NCBI RefSeq assembly: GCF_032854445.1
Contig: NC_088298.1
Coordinates: forward strand, 7,179,504 to 7,243,503
Direction: 5' to 3'
DNA from: Liolophura sinensis
Taxonomy: Eukaryota > Mollusca > Polyplacophora > Chitonida > Chitonidae
DNA length: 64,000 bases
The notes beneath the pieces were generated by a model. That model was not told where the DNA came from. It was given only the letters and a program-made list of their open reading frames with translations, and searched no databases. The position numbers were made by a program, and so were the translations under genes. Every line of letters begins with the position of its first letter. The stretch's first letter is position 1. Of the stretch, positions 1 through 64,000 are shown one piece after another.

Positions 1-1262
1 CTAGGGGCTGTTAATTCATCTTGCTGAATTATGTTGCCCTGCTGAATAAGTCAACAAATTCAATCAAAGCGCAGCTGAGATACACGATTAGAATATCGGC
101 AGCTTCTATGCTAACACGGTACACGATTCCGATACTGGTTTAATTTATTACCTTGAAAGATTTCTTGTGTTTTTCCATCGTCAATGAAAACTGTTGACCC
201 ATTCTCTTTGAATGAATCCATCGTAATTTCAAATTTCACGGGCTCCTCGTCGCAACATCGTGTCCCGCAGACCTCGGTTACATTTACAGGTGGCCTTCAG
301 CGAAATGATAGATTAAAAACCTGTCAGTTGTTCCTCCATTTGCTTGCATATGCATTATATGACAATATAGCATTCTGAACAATTCCAAGCTGGTAAGGCC
401 TAATATACTTCAAAAAGGACTAGATTTAAAACTCTGAGGTAAACTGACAATGGCCTGTATTTCATCGGTTAGGTGTGGCCATTTGTCAACTATTGCACTG
501 TAGTCACTACTCTGATTTTACTCTTAAAACTACGCTGTAGTCTTTTACATTTTCTGTGACATCGTGTATCAGTATTCCCACGACCTGCTTTACAATCTGT
601 TGATGGGTGAGGGGAGGTAACTTCGGGACTAATGTCACGTGTTCCAAGGTAAGGCTTAGCTCCTATTACACGGCTGTCAACGTTCACCGTGTTAAAAATT
701 TACAAAGCTTAGAGATAGTCAATACAGCTTTTGACATTTTATGAAACGGTTGGATTTGCACGTTACATTTTCAATCTTAAACTAGACTAAATAAATGAAA
801 ATATGTTACAGAATAAGGGATGCAACAGTAACACGGTGTGTTAAACGTTCACAACGCTCGGAACACACAATGACAATCTATTATTTGTGGCAATTGAAAT
901 GAAAGGTGCAAGTGCTGTTCATTATTATTTATCTCAAATCCTCATTTCCGAATTAGGTTGAATGCTTTGTTAACTTATTCTGACGACCAACATTTCTGCA
1001 TTACAATAAAGAAAACATTATTAGATATAATTGAAGACTTACTTAAAGAGTAAACCCAGAAACGATTGTGACACCTGGCAAATGGTCAAGCCTCTTGTAA
1101 ATTTACCTCAGGGTTTTATTCAGTAATGTTAAATGCAGTGTTTGGACGTCACTGGTTTAGAATTACAAATGCTGTATGGTCATCACATTCAATGTACAAA
1201 CCCCTTAAAACAATGCACAGGGACCAGGAACCAGAGTGCTTAGTCCATCCTAGTTTATGCAG
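1..1262. other. No gene seen
   Basis: AT-rich sequence with only short open frames and no recognisable protein. Bases about 1058-1130 are a diverged match to the interior of the MITE at 1263-1501 (both hold a CTGGCAAATG segment, then CCTCTTG, then TTTACCTCAG and GGGTTTTATTC). They are therefore probably a truncated older copy. Confidence 0.6.
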
Positions 1263-1501
1263 GAATACAATCTAATTAAGACCTATAGCATATTGAGAAA
1301 AAAACACAAAGGCGACGACACTGTGATAACTGGCAAATGTCACGCGGAGCCGGTAAAAATACGGCCTCTTGCTATTTTACCTCAGTCAGGGTTTTATTCC
1401 AACTGTTCCTAAAAATGCATAAATAATAGCAATTTACACGCCCTCTACCACACTGTTGTGGTTTTTCTCAATATGCTGTAGGTCTTAATTAGATCGTATT
1501 C
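1263..1501. mobile_element. MITE with 40-bp terminal inverted repeats
   Basis: The segment 1263-1302 (beginning GAATACAATCTAATTAAGAC) returns as its reverse complement at 1462-1501 with only a few mismatches. This gives a 239-bp element with no coding capacity. I found no convincing target-site duplication, so the superfamily is undetermined. A truncated relative of its interior lies at about 1058-1130. Confidence 0.75.
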
Positions 1502-1904
1502 TAGTCACCAAATATTTAACATCGCTAGGAAAACCTCGAATTCTACCCCATCACCCTTCCGCACCAAAATCTAAAATTGCCATTCTACTAATCTGTCATA
1601 TTCTCTGTCGAGATCGGAATATAAATATGTGAGTGTGTTTGTATGTTTTTGTTGTTTCTGGACCGGCAGTTGTGGTAAATAACACTGTCCAACTATAGTC
1701 ATCAGCAACATTTTCACGACATTTTCTAAATTTGTGATCTGAATTTTGCAAAAGGAAAGCCAACAGACATCAAAGCCATGCATACTGACCGGATGAAGCC
1801 CTGAATTGACCGGGTTCTACCACCATGGATACAAAGACATCTGCAGTGACCGAACAACCCAGCCCAGGTAATGGCAACATCGACTAAGCCAAACCACTCC
1901 TGTC

Positions 1905-3057
1905 TATTACATATGCCAGAAGCCCCATCACGTGTCCTTTATGATCTAATGCGACTTCTGCTATGAATGGTACCACGGTAAATTAGATATCACTGCAGCG
2001 GATATTTCTCTCAAGAGGACATTCTACGATATAATATGTTGTCAAAAGTGCTTTTAAATGCAGGAAACAAGCGTATTCCTGTAAAACGCTTAGCAGCTTG
2101 GTCTCCTAATGCTGACCAGGTGCCATTTGACAATTGTTTACAGTCTTTTTCCATGGGCTATGGGCTAAATGAACAGTTCAGCACCGACAGGGTTACTCAG
2201 AAGGGAGAAGACAATCTAAAAAAAGTGGTGTCGATTGCAGAAGACATTATCAGCTTATCATCTCAAGGTAAAAAGTTAATGCCAAAACAAGTTGCATTGG
2301 GAATGATACTAAGGCACCTAACAGGGTCTGCTAAACTGTAGCACTTAATTAATTCATTTGGACATTGCTCTTCCCATTCTTTTACTCTGGAACTTGACAC
2401 CGCCTTAACAACACAATAGTTAGAACGTGATACCGATGTTCCTGATGGGTTTCGCAGCAGTGTACAGTGTATTTACAACCTTGGTTTGGGATAATAACGA
2501 CTTTGGTGAAGAAATATTAACAAGTAACATTTGTCTTTATATATCTTTAGAATATTTCTGGTACATTATGTTTGTGTATTTGATTGGTGTTTATCTGCAT
2601 ACTTGAAAGATGTGCACCTCAACAATATAGGCTGAACTATTTCTTCATTACTGCATGCATTTGTCCTATGAATGCAGTATTTCTACAGAGATCAAAGATG
2701 AATTACTAACTTCATCTGAAGTTCCAACAAATTTTATTCCAGTTCTGTTTTATGTTATATTTAAAGCTGTGCTCATATAAACAGACCTTAGATATAACAT
2801 TTTTATCAAATACACTGCTATTGATGGCTCCACAAACTTTTCTTTTCACAGGTAAAGCGACTACTCACAATACGAACGGGGTCATAATTCAGAGGGTTAG
2901 TGATGATACTGTTTCCGGTTTGAGTGAGACCACATTCATACCTGATCAGTCCAGGGACAAAAAGAGGACCATTCAGGGTCCCCATGCTAATTTGAAGTTT
3001 TTCCATAGCGGAAAGCGCTGTGGACCTGACCAGTTTCAAGGTACATCGACAGACTAA
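1905..3057 (+). pseudogene. Decayed multi-exon gene with a PHD-type zinc finger
   Basis: Not identified by name. Bases 1905-2040 read as a PHD-like finger (cysteine pairs, then CDFCYEWYHGK) interrupted by an in-frame stop. Bases 2036-2419 read through a stop into a conserved-looking stretch (HLTGS, then FGHCSSHSFTLELDTAL). After a frame change, WDNNDFGEEILT precedes a GT donor at 2524. An acceptor at 2850-2851 resumes with GKATTHNTNGVIIQRV up to 3057, and the split codon gives serine. The 328-bp intron (2524-2851) is thus still recognisable, while the coding frame has at least two stops and one frame change. I believe related uncharacterised proteins are multicopy in aquatic invertebrates, so this may be a transposon-borne or an old host-duplicated gene. 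No function is assigned. Confidence 0.5.
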
Positions 3058-4055
3058 ACTTTTATGAAGTCTGTTAGATTATCTTAGCTGTTGTAATTTT
3101 TGTCTCTGAATTGGCGATGCACAACATTCATATATTTTAATAGTAATTGTTTGGAGCAAAATTTTCTGTATCTATAGCAGAATGCACTGTGTGGCAACAG
3201 AAAATATGTACAATTCTGAGTGATTTGTCAGGCTTTAGATGTAAATACAAACAACTTATCTATTCAACATGTAACCTAATAATATGCTAAAGGCTTTCTT
3301 AAACCCACTTGGTAGCACGAAAGGAAAACATGCTTTCCCCTACAAAACAGATGATAATCTTCAATATTCCCCATCTTGTTTGTTTTTGTTTCGGTGTCTT
3401 TTTGTTTATTTATTTAATTTTTTTTACATGGCCTTATTGTAATTAATGCCTTCCATTCCAGAAATGTACAATGTATAAATTAACTCAGTGAACAAGGGTA
3501 ATATTCCCCTTTGGCATCATAACTGTGAAACTGTTTTTAAAGTTATATAGCCTACCTACTACACTGCTTAAAAAAATGTAGGAGCTATCAGTATACTGTT
3601 AGTCACGTTGAATCAGTACAAAGCAAATGATTACATTTTTGTGATCTGCAAATAAATATTTGTTGTGATGGGGAAGGGTTGGTGCTATCAGTTGATGAGG
3701 AACAGTGAAATGTGATTTTTTCCAGTTTTAGTTTAAGTTTGGTAGGGTAATGTGTGAATTGATTGTGGGATACCATGTGTATATGTTATTGTATCTGTTC
3801 ATTTCAAGGACAAGAGGTTGATCTTGAAAAGAATTCTGGAAGCCAAGTGTTGCCAAGGCTATTGGATGAAGCCTATTTCCTCATTGAAACATGCCAAGTA
3901 AGATAAAAAGAAAGTTATACATCAGTAAATTACCTACATGTACATGTGCAGGATGTATGAACATGCACTTTTTATAAAATGATAAACTTATACACCAGTC
4001 ACCTACATGTGTGTGTGCTGGATATTAAATATACACATTAAGTTTTAATCAATAT
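3058..4055. other. Mostly featureless; one exon-like segment
   Basis: Only 3809-3897 stands out. It follows an ATTTCAAG acceptor, reads GQEVDLEKNSGSQVLPRLLD then EAYFLIETCQ, and ends CAA followed by a GTAAGA donor. It may be a further exon of the decayed PHD gene upstream. No other gene or repeat was recognised. Confidence 0.35.
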
Positions 4056-4136
4056 AAGCGTCAAGTGCGACATTCCTATACCATTTGTAGTCCGTAAAGG
4101 GTGTTCCAGGTCGATAATCGCAAGATCCATTTCCAC
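4056..4136 (+). repeat. Isolated terminal-repeat copy of the PC4-like TIR element
   Basis: This 81-bp stretch (from AAGCGTCAAGTGCGACATTC to CAAGATCCATTTCC) is a diverged copy of the terminal repeat found at 56050-56130 and, inverted, at 57991-58070. No partner end was found nearby, so it is a solitary or truncated end. Confidence 0.7.
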
Positions 4137-4448
4137 AACAACGTTTAACACTAGCCCCCGAAGACAAAGGTATGTAAGAAATTATACAAATAAGAAATAA
4201 AGCCGGTAACACACAAGAGAGAAGCGGTCATCAGTTTCCAATGATGCTGGGCAGACAATGAACATTCCAGGCATGAATTCCATATCAAAGTTCAAACTCG
4301 TAGTCCGTGAATGAGTTCCATGTCAAACAACAGCTAAACAAGTATCTCAGTCGCGCTTTCATTGCAACTGTTCATAAAGGCATCATGCGGATGTAATTAG
4401 CATGGCTACCTTTACAGCCCCTAGCCCCAGGTTGAGCGGTATTAGATA

Positions 4449-4805
4449 CAGTTTGAAAATGACGAGCGTTACAGAGCCTAACCGATCAGATTATGATTCA
4501 AAAGTAACGGACGATTACGGCTTTCCCGTTAATATGTAAAGATCTCATGCTACAAGAGGCGCCATCTATGATGTTACACATGACATACATGATAGACGGT
4601 TACACTGGCCGTCTATGTGGTTGATCACAATGCAGATCGCCAGAGATTCTGAACGCTCTGTCCATACCTGCCAACGAGAGTGTTATATTCCTTGTAAAAT
4701 TTGAGAAACTTTGAATGAAGGCGTTTGATGGAGTATCCTTGACAAACTAGTTTTTGAATTAGCAACTTGTGACGCAGATTAAAGTCATCACAATTAACGC
4801 AACAA
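4449..4805 (-). mobile_element. 3' fragment of a reverse-transcriptase element (minus)
   Basis: On the minus strand this matches 51690-52140 in inverted orientation, with about 90 bp less internal sequence. Its upstream part encodes a segment such as LVCQGYSIKRLHSKFL, the same downstream RT segment found at 51668-51840. It is a fossil 3' end. The class of this RT element is not determined; a Penelope-like origin is one candidate. Confidence 0.55.
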
Positions 4806-4828
4806 GATCATAGCTCCGGTGTCTTTTC

Positions 4829-6026
4829 CGGAGTCTCCTCCATGGCTTCTTCCACAACCTAAACTAATATTTGATCTACGTAAATATAATTAATCAAATA
4901 CAAATCCTCTTATAATTCAGCAAAGTTTTGCTGAAATCAAGGCTGATTATATGGATTATAAGTTTATATATACTGACGGGTCAAAGGATGGGGACAAGGT
5001 TACGGCTGCCGCTGTCTTAGAGCAGCGGGTCACTTCTCTTCGTCTGCCACCTTCCTTTTCTATCTTTTCTGCAGAGGCCAGGGCTATACTCCTGGCCTTA
5101 TCATATGTTTCCTCTGGGCATGCCCAGAGGGCAGTGATATGCAGCGACTCGCTGTCTTGCCTTTTGGCAATTCAGAATAATAAATTTAAAAATCCATTGA
5201 TACTTGAGATAATAGCCAAACACCGAAAATTAATGAAAAGAGGTAAAGATATCATATTCTGTTGGATACCAAGTCACACTGGTATCCATGGAAACACAGT
5301 TGTGGACAGGGAAGCGAAAGCTGCCCTATATAAACCTGTATCTCGGGGTTAAAATCCCTTTTACTGGCCTGAAGTCTAATATGCTTAAATATATTCGTCG
5401 CTTTTGGCAGGGTGAATGGGACTTGCAGATCCACAAAAACTGCATTCCATACATCCTGCCATTTGCTACAATGCCTATACTTGTCTAATGTCTCGCAGAG
5501 ACCAAGTAGTTTTAACGAGGTGTCGTACTGGGCATTTTCATCTGACACACAATTTCATCTTAGATGGGAGCAGTGCTCCCGAGTGTGTTGGATGTGATGC
5601 AGAATACAGCATCAAACATATCTTGGTTGACTGTGTAGACTTTGCTCCTGTTCGGCAAAGGTTCTACACGGTCAACTCTATATATGATTTATTTGACAGC
5701 ATCGCTGGCAATGTTGTCATAAAATATTTGAAGGCCATTGGCCTATATCATAAAATATAAATTTTAATAGTCTTTAATATTTATAGATAAAAAGTTATAT
5801 ACATATAGCTTTCCAGATATGCTATTTTTTAAATATGCTGGTCTTCCAGTTTTAACTGTTTTGGTTTTTCTCTTATCTGATTTTAAACATGTCCGTACTT
5901 TTTGTTTTATTTTTGATGTTCTCACTATCATTTCGAAAACCTTAACCGTCTCATGTTTTCACCTTGCTCTCACCACGATATGGCTGAAATATTGCCGATG
6001 TGGCGTTAAGCCATAATCATTCATCC
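4829..6026 (+). mobile_element. I-group (Nimb-like) LINE, 5'-truncated 3' end
   Basis: The fragment starts inside ORF2 (PPWLLPQPKLIFDLRKY, one stop), then carries an RNase H domain at 4951-5352 (FIYTDGSK, later WIPSHTGIHGN). After a frame change near 5350 it has the cysteine/histidine tail at about 5416-5760 (CVGCDAEYSIKHILVDC). An RNase H domain plus this tail is typical of I/Nimb non-LTR elements. The 3' UTR ends with ATGGCTGAAATATTGCCGAT and a short CATT-type repeat at about 6018-6030. The copy is inactive, with at least one stop and one frameshift. Confidence 0.8.
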
Positions 6027-6870
6027 ATTCATTTGAACGTCTGTCCAACCGGACTAGTCAATGGCTTTTGTCATTTAATGCTACCAAAACTATTTATCTC
6101 TTAATATCACTGAAAAACATTCCCTCACATCCGAGATTGTATTTAGATGGCGTAGATGTGAAGAGCATTCCGTCCCATAAACATCTCGGAATTATTCTGC
6201 AACACAATGGTAAATGGAATGAGCATGTAAGAGCTATAGTTAAGACAAGTAATATGAAATTGAGTATGATTAGTCCAGCCATGCGAACACTAACTAGAAA
6301 GTGTATGATCACACTGTACTTCGGCTTGATAAAGTCTTTTATTGAATATGGAGATTTTTTATTTGACAACTGCAGCGTTTCAATATCCAACTCATTGGAA
6401 AATGTCCAACGCCGAGCAGCATTGTTATGTACAGGAGGCTTACGTCGAACTTCATATAAATCTCTTTTAAATGAACTAAAATGGGAACCCCTATACAGTC
6501 GGCGTAGATCCAAGCGCATTCTGTTTTGTTTTGTTTTTTTCTCATAAAATCGTCAATGGGTTCTCTCCTCCATACCTAAAGACCTCACTAACTCAAAGGT
6601 ATAACAGCGAAGCAAATGCCTACAATCTTAGAAATAGACATCACTTTCGATTATTTCAATGTCGAACTCAGATTTTCTCTTCTTCCTTCTTTCCCAAGAC
6701 TACTAAAGAATGGAATTCATTGCCTGTTCATATCCAAACCTCTTCATTGGAAACAGTTAAGAACTTTTTGTACTCTCAAGACGGTATTAACCGTGATCTA
6801 ACATCTGATGTTGTTCTAAACACATTTGTACTTTACTCTTATTTGGTTCACCTGAACTAAGCGTGAATAA
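6027..6870 (+). mobile_element. Second LINE fragment, RT C-terminal region, split by a solo LTR
   Basis: Immediately after the previous LINE tail the sequence reads LSNRTSQWLLSFNATKT, then LGIILQHNGKWNEH, SFIEYGDFLFDNC and VQRRAALLCTGG. This is the thumb and C-terminal region of a CR1/L2-like non-LTR RT. A frame change near 6530 separates KIVNGFSPPYLKTSL and a WNSLPVHIQ-type ending at 6860. The 3' UTR continues after the LTR insertion at 7625-7845. Confidence 0.7.
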
Positions 6871-7620
6871 TGTTATGTGCACGACTGCCGTCAGTTTCTA
6901 AATATAGCTTGCCACTGTTTACATATGCTAAGTTCAGGGAGTGCTGTCTGCCTCTACCTTAGAATATTCCAGAATGCGCTCAGTTCGGTTCCAGTTTGTT
7001 TACATCAAGTGTTCAGGAATTTTCTTATTCTGGACAATTCCACCAGGCTATATAAGACGGGAGAAAACAGAGAACGGAAAAAAGGAGAATTATTGAGAGT
7101 TTGGATGCTTTTGCTGTGCATTACTTTAGTAGGCCTTTTGTGCTGAATTTTGGTGTCTTTATAGCCTCAGGCTTTGTTATATCCTATCTCCACCGAGCAC
7201 TTGTTCAGTCTGAACTTGTATGTTTAATTTGTGCTCTCGTATACACAGTGCTTATTAGTACACGGACCCTGTGTGTGGAATTTTGTGTATATTTCGTCAT
7301 ACACTCAGTTATACTGTGGATTTTCCCTCTTGTGAATTTGCCTCTGAGCATTTATGCCTGTGTGATATATATTGTGGAATATATGCGTCCGTTTGGACTT
7401 GACACCGTAAGTACCTTAGTATTTGTATAGATACTGCTATCCTTTCTTGTTAAACTTAAGTACTTTAGTATCTGTATAAGTCTTATTATCTGTTCTTGTT
7501 AAGCTAATAAATTGTTGTAAAATAAAATCTGCTGGTTTTGGTTACTTTTTTGTGCGGCTAAACTGTCGGTTATTTCGAACAAGCCATCTCTTTATAATAC
7601 AGGCAGTTTGGGTCGTAACA
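6871..7620 (+). mobile_element. Solo LTR of a Ty3/gypsy-type element
   Basis: A 750-bp block begins TGTTATGTGC and ends GGTCGTAACA (TG...CA with inverted termini TGTTA/TAACA). It is flanked by a 4-bp duplication, ATAA, at 6867-6870 and 7621-7624. Inside are a TATA-like TATATAAGAC near 7050 and a polyadenylation-like AATAAA near 7523, giving plus orientation. No internal coding region is present, so it is a solo LTR left by recombination. Its termini resemble those of the Gmr1-like LTR at 60310-61318, so it may belong to that lineage. Confidence 0.75.
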
Positions 7621-7624
7621 ATAA

Positions 7625-7845
7625 TAATCAGTTGATCATAAAATCTGTACATAATTTTATAAGCATGTACAAAAGATTCACCATCCAAGCCCATCTTTCT
7701 TTGTTCCCGTCACCTTATTCTGTACATGTACATGTCATTTGTTTCTGTGTTGGTGTATATACGTTGATGTTATGTTGAGGAGATCGCCTCGTGGCTATAG
7801 AGCTGTGGGAAATCCTCAATAAACAAATAAAGAATTACAATTACA
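7625..7845 (+). mobile_element. 3' UTR of the LTR-interrupted LINE
   Basis: This continues the 6027-6870 LINE after the LTR insertion. It is non-coding, with CAATAAACAAATAAAG near its end and a short AATTAC repeat where it meets the next element at about 7846. Confidence 0.55.
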
Positions 7846-9320
7846 ATGCTGCCCTGGGGTACACCCATTTCCTGCTCGCAAGAGTCAGAAAGAGTGTACC
7901 CAACCCGTTCATTAATCTGACGATAGATTAGATAATAATTGAGATATAAATAAAGCGACCTTTCAATCCCATATCCGCGAGGTCTTTTAAAATACCGTAT
8001 TTCCATGTGGGGTCGTTGGCCTTTTCAAGGTCAAAAAAATATTGACACCACATATTCATTATTAACGAAACCATCACGAAGAAAAGTTTAAAATCGAACA
8101 AGGTGATATAAAGTAGATCGACCTGGACGAAAATCACATTGAATATTAGATAAAAGCTTGTTGGTTTCGAGAAAGCAAACAAGTCTATCGTTTATCATCC
8201 GTTCCATAGTCTTACAGACACAGCTGGTAAGCGCTATGGGACAGTAATTATTTGGATCAGTATGATCTTTACCTGGTTTGGGGACCGGGATAATGCACGC
8301 CCCCCTGTATGATGGTGGAAAATTACCAGTTATCAAATATCACTAAGCAAGTCCAAGAGAGTCTCCAGTGGCTCAAGTGGTAAATGATTCAGAAACTTAT
8401 AATATACGCTGTCAGGACCACAAGCAGTGTCGTGGGCCTTTTTTAATGCAGTTTTATGTTCCTCGATATTAAAAGGACGATTATAATCTTCTAAAGAAAA
8501 AGGGCAATTTTGTTTTCTCCTTCTGGTTTATAATATGTTGCAGACCTTACCTAGGTGTTTTTGACGTAACTCCTGAAACAAAGTTCCGCCAACAAGATCT
8601 TCTCTTGGACTTGAGTAATCGACGAGCCTTAGCTCTAAAAATACGAACCTGGTTTAAATTATTATCATTCGGACATATTAAAAATTCGCTCGGCCTTTTG
8701 GCGGTTCTTAATGGCTTTACGTCAGTCCTTATCATACCAGGGTTTCCTTTTGGATTTGGGATTTGTCGAAGTTATAGGGATAGTTCTATCGGCAGCTCGT
8801 AAAACAAGGTCGTTAAATTTTACTATAGGATCATCTGCTGCATTGAAAGTCTCTGGAATGATATTAGCCTCACAGAAAATCTCAAATGCGATCCAATCTG
8901 CTTTATCGAATTTCCACCAAGCTATATGTTGTAAAGAATTAGAGGTGATATCCTCTAGGACAATAGGAAAATGGTCACTACCACAAACATCGTCATGCAC
9001 CTTCCAAGAAGTGATGGATCTGTGATGGTGAGATCAATAGCAGAATAAGTGCCGTTACCGGATGTAAATAGATATTAGTCCATCATTAAAACAACACAGT
9101 TTCTCCTAAGATAAGAAGTCTTCCACTATCTTGCCCTTATCATTTATGTTGTTACTGCCCCATAGGAGGTTATGGGAATTAGCATCTCCCATTATTATAA
9201 ACGGTTTAGGAAATTGTTCTTTTAGATTAGGTAATTGAAAAGCTGACAAAGAAGTGTTCGGAGGTATATACACCGAACATAATGTGACTGTTTGACATAA
9301 TGAAACACGAACGGCCACAG
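7846..9320 (-). mobile_element. I-group LINE, ORF2 part (endonuclease to RT), minus
   Basis: Reading on the minus strand from 9320: endonuclease pieces (VYIPPNTSLSAF, IIMGDANSHNLLWG, then GSDHFPIVLE at about 8980), a linker at 8735-8547, and RT pieces (PVPKPGKDHTDPNNYCPIAL at about 8280; EMGVPQGS at about 7860). The 3' half is missing at 7846. Several frame changes make it a dead copy. It is continuous with the ORF1 block at 9577-11204. Confidence 0.75.
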
Positions 9321-9576
9321 CCTGAAGCTCTGTTTGCAGAGCAATAGGTCTCTGGATAATATTTTTATTTATGAAAATCGAGGAGCCGCCTGCAGCTCGC
9401 TCTTCTTCAATCCACTAGGTGCTGTAGGGTTATTTTGTCTTTCTCAGGTGTATTTAGGTGAGTTTCCTGAAGACAGAGGGCAATAGGATTTAGTAATTGA
9501 ACTAGTTGTGTTATTTCAACAAAATTAACCTTAAGTCCTCGACAAGTCCACTGTATAATTTTGTCTTAAAAAGACA

Positions 9577-11204
9577 TTATGGAGGAAAGCGTATGGGGGA
9601 TTTATCTTTAGAGTTGGACCGGGGACGACCCTTCCTTGGAAATCGGCTGGAAGATCTTCCAGGTGCGGGTGATGTATCCATCACATCCGCATCTGACGTT
9701 GAAGGACCAACACCCTCCAACGATTCAAACTTATTAAAAGTTTGGATTGGAACCCTAGTGGCCTTAGAGGGACGCTCCGTGGGACCACTAGGATTATTGT
9801 TTTCATTATGACCTTTGTTTCCAGACTTAGTTCTGGCAGTTTTGTTTTGATCATGTTCAGGTTTGTTATTTTTTTGTGTGTGTGCAATATGTACATGTTT
9901 CACTTGCTGTACTTTAGTGGTCTGGGTTGAGCAGGAATTACGGGCAGGTTGAGCAGCAGGTTGTAAAGATATAAAACTAGGTTTGTCGTTTCCAATGGGC
10001 CAAGTCAAGGAGGTTCGACAAGCAACAGATGCTACTCGCTTGACCACATTCGCGAACGAAGTCCGTGGAGAAGTATTAGAGGGTGTGACTAATTTTCGGG
10101 CTTGCTGATATGATGTATTGTTTTTTACTTTAATATCGATTTTTTGTTTTTTTTTTTCTTCACGAAAAACGGACAGTCTCTAGACAATGCCATGTGATCT
10201 CCACTGCAGTTGCAACACTTAACTGTTTTGCTGCAGTCAAAACCATCATGACCCTTACTGCTGCATCTGAAGCAAACCAGTTTATTTTTACAGGGGTCTC
10301 CGTGGCTCAGTCGGTTAGCGCGCTAGCGCAGCGTAATGACCCAGAAGCCTCTCACCAATGCGGTCGCTGCGAGTTCAAGTCCAGCTCATGCTGGCTTCCT
10401 CTCCAGCCGTACGTGGGAAGGTCTTGCAGCAACCTGCGGATGGTCGTGGGTTTTCCCCGGGTTCTGCCCGGTTTCCTCCCACCATAATACTGGCCGCCGT
10501 CGTATAAGTGAAATATTCTTGAGTACTGTGTAAAACACCAATCAAATAAATAAATAAATATTTTTACATTGTCCATTGGCGTGACCTACTTTTTGTCAAG
10601 TGAAACAACGTGTCGTATTAGGGATGTATAAATCCACATTAACCCTATACGGGCCAATGTAGATATGCGATCGTAGAGAGGTACTATTAAATGTCAAAAG
10701 GTAGGTATTTAATTTTATGATGTTGCCAGCTTTTTTTGTTGTGAAACGTTTTACTCTGGCAACACTTTGTGGTTTTAAATCTGCACAGATTTCTTCTTCA
10801 GCTGAGTCTATGATACCACCATTCCTATGACGTATTATTCCCTGACAGCTGTTCAGGGAATTGCGAGGGGATGTATAAATAGGTACATAAGAGATTTTGT
10901 TCAATGATAATAAATTTTTAGATAGTTGTTTCCGGAAACATTCGATGGGAATGTCTCCGGATCGTAGTATTTTAACAGTTTTCAAAGTCCCTGCTGCCCC
11001 TTCCAATGCCCCTTTTAACAAAAAAGGATGGATTTTAGAGGCCAGCCTTTGTTCACTCCTAGTGGAGAGGACGATAAAAGCCGGCCAATTGTCCTGTCTA
11101 TTATCAAATGAATCGGATAAAGCTGCTAACTTCCTCTTTTTTATCAGCACCCGACGTGGACAGAGAGGAAGATCGGAAAGGTAGATTTGAAAAGTTTGAT
11201 GCAA
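9577..11204 (-). pseudogene. ORF1 (gag-like) of the minus-strand I-group LINE
   Basis: This is the nucleic-acid-binding ORF1 of the same LINE. The N-terminal part spans 11204-10596 (WPAFIVLSTRSEQRLASKIH). It is followed by CCHC knuckles on both sides of the nested SINE: CFTxQKVGHANGQC at about 10605, with a stop in place of one cysteine, and CFRCSSKGHDGFDC then CCNCSGDHMALSRDC at 10282-10180. The basic C-terminal half runs to 9577. Knuckles in ORF1 are standard for I-clade LINEs. The 5' UTR extends to about 11330. The copy is inactive. Confidence 0.7.
10293..10558 (+). mobile_element. tRNA-derived SINE with 10-bp TSD
   Basis: The head carries pol III box A-like TGGCTCAGTCGGTTAG and box B-like GAGTTCAAGTCC (10371-10382). 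A conserved body runs to AAATATTCTTGAGTACTGTG and an (AAAT)n tail. The duplication TATTTTTACA at 10283-10292 and 10559-10568 proves insertion into the LINE ORF1. Further copies lie at 28219-28386 and 32685-32948, with a relic at 46684-46740. Confidence 0.9.
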
Positions 11205-11389
11205 GGTATAAAGAAGAAATAAATATTAAATTTCACCCCTGTGTTCCCCACCCTCGTGGTGAATTTCCTTATGTCGACGTGGACACTCTCAACTGAGAGC
11301 TGAAAGTATACCAAAGCTCTATGTTCTGAGGTAAGTGTTGAATTTTATATCAGCTATTTAGGCTGAGCGCAGATTTAATCGTTGTCCTA

Positions 11390-11970
11390 CTGATAATAAT
11401 TTAAACCAGGTTCGTAGTTTTAGAGCTAAAGCTCGTTGAGTACTTACGTCCAAGAGAAGATCTTGTTGGCGGAACTTTGTTTCAGGAGTTACGTCAAAAA
11501 CACTCATGCATAAAGCCTGGAACATAGTTCAGAAACTTAAGGGGAAACATAAAAATGCAAAGGTTCAGTATTTGAAAGATGGTGATAATATATTAACTTT
11601 TCTATCTGATATAGCAAATAAACTCACTGAAGCAATTTCCAAACAAACTTTTTGACAATCATTCTTTTGAATTCCAACATTAAAAAGCAGAAGAAAATTG
11701 AAGGCTTCTTGTTGAATATGGCTATCCGCCCACAGGGGATAAAGAAGCCGTCTGTTTATCAGCACAAATTCGTTTTAGCTCTGACTGCAAGGATGTGAAT
11801 TTTACATCTGATGACGGAATGAGAACTGCCTCTTGTGCAGTCAACTTGCAGAGTCAAGGAGTTTAAAGGCGAAGAGCGCATCAGGCAAGTTTATTTTGTA
11901 CTATCTACACTGTGTGTAACGATGCTGAAATTTAAGAAGGGCTTCCGGAATGGATAAAAAATTCGCGTAA
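11390..11970 (+). mobile_element. LINE fragment (endonuclease-RT linker), plus strand
   Basis: Reads NNLNQVRSFRAKAR, then SKRRSCWRNFVSGVTSKT, followed by a degraded stretch to about 11870. The first 120 bp are about 93 percent identical, inverted, to 8540-8660 of the adjacent minus-strand LINE. They are fragments of the same family in opposite orientation. The gypsy element at 11976 interrupts this tract. Confidence 0.6.
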
Positions 11971-11975
11971 GCATC

Positions 11976-14900
11976 TGTAACATGTGATGTAGCTGCTCAC
12001 TCGCTATTGTGTACACACTGACAATGTACGAGGCTATGTACGAGTTGTTAAGGTTCCCAGTAAAATCTTTAATAATAAGCTGAACGTGCCTCGTCTTGTT
12101 ACATCTCTGCAATGGCCCAAAGACTCTCATACAAGTGCTACATGGTGTCAGAAGTGGAATCCTGTAAGACGCTCCAGATCTTGTAGAGACAAAATTTAGT
12201 CTGAACTTCTCATACCTCGCCAAATGAAAACATTTCTATAAACCTCTCGACAACTGGACACCGGGTAACCCCAACATGGAACACAACAACGACAGTGTGG
12301 AAGTTTATTTTGCCGTGTGTGTATGAGCTGTAGTGTCCTCGAACATTACCGAACACTCTTTAAAACGGAAATAGCCTCCATGAACTGTACTCTACGTATC
12401 AAATAAGCTATAATTATGGCCGAGGCAGAAATTCGGGTACAACAGCCTGATCAGCATCAAGCTTTGCCAATGTCTATACTAAAGCCGCCTCGTCAGTTTG
12501 ATATGGACACAACCAACCTTCCTGACCATTGGAGGAAATGGAAGGAGGAACTTACATTGTACATGGAATTGGTAGTGATTGGAAAACCTGAGGATTTGAA
12601 ACTCAAACTGTTTAAATACTTAATAGGACCGCAGGGTAGAGAAATCTACTCCACTCTGGAATTTGATCAGGTTGAACAGGATTGTAATCTGGATGATGTC
12701 CTCGCCGTTTTTGACAGACAATGTGATCCTAAAAAGAATGAGACGGTGGAAAGATATCATTTCTTCACGCGTAATCAGGAAAGTGAGAGCTTTGATAAAT
12801 ACTTGATTGATCTGCGTATACTAGCTGCCACATGTAATTTTGGTGAACTTCACGATTCCCTTGTCCGCGACAGAATTGTGTGTGGTATCTCAGAATTCCA
12901 TCTCAGAGAGAGATTACTGACCTCACCCTGGATAAATGTGTACACATCTGCCGCATATCTGAAATATCCAAGAAACAGAGCCTAGCCCTGAATGCCCAGT
13001 CAGCTGTACACGCAGTAAGCAACAAATCTGACCCAAAACAGAAAGCACGGAAATCCAGAAATTCTAAATCCTCTAATTCTAAACAAACTGGAAAACCTGG
13101 AAAACAGAACCTGCTAGAAAGGCCATGTAATTTCTGTGGACTGCATCATGAGAAAAGACGCGACAAGTGTCCGGCATATGGAAAGGAGTGCAGCGCGTGC
13201 CGTTCCAAGAACCACTTTAGTTCTATGTGCCACAGCTTGCGTAATCTCAACTTTGTGTCAGAAACTGTGTCTTCTGGGGAAGAGGATTATTTTGAAATAA
13301 ACACCGTTGACTTTACATCTGAAACTCTGTGAGTTAATTCTGTAAATGGAGTTTTCCAAAGCGGATCTTCGCTACCATGCTGGTAAAAGGTAAGCCAGTA
13401 AGGTTCCAGCTTGACTGCGGTGCAACATGCAATGTCATCCCGTCACATGAACTTGGTGACCTCTCTGTATACAGCATTCAGCAAATCTCACAATTGTTAA
13501 CTTTGTACGACAAGTCTACAATAAAGCCTGCTGGCAAATGTTCGGTGAAATTCCAAAACCCTAAAGATGGAAAACGGTACAAAACTGAATTTGTAGTCGT
13601 GAACGACAAGGCATGTTCGCCGATTCTGGGCTCTCAAGCCATCCAGGCCATGAACTTAGTACACGTCAACTTTGAAAACATCTTGTCAGTGAGTAAGAAC
13701 ACCTCTAAATCTACTCACAGTCCTATAACACTGGAACAGTTAAAGAAACAGTACAGAGACGTGTTCCAAGGCACTGGTTTGTAAGAGGGCAAGTATAAGA
13801 TTGACATTGACCCCGCTGTTACTCCAGTTGTGCACCCCCCTCATAAAGTCCCTGTAGCTCTTAGGGATAAGCTCAAAAGTGAACTTCAGAGACTGACTGA
13901 CTTAAACATAATTGCCCCTGTTACTGATCCGACACCGTGGGTATCGAGCATGGTGTTAGTTTCGAAACCGAATAAACTCCGGATATGCATTGACCCAAAG
14001 GATCTGAATCAATCCATAAGGCGTAGCCATCACCCCATACCTACGATTGAGGACATTTTACCTGAACTCACAAAGGCTAAAATCTTCTGAACCCTTGATG
14101 CAAAAAACGGCTTCTGGCACGTGGAACTTGATGAGGAGAGCTCCTATCTGACTACTTTCAATACTCCTTTTGGGCGGTATCGTTGGTGTAGATTGCCGTT
14201 CGGTAATTCCTCTGCACCCGAAGCCTTCGAACTGAGAAGTCCATACACGACGACATACTGCTGTATGGAGAAGGTGGCACCTATGAAGAGGCATCACGTG
14301 ATTACGACAGAAATCTTGAGAACCTAATGGAACGTTGTCGTGAGAAAAACCTCAAATTGAACTTAGACAAAATCAAGTTTCGCCGACCGGAAGTGACTTT
14401 TATGGGCCACGTGATATCTGACAAAGGGCTGAAGATGGACCCAGAAAAAGTGCAAGCCGTAAGCGAAATGCCCAAACCAACAGATGTTCCTGCTGTACAG
14501 AGACTGTTAGGATTTGTAAACTACTTGAGCAAATTCTTACCTCAGCTTAGTGACATCTGTGGGCCGCTAAGACAGTTGACACTGAAAGACACCGCTTGGC
14601 ACTGGGATGCTACTCATGATGCTGCACTAGAGAAAATCAAGACTTTAGTGAACACTGATCCCGTACTACGCTTCTACGACGTGGAAGAGGAACTTACTTT
14701 GCAGTGTGACGCGTCCGACACAGGACTTGGAGCCGCGATAACACAGAATGGACAACCGTTGCATTTGCGAGTAGAGCTCTGTCTGACGCAGAGCGCCAGT
14801 ATGCGCAGATAGAAAAGGAGCAGTTGGGTGTAGTATTTGGATCGGAGAAATCCCATAACTACACTTATGGGAGACATGTGACCATACAGTCGGATCACAA

Positions 14901-16766
14901 ACCCCTAGAAATTATAGCCAAGAAACCTCTCAACAAAGCTCCCAAACGACTACAGCGAATGTTGCTTCGTTTACAAGTCTACGATGCTACAACCCCCAGC
15001 AGTGGTACCCTACTTCAACCTAAGAGATGAGCTGACAAATGAAGATGGCCTTATTCTCAAAGGTCAGCAAATTGTCATACCTCAATCTCTAAGGGCAGAT
15101 ATGCTACATCGTATCCACTCATCACATGTGGGTATTGAAGGATGTTGCCGTAGAGCTCGAGATTGTGTCTACTGGCCAGGGATGAGTGCTGCCGTTAAGG
15201 ACTTCATTGAGAAGTGTGACATTTGTCGTTCCTATGGAAGCAAGCAGCCAAAGGAAACCTTACATCCGCATGTAATCCCTGACAGACCATGGGCGAAGGT
15301 AGGCAGTGATGTGTTTACATTTGATGGCAATGACTATTTAGTCACAGTGGATTACTACTCCAATTTCTGGGAACTAGACTACCTGGAAAAGACAACCAGT
15401 TCTACCATAATCTGTAAACTGAAAGCCCAGTTTGCCAGACACGGAATCCCAGAAATCTTTATATCCGATAATGCGTCCTACCACACATCGGGAGAGTTTC
15501 ACAAGTTCAGCCGAAAACGTCCTCTCCAGGTTTCCCACAGAGTAATGGTAAGGCTGAAAATGCAGTGAAAACAGTTAAGTCCCTGGTGCGGAAGGCAAAA
15601 GCGTCCAGGACGGACCCATATTTGGCAATTCTTGACTTCCGCAACACCCCGACACAAGGTGTCGACGTTAGTCCTGTACAAAGACTTATGAGCCGTAGAA
15701 CAAGGACACTGCTCCCGACTATTCCAAAACAGCTTAAACCACGTGTTTCCCACTTCTCGTCGAAGTTCCGACACCAGCGAAAACGACAAGAGATGTACTA
15801 CAACAGAGGTACAAGAGACCTTCCCATGCTAAGGAAAGGGGATGTTGTACAGATTCAGCCACAAGGTCAGGTACGTGGACAGACTTGGCAAAAAGCCCAA
15901 ATTACCGGATCAGTGAACAGTAGATCATACAATGTGGTCACTGAGGACAATCGAACATTACGCAGAAACCATCGTCATCTGCGCAAGTCTGGTGTAACTT
16001 TCAGTGTATCACCTCACACTGACCCCCAGACACCCGATCAGCCGACGTCTTCAAGTACGCCAACCGGAGAACGCGAAGTTCCACCTGCAAGTGACATTAA
16101 TGCAGACCAACGAGTTACTAGGTCTGGTCGTGTGGTGACCAAACCGCAATGGTAAGGACTTTGTGATGGACAAATAAGTGAACCATATTATGGACTGTTA
16201 AACCGTGAAGTGACAATAGTGATATTGACATTCCGTAGAAGTCATACGCGTTTCCAAATGACTTTGGTGATTTGTGTTTTAAACTGTATATACAATGATT
16301 TAATCAACATAAATGAACATTTATGATGCAGAGACTCTAAAGTGAAATGGATCTCACTCTAACTTACATTCTATACTGTGGTGATCCAACTGACTTTGGG
16401 TAACCTCTTCGATGTGTTTTTACATACTTGATAATGCACAGTGTTGCAATTCATTTGATAATGCATTAACCCTCATTTCATCTGTTTATTGTGGCTTCCA
16501 CCTCGAAAGTTCTGAGCTAAAGGTTAAATGAACCCAACCAGTTATATCTGTAATGCTCTTAACGTAATTGCATAACGAATAACTCTAAAAGAAGGGACAT
16601 GTAACATGTGATGTAGCTGCTCACTCGCTATTGTGTACACACTGACAATGTACGAGGCTATGTACGAGTTGTTAAGGTTCCCAGTAAAATCTTGAATAAT
16701 TAGCTGAACGTGACTCGTCTTGTTACATCTCTGCAATGGCACAAAGACTCTCATACAAGTGCTACA
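11976..16766 (+). mobile_element. Ty3/gypsy LTR retrotransposon (Mag-like), complete but broken
   Basis: A 4791-bp fossil with 167-bp LTRs at 11976-12142 and 16600-16766 (TGTAAC...GCTACA). The LTRs differ at 4 positions (about 97.6 percent identical), indicating a fairly recent insertion. The 5-bp duplication GCATC lies at 11971-11975 and 16767-16771. A primer-binding site complementary to a tRNA-Leu 3' end starts at 12143 (TGGTGTCAGAAGTGG). A purine tract (AAAAGAAGGGACA) precedes the 3' LTR. Parts in order: gag with a zinc-knuckle region (about 12416-13330), protease (about 13380-13780), RT (about 13830-14330), RNase H (about 14330-14990), integrase (about 15040-15600) and a basic C-terminal region to 16155. 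The coding region has several breaks and cannot be active. Mag lineage is inferred from the domain order, the short LTR and the gag style. Confidence 0.9.
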
Positions 16767-16996
16767 GCATCATAGTCCAGATCTACATCTATCCGCCTTC
16801 ATTGGATTTAAAGGAGACAGCAGATAGTCCTGATGGCACATCTTATTTGCATCAATATCTGTACAAAGACGAATAAGGTCTCTTTTCGCGCCGCCTTAAC
16901 GACGAAAAGGATAATTTCAATTTTGATATTGTAAATGGGACGCGCCAGCATATTAATCCGGCAGGCGGCGCTCGTGTCATAGCAGTGGTCACGGCG

Positions 16997-18300
16997 GTTT
17001 AGTACGATGGTCTGTTACAAAGCTGAAATCCGAGCTTATAAAGGGATTTGTGACAACTAAAGGCCGAAAAACAGAATTGATTGAAGGGTATGCACTAGCA
17101 TGAACTTTTTCCATTCAATAATAAGCACGTTTGCAAGTAATTACCGACAGCGTGTTAAAAGTAGTATAAAGTTAATACGTCAAAATGAAATTTCAGCTGA
17201 TGATGTAAAAAAAAAAGTACGTCCTAGTAAAGACAGGCGGTTTGAGAGTTGTGAAATTTATAAGCATCTTCATAAAACTTAGCCGTTTTTTTTGTTTGTT
17301 TTTTTGGCGGGGGAAGTGGCATTGTTAGGGAGATTATGTACATGTATTTTAACATAGCAAAATCATAAATTCTCATCACCATTTTGAGGTCAGCAGAACT
17401 TCTGAAATTATCCTGTTGTGACTTCTGCTGATGCTTGAATATTTTAACAGTAAATAATGAACTTGTAGGGTATGACATAGAAATATTGTACTGAACTCTT
17501 ACAGATTGCGTGCATATGACAGAAAGCATAATAGTAAGGCCCCTGCCATTCAAATACCGGAGCTGCTAGAGCCAGATTGAGCTTCAACAGGTTTTCAGCA
17601 GCTTACAGCACAACATAGGGTTTTGTTCCTTCCGGTGACAATGGAGCAGATTGAAGGTTACTTCCTCTACAAACTGGCAGGTGACAGACAGGCATCGGCA
17701 GACATTAAAGCACTTCAGAAAGGTGAAAAGATGTACACCGGAAACCGCATGCTGTCCTGCAGTGTGTATATTACACTACCGTATGTTTACCTCACTGGCA
17801 CTGTGGAAACGTCTATGAAAACCAAGGTAAACACTTGCCTTTGGAATGTGTGAACCTGTTCAGAGGTCAGCTCATTACTTTCTTTATGCTGGTAATATAT
17901 ACACAGGAGATACAATGCTGCTTTTAAAAGATAAAAAAGGCCATAAAGTCTTGGGTATTTAATTAGAATTTTACAGCTTTTTTTGACTTTCAAAAATTTA
18001 AAACTTTACTTATGAAGCATGGGTTAAGCTATTTACATCATACACTTGACTATCACATTTTTATTCCAGGTTACCTACAATTACAAACTTAAGCTGGATA
18101 GACGTGGTGAGCCAGTGAATTTCCACTGAGTTCCCTGTGGGTAAGGGACCACAGGGTACCTGCAAGCATCAAGCAGTTGTGCTGCTTTACCATTTCATCC
18201 AGATGGGAGAAGTGCAAGTGAAGAGATGTTGCACAGATATCTTGCAATTTTTTCACCGACCAAAGAGCAAGTACAGTGGTAAATTTTATGTCACAGTTTG
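16997..18300 (+). pseudogene. Decayed SAP/SWIM zinc-finger gene with retained intron
   Basis: Bases 16997-17100 encode a SAP-like helix-turn-helix (WSVTKLKSELIKGFVTTKGR), ending in a stop. An exon at 17609-17826, after a CAG-type acceptor, encodes MEQIEGYFLYKLAGDRQAS, later KALQKGEKMYTGNRML, and ends AAG before a GTAAAC donor. The next exon begins at 18070 after TTATTCCAG, in phase 0, with VTYNYKLKLDRRGEPVNFH. It then shows a SWIM finger, here with a stop and frame change where the first CxC should be, continuing KGPQGTCKHQAVVLLYHF. SWIM fingers (CxCx(n)CxH) bind DNA or protein. The 243-bp intron (17827-18069) argues against retroposition. Host gene or transposon cargo is not decided. Confidence 0.55.
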
Positions 18301-18439
18301 AGAGGATTGCTACTTTGTCAGTTAGCTGGGGAAAGTCAATATGGCGGACAGAGTTGTTGACTGGTGAAAAAGGTTTGGCTTCTCTGAGGGCGTGTGCAGG
18401 GATTTTACGCACTTAATAGGTCCTAAAAGTAGGTGAGAG

Positions 18440-19351
18440 ATGCCCCCAAAAGACAAACCAACAAGCAGAAAAACTCAGGCGAGTACCAGAAGCATGGGTA
18501 ACTCAAATAATGAAGCTGGAGACGAAGGAGAATCGAGGACATTATTTGCTTCAACAACAACGTCACCCAAGCCTGAGGAACCAACGACAACTGCCAGTGA
18601 GAATCCAAGCTCTGTCCAAGTAACACTTGCTGATTTACATGCAACTATCCTGACTATGAACACAGCCTTAAATCAGAAACTTGTTTCAGTTCAGTCAGAT
18701 GTGAAAAACATTAAACAGGATGTGAAACAGATAAACGAGAGGGTAACCAAATTGGAAGGAAAATTCTCGAATGTGGAGGACAGTGTTAGTATGTTAAGTG
18801 ACAAAGTAGACGAAATCGAAAAGTCCATCCCAACCACAGAACAAAAACTAATGAATTACGTCGCAGAATTGGAGAAAAAATTACTTCGCCTGGAGATACA
18901 TAATAGAAAAAACAACCTTCTCTTCTATGGCGTTCCTAAAACGAGTGAAACTGAAAATACCCATCAGTTTATCAGGACATTTTTATCAACCGAAATGGGG
19001 CTAGATGCAGAATGGGCACAAAAACTGCAAATGGACAATGTTCATCGATTACCAAAATCAAGTCATCCAAGTAATACCAACCCACATCAGCCCATCATAA
19101 TGCGATTGGTGCACACAAGTGACAGGGACAAGATTTTACAGGCGACGTCCGTTTTGCGAGGAAAGAAAATGTCAGTTAGAACTGATCTTCCACCAGAACT
19201 GAAAAGAGAACGAGGAAGATTGGCTAACGTTGCCTACAAAATTAGGTCCACTGAAAATAAACAGACACGAATTAGAGTGGTTGATACTGATGTTATCCTG
19301 GAAACTAGGCCCATGAACGGCATTGGTCCATGGAAAATAATGAGAGACTGA
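18440..19351 (+). CDS. LINE ORF1 protein (L1 ORF1p-like), intact
   Basis: A 303-residue protein. A Ser/Thr-rich N-terminus (about 1-60) precedes a heptad-rich coiled coil (about 70-155: SVQSDVKNIKQDVKQINERV and following). An RRM-like segment begins at RKNNLLFYGVPK (about 156), and a basic C-terminal domain contains RTDLPPELKRERGRL (about 250). This is the layout of Transposase_22-type ORF1 proteins, which trimerise and bind LINE RNA. The frame is uninterrupted, unlike ORF2. The start is the first ATG after a short leader (GAGAGATGCC). Confidence 0.8.
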   Translation: MPPKDKPTSRKTQASTRSMGNSNNEAGDEGESRTLFASTTTSPKPEEPTTTASENPSSVQVTLADLHATILTMNTALNQKLVSVQSDVKNIKQDVKQINERVTKLEGKFSNVEDSVSMLSDKVDEIEKSIPTTEQKLMNYVAELEKKLLRLEIHNRKNNLLFYGVPKTSETENTHQFIRTFLSTEMGLDAEWAQKLQMDNVHRLPKSSHPSNTNPHQPIIMRLVHTSDRDKILQATSVLRGKKMSVRTDLPPELKRERGRLANVAYKIRSTENKQTRIRVVDTDVILETRPMNGIGPWKIMRD

Positions 19352-20230
19352 ACCATCTGAAAACTGCACCCCTCAATCTGCTGCTGTGCATTGCTAGGTC
19401 ATCTGTCAGGTGCCAGGGACAAAGTGAGTTCAGTTGACAAACAAATCAGATCATTTTGCTCCTTATACATGTGGTAATTGAACACATCCTTTCACCCACT
19501 ACTGAACAGTGTCACGCAGACGTTTATCTCAGTTCCACATTTATGTACTTAATAATGATGATACTTAACTCATATCGTGTACATGGCGTGTATTGCATTT
19601 CCTTGTTGCACTACATTTATCTCCCTTTGACCACCTGTGAGTGACAACTCTTACAGTTAATTAGATAAATATCATATATTAAATGCCACTGCCTTTATGT
19701 ATTTGCACGTACACCCTGCTTGACCATGACGTACAGATCTTGCATTTCAATATCTTGGTACTTGACCAACAATGAGAAAACCTGTTCTGATAGTATTCAT
19801 CTGAATTACTCTAATTAATACCATGTGATACGTTAATCTCCCTTTGATCAGAGTGTCAGTTTGTGTGTAACACAAGTACTGTAAATTGGATCTCAAACTT
19901 CTAAATATGTAAGACTTAAATGTCTCATCTGCCATACTGTAGTAATTCTGTCTTTTATGTCTTAGAAAATCTAAACTCCAGTAATCAATTATTATATTTT
20001 TGTTTTGTTTACTTATTCCTGTTTCATTCCTCTTAAAATCTTATCCCTGCACATGGCCTACAGGAGTCATCGATCAGCGAGGATGTACAGTAAGCGTTTT
20101 GATCACTGTGTATATGTTTGCACCTTTTTATTTCACTACTGTTGTTATATTATTGTGTATATTCAAATTGGGACCTTAAAGTATGTATGCCTCTCATCAG
20201 CCGTATCATTGAAATCTGTCTTGCAATATT

Positions 20231-23200
20231 ATGGCTGATAATAACAACGATGAGGGCACATCGACTCTTGAACAGTTACCTTTTTATGATTGCATAGATT
20301 TTACTGACTCCACTGTGCATAACAATCCTGTAAACCCAGTGATAAAATCGACCTCTGCAGTTTTAGACCTTGACAATCTTTGTTTTAACCCAATACATAT
20401 AAATGTAATCGATGGCACCCAGTATATAAATGACGATTCCTCCGAGGAACAAGATTACTGGAGAGAGATCCACGATCACCAGGCTAATTATTTTCTTGAA
20501 GAGTCTTTTAAGACTTTGTCAAGACCTTTCTTAGATAGCAAAAACAAACCATTTTCTGTGTTACACTTAAATGCGAGGAGTTTAAAAAAACACTACTCTG
20601 AGATTTTGCCCTACATCATAAGTCTAGATTATCCTTTTTCAATCATAGGAATGTCTGAGAGCTGGCTCAACCCAGGAACAGAACACCTTTATGATATCCC
20701 TAATTATAAATCGTTCTTCTCATCTCGCTCTAAAAGAAAAGGGGGAGGCCTAGTTCTTTTTGTCCATACCAGCCTGGGTGAATGTTTTATTAGAGAAGAT
20801 CTCAGTCTTGTTGATGATGATAGCGAATATGAGAGTTTGTTCATAGAAACTACTCAAAAACAAAATAAACAAATCATAGGCATCTTTTATAGGCCACTGG
20901 GTAAAAGTGTTGATTCTTTCAACGATCAACTGTCCTCAATTTTGGAGACCATCAAGCCTGACAACAAACTCTGTACAATATTTGGTGATTTCAACATTGA
21001 TTTATTCAAAGCAGACACACACCTACCGTCAAAGTATTTCTTAGAAAACCTAAAATCGTTCCATTTTTTCCCCAAAATTACAAAGCCCACAAGAATAACC
21101 GATAGGACTGCAACTTTGATCGACAACATATTTACGAATCATCACCAAAGTGCATTGACTTCCGGCATTCTCTTGACTGATATAACCGATCATTTTCCCA
21201 TTTTAGCCATTACATGATATGAACGAAAGCAAACCTATCCCAATCTATAAACGTCTTTTTACTGAAAATAATAAGCTTAACTTTAAAGCATGTTTGAATA
21301 ATTATAAATGGAATCACGTGTTTAATGAAAGCGATACCAATGTCGCATATGACTCTTTTCTAGAGCAATTTAAATCCATTTATGATCAGTGCTTTCCACT
21401 TCGTAAATTTAAACATAGCAATAAAAAAAACAAAACCTTGCATCAGCTCAGCCATTTTAAATTCATGCAAAGAAAAGAATAAATTGTATAAACTACACCT
21501 GAAGCACAATGACAGCACGATAAGTAAGCAATACAGAACATATAGAAATAAATTAAATCACACACTTCGTATTTCCAGAAAATCTTATAATGACAATCAA
21601 TTTAATGTGGTCAACAATAACATAAAGGGCACATGGAAAATAATAAATGAACTTATACAGACGAAACGTTATAATGTACTACCTAAATCTTTTTATATAA
21701 ATGATATTGAAGACAGTGATCCTCAGAGCATAGCAGACAATTTTAATGGTTACTTTAACACAGCCCCAAGTGTTATTGCTGGGGAGATACCGCAGATGGG
21801 GCAAAATTTTGAAACTTTTCTCAAAACACCATCAGTACCAAATTTCAGTCTCGATCCCTGTTCCTCAGCAGAAGTTGTAGATGTTATCATGGGACTGAAG
21901 AATAGCTCTCCTGGCCTAGATGAGATTCGTGTTTCAGTTGTAAAGTATTGTGCCACAGCAATAGTGAAACCGCTGACCCATATAATAAACTTATCGTTTC
22001 AAACTGGAATATTCGCTGATAAAATGAAAAGTGCTAAACTCACACCAGTGTATAAATCGGGTGAAATGAAGGAGTTTAAAAATTACCGACCAATATCTGT
22101 CTTACCGTGTTTCAGCAAAATCATCGAAAAACTGGTGGTAAACTGTCTGACGACGTTCCTCGAAATGAACGATATTATATACAGTCAACAGTTCGGTTTC
22201 AGATCGCATCACTCTAATACACATGCAATAATTGCTCTATATGATAAACTAGTAACTGTTAAAGAAACAAATAAGTACAGCATCACTCTTTTTCTAGACC
22301 TTGCAAAGGCTTTTGATACTGTAGACCACAATATATTGTTGAAAAAACTCGACCATTACGGTGGCAAAGGTCTTAGTAATATATGGTTTAATGATTATCT
22401 GAAAAACAGATCACATTGCCTTTTATACAACGATTGCCGATCAACTACTAAATACATGAATATTGGTGTTCCTCAGGGCACAATCCTAGGACCCCTTCTC
22501 TTTTTAATATACATTAATGACATTAAAGATGTTTCATCTCTACTTGATATCATATTGTTTGCTGATGATACTAGTGCTGTCCTTTGCAATGATGATCCAG
22601 CACACCTCCTGGAAACTTTTAATCGTGAAATTGAAAAAATTTACGATTGGCTATGTTGCAATAAACTGTCTCTTAATATTAAGAAAACCAAATTTATGTA
22701 GATCGCTCCCAATCGCAGAATAAATAATCATGCTACTCCTTTCCTGGCTATAGCAGGCGTAAATATCGAAAAAATCAAGACCTTCAATTTCTTAGGTATA
22801 ACTTTCAATGAAAGATTAACGTGGACAAACCACATAAATAATATCTGCAAAAAAATATCCCGTAATTTAGGGGTGATAAATCATATTAAATATGCCCTAA
22901 AGAAAAATACTCTGTTCATCCTGTACTATGCACTTATTAACCCATATACTACGTACTGCAATGCTGTGTGGGGAAATACTTATGAAACACATCTTCTTCC
23001 CCTGATCCGTCTTCAAAAACGAGCATTACGCATTATTACCTCCTCTCATAAATACGAACACACCGCGCCTATTTTTACTGAGTATAATATCTTACCTGTT
23101 ACCGCGGTTAACACCTTTCAGACAGTCCAGTTAGTTCACAAATACTTCTACAACCCTAGCATTACTCCATTATACACCCGTACTTACTTTACAAAACAGT

Positions 23201-23403
23201 CTGATATTCACTGCTATCCAACTAGAACATCATATTTTAACTTACACCGACCATTTCATAGAAGCAATCTATCCCTACACACTTGTAAAATAAAAGGACC
23301 GATCGAATGGAATAAACTGCCCTCCAATTTAAAAGAAATCACCTCTTTATCATTATTTAAATCGTCTTTGAAAACTTTACTCCTGAGAAAAATATACAGC
23401 TGA
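20231..23403 (+). pseudogene. LINE ORF2: endonuclease plus reverse transcriptase, three breaks
   Basis: The APE-type endonuclease occupies 20231-21217 (FSVLHLNARSLKKH, FGDFNIDLF, LTDITDHFPILAIT). A frame change near 21217 leads to the linker (MNESKPIPIYKRLF). A second frame change near 21470 leads into the RT: KLTPVYKSGEMKEFKNYRPI, SITLFLDLAKAFDTVDH, GVPQGTILGPLLFLIYINDI, ILFADDTSAV. A stop (TAG at 22699-22701) falls after KKTKFM. The frame then continues APNRRINNHA and WNKLPSNLKEITSLSLFKSS to 23403. There is no RNase H domain, which fits the CR1/L2 group. With only three lesions over 3.2 kb this is a relatively young copy. Confidence 0.8.
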
Positions 23404-24019
23404 TGACGCATATAGCTATAATCATTACTACACCAAGTCATCCACAATTGTACATACGTTTTGAATTAACTCAGTTGCGACACGTAGTTGCTTGCTTAAC
23501 GTTTTCTCTTGATAGTATATTGTTGTCGCCTTGATTGATATGAATATTAATACATAAGTGCACATGTGTGCGTGTGCATATTTGTACACATATTTACGCA
23601 TGTAAATTCTCTTTACTGTCTGTATATCCTTACATTTAGGAGTGGGTGCTACAGTAGTAACTACTATGTGTATGCATAATTAGGTACACGTGTACGTATG
23701 TGCAAGTGCTTCATTCCAACATATGAGTATTAACCAGTCAGCATCTCTTGTCAATTAAATTTAAACATGGTATGGGATGCAATAAGCCCTTTGGGGTTTC
23801 TGCTCCCGCCAGAGTGCTACAAGTTGTATTATGTTGACAAACTGATGTATCCGTACATATGTAATTATGTGTGTGTGTATATACCTGTTTGTATTAACCT
23901 TGATTAAGAAAAACCATTATTATATAGGCCTACTTATACTGTGCACATTACGATAATATTTAAGATGTATTTGTATGAATATACGTACATGTACATACAT
24001 ATGCGTGTGCCTGTGTGTT

Positions 24020-24083
24020 TGCAGGTGTGTATGTATATGTATGTATATGTATGTGTGTATGTGTGTGTATATATATTTATATA
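24020..24083. repeat. TG/TATG microsatellite in the LINE 3' UTR
   Basis: Alternating GTGTATG, TATGTA and TATATA steps form a simple-sequence tract within the LINE 3' UTR. Confidence 0.85.
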
Positions 24084-24182
24084 TAACCATGCGGATACAA
24101 GAGGTTTAGGTACAGAGAGGTATTGAGATGTTCTTCCTTTTCTACTTTCTGGTGAATAAATCAAATCAAATCAAATCAAATG

Positions 24183-25632
24183 AAGGAAAAGTGTGAATTT
24201 GGGTATGATAGGTTGCACAAGATACGCCCCCTTCAGGACAACTTGAATGAAAACTTCGCAAAATGTGCAGAACCTGAGGCACACATGTCAGTCGACGAAC
24301 AGATTGTCCCATTCAAAGGACATCACAATTTGAAGGTTTCAATGGAGAAAAAAACAAACAAATGGGGTTACAAAATTTGGGGCTCAGCTGGTGCATCTGG
24401 ATACATGCACAAGTTCTACATACAGGGCGATAATCTTGTTCAGGGTGAGCCAAACTTGCCTGAAGGCATTGGAAAATCTGGTGAAGTTGTCCTCAACTTG
24501 GTTCGTCATTTGCCTGCGGGAACACACATCTATTTTGACAATTATTTCGCCTCTCCAGACCTTCATCTAGAACTGAAGAAAAGAGGTCTTCATGCCACAT
24601 GCACAGTGCGTCAAAACAGACGACGGATATGTCCAACCCTCACTAAAAAGCAGTTTGAGGAGAAAGGCAGGGGGTCCTATGATTACAGATCAGCTGAAGG
24701 GGTTTTGGTGTGCTCATGGTATGACAACAAGGTTGTAAATGTTGCTTCAAACAAATGTTCTGTCAAACCAACCACAGAAGTTCGCAGATACGATAACAAA
24801 ACTAAGACTTACGTGAACATCGAGTGTCCTGCCCTTATCAAGGCATACAACAAATGCATGGGGGGAGTCGACAAATGTGACATGATGCTTTCTTTGTACC
24901 GGATCAAAATGAAAAGCAGAAAATGGTACAGACGCCTGATTTTTCACATGGTTGACTTGGCTCTTTCAAATGCCTGGCACAGAAGGCAGTGACAGGAAAC
25001 TCACACCCATACTACAAGTTCAAGATTGCAATCGCTGAATGCCTTGTCAAGAGTGCAGTAGAGCCACAGCCTATGCGAAGAGATCAAATGCCAGATATTC
25101 CACAAGATCCTCCTGGTGCCAAGTATGTTCCAAAGCATGTTCGCTTTGATGGTGTCAACCATTTGCCGCGACAAATGGCAAAGATCCCAAAGTGCTGCAA
25201 GTTCCCAGACTGTACTCGCCGCACTCGCTACTTCTGTGTGAAGTGCAAAGTTTACCTTTGCATTGATGGTAAAACCGACTGCTTCCACAACTATCATCTG
25301 ACTGATTAAATCAGTCCGATTTGTGGAAAGACTAAAGAACTGAAGCTACAGAAGTATTTTGTCTGCTGTTGTATGTTTGCACCACATTCTCGAGGTCACA
25401 TTCAGAAATAAACTGTTTTTTTTACTGTGTATGTAACTCTTTTGTTCTTGCCTTACTTTTTGGCTGAAAGTACCCCGTATGCATGAGCCTCACAAATGTG
25501 AGGCAAATATATACCCCCCAAACATGAAATATTGAAAAAAAAATGATGGTTTTTGTTCTTTTGGTGTAAAAACAACTTCAAATACCAAAAATCAGTATTT
25601 TTATGGTGGGAAGGGCTCCATGCGTTAAAGGG
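24183..25632 (+). pseudogene. piggyBac transposase and 3' end, 5'-truncated (PB1)
   Basis: The fragment starts within the transposase, directly after the LINE tail: FGYDRLHKIRPLQDNL and SVDEQIVPFKG (first Asp), YFDNYFASPDL (second Asp), then KCMGGVDKCDMMLSLYRIK (third Asp). All three catalytic aspartates are therefore visible. A frame change near 24990 separates the last part, which carries the cysteine-rich C-terminal domain (CCKFPDC, YFCVKCKVYLC, DCFHNYH) to 25309. The 3' non-coding part ends GCGTTAAAGGG with TTAA at 25633-25636, the piggyBac target. The N-terminal third and 5' end are missing. Confidence 0.85.
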
Positions 25633-25659
25633 TTAAAAATGCATGTGGAGGCCATTGTA

Positions 25660-25922
25660 GCCCTTAGTGAAAGGCTACTTTAGGTTCAGAAGGTAATACA
25701 AATGCACCGGCCAAAGTATCCCCAAAGCTGGGGTTACTTTGGCCAGAGATTGTTTTGAAAAAAAGACCAACATTATTGACCAAATAAACGTTGTAATTCA
25801 TGTTACTAATTGGACTTTTGTTTTGCTTAATTACAATCAACAGAGCAAGTCTATTGGTAGAACATAAGGAATGATAGGACAAATGTGTGAAACAAATGGA
25901 CTAAAGTAGCCCCGGTTTACAG
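25660..25922. mobile_element. Pogo-type MITE with four GGGGYTACTTT boxes
   Basis: A 263-bp element between TA dinucleotides (25658-25659 and 25923-25924). Its right end, read inward, is CTGTAAACCGGGGCTACTTT, and the left end carries AAAGGCTACTTTAGG. Boxes: 25673-25684 (+), 25709-25723 (-), 25730-25744 (+), 25899-25914 (-). It interrupts a piggyBac gene: RPL lies before it and YKVRPVLDRLN directly after, and PLYKVRPVLD is a typical piggyBac sequence. Pogo/Tigger assignment rests on the TA target and the TIR style. Confidence 0.6.
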
Positions 25923-25923
25923 T

Positions 25924-27012
25924 ACAAAGTGCGGCCAGTATTAGACAGATTGAACGAAGCATTTAAAACATTCTACGTACCAACTCGGGAAGTTTCAATT
26001 GATGAAAGTATGATTGGTATGAAAAACAAATGTGTGTTCATTCAATATATGCCAAACAAACGTCATGCAAGATTTGGTGTACAAAAATTTCAATTGTGTG
26101 ACACAAACGGTTATGTTTGTCATGTGGAATTGTACGCAGGCAAAGAATTAAATGTCGCGTACAATGATGGTCAAGCTCATGGTGTCGTGATGAAATTGAT
26201 GGAGGCGGCTAATCTATTGAACAAAGGTTACCATTTGTTCACTGGCAACTTCTACACAAAGCCGAAGTTGGCTGATACACTCTTTGAGCAAAAAACTCTC
26301 CTCACTGGAACCGTCCGAACAAATTCCAAAGGCCTGTCAGAAGACATAGCCAACGCCAAGTTGCAGCCAGGGGAGACATTATATGCGAGACAGAACAATA
26401 TTTTGGCAGTAGCCTTCAGAGAGAAAAAAAAGTCAGAAAAAGCCAGTCGTAGTACTCAGCACCTATCATGGTGTAGAAAACATTCAAAAGGAAATCACGG
26501 GAAAGGAAAAAACTAAGCCGTCCATGATTTTCCATTATAACTCACATATGGGTGGAGTGGACTTAAGTGACAAGAAAATTTGTCATATTTCGGCTGAAAG
26601 GGCGACCCATCGCTACTGGGTCAAAATCTTCCGGAATTTGTTGGACATTGCCATTCTTAATTCGTTTGAACTGTACAAGCTGAATACTGACAAAGAGAAA
26701 CAGCTTGATAAATACGACTCTGTAGTTTCAATTGTGGAAAGTCTGTGTGGCTCAAATGAAAATGGCCAAGAACGAAATCCCGAGAGGCCCGCGGTCCCGC
26801 TGCACCGTCTTATTCTTCTAGCCAGGCGAAAAGAGAAAGACTGTGTTGTATGCAGTGACCGGTATGGTGGGGGTGTTAGGAAAAGATCAAGGCACTGGTG
26901 TCCAGGCTGTGGTGTTGGATGTCATGAGAAGCACGAGATTAATCTTGATCACTATAAGAGACTTGCACGAGTCGGCAGAAAACGTCGACAAGCTGCCGAT
27001 GTGACAGAATGA
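25924..27012 (+). pseudogene. piggyBac (PGBD4-like) transposase, 3' part (PB2)
   Basis: Reads YKVRPVLDRLNEAFKTFYVP, VSIDESMIGMKNK (first Asp), a degenerate second site (FTGNFYTKPKL, where the usual Asp is Gly), NSHMGGVDLSDKK (third Asp), and a C-terminal cysteine-rich domain (CVVCSDRYGG, HWCPGCGVGCHEKH). One frameshift lies at the A-run near 26426. The frame otherwise holds from 25924 to 27012. Its upstream part was lost: the pogo-type MITE sits at its 5' edge, and PB1 ends at a TTAA just before that. The loss of the second Asp suggests an inactive enzyme. Confidence 0.75.
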
Positions 27013-28150
27013 GACTCGTAGGCCATACAGTGCCGTGTAAATTGAACAATCTGATTAATATTCTATGTATTAATTGAGACTTGGATTATTCAATGACATT
27101 AAATTATTGACAACATGATTTCTTAAAACAGTTGATAAGTTTCATTGAATTTGCATCACAATTACTGAAAATGAACAGAAAACACCGAGACAGTTTCCAT
27201 TACACTATGTTTTATTATTGACATATCACAAGAATATATATTACATGACATGCAAACTTATAATTTTCTGAAAGTATGATAAATTCTCTTTCAAATGCAT
27301 ATAATTGTTTGTCTAATTTATTTTATATTTCCGATGTTATGTGGTCAGATCACTGTTAAGTTTGTCAAAATAAGAAATGGCGGCCATTTTGTGGTCACAT
27401 GACCTCATTAGTGGCGCCACCTAGGTGAAACTCGTCTTACTGCCTAGAGGAAGTAATAAGCTTTCTGGAAATATATGGTTTTATGTGGTTTCCTCCACTT
27501 ATGATCATGTCAATTATCATAATATAGGTCATGCTTCTTCAATATATGCACATTACCATATGAGCAATTTCTTCATACCACAATTAGGGTTAAGAAAGCC
27601 CGTGCAAAGTACATGACTTAAGGCTCTGTGTTGTGAAATGGCTTACTACATTTATTAATTAAGCATTGACATGCACAGATAGAAAATAACCTGCGGTAAT
27701 TTGACAAAATGCCCGATATCACAAAGTACGTGTGATCATTTTCCAACTATAACACTTGCCTCGGCTCTGTATTTACTCTGTCAAGTCTTTGCTAAACTGT
27801 TGTATATTAATGATCCAGTTGACGCAGTCAGAACACCTGGAAGGATTTTGTTGCATTAGCCTGCATGAAAGAGGGTATTTATAAAAATAAAATTAGGTGT
27901 TGTGCTTTGCATCTAATATCAGATGGCTATAATTCAGACACTGCAGATTGTCAAGAACCTACAAGCTGATACTACAGATCACACTGTGTTACAGCTTCAG
28001 CTTTAGCCAACTTGTGATGCTTGGTAAAATGGGCAATTCCTCCAACAATGTTCACTGACTAAGCCTGTCTATAAACACTGCTGACATTCTTCTGACTTAC
28101 ATGTATGTTGTGTAAATGGAGACACGTCTGGTTAATCACAATTTGATAAA
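27013..28150. other. No gene or repeat recognised
   Basis: AT-rich sequence following the piggyBac gene. I could not place the element's right terminal repeat. One short conserved-looking tract (AAATGGCGGCCATTTTGTGG at 27376) is a near-palindrome. No protein was recognised. Confidence 0.5.
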
Positions 28151-28218
28151 CACCATATATATTCTTCAGGCCTATGCTGGGCAACTGGGGACACTTCTCC
28201 AACACAGTGTTTTATGCA
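28151..28218 (+). repeat. 86-bp minisatellite, first (outlying) copy
   Basis: Contains ATTCTTCAGGCCTATGCTGG and GGGGACACTTCTCCAACACA, the core of the unit that forms the arrays at 33123-37870. The copy is cut by the SINE at 28219. Confidence 0.8.
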
Positions 28219-28386
28219 GGGGGCCACCGTTGCTCATTTGGTTACGGCGCTAGCACAGCATGATGACCCAGGAGTCTCTCACCAATGCGGCTTAATGTAC
28301 AGCTGTACGTGGGAAGGTCTACGGCCATCGTGTAAGTGAAATATCCCTGAGCACGGCGTAAAACACCAATCAAATAAATAAATAAA
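28219..28386 (+). mobile_element. SINE, internally deleted copy
   Basis: The tRNA-like head (GCTCATTTGGTTACGGCGCTA) and the tail (AAATATCCCTGAGCACGGCG then (AAAT)n) match the SINE at 10293. The middle, including box B, is missing. It splits a minisatellite unit. An imperfect duplication of about 10 bp (TTTTATGCAG / TTTTAACGCA) flanks it. Confidence 0.8.
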
Positions 28387-28520
28387 ATTTTAACGCACAA
28401 TCCTGTCTAAGTAGGGATGCTATACACATTCTTCTGACCTTTTGCTGGGCAAATGGGGACACTTCTCCACCACAGTGTTTGATGCACTATCCTGTCTAAA
28501 TGGGGACCCTATATGTCACG
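28387..28520 (+). repeat. Minisatellite continuation after the SINE
   Basis: Resumes with CACAATCCTGTCTAAGTAGG, one full unit (TTGCTGGGCAAATGGGGACA) and CTAAATGGGGACCCTATATG, then stops at about 28520. Confidence 0.8.
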
Positions 28521-28703
28521 TAATTGGCCTAACGTAAGTCCGTTTCCACTAAGTATAGTTTTACATACTCCCCTGGTCCGACGTTGCAGGACCCTGCTGT
28601 AGGGTTCCGATGTTATCTGGAGTAAAACAGTTGACTCGTTCGAACTATCAGAAGTCTGTTCAATTATTCAACTCCCGGAGCACCCAAAGCGACGAAACAC
28701 TAT
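28521..28703. other. 183 bp of unexplained sequence between minisatellite and element A
   Basis: This matches neither the minisatellite nor element A. Element A's right end abuts minisatellite directly, so this piece marks an earlier insertion, filler or rearrangement on the left side. No coding was recognised. Confidence 0.4.
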
Positions 28704-31700
28704 CACGCAAACTCAATAATGGGGTGCAATCGATGTCGCTGGGGATTACATGGAAAATGGACGAATGGAACTGCTGGAAATGCATGCCATTTTATCATAT
28801 GTGTGCGTGCCCTAATATTCCCACACATAAACCAGTAAACATATCGAGTGTTATCTCTGGATACGGCGACAAACAACCGTAAATGAAATGTTCGTTACTG
28901 ACGCCGGCACTGAATGTCAACAATGCGCAAATAACTGGGCGAATAGAACTTGGCTGTAGGCACTGTACAGTGCCGTTGTTATTCAGTAGATCTTCAGTTA
29001 TACTTACCATGAAAAATCCCCTTGATTACACTCACACAAGGGAACATGCGGTACGAAATATAGGTGTCGCTGAATTACATGAAATGTTCGTTACATTATG
29101 ATCTGGTACCATAAAATCTTTTAAAAATTGAATATGTATGTCCAGGACATGCTGTTTCTAACCATTCTGGCTTCTTTTCATTACTCAACATCACAGAATT
29201 ACGCACAAATAATCCCTTACCTGTACCTCTGTATTCACATCTGTTGGTGTATGGGCGTATAATTAAGGGGATGAAATGTTCGTTACCAAAATACTACACT
29301 ACGACGCAAAATATCATTGAAATGGTTTTATCAGTACATAGACCTTTCGCATAGGAAACAGAATCTAGACAGAGAACCAGGCATATCTCATAAGATATAC
29401 AGCAGAACACGTGATATAATGGAGCCCGAAATGTACGTTACGGAAATGTTCGTGACAGGTCATACGAAACTGTGGTGACGTAGCACGCTGAAGGCAGATA
29501 ATCAGCTCTGGATGTTTTTGCGCATGACAAAGTTGTCTCCCGCCATATTTCTGAAAGCGTGTTGTGGACGAAATCGTACACACCGACTTGAATTTGAGAT
29601 TTCCAGCCTTTCGATGACAGGTATGGTTACAACGAATTTCTACCTTTTTTATAGGAACGATTTCTTCAAATAAATACGCGTTGTAAAGGTGCAAAGTATA
29701 TCGCTGCAGGCTGTAGAAATCAAAATTCTACACAACGACGGGAGTTTTGGGGTCTAGCATGTTTTTATTGTAATGAAATGTACGTAACCAAAAGTAACGA
29801 ACATTTCTTGGTATTTTAAAGGTTGTTTTGTCGTCTTTTGTTTTCGTTGGACTTAACAGATTTTTGTTACTGGTCTAAAGCATCTTTTTTTAAGTTTCCA
29901 AACGTAATTGATTTGGCTTAATTACGCTAATAATGTGATAATTTTGAGTTAAGTTGCACAATAAATAGTGTAAGATTTACAGGATTCTAAGTGCGTATAC
30001 TTGATAAGGTTTAGGTGCAATTCTGCGGAAGTGAAATCTTTATTTTTTTAGCACATCTGTGAGATTGTTTAATTAGCGTGTTTATATTTGTCATTTTTAT
30101 GTAAATTCTATGTGCATGTTAAAAGAAAATGATGTGAATTTAATGCTTTGCATGGTAACGAACATTTCAGTGACACCCACGTATATCTGCATGGGTTTTT
30201 CCAAATGTTTCATTTCTTTTATTCAACTTACCTACCTTTTAGATGGCAAAGTCGAGAGCTGAAATCCAAAGGGCGTACCGAGAAAGACAGAAAGCAAAGA
30301 ATAATGAAGAATATTTGAAGAAGGAAAGGGAGAGACGGAGAAGAAACTATGTGCCATCAGCACAACTCAGCAGAAGAGACAGGATTAGGAGGAACGTGAA
30401 GAACAACGAAACGCTAAAGAGACATCGCCGAAGAAGGAAGGAAGAAGCTAGACTTGCAGCAGAAGCAGCAGAAGCCGCCATCGAAAATCAACGGATTGGT
30501 GAAAACATGGATAGTAGCGGATATGACAGCCCTGGATCACAAGCCGGTCCATCAAATCTTATTGTACGATTGCCTTTTAACAATAGGCGAAATGGATCTA
30601 GGAAAAGAATTAGCAGGAGTTTGTCAAAGAAAGCGAAAGAATTATCAAAATTACGGACTCAATTCCACGGCTTAAATAGAAAACACAGAACAACACTTCG
30701 CAAGTTTCAACGCCTGAAGAAAAAGTTAGTTGAGAAATCACCCAAGTCACCAAGAAGTCAAACGGAGAAACAAATCAGAGAAGCCAGACTCAACGAGGAA
30801 CAAGGTCGTAAGGTTCGGAGACAGCTGCTTTTGGGAAATTATTGTTCTCAGTGGAGACAGGAACACACCTCACTGGATGACGCGGAGAGTCCACAGGAAA
30901 ACGTGGAGCGTCCTTCTGAACCCTGCCTGCGTGATGACCAAAGGGAAGGATCTGACTTGTCCACTGGACCTGAGGTATACAACGTTGACGACTTTGTTGT
31001 GGCCTTTTATGAAGGCACGTGGTATATTGGCAAGATTCTGGAGGTCGACCCAGCGGATGAATCTGGTTACATTTATCTGATTTCATTTATGAAAAGGATG
31101 AAGAAAACGTTTTAGTGGCCGGTGCGAGAGGACGTGATCTGGTGCAAAAAGGACGATGTAAGGTGCAAAGTTTCTCAACCAGTGGCATCCGGCAAATCCA
31201 AGAGGATGTTTGTCATTCCAAAAGAGGACTGGGATAAAATTGACACTTTCGCTGAGGAATTATAAACATTTTCAAACGATGTACCGAAAACAACTACTTT
31301 TTTTTTAATAATGAAAGAAACAGTGACTGACACGTTTTTGTTTTCATGGATGTAGCAAACACGGACATTCGAGGCATGGTACGATATATTTTTGGGGATG
31401 TAACGAACATTTCGAGCGTGACAAACAAAAATACATTGAAAAACATTTGTTAAGCATATATGTAATGCCTAAATATGTTAATTTTACCTTTACTATGATG
31501 TCATTTCACAAAGTTATCTTAAACACTTTACATCTATAATTCCGTTGTTTGATAAGCAGGGTGCTAGGCCTATAATAGACCTTGACGTGCTTTATGAATT
31601 GAATTATTACAATTTGGTGTAAAGTTCTCCATCGTGATTTGAAACGCGACAAGAACGTTTTCATTGTGTGTATCTTCATTTCTTTTAACGGTATAGAGAG

Positions 31701-32359
31701 ATATAGTTGTATAAATCAAGTGCGGATGTAGCGGAGATGTAAAATTTCAGTTTCGTTCAGTTTCTGAAATGTTCGTTACTTTGCTCATCCGAAAATATTA
31801 TTTCGAGATTTGCTATACCACTCAAAATAGCGGTAACAAGCTGTTTTAGTTTTGTTCATCAATAAATCTAATTTGATTTTCCAGACTTGATAATTGGATT
31901 CCAGCCGTTTAATTTTAGTTCATCAGACACAACACGAACGCTAACTCAGCCATTCTACTTTTTCAACTATGGATGTACAGGGTGCTCGGTTTTTTATTGC
32001 GCACATATCGGCCAAATCGAACTGTTCTCTCCAGATACACAGTTCGCTGGCGGAACAAAATGAGTAAAAGTGTATCAATGCAATTTCAGAGAAAATTCGG
32101 TGAATATCAGAGGAATCTTCTGATGGGTGAATCAATTCAGTCGATCAGTAACGTACATTTCTGGCGGAAACTGACCTCTTAATTAGGCAAAACATAATCC
32201 TGTATTCATAGAAAACTGGTGAAGTGATGATAAAAATAATTCACATGGAGATTCTTCTATTAATGAATGACTAAAAACAAACAAAATATGGTGGATTACT
32301 CATACTTTATTTTTCGAAATTACCGTCTGGCAAATGCACCCCATTATTGAGTTTGCGTG
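28704..32359 (+). mobile_element. Box-array TIR element A (3656 bp), unclassified
   Basis: Perfect 25-bp inverted repeats lie at 28704-28728 and 32335-32359 (CACGCAAACTCAATAATGGG, then GTGCA). Eleven copies of the box GAAATGTTCGTTAC (reverse GTAACGAACATTTC) are spread through the non-coding flanks. Plus orientation: 28885, 29081, 29273, 29428, 29443, 29775, 31766. Minus orientation: 29794, 30155, 31400, 32148. Seven are exact and four have one or two mismatches. One gene lies in the middle (30243-31265). On the right the minisatellite resumes at once; possible flanking TAT. The family is not one I can name. Element B has the same plan. Confidence 0.75.
30243..31265 (+). pseudogene. Element A protein: basic DNA-binding-like N-terminus plus Tudor-like C-terminus, no catalytic core
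   Basis: The frame is 341 codons with one in-frame TAG at 31113-31115. As read it gives 290 residues. The N-terminus (MAKSRAEIQRAYRERQKAKN) is extremely basic to about residue 75, followed by a second basic helical block (about 120-200: KKAKELSKLRTQFHGLNRKH). It aligns in style with residues 1-215 of the element B protein. It then passes straight to a Tudor/chromo-like domain (from about residue 247: VDDFVVAFYEGTWYIGKILE). After the stop this continues in the same frame as WPVREDVIWCKKDDVRCKV to 31265. The roughly 560-residue DDE-like region of B is absent, so this is either an internally deleted copy or a short non-catalytic binding protein. No transposition activity is expected from it alone. 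Confidence 0.6.
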
Positions 32360-32460
32360 TATACACATTCTTCTGACCTATGCTGGGTAAATGGCAACAC
32401 CTCTCCAACACAGTGTTATGTGAACTATCCTGCCAAAGTGGGGACGCTATTATCACCAGG
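32360..32460 (+). repeat. Minisatellite segment right of element A
   Basis: Starts TATACACATTCTTCTGACCT and holds GCTGGGTAAATGGCAACACC, then CAAAGTGGGGACG. It is one diverged unit of the 86-bp repeat. Confidence 0.8.
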
Positions 32461-32684
32461 GGTTCTGGTCTTCAAACTCTTGGTGACATGAACAAAGGCA
32501 CTCTGGACACTTGGGTTGAAAGTAGTACTTCTCGTTATTAACTACATTTTACTCTCTAGAGTGAAAGCTGAAAATGTTTTTATATATTAGTCCACGTGTA
32601 GGCTGCTTGGCATGGTTGCCATAGGTAATCCCAACATGGACTGAACAATGTTTGAACTAGGTAAAAAAACAGGTAACAATATAT
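32461..32684. other. No feature seen
   Basis: Unique-looking sequence between a minisatellite unit and a SINE. No coding was recognised. Confidence 0.4.
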
Positions 32685-32948
32685 TTATTTATTTATTTGA
32701 TTGGTGTTTTACGCCGTACTCAAGAATATTTCACTTATACGACGGAGGCGAGCATTATGGTGGGTGAAAACCGGGCAGAGCCCGGGGGAAACCCACGGCC
32801 ATCCGCAGGTTGCTGCCAGACCTTCCCACGTACGGCCGGAGAGGAAGCCAGCATTAGCTGGACTTGAACTCACAGCGACCGCATTGGTAAGAGACTATGG
32901 GTCATTACGCTGCGCTAGCGCGCTAACCAACTGAGCCACAGAGGCCCC
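32685..32948 (-). mobile_element. SINE, minus orientation, with 12-13 bp TSD
   Basis: A full-length reverse copy of the SINE at 10293: (ATTT)n, then TTGATTGGTGTTTTACGCCG, ending CTGAGCCACAGAGGCCCC. The duplication GGTAACAATATA lies at 32672-32683 and 32949-32960. The box B region is intact (GGACTTGAACTC on plus). Confidence 0.9.
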
Positions 32949-33122
32949 GGTAACAATATATAACAAAGAAAGGATGAAAAAATAATGACTAAAAGATCAA
33001 CACTGACATGAGCAGTTGATGCATTTAAGCAATTGCAGTTCTACCACTGACATAACACATAAGTTAACTATGTATGCCAGTACATGTATAACAAATAGTG
33101 ACCAATGCGAATCACGTGGTAA

Positions 33123-34021
33123 TACTATACACATTCTTCTGACCTAGGCTGAGCAAATGGGGACACTTCTCCATCACGATGTTTAATGCATTATCCTGCC
33201 TTAGTGGGGACCCTATACACATTCTTCTGAACTAAGTGGGGACCCTATACACATTCTTCCGAACTATGCTGGGTAAATGGGGACACTTCTCAATCACAAT
33301 GTTTAACACACGATCCTGTCTAAGTGGGGACACTGCACATTCTTCCGAACTATGCTGGGTAAATGGGGACACTTCTCCAACACAATGTTTAACACACGAT
33401 CCTGCCTAAGTGGGGACACTGCACATTCTTCCGAACTATGCTGGGTAAATGGGGACACTTCTCCATCACAATGTTTAACACACTATCCTGCTTAAGTGGG
33501 GACCCTATACACATTCTTCCAAACTATGCTGGGTAAATGGGGACAACTATGCTGGGTAAATGGGGACACTTCTCAATCACAATGTTTAACACACGATCCT
33601 GTCTAAGTGGGGACACTGCACATTCTTCCGAACTATGCTGGGTAAATGGGGACACTTCTCCAACACAATGTTTAACACACGATCCTGCCTAAGTGGGGAC
33701 ACTGCACATTCTTCCGAACTATGCTGGGTAAATGGGGACACTTCTCAATCACAATGTTTAACACACGATCCTGTCTAAGTGGGGACACTGCACATTCTTC
33801 CGAACTATGCTGGGTAAATGGGGACACTTCTCCAACACAATGTTTAACACACGATCCTGCCTAAGTGGGGACACTGCACATTCTTCCGAACTATGCTGGG
33901 TAAATGGGGACACTTCTCCATCACAATGTTTAACACACTATCCTGCTTAAGTGGGGACCCTATACACATTCTTTCAAACTATGCTGGGTAAATGGGGACA
34001 ATTCTCCATCACAATGTTTAA
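33123..34021 (+). repeat. Minisatellite array, period about 86 bp, left block
   Basis: About ten head-to-tail units of the form CATTCTTCCGAACTATGCTG, GGTAAATGGGGACACTTCTC, CAACACAATGTTTAACACAC, GATCCTGCCTAAGTGGGGAC. Starts of CATTCTTCC at 33338 and 33424 give the 86-bp period. Each unit holds two related boxes, GGTAAATGGGGACAC and CCTAAGTGGGGACAC. Blocks at 33340-33540 and 33615-33890 are nearly identical, indicating recent higher-order duplication. The array is cut at a TTAA by the piggyBac at 34022. Confidence 0.9.
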
Positions 34022-36333
34022 CCCGTTGAACCCGAGAGGCCGGTTTTGCGGCATGCTTTTATAACGTCTATCCCCGAAAGGCCAGTTTACCGGCATTTGA
34101 CATAAGCCTATAAATAAACATGAGTTGTGGCAGAGTTTTAGCCAATCAACTTGCGTTTTACATATAGCTTTTAGCCTCGATATGTGGCGGAAGTTCTAAC
34201 AGATGTGTTACCGTAGATAGGCAACACATTGTACGTTTTTTGTCGAGTTTGAGCTGAATTTTTTGCCGATATGAGACGCGCACTTGTTACTGCTGAGCAA
34301 GCGCTACAGATGGTGTTGTCCGATAGCGAAAGTGACCCAAATGAGAGTGATTACGGACATGAAAGTGATTTTGAATCGGAAAATGACACGGACAGTTGTA
34401 GTTACAACAACAACGCTGTGAACAACGATTCTTCAGATTCAGACAGTGATGGAATTGGAGGGACAGGTGATGGTGATAAACGTGGTACAGGTAACGCACG
34501 TGTTCCTGTGGGACAGGTGAGGCGAAATGTTCGAAATTCAGTGAATGACAACCAAATGAAATGGACTAATGTATCAGGTTTTGTGGACAAACAGTTTCAG
34601 CCTAATGAACCGACAGGAGTAAAAAAACATCCCAGATCATATAAATGCTGACAGCTTGCCAAGTGAGTTTTTGTCTTTGTTCTGGGACGACGTACTGTGG
34701 CAACTTCTTGTCGATGAGACAAACAAAGAGGCAGTCAGACAACAGACAAAAAGACCAAAGCATTATTATGCTCAGAATTTTACCCCTGTCAGTGTAACTG
34801 AAATGAAAGCATTTTTTGGTTGCCGTGTTGCCATGGAGATGCTGATCCATAAAGACCGTTATGAACAATATTGGCGAATGAAGGACAATTTTCTAACTGT
34901 GACGCCTGGTTTCTCGCAAGTGTTTCCGCGGGACAGATTTTTGGCAATTTGGACACTGTTACACTGTGTTGACGAAGAGTATCCAGAGTTAGATAAATCA
35001 GACAAAATTTACAAGTCCTGGCCGGTTTTCAAATATCTTCTTGAATGATTCCAACGTTATTACAAACCTGATAGCAACCTCTCACTTGACGAAGGCATGG
35101 TGCCAACAAAGAACGCGTTGTCAATAAAACAGTATACAAAGGACAAACCGATCAAGTGGGGCATCAAAACATTTCTGGTGTGTGACAGCACAAACGGTTA
35201 CATTTCCAATGCTGAAGTGTACACAGGTAGAAGAGATGATTCTGAAAGCATCCCCAACCTCGGCGTTACTGGAAATTTAGTTGTAAGGCTTATAGAACCA
35301 TTCAGGGATCAAAACTACTGTATTTATGTAGATCGTTATTATACCAGTGTAAATCTGTGCCAGTATTTAGTTGAAAATATGGGGACACAACTTGTTGGGA
35401 CTGTTATGACCAACCGGAAACACTTCCCCAAACCTTTGATCAAAAGGAAAAAGACATGAACCGTGGGGATTCAGAAATTGTGTATAACGGAACTGTCGGA
35501 GCAATAGTTTGGTGTGACAAAAAGCCAATTTATTTTGTGTCATCAAAATTTATTTTTGAACCTGAAGTACATGTGAACAGGTATGATGGCACAGAACACA
35601 AAAAGGTGCCAGTAAAATGCCCCAAAGCAGTTCAAGCCTACAAACAGTTTATGGGAGGCACCCACAAAAACGACCAAATGACCAAACTACATAAAAATCG
35701 ACGGCATTATAAATGGCCTAGGCGTTTGATGACGAAGTTCTTTATGTGGGTTGCATATCATGCCTTTGTAATATTAGGTTTTTATCACCCCCATATGTCT
35801 CAGGGCCACGGGCAGCTTACATTCCACATGTTTATTGAGAAGCTATGTCATAATCTAGTTGGCGACTTTCGTAGGTGTCCAACACCACAACCCCGCCAAG
35901 ACATTGAGAACCGCCTCATTGACTATGGGCAACATGATATTCAGAGAGCCCCTCATGCTACTACAAATAACAGATGTGTGGTTTGTTCTGAAAAGCACAC
36001 CAGGGCTAAAAATTTTAACCCAGATGCTCCTTATAAGGATCTTCCAAAAAAGAGCAAAACTGTATTTTGGTGTGCCCGATGTAAAGTATTCTTGTGTATA
36101 GGGTTACCTTCCAAAACTTGCTTTCATGACTGGTACTCAAAACTCCAATACTGGAGATAAAGTAAGTCAAAGCAGTGGGAAACAGTAATTATGTGTTTTA
36201 TTCAGAATATAAGATATTTTTCATCACTAAACAAACGTAAACAGTGTTGTTGTTTTTTTATTGTTAGTTAACGGGGAGCTCAGGGTGGGGGGGGGGGGGG
36301 TCTATGTCGTCATAACGGCCAGGGTTCAAAGGG
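34022..36333 (+). mobile_element. piggyBac element with both ends (PB3)
   Basis: A 2312-bp element between TTAA at 34018-34021 and TTAA at 36334-36337. The left end is CCCGTTGAACCC and the right end GGGTTCAAAGGG (11 of 12 match when inverted). Removing it and one TTAA restores a perfect minisatellite unit (CAATG, TTTAA, TGCACTATCCTGCC). One transposase gene, broken, lies on the plus strand. A poly-G run (about 36286-36300) lies in its 3' part. Confidence 0.92.
34271..36160 (+). pseudogene. piggyBac transposase, broken (PB3)
   Basis: An acidic, Ser/Asp-rich N-terminus (SDSESDPNESDYGHESDFES) begins at 34271. A frame change lies near 34645. Then SEFLSLFWDDVLW and ITEMKAFFG-type sequence run to 35046, where a TGA interrupts a frame that continues FQRYYKPDSNLSLDEGMVP (first Asp). 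YCIYVDRYYTSVNL carries the second Asp. A frame change near 35455 precedes the end. The third site reads QFMGGTHKNDQM, so the catalytic Asp normally in MGGVD is His. The C-terminal cysteine-rich domain (CVVCSEKHTR, FWCARCKVFLC, TCFHDW) ends at 36160. Three lesions plus the lost Asp make it dead. Confidence 0.88.
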
Positions 36334-37870
36334 TTAATGCACTATCCTGCCTAAGTGAGGACTGTATACACATTCTTCCGAACTGTGCTGGGTAAATGGG
36401 GACACTTCTCCAACAGTGTTCAACACGCTATCCTGCCTAAGTGGGGACACTATAGATCCACATTCTCCTGACCTATGTTGAGTAAATGGGGACACTTCTC
36501 CAACACAGTGGTTGATGCACTATCCTGCCTAAGTGGGGACCTTATACACATTCTTCCGAACTATGCTGGGTAAATGGGGACACTTCTCCAACACAGTGTT
36601 TAACATGCTATCGTGCCTAAGTGGGGACACTGTACACATTCTTCCGAACTGTGCTGGGTAAATGGGGACACTTCTCCAACACAGTGTTTAACACACTATC
36701 CTGCCTAAGTGGGGACACTATATACATTCTTCTGAACTATGCTGGGTAAATGGGGACACTTCTCCTACACAGTGTTTAACACGCTATCCTGCCTAAGTGG
36801 GGACACTGTGCACATTCTTCCGAACTATGCTGGGTAAAATGGGGACACTTCTCCATCACAATGTTTAACACACTATCCTGCCTAAGTGGGGACCTTATAC
36901 ACATTCTGCTGACCTATGATGGGTAAATGGGAACAATTCTCCAACAGTGTTTTTTTCACGCACTATCCTGCCTAAGTGGCGGCACATTCTTCTTTACCAT
37001 AATTAGTAAATGAGGACACCTCTCCAGCAGTGTTCAGTGAACTATCCTGCCAAAGTGGCGACGCTATACACATTCTTCTGACCTATGATGGGTAAATGGG
37101 AACAATTCTCTCACAGTGTTTAATACACTGTCCCGCCTAAGTGGGGACACAATAGATACATGTTCTTCTAACCTACAATTATTAACCGAGGACACCTCTC
37201 CAGCACAGTGTTCACTGAACTATCCTGCCAAAGTGGGGAACCTGTGCACATTTTTCTGACCTATGCTGGGTAAATGGGGACACTTCTGTAACACAATGTT
37301 TAATGCACTATCCAGCCTAAGTGGCCACACTATACACATTCTTCTGACCTATGCTGGGTAAATGGGGACACTCCTGTAACACAATGTTTAATGCACTATC
37401 CAGCCTAAGTGGCCACACTATACACATTCTTCTGACCTATGCTGGGTAAATGGGGACACTTCTGTAACACAATGTTTAATGCACTATCCAGCCTAAGTGG
37501 CCACACTATACACATTCTTCTGACCTATGCTGGGTCAATGGGAACATCTCTCAAGCATAGTGTTTAGTGAACCATCCTGCCAAAGCGGGGATGCTACAGA
37601 CTCACATTCTTCTGACCTACACTTAGTAAATGCAGGCAACTATCCAAATTAGTGTTTAGCAAGCTATCCTGCCTAAGAAGACACACTATAGTCACATTTC
37701 ACACCTATTCTATGCCTAGTGAATGAGCACACTAACTCTGCATCAGTTGTAGAGTGACACAGTCTATATAACTGGGAACACCTTGCACATCCATACAGTA
37801 TATTCTATCTAAATAGAGACTTTGGGGGAGATATCACTGTCTATGTAAATGGGGACACACAAACATTCGG
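36334..37870 (+). repeat. Minisatellite array, right block
   Basis: Roughly fifteen further units, near-regular to about 37550 and then degenerate to 37870. The variant CACTTCTGTAACACAATGTT, with TAAGTGGCCACAC, is repeated three times at about 37270-37510. An inverted box, CCCCATTTACCCAGG, follows at about 38018-38032, the only clear one in reverse. Confidence 0.88.
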
Positions 37871-38061
37871 GGACTAAAGTGTGTCCTCAGTTTGACTGCA
37901 AATATCACTTGATGTTTTCAACAATGCAGCATGCTAAATGGTCAAAATGGACCCCACAGGGCCTCTATACTACAGATCTATACGGGAGATTGCTGAATTG
38001 CCAATAGTTACAAAGTCCCCATTTACCCAGGTTTGAAACATGGTCTCCATTTGGAATCAAA

Positions 38062-38092
38062 GATGTGTGTGTGTGTGTGTGTTCGTTCGTTC
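38062..38092. repeat. GT microsatellite followed by GTTC steps
   Basis: A (TG)n run, then TTCGTTCGTTCC, directly beyond the end of the minisatellite. Confidence 0.85.
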
Positions 38093-39949
38093 CAGTTAAT
38101 GAATGTAAAGGCCATTAGAAATACCTGAAGAATGTCATGAGAAAGCATATGAATGCCCAACCAAAAACGAAAAAAAAACCTGCATATGACAAGTCGTCAC
38201 AAGTCACCTGGCCTTATTTCAACAAGCAACTTTTCATGACAGATGCATTTATTGAACATAAAATGATATTAAGCCATAGTGAGGAGACGGACGACAGAAT
38301 ACGGACATGCCAATAACATCGGCATAATCACATTTCTCAAAATCCATTAAAAAAACAAAAAAAAACACCCTACTAAGAATACAGGCAAAACTGTCCACAT
38401 TCACGCCGGTTTACGGTATGCCTTCTATAGTGATAACAAGGCCTAGATTATGCTAGTAGCACTACACACAAAAATAAATGTGTTAAGCTTAAGTCGTGTA
38501 CATATGACGGGCTGGATCTACTTTCACACCCATTCTATCCTACAGCCCTTTGAATAAGCTTTGATAAACATTCCATGATTATCTCCATTGCAATGGATAC
38601 TGATATTGGCCATATTGTCCTGCACCTCAAATTCTCTGCCTTAAGTATAGAGCTCATCCAGTAGACACACTTGGTGACAGCCATGGTACCACATTAAAAC
38701 CTCAGGTGCAACGGCACTGAGCAGAGTGTTTAACATAGCCGAGTGTGGGAAGTAGTGGGATCAAACGGGAACTAATATGGCACGAACACACTTCATGTAA
38801 GGGCTGTAGCACAAGTACTGAAGCACACAACATGCACCTGTTTTCTAGGTCATTGTCAAAAAGCCTACTGCTCGTTGGAAGTCGGTGGCATGCCGCTTTA
38901 AATATATAAAATGTGTACACACGTCTCTATATGACAGCAGTCAAAAACCAGGTAACTCTTACACAAGATTTGACTGCACTATGTATGATCATTATCTCTT
39001 TAAGTGGGTCCACAGGTGGTGGACTTCTTTAGCTTCCTAGTTCTTAATATTGAGTCCCCGCTGAAGGAATCTACACGGCATGTGCGCACTCATTGTGTGA
39101 TAAAGTTACCACATCCTACAGGCAAACCTTACCGTTGTAGGGAGTGACGTAGTGTTAACAGACGAAGAAAGCGGTTTACACGCTTATGGGAACTACTAAG
39201 AGATCAGTTTTCGTTACATGGAATAGGGTGTGAACCACTGATGTTTCCGCCTATCATAGCACATTTTGTCATCGAAAACATCAACATACCCATGTTTTTT
39301 GTTCTCTTGACGTTTTCCTACTTACTTATCGGTGTTAAAAAGAGTAATTGAGCTTCTAAGCTTTAAAATAGATATATTATTATTACAACTTGGCAACACA
39401 GATGGCGCCACCATACCCATTCTTTACCGGAACGATCTGGAATAGGCTACAAATAAAGGCAATACCGCCATTACGCGGCAGAGTAGTACAGAACTGATAC
39501 GTCCTCGTGTTTGCAGTTATTTAGTGAAACGCGACCTGTCGTCAGTCTATCTTAAGGTTATTGAACATTCGTGCAAGATGAAATACAGCAACGCTGCGAC
39601 AAAACTCGTATCGATAAATGGGCAAGGCGTACTACACTGCTGAAGGAGTGCCCAGCAGTGCACCTCCCTGTAGGGACCGATATCAGAGGTCTGCGCCACG
39701 CTAGAATTGATTGTCGCCAACGTCAAACCAAACTACCTTCAAATAGCGTACTAAATGGCACATGTCTAACAACTATCATTCTTTGAATTTCTTGGTTAAT
39801 CTTTTTTATAATTGTGGGCGAAGTGTTTTATTGATCAGTGTTGACTACAGGTTCCTTCCAGGTCATTTCTAGTGAGACTGATCGTAAACAACTAGCTAGA
39901 TAACTACGCCCACTTGAAACAAACATAGTGGGAGATATGAGGCTGGGCG
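38093..39949. other. No gene recognised
   Basis: About 1.9 kb without a persuasive open frame. On the minus strand, near 38255, TTCAATAAATGC could be a polyadenylation signal, but nothing coding was found upstream of it. At 39405-39600 the sequence (CACAGATGGCGCCACC, CTACAAATAAAGGC) looks promoter-like but leads into no recognisable protein. Confidence 0.4.
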
Positions 39950-40760
39950 ATATGGGTGGATTTTTCAATACGGGCACATATTGAGTGTTGAAAGTCACAG
40001 ACCAAAGAGGTTGTAGAAAACTCACCTAACCTTCCATGCTGGTCATAGGGGTCATGTTCTATATAGCCAGCATAGCAGCAGAGCTGAATGTCCTCCACAA
40101 ATTTTTTTATGGGGGTTTGAAATATTTAAGCCTCTCCACTCCGTTACCTTTTCATTACATTACCTAATTTTGTGATGTTGCCACACTTAACAGTGCCAAT
40201 ATTTTGTGCTTTTGAAGTTTATGATAATTTCGCCTGTATTAAGATTGGATGACAGCTAGCAAATGGAATTTAAAGTTTACTAGAAGGACAATAATAAATT
40301 TTATTGAAGAACTGGTAACGGAGTGGAACATTTGGTAACGGAGTGGAACATTTTGTAACGGAGTAGAGTGTACCAATGTTAATCATGACACAAGTATAAT
40401 TTTAGAGTTCTGATTTTTTATTAACTTTTAATACAGTGAACAAAGAAGTCAATGAGTCAATACATTCAATGAACAACTTAAACTCAGAAACAGTTCAACT
40501 AACATACAGGTATTTGAAGTCTGGCTTACCTGCAATAAGTAAACATAAAATGTGAATACCTGTAATGAACATTTTATAACATTAACACTATCAAAATTAA
40601 AATTTAAAAAAAATCAACAGAATGACACCTGGTCAAAAGAACTGCCTTTCTCTGGAGTTGACAATTCAATTGCAATGACATAAAATCAGCTCAATTTCGA
40701 GTTCCATTTACTGAATCTTAATGTAGCAAACAAGATTCACGATTCACAGCTGCCGACTAT

Positions 40761-43684
40761 TCACTTTGTGTACTTTTTTATTGTCTCTAAGTCATTCTTC
40801 GTGAATATAACATGACCTCTTCTGTCCATGTCGGGCACGTGGAGTGGCTCAAGAAGGTCTTCTCGTGGCTGCCATGAAGATGACGAAAACCCGCTCATCC
40901 AGTCATGATAGGATCCTGTTGATTAAAAGAATAAAATATGATGCTAAATTGATAAGAGTACAGACTTTTAAAATTTCTAAGAGACTTGAAATCATGTTAC
41001 AAATTGTTATTTCATGTGTTTAGAATCAAACAAGCTTACCTGTTGTTGTTCGTTTCAAATACTTCATTTCAAAGCAATCACCTTCTACCGATATCACCGT
41101 CCCGGGGTAATATTTTTCTCCACACATTACAACAGCGTAACATCCAATCTTAGGCCAAGAGTTGTCATGCTGAAAATAAAGATAAAGTAATTTATAATGT
41201 ATGGGAATACCTTGTTGATAATTCTAGTTCTACTAACTGAAAATATGATAAATTTAGGTTAGTAACAGGAGTCTCTGAAGCTCTTACCTTTGGATCAGAC
41301 TTGTTACTGTTGGTGTCTTGGGTATCATCATCAGGATGGATCACCAGGGCCTCTGCTTGCTGGATGCTGGGTTGCTTTAAGATTTGGCCAACCTCACATC
41401 CTAGTTTGGGGATATGTTGATCATAGTTAGACTGCAGTACATCATGTTCCACTGGAGAGTAGCAATCACACTGTGGTCCACAGTAGCAGCTTACGTCTCT
41501 TGTAAGGATGATACCAGGCCTCTGTGAATAGATCTGGTGTACTTTCATCACTCCCCTGACTGCTGGTACCGCTGTTGACACATGTATCTGCACATCTTCA
41601 GGAATCAGACATAATTTGATGCTTGTCTTATCTTCCAGATGTTTTACCAAGCTCTCTGCATCATGAATGTCTGTGCCAGTCATGGTCACCTCATCTGCCA
41701 GGCGTTTGATGGTTGCTCCCACTCCATCACAGGCTCCTTTCCCGTGTCCTGCTTCGCTAAAGTTCCACCAAATTTCTTTGAAACCCATTTGGAAGGGTAT
41801 GTTGCACAGCAGGTGGAGATTGTGTCTACCCCTGTATTGGGTTACAGGGCCATCGCTCATGAAGTGCAGTTTAGTTACTGTCGGATGGTTCTCCCTCAGG
41901 AATCGCAGAATCGGTATCAAATGGCACCAGACCATTGCTGGTGTATGGCTATTGTTGTCACTCAAGCTACAGAATGGGAGTGTGGTTGTTGTTGCCTCAC
42001 CACCTATGTAGGCTACACCTGTGTGTAGTGTTATTTGCGAATTGGATGCACCATAATGGGCCGACTGGATCTGACGCAGGCTTTTCATCGTCCAATTTTC
42101 AGCAAAATCTATGTGAAGTAGGACCTCGTCCCCTCCTAACTGACTTTTCTTCACTCTGCACACCTCAAATTGGTGCAAGATGTTGTAAACATGGGTACTG
42201 AACTTCTGAATCTGCTTATTGTATTCTTCTTTCATCTCAGCGACAGTTCCTTCAACTTTCTCCTTGATTGTCTTCTTTGTTGTTTTTAGCTCTCCCTCTT
42301 TGTCCTTGTATGTGTGGTCTGCTGATTTCCACTGCCACCACCAGGTCTGGCTTTCATCCTGGCCTGTACTTTCAGTCTGAGTGAAAACAACCTCAGCATG
42401 CTTGCACTTTGCACAGTCCCTGTACATACCTCCCTTGTTATCTCTGCTGCAGACAATCTGGTTTATTGTCTCGTCAGCGGACCCTTCGGCTAAATACCCC
42501 AAGTTTTTTAGCTTGTTATGCAAGAGGTGGACATTCTCATGTACTTTACAGAGGCATGTTTCCCTGTCAGCGAGTTTAGGTTTCACTACCCAGAACGGCT
42601 TCAGTTTCCAGAATTGGCTGAAAGACACTGGTCTCACGGGATGTAGATGCACATACTTTCTATAAGTGCTTCTCAACGATTCCAAAAGGAAACGCTTCTG
42701 CTTCTTAACTTTGTTGCGTGTGATGACTTGCTTTTTACCAGCAGCACACCAACTGACATCATCCCTTTCAAAGAACTTTTGAATCTTTTGTTTTACAGCA
42801 TCTGTGACACAGTTGCGTTTCTTAGCTCTCTCATAAACTAGCAGATTTTCATTTCTTTGCTTAGCATTTGTCTTCAGCAGCTTTTTGGACAAGAGACCAG
42901 TGTTCTGTGCTTTGGTCAGCAATCGATATTTTGACAAGATGTTTCCAAAACCAAAAAGCTTTGCGAAGAGTTGTGCCCGCTTCGGATTTTTTTCACAGGT
43001 GTCTTTGCCCTGTTTTATTTGTTGAGTGAGAGCATAATGGAAAATCAGTTCCTTTCTTATAAAGCCCTGTCCAGCATTTATCGTTTGTCGAGCCCTCTTT
43101 CGTGGTGAAGCATAATGGGTAGCACATACATCGCCTTCCTTGCAGTTCTGTCCAAATGGGACTTTGATTTTCAGTTTTGTCCGAGAGAGCTGTTTGCGTA
43201 ATTTCTGGGTTTTCCGCTTTTCATTCTCAAGCTTTTCTGTTAACTTTCTATTAATCCTATAACAGGCCGTGCGGTCCCTACGAACATTCTTCCGACCTCT
43301 CTTTTTCTGTGACGAAGTGGGATTCGCGGAGGTACCTGGTTGGGGTTCAGGCTGTCGCTGTGGCTCTTGCTGTGGCAGATTATGAGGTGGACTTGTCGGT
43401 GGAGTTCCAGTCAACACTGCTGCTTCTTGTTTTTCCAACCAAGCCAAATGATCTTTTTCAGCCCTGCGTTTATGATAGGCTATCCTCCATTTTCTCCGCG
43501 TGGCTCTAACCTCCCGTTTGGTCATATCTGCTACGTATTTTACTTTCTTCTTTTCCCTTCTAGCTTTCCACCTTAATCTCTCCTTCTCCTTGGCTGCTTC
43601 CCTCTTTTCTGGGTCTGCATTTATACGATTCCTATAAGCCCTCTGCTTTTCTGCTGATGTCATTTGTTTCTTCTTGGGAGGCAT
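40761..43684 (-). CDS. Element B putative DDE-like transposase, three exons, 893 residues
   Basis: Exon 1 is 43684-41288 (799 codons), exon 2 is 41169-41040 and exon 3 is 40915-40761. Donors GTAAGA and GTAAGC, acceptors TTTTCAG and CAACAG, and phases 0 and 1 all agree, and no stop interrupts. The N-terminus is very basic (MTSAEKQRAYRNRINADPEK; residues 1-75), with a second basic coiled block at 125-175. A cysteine cluster lies at 377-427 (CLCKVHENVH, CAKCKH). A likely RNase H-fold core follows: HIDFAENW (D526), FMSDGPVTQYRGR (D611), then NFSEAGHGKGACDG (E644 or D653). Residues 733-741 are CYCGPQCDC. Exons 2-3 encode a Tudor/chromo-like domain (IGCYAVVMCGEKYYPGTVIS). I chose MPPKKK as start because a TTCTTTAG acceptor lies just upstream. 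The transposase role is inferred from the D/D/E spacing, TIRs and boxes. Confidence 0.65.
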
Positions 43685-43865
43685 GGCTAAAGAAGAAGTG
43701 GAATAAAAAGACAGAGAATAAAAAATGCTCAGTTCATAGTAATCAGGGATCACAAGATTTTATGAAATTTATGAAATCAAATATGTTTGGCTGATTTCTG
43801 AAGATTTTTCCTAGTTTTTAAATATTAGAACAAAAATCAGCTAAATCAGCATAAGATCATGCAGA

Positions 43866-44203
43866 TACATCAGGGATGTGATCAGTCAAGCAAAAAAAAA
43901 AAAAAAAAAAAAAATAGGAAATGTTTTTTGGGTTCAAGAGATCACTGATGGTCCAATTTTCGTGGCCTTTCGAAAATACCTAATTTGTACAAACAGCATC
44001 AGAATGTGGTAACTAGTTGTTTTATTTAGCAATTTTGGGGCATGTGGAGGTGTTATTCTAATGAATACATTGGAAAAAAGTTGAAAAAATCCAAGGAGTT
44101 TAATTGTTTTCCACTGGTTAAGGTCGTTGTTGTTGTAAAACGAATCTGTTGGACCACAAAAATGCGTAAATCCACGAATTCGCGGAAAAATCACATCCCT
44201 GAT
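43866..44203. mobile_element. Possible MITE with CAGGGATGTGAT termini
   Basis: CAGGGATGTGATCAG near 43870 is mirrored by AAAATCACATCCCTG near 44200. Between them are a 23-bp poly-A run and no coding. The termini resemble hAT ends, but no 8-bp duplication was seen, so the call is tentative. A partial CAGGGATCAC lies at 43749. Confidence 0.4.
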
Positions 44204-45169
44204 TCAAGTACCAATCATCTAATGGCTAGTGTACATTATTATTTCTTGAATGACACCTCATTCTACCAGTCAGATGATAGAATTGGCGAAAATTTCCACT
44301 CCGTTACCAATCACTCCACCCCGTTACCATATTTGAGTAACGGAGTAGAGTAACGGAGTGGAATGGTAAACCTGAAAGTGGGTCACAGCCATAACACAAT
44401 GAGGTACAGCTCAAAGGTTCCTGTTGCAATCTTTCAAGTCCTCCATTGCCTTTTTAAAAATTTACTTCAAAAAGTTGTTCTCTGGTTTCCATGGATATGA
44501 ATGCTGGTAACGGAGTGGAAAGAAAAAAGCATACTCACCTGATTTCTCAACTATTTCAGCAAAATCTGGACTTGAGTGTGGACTTTCTCCACATGCTCCA
44601 TTGTTTTATCTATGGGGGTTACACAAGATACATTTTAGCAGGGGCTAACTTGTTGCCTCCCCTTTCAGTTCATAGATGGAGACACTGATCAGTGTGGTAA
44701 CGGAGTGGAGCCAGTTTTTTGTGACAGCAACAAAATTAATTTTTTTTTCACAATTTGGGGCATGGAGAGATATTTAAGCTTTTGAATATCAATTCCACTG
44801 TGATATTGAATAATAAAAATGTTTCAATTCCTTGTTAGCATTGAATTTAGCATGCAAAAGAAACCTTACAATGGGGCGACCCAGAGTTGTGACACAGTGA
44901 AAAGGGCCCAGTTCCATCATTCAAACCTGAATTACAAAAAAATAGAGAGCCCACAGAACTGGGATTTTTATGCTTTATTAAGCTATCTACCAATATTATT
45001 TCTGCAGATAAAGATTTCCTATATAATAATGTAGCAGAAAATATCAGGCCTGGACATGTTTTTTCCATATATGTGCCCGTATTGAAAAATCCACCCATAT
45101 ACCCGGCGACTTTTCTGCTAGACATGTGCCACACACGCCCACTCTCGGACAAAAACAGCGCGCCACAGG

Positions 45170-45453
45170 TATTCGGGGTATAACATTTACCAACGGTGCA
45201 TAGGTATTCCTATCGGTACCAATTGTGCGCCTCTTTTGGCAGACCTATACGTGTTTTCATATGAATACGACTAGATGCAGAAAGTACTTGAAAGTAATAT
45301 CTGTAAAGTTCGATCCTTTTCATTCACCAAGCGGTATATTGATGATCTGGCGTTAAATAACCCCCATATTGCCGAATTTTGCCCATATTTTGATATCGTA
45401 AATTATCCTTATTTGGATCGCAATATACCAAGGGGTCCTGCATATGGCGTATA
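45170..45453 (+). mobile_element. Reverse-transcriptase element fragment, left part
   Basis: Encodes RT core motifs: GIPIGTNCAPLLADLYVFSY and KRYIDDLALNNPH, then a shortened segment. The fossil is broken and is interrupted at a TA by the pogo-like element at 45454. It resumes at 51668. The class is undetermined (a Penelope-like origin is one candidate). Confidence 0.6.
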
Positions 45454-46000
45454 GGGGAGACCGGGGCAAAGTGGGACCCTTTCGATTGCCTTGGACTCGA
45501 GCTGTCCCAGATATTATACTAATAGGTATTGTGCATCAGCAGTGCATCGTGCACGAAGACCGACGAGTTGCCCCTAAGAGAGAATACGAAGCAAACCGCT
45601 TCGGCATAGTTTCACCAATCTTGAGGTCAATCAAAAATTGTGGCAAATTGGGGTTAAGTGGGACACCCCCGGGTTAAGTGGGTCACTAAGGGCGTGAAGT
45701 GGGACACTAAGGGGGTGAAGTGGGACAAATGTATAAGTTTGCAAGACAACAGCTTTTATGACCATTTCTCATGGTATCTTTATTAATTAAAACAAGTTTC
45801 ATAACTCGTAAGATCGGAGTTCAACAATTCAGTTCGGTTCCAAGTGGAATGGTTAACGTGAAATGAAAACATCGTTAACGTCAATGAAAATATGGTTAAC
45901 GTAAATGGAGAGTCATTTGTAAAGTCTGCTACCGCGACTTCAATCCGAATGACAACTGTTATAAAAGCTTTTTTTCAACAGAGAACTTGTCGGAGCATAT

Positions 46001-46590
46001 TTAGCGTAAATTGAGCTGTCCAAAGTCCACTGGAAACATTAAACCATCTTGTGTGCGCTTGGTGGTACCTGAACGAATACCTTTTGGCAGAATAGCTTTA
46101 ATTTGCTTATGGGAAACGGAAGCAATATCGGCAACATGTGGCTTCAGAAATTTCCTGCTGCATTTTTGACTCTTTCGGAAAAACTCAACTTCGAAGTCAC
46201 CATCCTCATCTAGTGGGCTCTGAATCTCACCAATGAAGTAGACACTTGGACTCCTAGCCTGGGTGTATTCAACAAGAACATGGCTACCGAGACGTATTTG
46301 GCCAATGTTCACCTCTCCTAATGTAAGGGCAGTATCCTCATCATTAACAGATTCTAAGGATGATACTTCCTCATCGGATTCGAATGAATTAACACCATCT
46401 CTTTCTTGGTCTGAGCCTTCGCTACTAGTTTCCGATTCAGTTGCTTGAATTATTTGTCGCTTTGCTTTCTTATTCTGCAGCCGGTTTTCTTGAGCTTCTC
46501 TCATCCGTTTCATTTCTGGCGTTGAGGTTGCCAGCATTGACTTACCGCGTTTCCGACCTCTGTTACTTTCTTTTCTAGCAGGCGCCTATA
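46001..46590 (-). pseudogene. C-terminal exon of a pogo/Tigger-type transposase with a Tudor-like domain
   Basis: The exon begins after a TATATAG acceptor near 46590 and reads PARKESNRGRKRGKSMLATS, then TPEMKRMREAQENRLQNKKA. The basic RGRKRGKS-TP linker is typical of the end of DDE_1 (jerky/Tigger) proteins. An acidic stretch follows, then the same kind of C-terminal domain as in elements A and B (IRLGSHVLVEYTQARSPSVY, FIGEIQSPLDEDGDFEVEFF), ending LMFPVDFGQLNLR at 46001. The frame is open, but the upstream exons with the HTH and DDE domains are not in the window, so the gene is a remnant. Confidence 0.6.
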
Positions 46591-46683
46591 TATAAAATAT
46601 AAAACAAACATATGTTCAATTACATGGAGATTTTTTTAATTTTGAAAAAAAAGAAAAAAAATCAAATGCCACAACATAAGTTA

Positions 46684-46740
46684 GTTTGCTTGCTTGGTGT
46701 TTATACGTGTACAAAGAATATTTCACTCATATGACGGCTT
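46684..46740 (-). mobile_element. SINE relic (3' tail)
   Basis: TGCTTGGTGTTTATACGTGT and AAGAATATTTCACTCATATGACGG match the reversed 3' part of the SINE at 32685. The rest is lost. Confidence 0.6.
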
Positions 46741-46779
46741 GTCAGTCTTACGGGTAGATGGAACCGGAGTGCCCTCACT

Positions 46780-49700
46780 CAGACCCCTATCTAGAAATGA
46801 AAAGGGGCAGGGTGGAAACTGTAGTAGAGGGGCACTGTCCAAGCAGCCGGGGGTCCGGGGGCCTACGGCCCCCGGCCGCTGGATACATTTAATCGCCGGA
46901 AGTGGCTTCGTTGCCATTTTTCAATCATATGGTAATGTAAAATTAATAGCTAAATTAGCCAGACTAATTTACACAAATGGGAAAAAAATACTGTTTCAAT
47001 TGTTTACTTACTTTTCATCATTTGAATCCCTGTAGAGTGTAAAAGAAATACGTGGCATTTCCGGCTGATAGGACAAGTTAATTAATGCTGCTACATTTCC
47101 GGTGTCTCCAGTCATGCCAGTGTAACAATGAGTAGCAGCTGCAAGCATGATGAGCATCTATTGCAGCTGTGACGGGGTTTATAGGAACATGAAAAAATTG
47201 AATTCCACAAAGCAATTTTATACTTAATTTTGAACTCAAGAGACATCTGACAGACCTGTGCTTAAATTTCATTAGGAATTGGCTATAAACCAACTATATT
47301 TTTCATCCACACATTCGAAAGAAGAATTTTGCCGCTCAGTGTTAAAATTTCTACTATATAACAATTTCGTATAAAATTGCTTGGTAGAATCAAGATACAG
47401 AGACCAAAATGGGAGAAACTTCTCAACTCTCAACAGAAACAAGTTGAACAGAAGGGCACAACATCTATATTAATGAGTTAGGGATTTTTTTTTAATTTCA
47501 GAAATTCTTCTACTCAGTCTCTCACTGCGAGTGTACCCTTGCTTGAAATAAAGCTTCCTCCAGTCAGACTGGCAGTTTTATATCAAATAAGAGCATGTGA
47601 AGTAGTCTTATGTTATTAAACAACAAACATTCAAATACATGTACATACATCAAATCTCCAACTCGTGTTGATGGTGACCCCCATACAGTTTTACTGTATT
47701 TAAAACGTGTTAAATGGGAAAAGAAACACAGGTGTATTTTCAGCTCACAGACAATACACCTTTAGTGCAGGCTAAAGTCACAGTGTCTCCCAAACCGACG
47801 CATTTTCTTATGCAACCATTTCTTAGCTGCCCTGCTCGTGATTCTTTCAGCCAGTTCATCATCAATGTTAAGCTTAATATTTAAGATACAGTTCAATGTC
47901 TTATTTGATAGACTGCTTCCCCTGTCATTCTTAATGATATTAACATGGCTAAACAGTCTTTCAACCTCAGCAGATGATAGAGACATGGTATAAACAACAC
48001 TGTACAGGAATGTCAAATTTGGAAATTTCCTGGCAAGATCTTGGGAAGACACAGAGTTCCTCTGAAGTAGCAGTTTACTTAGCACTGGTAAACTACTGCT
48101 GTTTTCCATTTCTGGAAATTCTAGGTGTTGCAGAAGTTCGAGCCAGCCTACCCACTCTTCCAGCAGCAAGAGCTCATCAATTCCAAAGTAGCCTGCAAGC
48201 TGACGCATGTGGTCCTCTCGGTACATTGGTGGAAGTGACTGTAACACATCAATAGGAATTGACAGCGCCCCCAGCTGAGAAATAACATCTATGTTTTGAA
48301 ATGGAAGTTCAAGTTTCTCTTTCAGGGCATCAATGAAGGGAACTTTGACAGTTGAGCGGAACACTTCTTCGTTACAGTTATGCATTAATATTGCATCTTC
48401 ATCTAGTGACATTTCCCACTTTCCTGACTCCGTCTTTCTCCTCTCCAAAATAGCCAATGTACTCTGTAATTTGGGTTCTGTGAAGGTGACATCCACACTG
48501 CGCCTCTGGAAGACTAATGACAGTTCTGCTAAATGGGGCAGGATGTTCCCCAGCAAGCAAAGCATGCGCAATATCTTTTCACTTGTAATCCACTTATGTA
48601 ATGCTCTGGCATCCATTTGGTGCTTTTTTGTAAAGTTATTTGATAATTCCCCAGTTGACGCATTTTCTAGATCCTGTCTGATAACATTAAGACCTTTCAA
48701 AACAACACCAACTGCTTTGTCATACGACAGCCACCGGTGGTGTTTGGCCTGTTGTATTCGCCACGGTGCTTGATTGTGAATCTCTTGAAGACTTCTGAGT
48801 GTGGCTGAACTCACTGAGCTGTACTTGTAGTACTTGAATAGGCTCTCTAACCCCTCTGCCACTGTGTCCAGTTGTGGGATGGAGGCGAAGGCATCCCTAC
48901 ACGCCAGAGCCAGGCAGTGATCATGGCAGTGCATCACAATCGCATTGCCCATACCTCCCTCTTCTTTGAGTAAAGCAGCAGCCCCATTACGCTTGCCTGG
49001 TAAGTACATAATAGGGAAATACATGTACCTCATTACAATGTTTTAAAAAATTAAATGCCTTTTTTTACTGAACTAATCTAATTACAGTTTGGGACGTTTT
49101 TTTGTGACTGATAATATTTTCCAGGCTTATTTTGTGCCGCTTATTTTTCAGGTACCAGGGTATCCGCATCCAGGATTATTATTGTGTTTGTAATTAAAAA
49201 TGTAGTTTAACAATAGTGAATACCACCTAATTTAAATAACAATGTGAAATAAACTTGATTGTTGAACAGGTAACTTGTTTTGTCATTTTTGTCATTTTAC
49301 ACTGTTGTCTAAACAGACATCTGCTTTATATCGAGACTTTTAACTGTTAACTGAGCTTGATTTGCCGTTCAATAACTTCAAGACATGAGCATTTCCTTAA
49401 TATTTTGAAAAACGATAGTCCAACAATGTTTGGAAGAGTGAAAAAGATTTTCCGGGAATGTTATGTGGTAGAATCCATTAGTTTTGTCAAGAATTAGTCT
49501 GCAAATTTCTGCCATGGAAATTTAGCATACATATTAACAAATAGCGGGTATGAGTTAAATGATATATTTTATGAACGCATATACTGACATTTCTAATGAT
49601 TTTAAATTACATAGGAAATGTTTTGACACTTTATACATCCCGATTACCTGAAAACGACGAAGCGCCATCGCTGGTAAGGTTGCTACACTTGCTGGGTTCA

Positions 49701-51020
49701 AGGCCTTTCTTCTGGAGAACATCAAGAGTGGCTTCTTTAATGTCTTTACCAGTAGATCGTGTCATTTCGGCATCATGAAGAAATTTCATTTCCGCCTTGC
49801 CTTCTGTATTTAAGTATTTGATTACTACGCCCAGATTTTTAGTGACGGACTTGTCACACACTTCATCAACCATCAGTGAGTACGTTCCACTGTTTTGCAT
49901 AACTGGCAACAACTCCTCATCCACTGCATCTGACAATGATTCCAACATCTGGTGAATGGAGTTGGGACTCGAGTATGTAGCATTAAATTTTTGCCTGGTC
50001 GCTAGTAGAGTGCTTGATCCAGTTTTGATGCAAAGATTTACTAAGTCTGGAAATAACTGCAACGGGAGATTATGATTAGCAATAAGACTCTGTGTGTTGT
50101 TCATTACTGACATGGTCTTTCACCTTGTCTTTTCTCAGCAGCTTAAAGCCTTCGGTCACCCAGGTCTGGCTGCCATTTGAAGCACGAGTTTTGAATTTTG
50201 AACAAAGTTTGCAGTATAACACCGGTGCTGTTTTCTTCGTGGTTTCATCATATTCTTCTTTGATCAACAACCAGTCAAAGTTCAGGGAAAGTACAGACTC
50301 CTTCCCAACCAGATGTTTGGAGTTATTTCTTGATGAGGAAACCGAAAAGCTATCGATTGTTGGCGTGTTGGATGTGTTGGTATCAGGAACGGAGCCGTCG
50401 GTATCAGGATCTGAGCCATCTGTGTCAGTGTGACCGATAGAGATAGTCGGGGGCGCAGGTGTTGTTGTCGTTGTTGTGGCAGTGGTGTTTGAAGCATCTG
50501 CCGTTTTCCTCGCAAATAAAGTTTTGATTGATTTGCATCCGACAGCTGATTCCGCGTCTTTTTGCGCTCGTCGTTTTGCCCTGCGTGCGCTACTCGGCAT
50601 AGTTGCATTTGAACGTAGGCCAAGCTGGTAAGAACGAACATGGAGTGGAAACTGTACGGATTATCCGAGATCCCACGCATCTGAAAGAGATGGGGGGTAA
50701 CTCTCCTGTATCCGGTTGTCGCACTGGCGCATTTATAAAACCAGTGAGTTATTAAAGATGTGCCCTGTCATGGAGAGTAAAGTTAAAAGGCAAAGTAACC
50801 TCCCTTTGATACGCTCTTATTAGGAGAAGGCGACAAAGCAATAGACTTGCACGAGGGCGTATTTCTCTGCTTGAAACACGCACACAGACGCAAGTATTAT
50901 GATTTAGGACAAAATAAATACCGGGGAAATTAGGAAGGGCAAAAGGGCGCATTTGATTATTGCAATGGGGCAGAGGGGCAGGGCGCTGCGCCCTGCTAAA
51001 ATTGTCTAGCGAGGGGTCTG
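46780..51020 (-). mobile_element. hAT DNA transposon inside element C
   Basis: Ends CAGACCCCTATCTAGAA (46780) and, inverted, CAGACCCCTCGCTAGACAAT (51020) form hAT-type TIRs. The 8-bp flanks (CCCTCACT and CATCCAGT) agree only in part, so the duplication is decayed or absent. Both ends are followed by G/C-rich palindromes (GGGGGCCTACGGCCCCC at about 46855; GGGCGCTGCGCCC at about 50980). The element encodes one spliced gene on the minus strand (50600-47762). Confidence 0.8.
47762..50600 (-). pseudogene. hAT transposase (ZNF862/ZMYM-like), two exons, one frameshift
   Basis: Exon 1 (50600-49648) has a low-complexity Thr/Asp N-terminus and a TTF-type zinc finger (LYCKLCSKFKTRASNGSQTW, DHVSNEQHTES). 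One frame change lies near 50100. It then continues LFPDLVNLCIKTGSSTLLAT, YSLMVDEVCDKS (first Asp) and NLTSDGASSFSG (second Asp). Donor GTAATC and acceptor TTACCAG bound a 651-bp intron (48997-49647) in phase 1. Exon 2 (48996-47762) gives GKRNGAAALLKEEG, HCHDHCLALACRDAF and RWLSYDKAVGV. It ends with the hAT dimerisation motif (SLSSAEVERLFSHVNIIKND, LNCILNIKLN). Only one lesion over about 2.2 kb of coding suggests a young copy. Confidence 0.8.
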
Positions 51021-51667
51021 CATCCAGTTGGGGCATTAAGCACCCGTGCAAAGACAATTTACAGTCATGAAGAACACAACATTATTGCCTAAAAGGATGT
51101 AACAAATATTCCTTTAGTTACATAGGAACACTTAGGGAGAAATGCACTTTACAGTCTTAAGTTTCACAACTACAGTAATAAAACACCATCTTATTGTTAT
51201 CTTTCGGCCATTTTGGTTCCGATGTGTTGACCTTTTAACATCATGGTCAGTAAATACAACAATATACATGCATTAAAAGTGAAATAAAAAAAATGACTCA
51301 TTGTAAGAACTTACTTGAGCAAGTCCTGATCTTCAGCTCCACATAAGAATAAACATCAGATGGTCAAAACAAACAATATTTTAAGTTTTAGTGAAGATGA
51401 TCGATCACAATCAATGTTCTTTAAGCACTTTAAAAATGGCCGCCGTTTGAAGTCAATGTGATGTCATACAAAAATACGTAAACAACAGCCTGATAGGTCC
51501 TGTTAAAGTAAACCATGACATGAAACAAAGCTTCTGATTAGTCTAGGTTGAAAGATTCAAGTGCCTAATACCCCACCACTGTTTTAACTGTGTTTGAATG
51601 AGATTTTTAACACTTGGCTAGGTTGTGGTGCCTATTGCCCCGTGGTGCCTATTGCCCCGCTTTACCC

Positions 51668-52140
51668 TACACATATCTCGCCTTGTAGCATTTGTCGGAT
51701 CTTGCGTAAATGGTGATAATTTTAATCTTTGTCACAAGTGGTTAGTTCAAAATCTAGTTTGTCAAGGATACTTCGTCAAACGCCTTCATTCTAAGTTTTT
51801 CAATTTTACAATGAGTATAACACTCGTTGGCAGGTATGGATAGAGCGTTCAGAATCTCTGGCGATCTACATTATGATCAACCACATAGACGGCGCTGTTA
51901 TCCTTATGTACATATCTATCACGTACATGGTATTTAACAACACAGATGGCGCTGCTTGCCGAGTGTAACCGTCTAACTTGTAAACAGCTATTATGCAGAC
52001 CAGCATGTCATGTGTGACATCATAGATGGCGCCGTTTTTAGTGTGAGATCCCTACATATTAACAGGGAAAAACGTAATCGTCCGTTACTTTTGAATCACA
52101 GTCTGATCGATTAAGGTCTAACGCTCATCATTTTCGATAA
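51668..52140 (+). mobile_element. Reverse-transcriptase element fragment, right part and 3' region
   Basis: Continues the RT fossil after the element C insertion (ISRLVAFVGSCVN, then LVCQGYFVKRLHSKFFNF to about 51840), followed by its non-coding end. Bases 51690-52140 are repeated in inverted orientation at 4449-4805. The 52140 end is approximate. Confidence 0.6.
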
Positions 52141-52189
52141 CGACGAAAATAATTTACGAATTTTTATAATTAGTTTAGCTTCGCCATCG

Positions 52190-53393
52190 ACCTAGCTAAA
52201 CTCTTCCACATCGCCTGAGACCTAAACTTTGTAAACTCTTCCACATCATACACTTTTTTAATCCTGAAATTCCAGGACATTTCAGGACTTTTTGCAGTGA
52301 TTTTCCAGGAGTTTCCAGGACAATTTCCGGTTGACGGGCAGGGTGTGATTCATGCCTTTTGAAGTTGAACACACAAGCTGCTACATTTGTCAACCCAACA
52401 TGTACAGTAGGGCAGACCGGGGTAATTCCATAACCTACTTTTATAAAACTGAAATATTTAGGCCTGGACCCATGAGAAGCACTCTGAACTTACTCTAATA
52501 TACAGGCAACATATGACAAACAATATTACTACATTATCTTGGTCTTTAACATGGACACAATATTTATTATTGAAAATTACAAAAACTGCAATATACTTGC
52601 GGAACGGGGCAATTCCACACCTCGTAAACTTTAAACTGCCAGGAATGAGAAACATACAATCAAATAACTGATAATCAGTCTTTAGATTAAAAAAAACAAA
52701 CAGCAACTGGCTAGACACAATTTAGATAGTAGATACCCATTTATAATAATCTGTCAAATACTGAATAGGCAAAAATTGTAAATATCTTTTAAAAGTAGAA
52801 CCGCAAAATTGTTTGACAAATTAATTTGGCAACATGGGATGGAAGACAAATGTGTATGTGAGTTCTATCACACAGAGCAACTGTCACATATGAAAGCTTG
52901 ACTCGTAGCTTCATGTTCTGATATCTCGGCACAGTTCAGACAGCTCCATGTATCGCATATATCACAGTCTTCATCGTCACGCATGGCTAGCACATGGCCC
53001 GATTAAGCTCTTCCGTCCATTCATCGTACTCCCCCCGTAATATAACAGCTGTACATGTATGTCGGAGGGCGGCAGATCGGCTGATGAAATTTGCGGTTTA
53101 CGGTAATTGTAACAAGGGAGATAATTTATGTCGCAAAACGCACGTGTTTTGTAATGGAATATCCCACAGCGTATCAAACGGAAGATTTCATTCGAGTTTC
53201 AGCAGATTTGTTGGCCTTATTTTCCATCACATTAAACTGAAAATTTGTTTCAGCAGATTTTATTTTTTCCAGGACTTTTCAGGAGTTCACATGCGAATTT
53301 AAGGACTATTAAGGACTTTTCAAAAAAAGATTTTTAAAAAAAAAAAAAAAAATCCAGGACTTTTCAGGATGTCCAGGAGGCGTGCGAACCCTG
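52190..53393. repeat. TCCAGGA-rich hAT-like terminal sequences
   Basis: Bases 53261-53393 read, inverted, CAGGGTTCGCACGCCTCCTG, then GACATCCTGAAAAGTCCTGG, a form known from hAT-type non-autonomous ends. Similar TTCCAGGACATTTCAGGAC repeats occur at 52260-52330. A poly-A run lies near 53335-53352. Left and right boundaries could not be paired, so the unit is only partly defined; the GGGGYAATTCCA fragment lies within it. Confidence 0.4.
52405..52620 (+). mobile_element. Pogo-type terminal sequence with GGGGYAATTCCA boxes
   Basis: TA followed by CAGTAGGGCAGACCGGGGTA resembles the left end of element C (GGAGACCGGGGCAA). Boxes GGGGTAATTCCATAACC (52419) and GGGGCAATTCCACAC (52606) sit in the same orientation. 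No gene and no matching right end were found, so this is a truncated or small non-autonomous copy. Confidence 0.4.
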
Positions 53394-54019
53394 TTAACAG
53401 CAAAAAACGCCCTCCACTTTCCCTGACATGTTGTTTTCGTGCAACCGAACGTTCTAAAGGGGCGTGACCTAATTCTGGACGAAACCATGACGTGTTTTAC
53501 AGGGGGTCTTAAAATGCGATGCTAAATATTACGGACGTGCTTCACGACTAGGGTAGAATAATAAAAAGAATGCGTTTGTTTCCCGAAAACAATTCCTACT
53601 ATGAAATGCAGCACTGTAAAATACAACATCTGCAGGGTTGCTTTTAGCTAAGGACGCTGTTATCAGGGTAGGCTTCTGTGAGACAGGCACGGTGTGAAAT
53701 AGCCATCGCACTGACAGTGACCCGGGACAGTGAGGTGGCTCGTTGCTGGCAGCGAGAGTTCGAGCAGCTCAAAAGATTTCTTATACTCCGACAGAGTTAA
53801 AGGAGCTGGAAACCTGTAGAATCAGCAAAAGGACAACTAAAGCGGGGAGTTCAACTCTTTAAACGTAAAGTTTGACTTTAGCAAAAGCAATATTTGAAAC
53901 AGAAAATTAGGTTATCAGTAGTGTGATACTGAATTTGATTTGCTATTCTTGTTTAAATGCTTTGCGGTCATGATGTATTCTGTATCAAATTCATAAGCAC
54001 TGGGTAACGAATGTTGAAA
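53394..54019. other. No gene recognised
   Basis: About 600 bp of moderately GC sequence without a persuasive protein. No repeat was identified. Confidence 0.45.
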
Positions 54020-54441
54020 GAATGGAACACTTTAGTTCACATTTTCAATTCAGTCTTAATTTCTCAACATATGTTGTTAAAAACAAAACAATAACAGCAT
54101 CATAGATATGTGTTTTTGCTTATTTTAAAGTAAGCAGAGAAATATATTATAATTTATATGTTTAAGATATCATGAGGAGAAATATGATTATACTATATAT
54201 AGTATTGTGAAATACAATGGATGGCTATCATAATTTAAATTTGTAATATATATCAGCCTCGTCCGACATTCATATACCGTTCGTATTCCGTAATGGGCGT
54301 TCAAAGTCGATAATCTTTGAACACTGCAGTTCATATTTTCTATTCAATGTTATTTCTCAACGTATGTTGCTAAATAGCAAAACAATAACAGCATCATAGA
54401 TATGTGTTTATGCTTATTTGAAAGTAAACAGATCAATATAT
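54020..54441 (+). repeat. Tandem duplication of the sequence leading into the PC4-like element
   Basis: The block 54020-54315 (GAACACTTTAGTTCAC... AACAATAACAGCATCATAGA...) is repeated from 54316 (GAACACTGCAGTTCAT...), continuing across the Tc1 insertion to about 56110. The first copy also contains a partial terminal repeat (GTCCGACATTCATATACCGT at about 54262) like that at 56060. Confidence 0.75.
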
Positions 54442-54442
54442 A

Positions 54443-55971
54443 CTATCCAAAAAAAGAAACGCATAACCCGGTTTTTTGCGGAGGTGATGCAGTCTTTTCA
54501 ATTATGCATAACTAAATAAGAATTGCTATTCTGCAAATATTTTTTACACAGATTAAGGAAGGGTCTATATCTAGACAACAAGGCCATCAACTTGAGGTAA
54601 GACACTCACAATGAGTCTCCCACTTGAGTGGAATGTCAGTATCTGTTGTGACCACCACGGGCACGAATAACAGTTCTGACACGCCTTGTCATGGACTAGA
54701 TGAGACGCTGGATAGAGGCCTGGGGAATGTTCTGCCATTCCTCCTGCAAACATGCAACTTGCTCTTGAAGCGTTTGGGGTTGAGGTTGACGTTGGCGTAG
54801 ACGTCGATCAAGTTCATCCCACAGATGCTCAATTGGGTTAAGATCCGGGGAACTGGACGGCCAGGATAGCACGTTTACATTGTTTTCGGCGAGGAAGTCC
54901 CTTGTGACACGTGCCGTGTGCGGTCTGGCGTTGTCCTGCTGGAACAACTCCCGCTGAACGTCGATGACAGGTAAGAGGTGTGGCTGCAGGATGGTGTCTC
55001 GGTAGCGTACGGCCGTAAGATTTCCCTGAACGTGGACAAGATTTGTACGACCAGTATACGATATTACTGCCCACATCATCACACTCCCTCCACCAAATCT
55101 GTCCACTTGGCGTACGCAGTTAGGGGCATAACGTTCGTAAGCACGTCTGTAAACCCGGTTTCTACCATCACGTCTCTGCAATAGGAATCTGGACTCATCA
55201 CTGAACCAAATGCGTCGCCAGTTGCGTAGATTCCATGCAGTCACGTTGTTACACCATCGGAGGCGATTGGCGCGATGGTGAGGACGCAGCACGATCCCAA
55301 CATAGGGCCTCCTGGCTCTCAGTCCATGTTCCCTCAGCCTGTTCCGCACTGTCTGACCTGATATCCTCCTCAGTCCCGGTATGCTGGCTGCTGTGCTTTC
55401 AGCTGTAGCACAACGGTCACGCAAATGGAGGACCCTTATGTAGCGATCTTGGGCTGCTGTAGTAACACGTGGTCGACCTGAACGCCGACGGTCATTTGTT
55501 GTCCCAGTATTGTTGTAGCGGGCAGCAAGCCGTGAAATCGTGCTCTGGCTGACGTGTAGACGCCTAGAAATGGACGATTGGGACTCTCCAGCTTGAAGTC
55601 TTCCAATGGCAATATATCTTGTGACAGTGTCAAGACGTGGCATGTTGAATCAGCTTGAAAACACCACTTGAAAGACGCCGATTTCCGGCCCGAAGTTGCG
55701 GTTTTATAGTCACACACTGCATGCTTTCCATGCGTAAGTTCGGCGTGTAAGACTGCACGTGATGCAGTGTGGTGCTGTATTTTTTTACTTCTTCCAAAAA
55801 CGGCCTCCAAACTCAACATTTTCAACTAAGAAATGTTTTGAGGAATAAAATGTGTGCTAACTGTGACTATTAACAATATTAAAACACATTTTGCTCATGA
55901 AATGAAGACAAAATGTATTTATTTCATTTTAAAATAAAACAAAACACCTATGCGTTTCTTTTTTTGGATAG
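54443..55971 (-). mobile_element. Tc1-like transposon with TA target duplication
   Basis: A 1529-bp element. TIRs CTATCCAAAAAAAGAAACGC (54443) and the reverse (GCGTTTCTTTTTTTGGATAG, ending 55971) are essentially perfect over about 23 bp. TA lies at 54441-54442 and 55972-55973. It interrupts the tandem unit described above. One transposase gene lies on the minus strand. Confidence 0.93.
54636..55643 (-). pseudogene. Tc1 transposase (DD34E), one nonsense codon
   Basis: The frame is 335 codons. The paired HTH N-terminus (about 1-110) includes GRLQAGESQSSISRRLHVSQ, with the GRPR hook at about 56 (RRSGRPRVTT). The catalytic core has WFSDESRFLL (first D), FQQDNARPHTARV (second D) and SSPDLNPIEHLWDELDRR (E, 34 residues after the second D). 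A TAG at 54693-54695 (a probable C-to-T change of CAG) stops the protein at residue 315, and the same frame continues SMTRRVRTVIRARGGHNRY to the natural stop at 54636. All catalytic residues are present; the lost tail is 19 residues. This is a very young copy. Confidence 0.93.
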
Positions 55972-56049
55972 TATATATTATAATGTATATGTTCAAGGTA
56001 TGATGAGGATAAATATTATATTATAGTATTGTGAAATATATATATACAT

Positions 56050-58070
56050 AAGCGTCATGTCCGACATTCATATACCATTCGTAGTCCGTAATGGGCGTTC
56101 AAAGTCCATAATCGCAAGATCCATTTCCAAAAAAAGACAAAAGACCGGGGTGAAATTTCAACCTGAAAACTTTTATTTCAAACTCGAACAGTGAACGAAT
56201 GAATGAATGAATGCATGCTCTATGCGTCCATTTTTTTTTCTCACGGTGAGACATGTCTCGTCATGACGGTTGAATCACCAATATGAAAATCCCGACACTG
56301 GTCAATGTTTATAACTCGCGCCACCCGAGTCACCTTCCTGTAAAACACATAGGTAGAATGAAAATGAATGAAGGGAGAAAAGAAACAAACAAAAGTGGGT
56401 AAGGGTGGCGCGGTTAAAAACACTCACTTGGTCATCGTCTGGGTGGCCTGGTTGTTAGGTAGGGTTGTAGGCTGGTTGTCAGGTACAGGGAAGTTGTTGG
56501 CAGTCATCATATACTCCACGTACATCTGGGTGTATGCAGGGTTCGATTTGTTGATCGGTGTCTCATTTTAAAACTGCCGCAGTTGGTCTTTCACACTCTT
56601 CTCCACATCCCACGGGAGGGAGGCTGCCCTACGTGCCTGGCGCATGAACTTGACCAACACGGCTCCCTCTTTCAGGTAACGCATACGGGCCTCGTCCACG
56701 ATACTCAGGGCCAGCTCTCAGTTCTCCAGCAAGGGGGTAGGGGAGGAGACGGCTCACTCGGTTGGTTGTTGACCGTACACTTCGCACTGCAACTTGAGGA
56801 GGTTGCCACAGCAAGGCCGTTAGCGCCGTCTCAAGCTCTGGCTTTAACGGCTCCACCTTTTCCACCTTCACGGTGTGTTCACTATCACCGTCGGGTTACC
56901 GTCGGGGTTGTTGGGGGTAGTAGTAGTAGCAGCAGCAGTCTCCGTCTCCTCCTCCATCTTCATCTCCATCCCGGCTCTTGGATGCCGTTATCTCTAGCCT
57001 CGACCACCACCAGCAACAAGGCGTCGATGTCGCGGATGGCCTGTACCAGCTTTGGCCAGTTAGTCCGGTACTTGAGCGTGATACCCTCACTCCTCGGATA
57101 GAGTGGACCCGTTCGGACGGTAGGCTCGCCATTTCTTCACATAAACATACAGGACACCCTCCGAGGTCGTCAGAGTGGGGCAGAAAGTAACCGTTGGATA
57201 GTGGCTCCCGCGCTGGTAAGCCCACCTCGGGTAGATCAGCAGCCAGGGTCTTGAGCCGAGTCCACCCCTCCCCGGCAAGCCTGACGCGTTTGTGTGGGGC
57301 GTTCGGGTCTATGGGTAATTGGCAAATCTCAATCGTCTCGCCTCTAAACACCCCTACCCACAGCCAGGGGACGAGCTGAAGTTTGGTGAGAACTTCGCTC
57401 GGTGATGACAGGCACACCTTCTCGGGAGGTTGTTGCTCGGCAATGGTGGATAGGAGGGTAGGCACAGAAGCTGAGCGTTTCATCCTGATGGCAGCATGCA
57501 GGGGATTCATGGGGGTTGAGCGTTTCATCTCGGTAGGCAGTGTAGCAGTCCTCTCTTCTCTCGGCAGGCAGGCAAGGTCGTAAACAGGAAGGTAGGCCGT
57601 CAGGTAAGTCTGAGGATGCTGGTTGTCGTCTTCTTCGGCTTTTATCCTATCCACGCGGAACTCAACAACACGCTGTCAGAGCACGACTTAAAAGAATTTT
57701 GTCAAAACTTACATAACCCCGTTTCTCGCTCGCTGAATTGTCCCGTTTTTGGTGTGATCCATTGGTCAGTTTTGGTGCCGAATGGTGCTCATCGATTGGG
57801 TCGTTTTTGGCGCCAGGGAGCTGTTTGGAGCTGCTCCAATCAACTTTAGAAGCCGACGTTTTTTGCTCCCTCGGTGTTACTTACATAACCCGTGACGTCA
57901 CACCTCAACTACTCACTCCTCAATACGACACCCAACTGCTTAGTCCATACTACTTCCTTTGACTTTAAACCGTTAGTGTTAAACATTGTTTTGGAAATGG
58001 ATCTTGCGATTATCGACTTGGAACGCCCTTTCGGACTACGCATGGTATACGAATGTCGGACATGACGCTT
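56050..58070 (-). mobile_element. TIR element (2.0 kb) carrying a PC4-like gene
   Basis: About 80-bp inverted repeats lie at 56050-56130 (AAGCGTCATGTCCGACATTC ... CAAGATCCATTTCC) and 57991-58070. No target duplication was seen. Further single ends lie at 4056-4136 and about 54255-54312, so the family is multicopy. The interior holds one decayed gene on the minus strand. I cannot name the superfamily, and I treat the coding part as a fossil. Confidence 0.65.
56427..57654 (-). pseudogene. Broken gene with two PC4-like (p15 coactivator) single-strand-binding segments
   Basis: Starts MDRIKAEEDDNQHPQTYL. A first PC4-like strand-helix segment reads ETIEICQLPIDPNAPHKRVR, then LAGEGWTRLKTL. A second reads SEGVLYVYVKKWRAYRPNGS, with a following GITL-type strand and NWPKLVQAI helix in another frame. 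The C-terminal helical part (LVKFMRQARRAASLPWDV) is near 56600. The pattern of beta strands, then a GI/VxL turn and a helix, recalls PC4/Sub1 domains that bind single-stranded DNA. The gene has a few breaks and is not functional. The family call is a judgement from pattern, not from an alignment. Confidence 0.4.
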
Positions 58071-58075
58071 CCAAC

Positions 58076-58632
58076 ATCAAATCTCTCAATTTCACCGGGC
58101 GACAACGTCAGTACAATTAATCTTCTCGCGAGAATCTACCGCAGCATCTACCGCAGCCAACGTAAATTGGAAGAGCCCAACAAAACGTCAGTTGACATTG
58201 ATGGAGAGATCAATTCCATATCGAATGTCTACTGCAGCTGTAAAGCAGGGTAAATATCCTTCTGTTTATTACTTAGAATTTATTTTCCAGTATTTCGCTA
58301 TAAATAATACTGGCTTTCCATTTCGCTGAACTCCTCATCATTCTCGTAGCTGCATTAAATACATATACAGAGGATCGCATTTTACTGTAAAATGCTCGTA
58401 GTAATTTAATCCGTAATAAAGTTGCTGTCAGACATTCTACCATTTTCACTAATTTCAGTATGGCTGGAAAGTGCTCGCATGTTTTGGCCGCCATATTTAT
58501 ACTTGGAGGGTGGGAGATTGCAGGATATAAGGACGTGCCATCCCAGTCGTCTTCAACTAGTTTGCTACAACGAGACAAGCACGAGGACCAAATATAAAAT
58601 CGAAGCCGGTCTCACAAATGATTCTGTCCAGG
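58076..58632 (+). pseudogene. SWIM zinc-finger gene fragment, two exons
   Basis: Exon a (about 58076-58249) reads LLARIYRSIYRSQRKLEEPN, ends VYCSCKAG and meets a GTAAAT donor at 58250. Exon b starts at 58459 after AATTTCAG and continues MAGKCSHVLAAIFILGGWEI and GYKDVPSQSSSTSLLQ. The joined finger is CxC-x(n)-CxH, the SWIM pattern. A frame change near 58562 leads to RGPNIKSKPVSQMILSRPGN and a stop near 58660. Proteins of this style (SWIM, then KPRGPKIK-like, then a nuclease-type domain) occur in multicopy invertebrate families. The 209-bp intron is intact. It abuts the right end of the PC4-like element, which probably truncated it. Confidence 0.5.
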
Positions 58633-58669
58633 CCAGGCAACGTTAACAAAAAGCGGCGGCCTGTCATTT

Positions 58670-60309
58670 GAAGCCAACAGGTATCTGACCATTGTAGGAT
58701 TAATCAAACAGTTCTACTTTGCACAACAGTACATAGACTAGCTGTGATTGTTTGTTGGCATAACAGTACACTACAAATCACCAAGATCCAATCCCTTGCA
58801 AAATATACAAATAGTTTTACCATTTTTTTCTGATCAATTCATTTCAAACTAAAGAAAGTGACCAAGTGTGGTATACAGCGTTTAAAATCCTTGAGAGTCC
58901 AATTTCGTAACTAGTGGGTATGGAAACCTACATTCCTGCTGATGTACACCCGCTGGATGTCTTTTCTTATCACGTAAGATTAAGCCACGTACTGCATGGT
59001 TTGAGAAGTAAACAAACTGAAGGCTTAAGCGGTCACATCTTTTTTTGTTGACAACTGAATGCACATGCACTATTATACAACGCATTCAGAGAATACTCAA
59101 CAATTCAGCGTTTATTATGCCATCGTCGGGAGTATTTACAAAATCCATTAGCCACAGTTTATATTCAAACAGAAAATCACATAATCAGTCCTAATAAAGT
59201 GTTACAGTTTACAGGCATCAGCAAAATCAATGTTAGACTACATTTACACAACAAAACAGAACAGGTTCACGTTTAGTGCAAGTGTTTTCTTGCGGAAGTA
59301 TGTTCTTAGTTAAATTTTGCTTATGTCTGTTGAGTAGCACTAATATAGGACTGGTCATATGTCTATATTGACGGTGGCATAAGAATTTTGTAAACTCTCT
59401 TGACGATAGAATAATAAACGCTGAAATAATGAGTAACAAAACTACTTCAGTCGTTAGAGTTTCACTCATTCTATTGTAACAAAAAAGGTTAGCCATATGT
59501 TTAAGTATGTTGGCTTGACAATATTCATAATATTAGACTGAACACAAATTTGACCCATTAGAGCGAGAATATGAACATCATACTTTTAACCCTTTGGTGT
59601 ATGAAGTATGAAAACGTGGTCCCAGAGCCCTATAAAATGATATATGAGTTTGATTTAGACACCTTTCGGTAATTTGCTTTGGCTTTTTACAACACGGTTT
59701 CTAGTTCTCCCTCGTTAGTTTGTCCAGTTTTGTGGACATCATGCATGAGGTTAAGTAAAATCTGACACGGAGACATGAAATAACTGTATTCAGATATGTT
59801 TTATTAGCAGTAACAACGCTACGGTATCTTCACAGTAGATGTGTTTATAAGTTTTCGCATTAACGTGGAAATACAAGAGCGCAATAATACAACGGAATAC
59901 TGTCTGAAAAATACTAAACATTCACACAAAATGGTTTGGGTATTCTTAACCCTCTAGTGCCCAGACCCATTTTCCGCTCAAGGAAAATTCTGAAACCTTC
60001 AAAACATGATCAAATAGACACACTGAAGACAAAAATACCGTCAGATACATTTCTTAACTCATATCTTTGAAAATATTTTTTGTATCATATTTGATTCGAT
60101 GGGCATTAAAACAAGTGTATCATATATGATACAGCGGGGTGACCGTTATGACACTTACGACATTTTACTTTCTGGAATGGAAATCTTTGACACAGTTACG
60201 GTCTTTGTTAATGCACAAATGGGTTTTGCACTTCATGCAGACAACTGCTGTTTTTTGCAGGATGGGGCTTTGCATCGACCTCTAGACGTCCACTCCGGTA
60301 GATGACCAA
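58670..60309. other. No gene recognised; two piggyBac-like TTAA ends
   Basis: No coding was recognised. TTAACCCTTTGGTGTATGAA at 59586 and TTAACCCTCTAGTGCCCAGA at about 59948 look like left ends of piggyBac-type elements in the same orientation, without identifiable partners. A second TTAA at 59751 could close a short MITE with the first, but the termini match poorly. Confidence 0.35.
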
Positions 60310-61318
60310 TGTTACGGTATTGAAAGAAGCAACAGAAAACAGACTCAGTGACTCAATATTACAATGTAAACAATGCTTTATATATAAAATGAGACGTACA
60401 GTTTTACAGACAGTTGAACAACAACAAGAAGAACATACACATCAGTATTACCGGTCTATACAAGTTTCCAGTTCACCTTTGCATCCCAAGGAATGTATTC
60501 CAGGAAATCCAACGTAAAGACCATGGGATAAAACACACAATTCACACAAGTCACAAATTGTCCTAGACAGGTACTTCGCCAGGTTAGCGAACACGAACAC
60601 AGTACACAGGTTACACAGAACTGGAACAGTCAAGCCTTTGAATGACGTCACACCCGCAGAGCACAACACAGGGTAAATACAGGCATGGAGGTATAATCCA
60701 CTTCAGATCAGTCACAGCTCCCGCAGAAGCTCACAAACGAGCCGTTCAGAGACGTAGAGTAATGTCACCTTGTGGCAGAACGAACGTCCTTTGCAAAACT
60801 GAAAACTTCAGTTTAGAGTCCGTGACGACCTTGTCGATCAGGTGAGGTCAGCGTGTTAAACAAATTACACAGTCCACACTGTATAATCATAATAAAGATC
60901 CGAACACCAATAAACGTGACTTCCGCAGAAATTCACATAAACCAGACATCAGCACTACTGTGGTACACAAACGGTGCCGGCATAAAAATCTGTCCTCCCG
61001 AACGAAACTGGCATCACCAGCTCATATAAATATAATGGACTCGATACGAAAGCGTCGCACACTCTCCTGGCTCCCAGTGGATGCAGCAAAAATACCTCCT
61101 CTCTGCACAGAAAACACGGCTTATATACGTTCCAGGTGGATTCAACTATTCTTGGACACAGAATTAACAGCCAATGAACAGCCAGTTAAATAAACAAAGC
61201 ATTGAACAAGGTGCTTTCAACCAGGTCCGCGCTGTACATATATAACAGGGCCTGTTATGCTTTCACAAAGGTCCGCAGACTAACAGTACATGAAAACGTT
61301 AAATAGTCATACATAACA
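60310..61318 (-). mobile_element. 3' LTR of the Gmr1-like Ty3/gypsy element
   Basis: On the minus strand it begins TGTTATGTATGACTATTTAA (61318) after a purine tract (GAAGGGTGGGGG) and ends AATACCGTAACA at 60310, about 1009 bp. A TATA-like GTATATAAGCCG is present near 61120. The 5' LTR lies beyond the window, so LTR divergence and age cannot be read. Confidence 0.75.
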
Positions 61319-61432
61319 CCCCCACCCTTCAGGGAAAGAAAGTTTTGCATAAAACTTTCTTTAACATATTCGTAATTATGAATAATAATAACGTTTACCA
61401 CAGTCTTTGAAAACAAAGCTGCAGAAAACCAA

Positions 61433-64000
61433 CTAGACACGTGACAAACAATCAGCAATCACATTATCTTTCCCTTTTATGTGTCTAATCTCTAGATTAA
61501 ATTCTTGCAAAAGCAAACTCCACCGTAACAATCTTCGGTTTTTACCTTTTAGTTTGTGCAAGAAGGTTAAGGGATTGTGATCTGTATACACAACAATGGG
61601 GTAACTTGACGAAGTCACATATACTTCAAAATGCTGTAATGCTAGAATCAAGGACAGACACTCCTTTTCTATTGTCGAATAATTTCTCTGGCACTTGTCA
61701 AATTTGCTAGAGAAATAACATACAGGGTGATCAACGTGATCTGTTTCACTTTCTTGTAACAAACTGCCCCAGCAGATATATCACTAGCATCAACAGCTAG
61801 CTTAAATGGTAAATTAAAATCAGGTGCTACAAGTAATGGGCCGCTGCTTAGCATGGCCTTTAATCTATCAAAAGATCTCTGACACTCAATGGACCACAAG
61901 AATTTAGCACCTTTCTTTAACAGCTGAGTTAGTGGCTCACTAACAAATGAAAAGTTCCTACAGAACTTTCGATAATACCCTGCCATGCCCAAGAAACGCT
62001 TTAACTCTCTCTTACAACTTGCACTGGAAAACAAGAGATAGCACTGATTTTAGAATTAACAAGTTTTACCTGACCCTGTCCGACAACATGCCCTAGATAT
62101 GTGACAAAAGCACAACCAAACTCACACTTGGCCAAATTTACTGTAAGATTGGCTTGGGACAGTCTCGCAAATAATGCCTCCATGATATTTAAATGTTCCT
62201 CCCAAGTGTCACTGAATATAATTACATCGTCGATGTAAACACGACACCCTTTAAGGCCTGATGTAACGTTGTTCACAAGTCGTTGAAAGTTGGCAGGGCT
62301 GTTCATCCCAAAGGACATGACTTTATACTGGTATAAACCATCTGGGGTAGCAAACGCTGACACCTCACGAGCGCGCTGCGTGAGCGGTACTTGCCAAAAT
62401 CCTTTCAATAGGTCAAACTTGGAGACAACGTTGGACTTTCCCACGGCATCGATACAGTCGTCGATCCTTGGAATGGGAAAGTTGTCTGCTTTAGTGACGG
62501 CATTCACTTTGCGATAGTCTGTACACATACGGTACGTCCCATCTGGTTTTGGCACAAGAATACAAGGTGAACTCCAGTTACTGTTACTGGGCTCGACCAG
62601 ATCATTTTCCAGTAAATACTGAACTTCTTTTCTTAAGTATTCAGTTTTAGTTGGGTTCAGTCTGTATGGGTGCTGTTTAATCGGCTTGGAATCTCCAACT
62701 TCAACATCATGGTAGATGGATTCAGTCCTGGTTGGAACATCAGGGAACAAATGTTCATATCGACGAACCAAATCCTTCACCTGCTGGCGTTGCTGATATT
62801 CCAGATGACCCAACACAGAATCAATGTCCTCAAGAATACTTGAATTCTGGAGTTTGGCTGACCGGAACCTTAAGTCAAAATCTTGATCATCCCTAACAGC
62901 TGAATCAGGGCATAAGTTAGAGGTAACAACTCCACTAGGATGTACAACATTGAGATCAGTGCTATCTCTGTCTACATATGGCTTTAACATGTTAATGTGA
63001 CAAAGTTGTCTAGATTTGCGCCGATCAGGAGTGAAAATAATATAATTAAGATCACTTAGCCTCTTGTCTACTACATAAGGTCCAAAATAACGAGCTTCAA
63101 GTGGCTTACCACTAACTGGAAGTAAGGCCAGTACCTTCTGACCAACTTCAAATCTGCGTCTTACTGTCTCTTTGTCATACTTAGTTTTCATACTCTTCTG
63201 AGAAGCTGTAAGATTCTCTCTGGCTAACTCACATACTCTGTTGAGCTTAGTACGAAAACTTGACACATACTGTAATAGGTTAACATTGTCACTATCACCA
63301 GACACAAACTTTTCCTTGAACAACTGTATTGGGCCACGCACGGTATGGCCAAACACAAGCTCAAATGGACTAAATCTAAGTGACTCTTGTACAGACTCTC
63401 TTACAGCAAACATTAACAAAGGTACACCCTCGTCCCAATCTTTCCCTGTCTCAAAGCAGTAAGTTCTTATCATACTTTTCAGTGTCTGATGGAATCTCTC
63501 TAGTGCTCCTTGACTTTGTGGGTGATAAGCTGAGGATTTATACTGGCTAATACCTAGCTCATGCATAACTTGTTGGAACACACCAGACATGAAATTTGAA
63601 CCCTGGTCTGACTGTACTGACTTAGGCAGACCAAACATGGTGAAGAACTTAACTAAAGCCGTAATTACAGTCTTGGCAGTAATATTCCTTAGTGGAATTG
63701 CCTCAGGGAAACGAGTTGAAGTACACATTATGGTTAACATATACTGATTTCCAGACTTTGTCTTAGGTAGCGGACCAACACAATCTATTAAGATTCTACT
63801 GAATGGCTCACCAATTGCAGGAATAGGCCTCAAGGCTGCCTTGGGGATTGTCTGGTTAGGTTTCACCACTAACTGACATGCATGACAAGACCTGCAAAAT
63901 TCAGTAACATCTTTCCTTATTTCTGGCCGCTAAAAATGACTGAGAATTTTATGATAGGTCTTATTAACACCTAAATGACCTGCTAACGGCGTTTCATGCG
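61433..64000 (-). mobile_element. Ty3/gypsy retrotransposon, Gmr1-like (integrase before RT), partial
   Basis: Pol domains run on the minus strand in the order integrase, RT, RNase H. Integrase core: about 63830-63350 (RILIDCVGPLPKTKSGNQYM, VQSDQGSNFM, HPQSQGALERFHQ), with a C-terminal GPF/Y-like part (PLEARYFGPYVV). RT: about 62700-62050 (HPYRLNPTKTEYLRKEVQYL, KFDLLKGFWQVPL, YIDDVIIFSD). RNase H: about 62030-61440 (LAVDASDISAGAV, VVYTDHNPLTFLHK). Integrase ahead of RT is the defining feature of the Gmr1 clade of Ty3/gypsy. The zinc-binding region of integrase continues to the window edge (CRSCHACQLVV-type) and gag is outside. The visible pol shows about two breaks and is otherwise well preserved. 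Confidence 0.85.

Follow-up and report, generated by a model that had tools for sequence, protein, structure and literature searches.

The window analysed here, a stretch of 64,000 nucleotides from the genome of Liolophura sinensis, contains two transposons (A and B), a pogo-like element (C) and two relics. Element A (28704..32359, plus strand) is an internally deleted copy bounded by 25-nt perfect TIRs (28704-28728 and 32335-32359), with an 88-bp satellite adjoining it. Its gene (30243..31265, plus strand) joins a basic YRER N-terminus in frame to a Tudor-like tail, the transposase core having been deleted, and in this copy carries an in-frame TAG at 31113-31115. Eleven boxes (GTAACGWACATTTC) are found on both strands between 28885 and 32161, starting at 28885, 29081, 29273, 29428, 29443, 29775, 29794, 30155, 31400, 31766 and 32148. 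Element B (39954..45096, minus strand) has the TIR GGGTGGATTTTTCAATACGGGCACATAT and is flanked by the 4-bp TSD ATAT at 39950-39953 and 45097-45100. Its main coding exon (41288..43684, minus strand), for which the splice site was read by eye, encodes an N-terminal basic region, cysteine motifs and a putative DDD/RNase-H-like core. Two tail exons, also read by eye on the minus strand, comprise a Tudor-like one at 41040..41169, with similar tails detected in relatives by blastp, and a second with the stop codon at 40761..40915. The boxes of B form a 5' array of six (44295..44709; on the window strands 44295-, 44315-, 44336+, 44349+, 44506+ and 44696+) and a 3' array of four (40135..40367; 40135-, 40314+, 40334+ and 40354+).

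The box arrays of A and B are genuine, as the preliminary description of this DNA had claimed for 11 and 10 boxes, respectively, in both orientations. With one mismatch allowed, 11 A boxes are detected in element A and 10 B boxes, starting between 40135 and 44696 on both strands, in element B, with none elsewhere in the window and none in shuffled sequences (200 first-order shuffles for A). The same description had also proposed that a GTAA-like half is kept as the boxes diverge. This holds for A and B, which have GTAAC(G) in common, whereas GGGGYAA, in C and the relics, belongs to the outer portion of terminal repeats of pogo type (TAGGGGAGAnCGGGG...).

The left TIR of element C (45454..45480, plus strand) follows a TA at 45452-45453 and holds the first box, GGGGCAAAGTGGGAC, with four more boxes 20-21 bp apart at 45650..45728 (plus strand). 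All five of the boxes previously noted are present (starting 45466-45715, up to two mismatches) on one strand only, against a shuffled mean of 0.1 and maximum of 2. The last exon (46001..46585, minus strand), which encodes a Tudor-like tail and has 24 genome matches at E<=0.001, itself included, is the only coding part of C seen within the window, and a hAT-like insertion interrupts the element. The left end, TA followed by GGGGAGACCGGGG, resembles the ends beside other C-type tails; a candidate right-end repeat at 51625-51668 has a different inner motif (TAGGCACCAC), and its assignment to C is uncertain. One relic (25670..25915, both orientations) carries GGGGYTACTTT motifs of pogo type, where three of the four boxes described from position 25660 onward are clear (25713-, 25730+ and 25903-, up to one mismatch, with one further match elsewhere in the window) and the fourth, near 25674, is weaker. 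The other relic (52411..52618, plus strand) has the two pogo-type GGGGYAATTCCA motifs noted for 52405-52620, again with one further match elsewhere in the window. We take the terminal repeats of C and of the relics to be of pogo type. A single box system spanning A, B, C and the relics was rejected, given that the C and relic boxes are parts of such repeats; repeats of the C-box motif occur at C and at the flanks of 2 of 11 relatives. C resembles pogo/Tigger in its TA-preceded left end of pogo type, behind which the end motif is repeated.

The tail domain is the only known relation of C to A and B. The claim that all three genes end in a similar small C-terminal domain was upheld by profile comparison with deep tail sets, which revealed homology of the Tudor-like tail between A/B and C. 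Before this comparison, the C tail alone had given hhalign probabilities of 16 against nine tails and 96 against a mixed set of three. A structure prediction of the C tail folded alone reached a mean pLDDT of 46 and the model was not used.

Elements A and B are cut-and-paste DNA transposons of one superfamily, Sola2-like in its TSDs and its probable DDD transposase. Proteins of this superfamily follow a common plan, with a conserved basic N-terminus, an RNase-H-like core and a small exchangeable tail. The core is integrase-like, its three aspartates are invariant or near-invariant, and the transposase is probably of the DDD type to judge by these residues; the transposase core of Sola2 is DDD. 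A relative at G000:C65 has an open frame of 837 aa. Searches of Pfam and PDB sequences with A, B and relatives returned no transposase family above the cut-off and no solved relative. The TSDs of A, B, D and F are 4 bp long and mostly A/T: ATAT (window) and ATAA (C1) for B, TTAA (C65) and TAAA (C4:450900) for A, GTAT for lineage D and AGAA for lineage F, the last two with one G each. Around the A copy of the window, the right side reads TATA and the left side is disturbed. An assignment of A to CACTA, from its CAC ends and an apparent 3-bp TSD, was rejected, as two other A copies show 4-bp TSDs. In the available part of its description, Sola2 has an AT-rich 4-bp TSD, common to A and B, and a transposase of about 888 aa, and that part does not include the box arrays and Tudor-like tails found here (PMC3627910). 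The Sola2-like superfamily of A and B is widespread in animals, with elements listed for Haliotis, Argopecten, Pinctada, Mytilus, Lingula, Branchiostoma and Lytechinus. No relatives in other species were found in the viral and genome contigs searched, and the box arrays were thus examined in one genome.

In this genome, nine of the ten named lineages possess their own box array, the ninth, I, being less certain. Each family carries 4-11 copies (up to two mismatches) of a private site of 13-16 bp, built on a common frame: GTnAC on the left (ATAAC in H), then a core that differs from family to family and, at the far end in D-I, a retained nGACA. Both box ends are thus kept in D, E, F, G, H and I while the middle varies, and in A and B the right part is altered too. 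For lineage I, the five boxes equal the shuffled maximum of five, a count no higher than shuffles, and the array was accepted on frame and spacing. With the k-mer settings tried, no array was detected in lineage J (open frame of 649 aa), nor was one found in the decayed or partial relatives L029, L030 and L039. Among eight families, elements have 4-11 matches to their own box versus 0-3 to those of other families. Genome-wide counts of exact boxes, which cover A and B, place 28 of 31 B boxes inside B copies (reversed-pattern control, 4) and 27 of 42 A boxes inside A copies, with 15 outside (control, 8). For A and B, these results support the expected private box, found mainly inside its own family's elements, and a private box recurs in the other boxed lineages. 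At C1:32.6-33.1 Mb, five exact A boxes stand alone and were considered as possible extra elements; each of the two loci examined (L041 and L042) holds one box within a repeat of ~90% identity that is not A. In L041, a 44-bp stretch with 84% identity to A lies ~750 bp from the box. Recruitment of a host transcription factor by the transposons would agree with the position of most arrays upstream of the gene. A single host factor would nonetheless be expected to keep one motif, and the families of this one genome have different boxes, changed at nearly all sites, with exact A and B boxes rare outside the elements, which makes this explanation improbable.

The layout of the arrays is conserved between families, a feature that is new in this analysis. 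One group of boxes occupies the stretch from the 5' end to the start codon and, in most families, another stands behind the gene. Families with different boxes agree in how far the boxes lie from the end, in their order and orientation, and in their spacing (~190, ~155 and 13-25 bp). From the 5' end to the first box there are 387, 388, 386 and 372 bp in B, D, E and F, followed by spacings of 190/157/13/21/20, 190/156/15/25/19, 191/155/15/25/20 and 192/168/25/20 bp, respectively; in B, D and F, 181-189 bp separate the last box from the 3' end. The 5' arrays surround what, on visual inspection of several lineages, looks like a splice-donor site. In a conservative set, from which four isolated 3-mismatch matches were left out and some 3-mismatch sites inside arrays kept, 34 of 34 intervals fall within three size classes against a null mean of 10.9, the classes having been chosen after seeing the data and the families, being of common ancestry, not being independent. 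The DNA between the boxes of B, D, E and F is near shuffled similarity, though its lengths are kept; z-scores are above zero in 16 of 18 comparisons and average about 0.8, with two of the comparisons at 1 and 5 of 100 shuffles, and a faint leftover similarity may exist. This slight average excess, together with site-specific variants common to copies of one lineage in D and E, would fit functionless relics of duplication or common descent. Such an origin is nevertheless the most improbable of the readings considered, since the sites are spread across 4-5 kb and occur in both orientations, most spacings agree to within 1-4 bp among B, D and E while the flanking DNA has diverged almost to noise, and boxes are alike within a family and different between families.

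The predicted correlation between N-terminal and box changes was also recovered, albeit weakly: N-terminal distance is correlated with box distance (r 0.59-0.61, p 0.007-0.008; partial r given core 0.50, p 0.028) and matches it more closely than core distance does, in a test of seven families with saturated distances and three regions tried. Families G (partial coding pieces), I (box found later) and J (no box) were left out of this test, and the N-terminus of E was taken from another copy (L027/L028) than its core. The tail, though shared, is not the likely box reader, as it is Tudor-like in A, B, D, E, F and H while in K, which has boxes as well, a PHD-like finger takes its place. It is likely, judging from the sequences, that the private sites of each family in this Sola2-like superfamily are bound by its own protein, most likely via the basic N-terminal region. 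Conserved residues of the N-terminus would contact the kept left half, and residues particular to each family would read the core. An array could load several protein copies near the promoter and the ends, such that only kin DNA would be mobilised and regulated. The steps of ~155 and ~190 bp would fit nucleosome-scale spacing, with the pairs 13-25 bp apart possibly lying in the linker or on one helical face.

Two different internal deletions of A both drop the core and keep the N-terminus and tail in frame, which agrees with binding of the boxes by the family's own protein. The KP repressor of the P element, likewise produced by internal deletion, has lost catalysis while its DNA-binding parts remain; the proteins are unrelated, and a repressor role of the A products would be hypothetical. 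Such copies are also among the observations that would suit arrays serving mainly in anti-silencing or autoregulation, in the manner of VANC motifs, rather than in transposition, with the protein binding boxes over the promoter and first intron and the tail recruiting or reading chromatin. The placement of the 5' arrays ahead of the start codon and around the splice-donor-like site, and the exchange of tail types agree with this role, for which VANC offers a precedent in the available part of its description (PMC5735166). It is the less probable reading, given that boxes are also present behind the gene, where the near-constant distance of the last one to the 3' end (B, D and F) is what end recognition predicts, and that the reader would be part of the transposase, VANC being a separate gene.

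In Spm/En (CACTA), through TnpA, and in Ac (hAT), an element protein binds several short subterminal sites, an arrangement similar to the one proposed here in superfamilies that differ. We know of no family-by-family recoding with conserved layout in either. The closest analogue appears to be VANDAL/VANC, a Mutator-like system of Arabidopsis. According to the available portions of two reports, a transposon protein is directed to short motifs that occur many times in the non-coding parts of an element, related VANDAL families differ in their targets and proteins, and the arrays gain and lose motifs through tandem repeats (PMC5735166; PMC10398659). Family-specific short motifs in many copies per element are thus common to both systems. 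As far as those portions describe VANC, the systems differ in that the predicted reader belongs here to the transposase of an animal, Sola2-like element, and in that dispersed sites at conserved positions have been recoded in place; the arrays here are not made of tandem repeats. As a tentative proposal, which we hold with somewhat less than even confidence, the arrays might constitute a modular address code with a fixed scaffold (~155/190 and 13-25 bp, perhaps nucleosome-fitted), whose sites change as a set, each recoded individually and without tandem-repeat turnover, in step with the N-terminus of the family's own transposase, giving several hardly cross-matching codes in one genome. No earlier report of such arrays was found among open-licence papers, and a report elsewhere is possible.

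Related transposons that each carry several copies of their own tag in a shared layout suggest that the protein of each family recognises its kin, and they open the evolution of protein-DNA recognition to direct tests. With eight or nine variants of a single recognition system, this genome offers a natural data set on how a protein and its dispersed targets change specificity together, and the conservation of the layout provides a handle on why site spacing matters, be it for the transpososome, the promoter or nucleosomes. A second, separate question that can now be tested concerns the small reader-like tails that unrelated transposon superfamilies have exchanged.

Each of the two Sola2-like DNA transposons in the window, A (28704..32359) and B (39954..45096, minus strand), carries an array of its own short box. 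The box positions assigned by the preliminary description to A, B and the pogo-like element C (left TIR from 45454) were recovered in a window motif scan, with counts of 11, 10 and 5, and the boxes of A and B were found neither elsewhere in the window (≤1 mismatch) nor in 200 first-order shuffles of its sequence. Across the 609 Mb genome, there are 31 exact matches to the B box against four for the reversed control pattern, and 28 of them fall inside five B copies (one each on contig C1, in the window and on C8, and two on C11). For the A box, exact matches number 42 against eight for its reversed control, 27 of these inside four A copies (C2, C4:450900, the window and C65). Five lone A boxes clustered on contig C1 were considered as A elements, and the two loci opened each consisted of one box in a non-A repeat of about 90% identity, a 44-bp stretch nearby being the exception to this non-A character. 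A lone exact B box was also detected at G000:C7:37735431, inside the coding stretch that matched in a decayed relative of B.

Each lineage carries its own box. In a scan of 20 loci performed without a prior motif, where loci do not equal lineages (D and E were seen four times each), a box k-mer was commoner than in every shuffle at 13. Two more of the 20, L033 and L036, are A copies, with 6 and 7 exact boxes in the genome-wide A-box search. A further one, L038 (lineage I), has five sites fitting the frame, with steps of 189, 163, 33 and 33 bp; its box count alone did not exceed the shuffles (5 vs a maximum of 5). No box k-mer was detected at four of the 20 loci: L029 and L030, with three and eight stops, the fragment L039, and L035 (lineage J), whose 649-aa frame is open. 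Lineage K, fetched later as three loci, has eight boxes per locus. In a common frame, the boxes read nGTAA CGWACA TTTC (A), GGTAA CGGAGT GGAR (B), GGTAA CRTWGT TGACA (D), nGTTA CGGWAA TGACA (E), nGTAA CACCAC TGACA (F), nGTKA CGTAGA TGACA (G), nRTAA CGGTRA AGACA (H, mostly ATAA), nGTTA CGCCC GACA (I) and CGTGA CGGAA TCACG (K, whose arms form an inverted repeat). The left half is thus kept nearly throughout and the right end in D, E, F, G, H and I; the middle is private. The K box with its palindromic arms is CGTGACGGAATCACG (L060, L061, L062). When eight families were cross-matched at ≤2 mismatches, the bounds of the E, G, H and K elements being placed by eye, each box matched its own element at 4-11 sites and the other elements at 0-3. 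In the Arabidopsis Mutator-like VANDAL elements, the motif regions are tandem repeats of changing number (PMC5735166), whereas here each site's own small variants recur across D and E copies, so that recent copying does not seem to have homogenised the sites.

Array layout is conserved. Followed in the direction of the gene, the 5' array reads - (190) - (157) - (13) - (21) + (20) + in B, - (190) - (156) - (15) - (25) + (19) + in D, - (191) - (155) - (15) - (25) + (20) + in E and - (192) - (168) - (25) + (20) + in F. From the 5' end to the first box, the distance is 387, 388, 386 and 372 bp in B, D, E and F, with the end of E placed from a TIR-like motif alone. The 3' array follows the order - - - + in all four, with a last step of 179 in B and 339-350 in the other three. 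Beyond the final box, 181 bp remain to the 3' end in B, 187 in D and 189 in F. Different box orders with similar steps occur in A, H, K and I. The segments between boxes measure 175, 175, 176, 177 and 142, 141, 140, 153 in B, D, E and F, despite near-shuffled sequence: no alignment of the inter-box DNA was obtained by blastn, and most of 18 pairwise tests fell inside the shuffled range (one at 1 and one at 5 of 100 shuffles). As 16 of the 18 z-scores exceed zero (mean about 0.8), a faint similarity is possible. In a conservative set (A, H, K and I, with D as representative of the B/D/E/F/G group), 34/34 intervals fall within ≤35, 141-200 or 331-385 bp, as do 62/62 in the full set, against means of 10.9 and 20.6 for randomly placed sites, a measure of regularity with no pre-set hypothesis, the classes having been chosen after the data were seen. 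These sets omit gene-spanning gaps and four isolated 3-mismatch matches (two A, one D, one H), and retain some 3-mismatch sites inside arrays.

A and B are related. A B protein query gave 55 matches in the same genome, two of them being A copies with transposase. The copy at C65 has an open 837-aa frame, with N-terminus through tail (the Tudor-like C-terminal domain) both as in the window's A gene. The A elements of the window and of C4:450900 represent two different internal deletions in which the RNase-H-like transposase core is lost, N-terminus and tail remaining in frame in both; the C4:450900 frame is open (329 aa), that of the window has one stop. In line with the suggestion that boxes diverge together with the protein, box distance correlated with protein distance over the first ~80 aa, the N-terminal region (seven families; r 0.61, p 0.007; r 0.59, exact p 0.008 with rounded values; leave-one-out r 0.44 to 0.75), and less with that of the tail (r 0.43, p 0.06, six families). 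For the core, r was 0.38 (p 0.10, seven families), and partial r was 0.50 (p 0.028) for the N-terminus given the core and -0.13 for the reverse. As seven families were compared and three regions tried, the N-terminus as the box-reading part is a lead only.

The similar C-terminal domain proposed for A, B and C was borne out by deep profile comparison. An A-type profile (the C65 A tail and 105 tails taken from a set of 151 homologous proteins) matched a pogo-type profile (13 tails of the same genome, one from C and 12 from relatives, some of them almost identical) with an hhalign probability of 98.3 and E of 1.7e-14, 20 column-shuffled controls reaching at most 1.2, which argues for a tail domain common to two superfamilies having no other known relation. 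A structure model of a relative from a beetle shows the tail as a small unit of five strands, at modest confidence (block-wise pLDDT 51-67), and alignments to two-domain integrases reach across it with rmsd of 13-20; an SH3/Tudor-like barrel fits this predicted unit and is not proven by it. In the Sola2-like lineage K (L060, L061, L062), a PHD-like finger replaces the tail, its Pfam match being below cut-off, and among 30 homologous transposases one matches PHD and two OTU (OTU protease domain). Such exchange between lineages argues that the tail is probably a reader of something general, such as chromatin, rather than of the private box.

C and the two relics with pogo-type motifs (25670..25915 and 52411..52618) are a separate case from A and B, with no general array. 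Of four boxes claimed for the relic at 25660, three are clear and the fourth only weak; both claimed at 52405-52620 are present, and the motifs of each relic have one further match elsewhere in the window. The C tail has 24 genome matches, C included. In most of 11 relatives' flanks examined, the adjoining ends comprise TAGGGGAGAnnGGGG, a variable stretch and often then GGGACACTTTT, and resemble the A and B boxes in their fixed outer and variable inner parts. The C boxes are repeats of the inner end motif, and a few such repeats occur in only two of the 11 (L071, L074). Four loci have unrelated tandem repeats instead, lying behind the C-type genes: L065, L066 and L068 (600-1010) in steps of about 38 bp, L076 (1-500) in 22-bp units. 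Behind its box cluster, C holds a second motif, (G)GTTAACGT, in three copies 21-22 bp apart (45849-45902). Within the C region lies a hAT-like element (46780-51020; ends CAGACCCCT/AGGGGTCTG read by eye), with Dimer_Tnp_hAT in 47762-49042 and DUF4371, below cut-off, in 49631-50119. Two piggyBac-like relics (DDE_Tnp_1_7) occupy 25905-27012 and 34253-36160, the second broken over several frames. A satellite of 86-88 bp units (28384-37600) is broken by A, a repeat that we take to be SINE-like (32684-32950) and a piggyBac-like relic. Between satellite and A left end, about 190 bp (28515-28703), possibly a small further insertion, disrupt the expected TATA duplication.

The A and B relatives have private boxes concentrated in their elements, a frame and layout in common and a common protein plan. 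In the mechanism we propose, the basic N-terminus would bind an array of several sites of its own family's box, with the left half serving as a fixed contact and the box core as the family's code. Core-less copies may act as regulators, by analogy with the P-element KP protein, a precedent for this role. The bound array would mark kin DNA for transposition and set element expression, and its main output may be transposition, autoregulation or anti-silencing.
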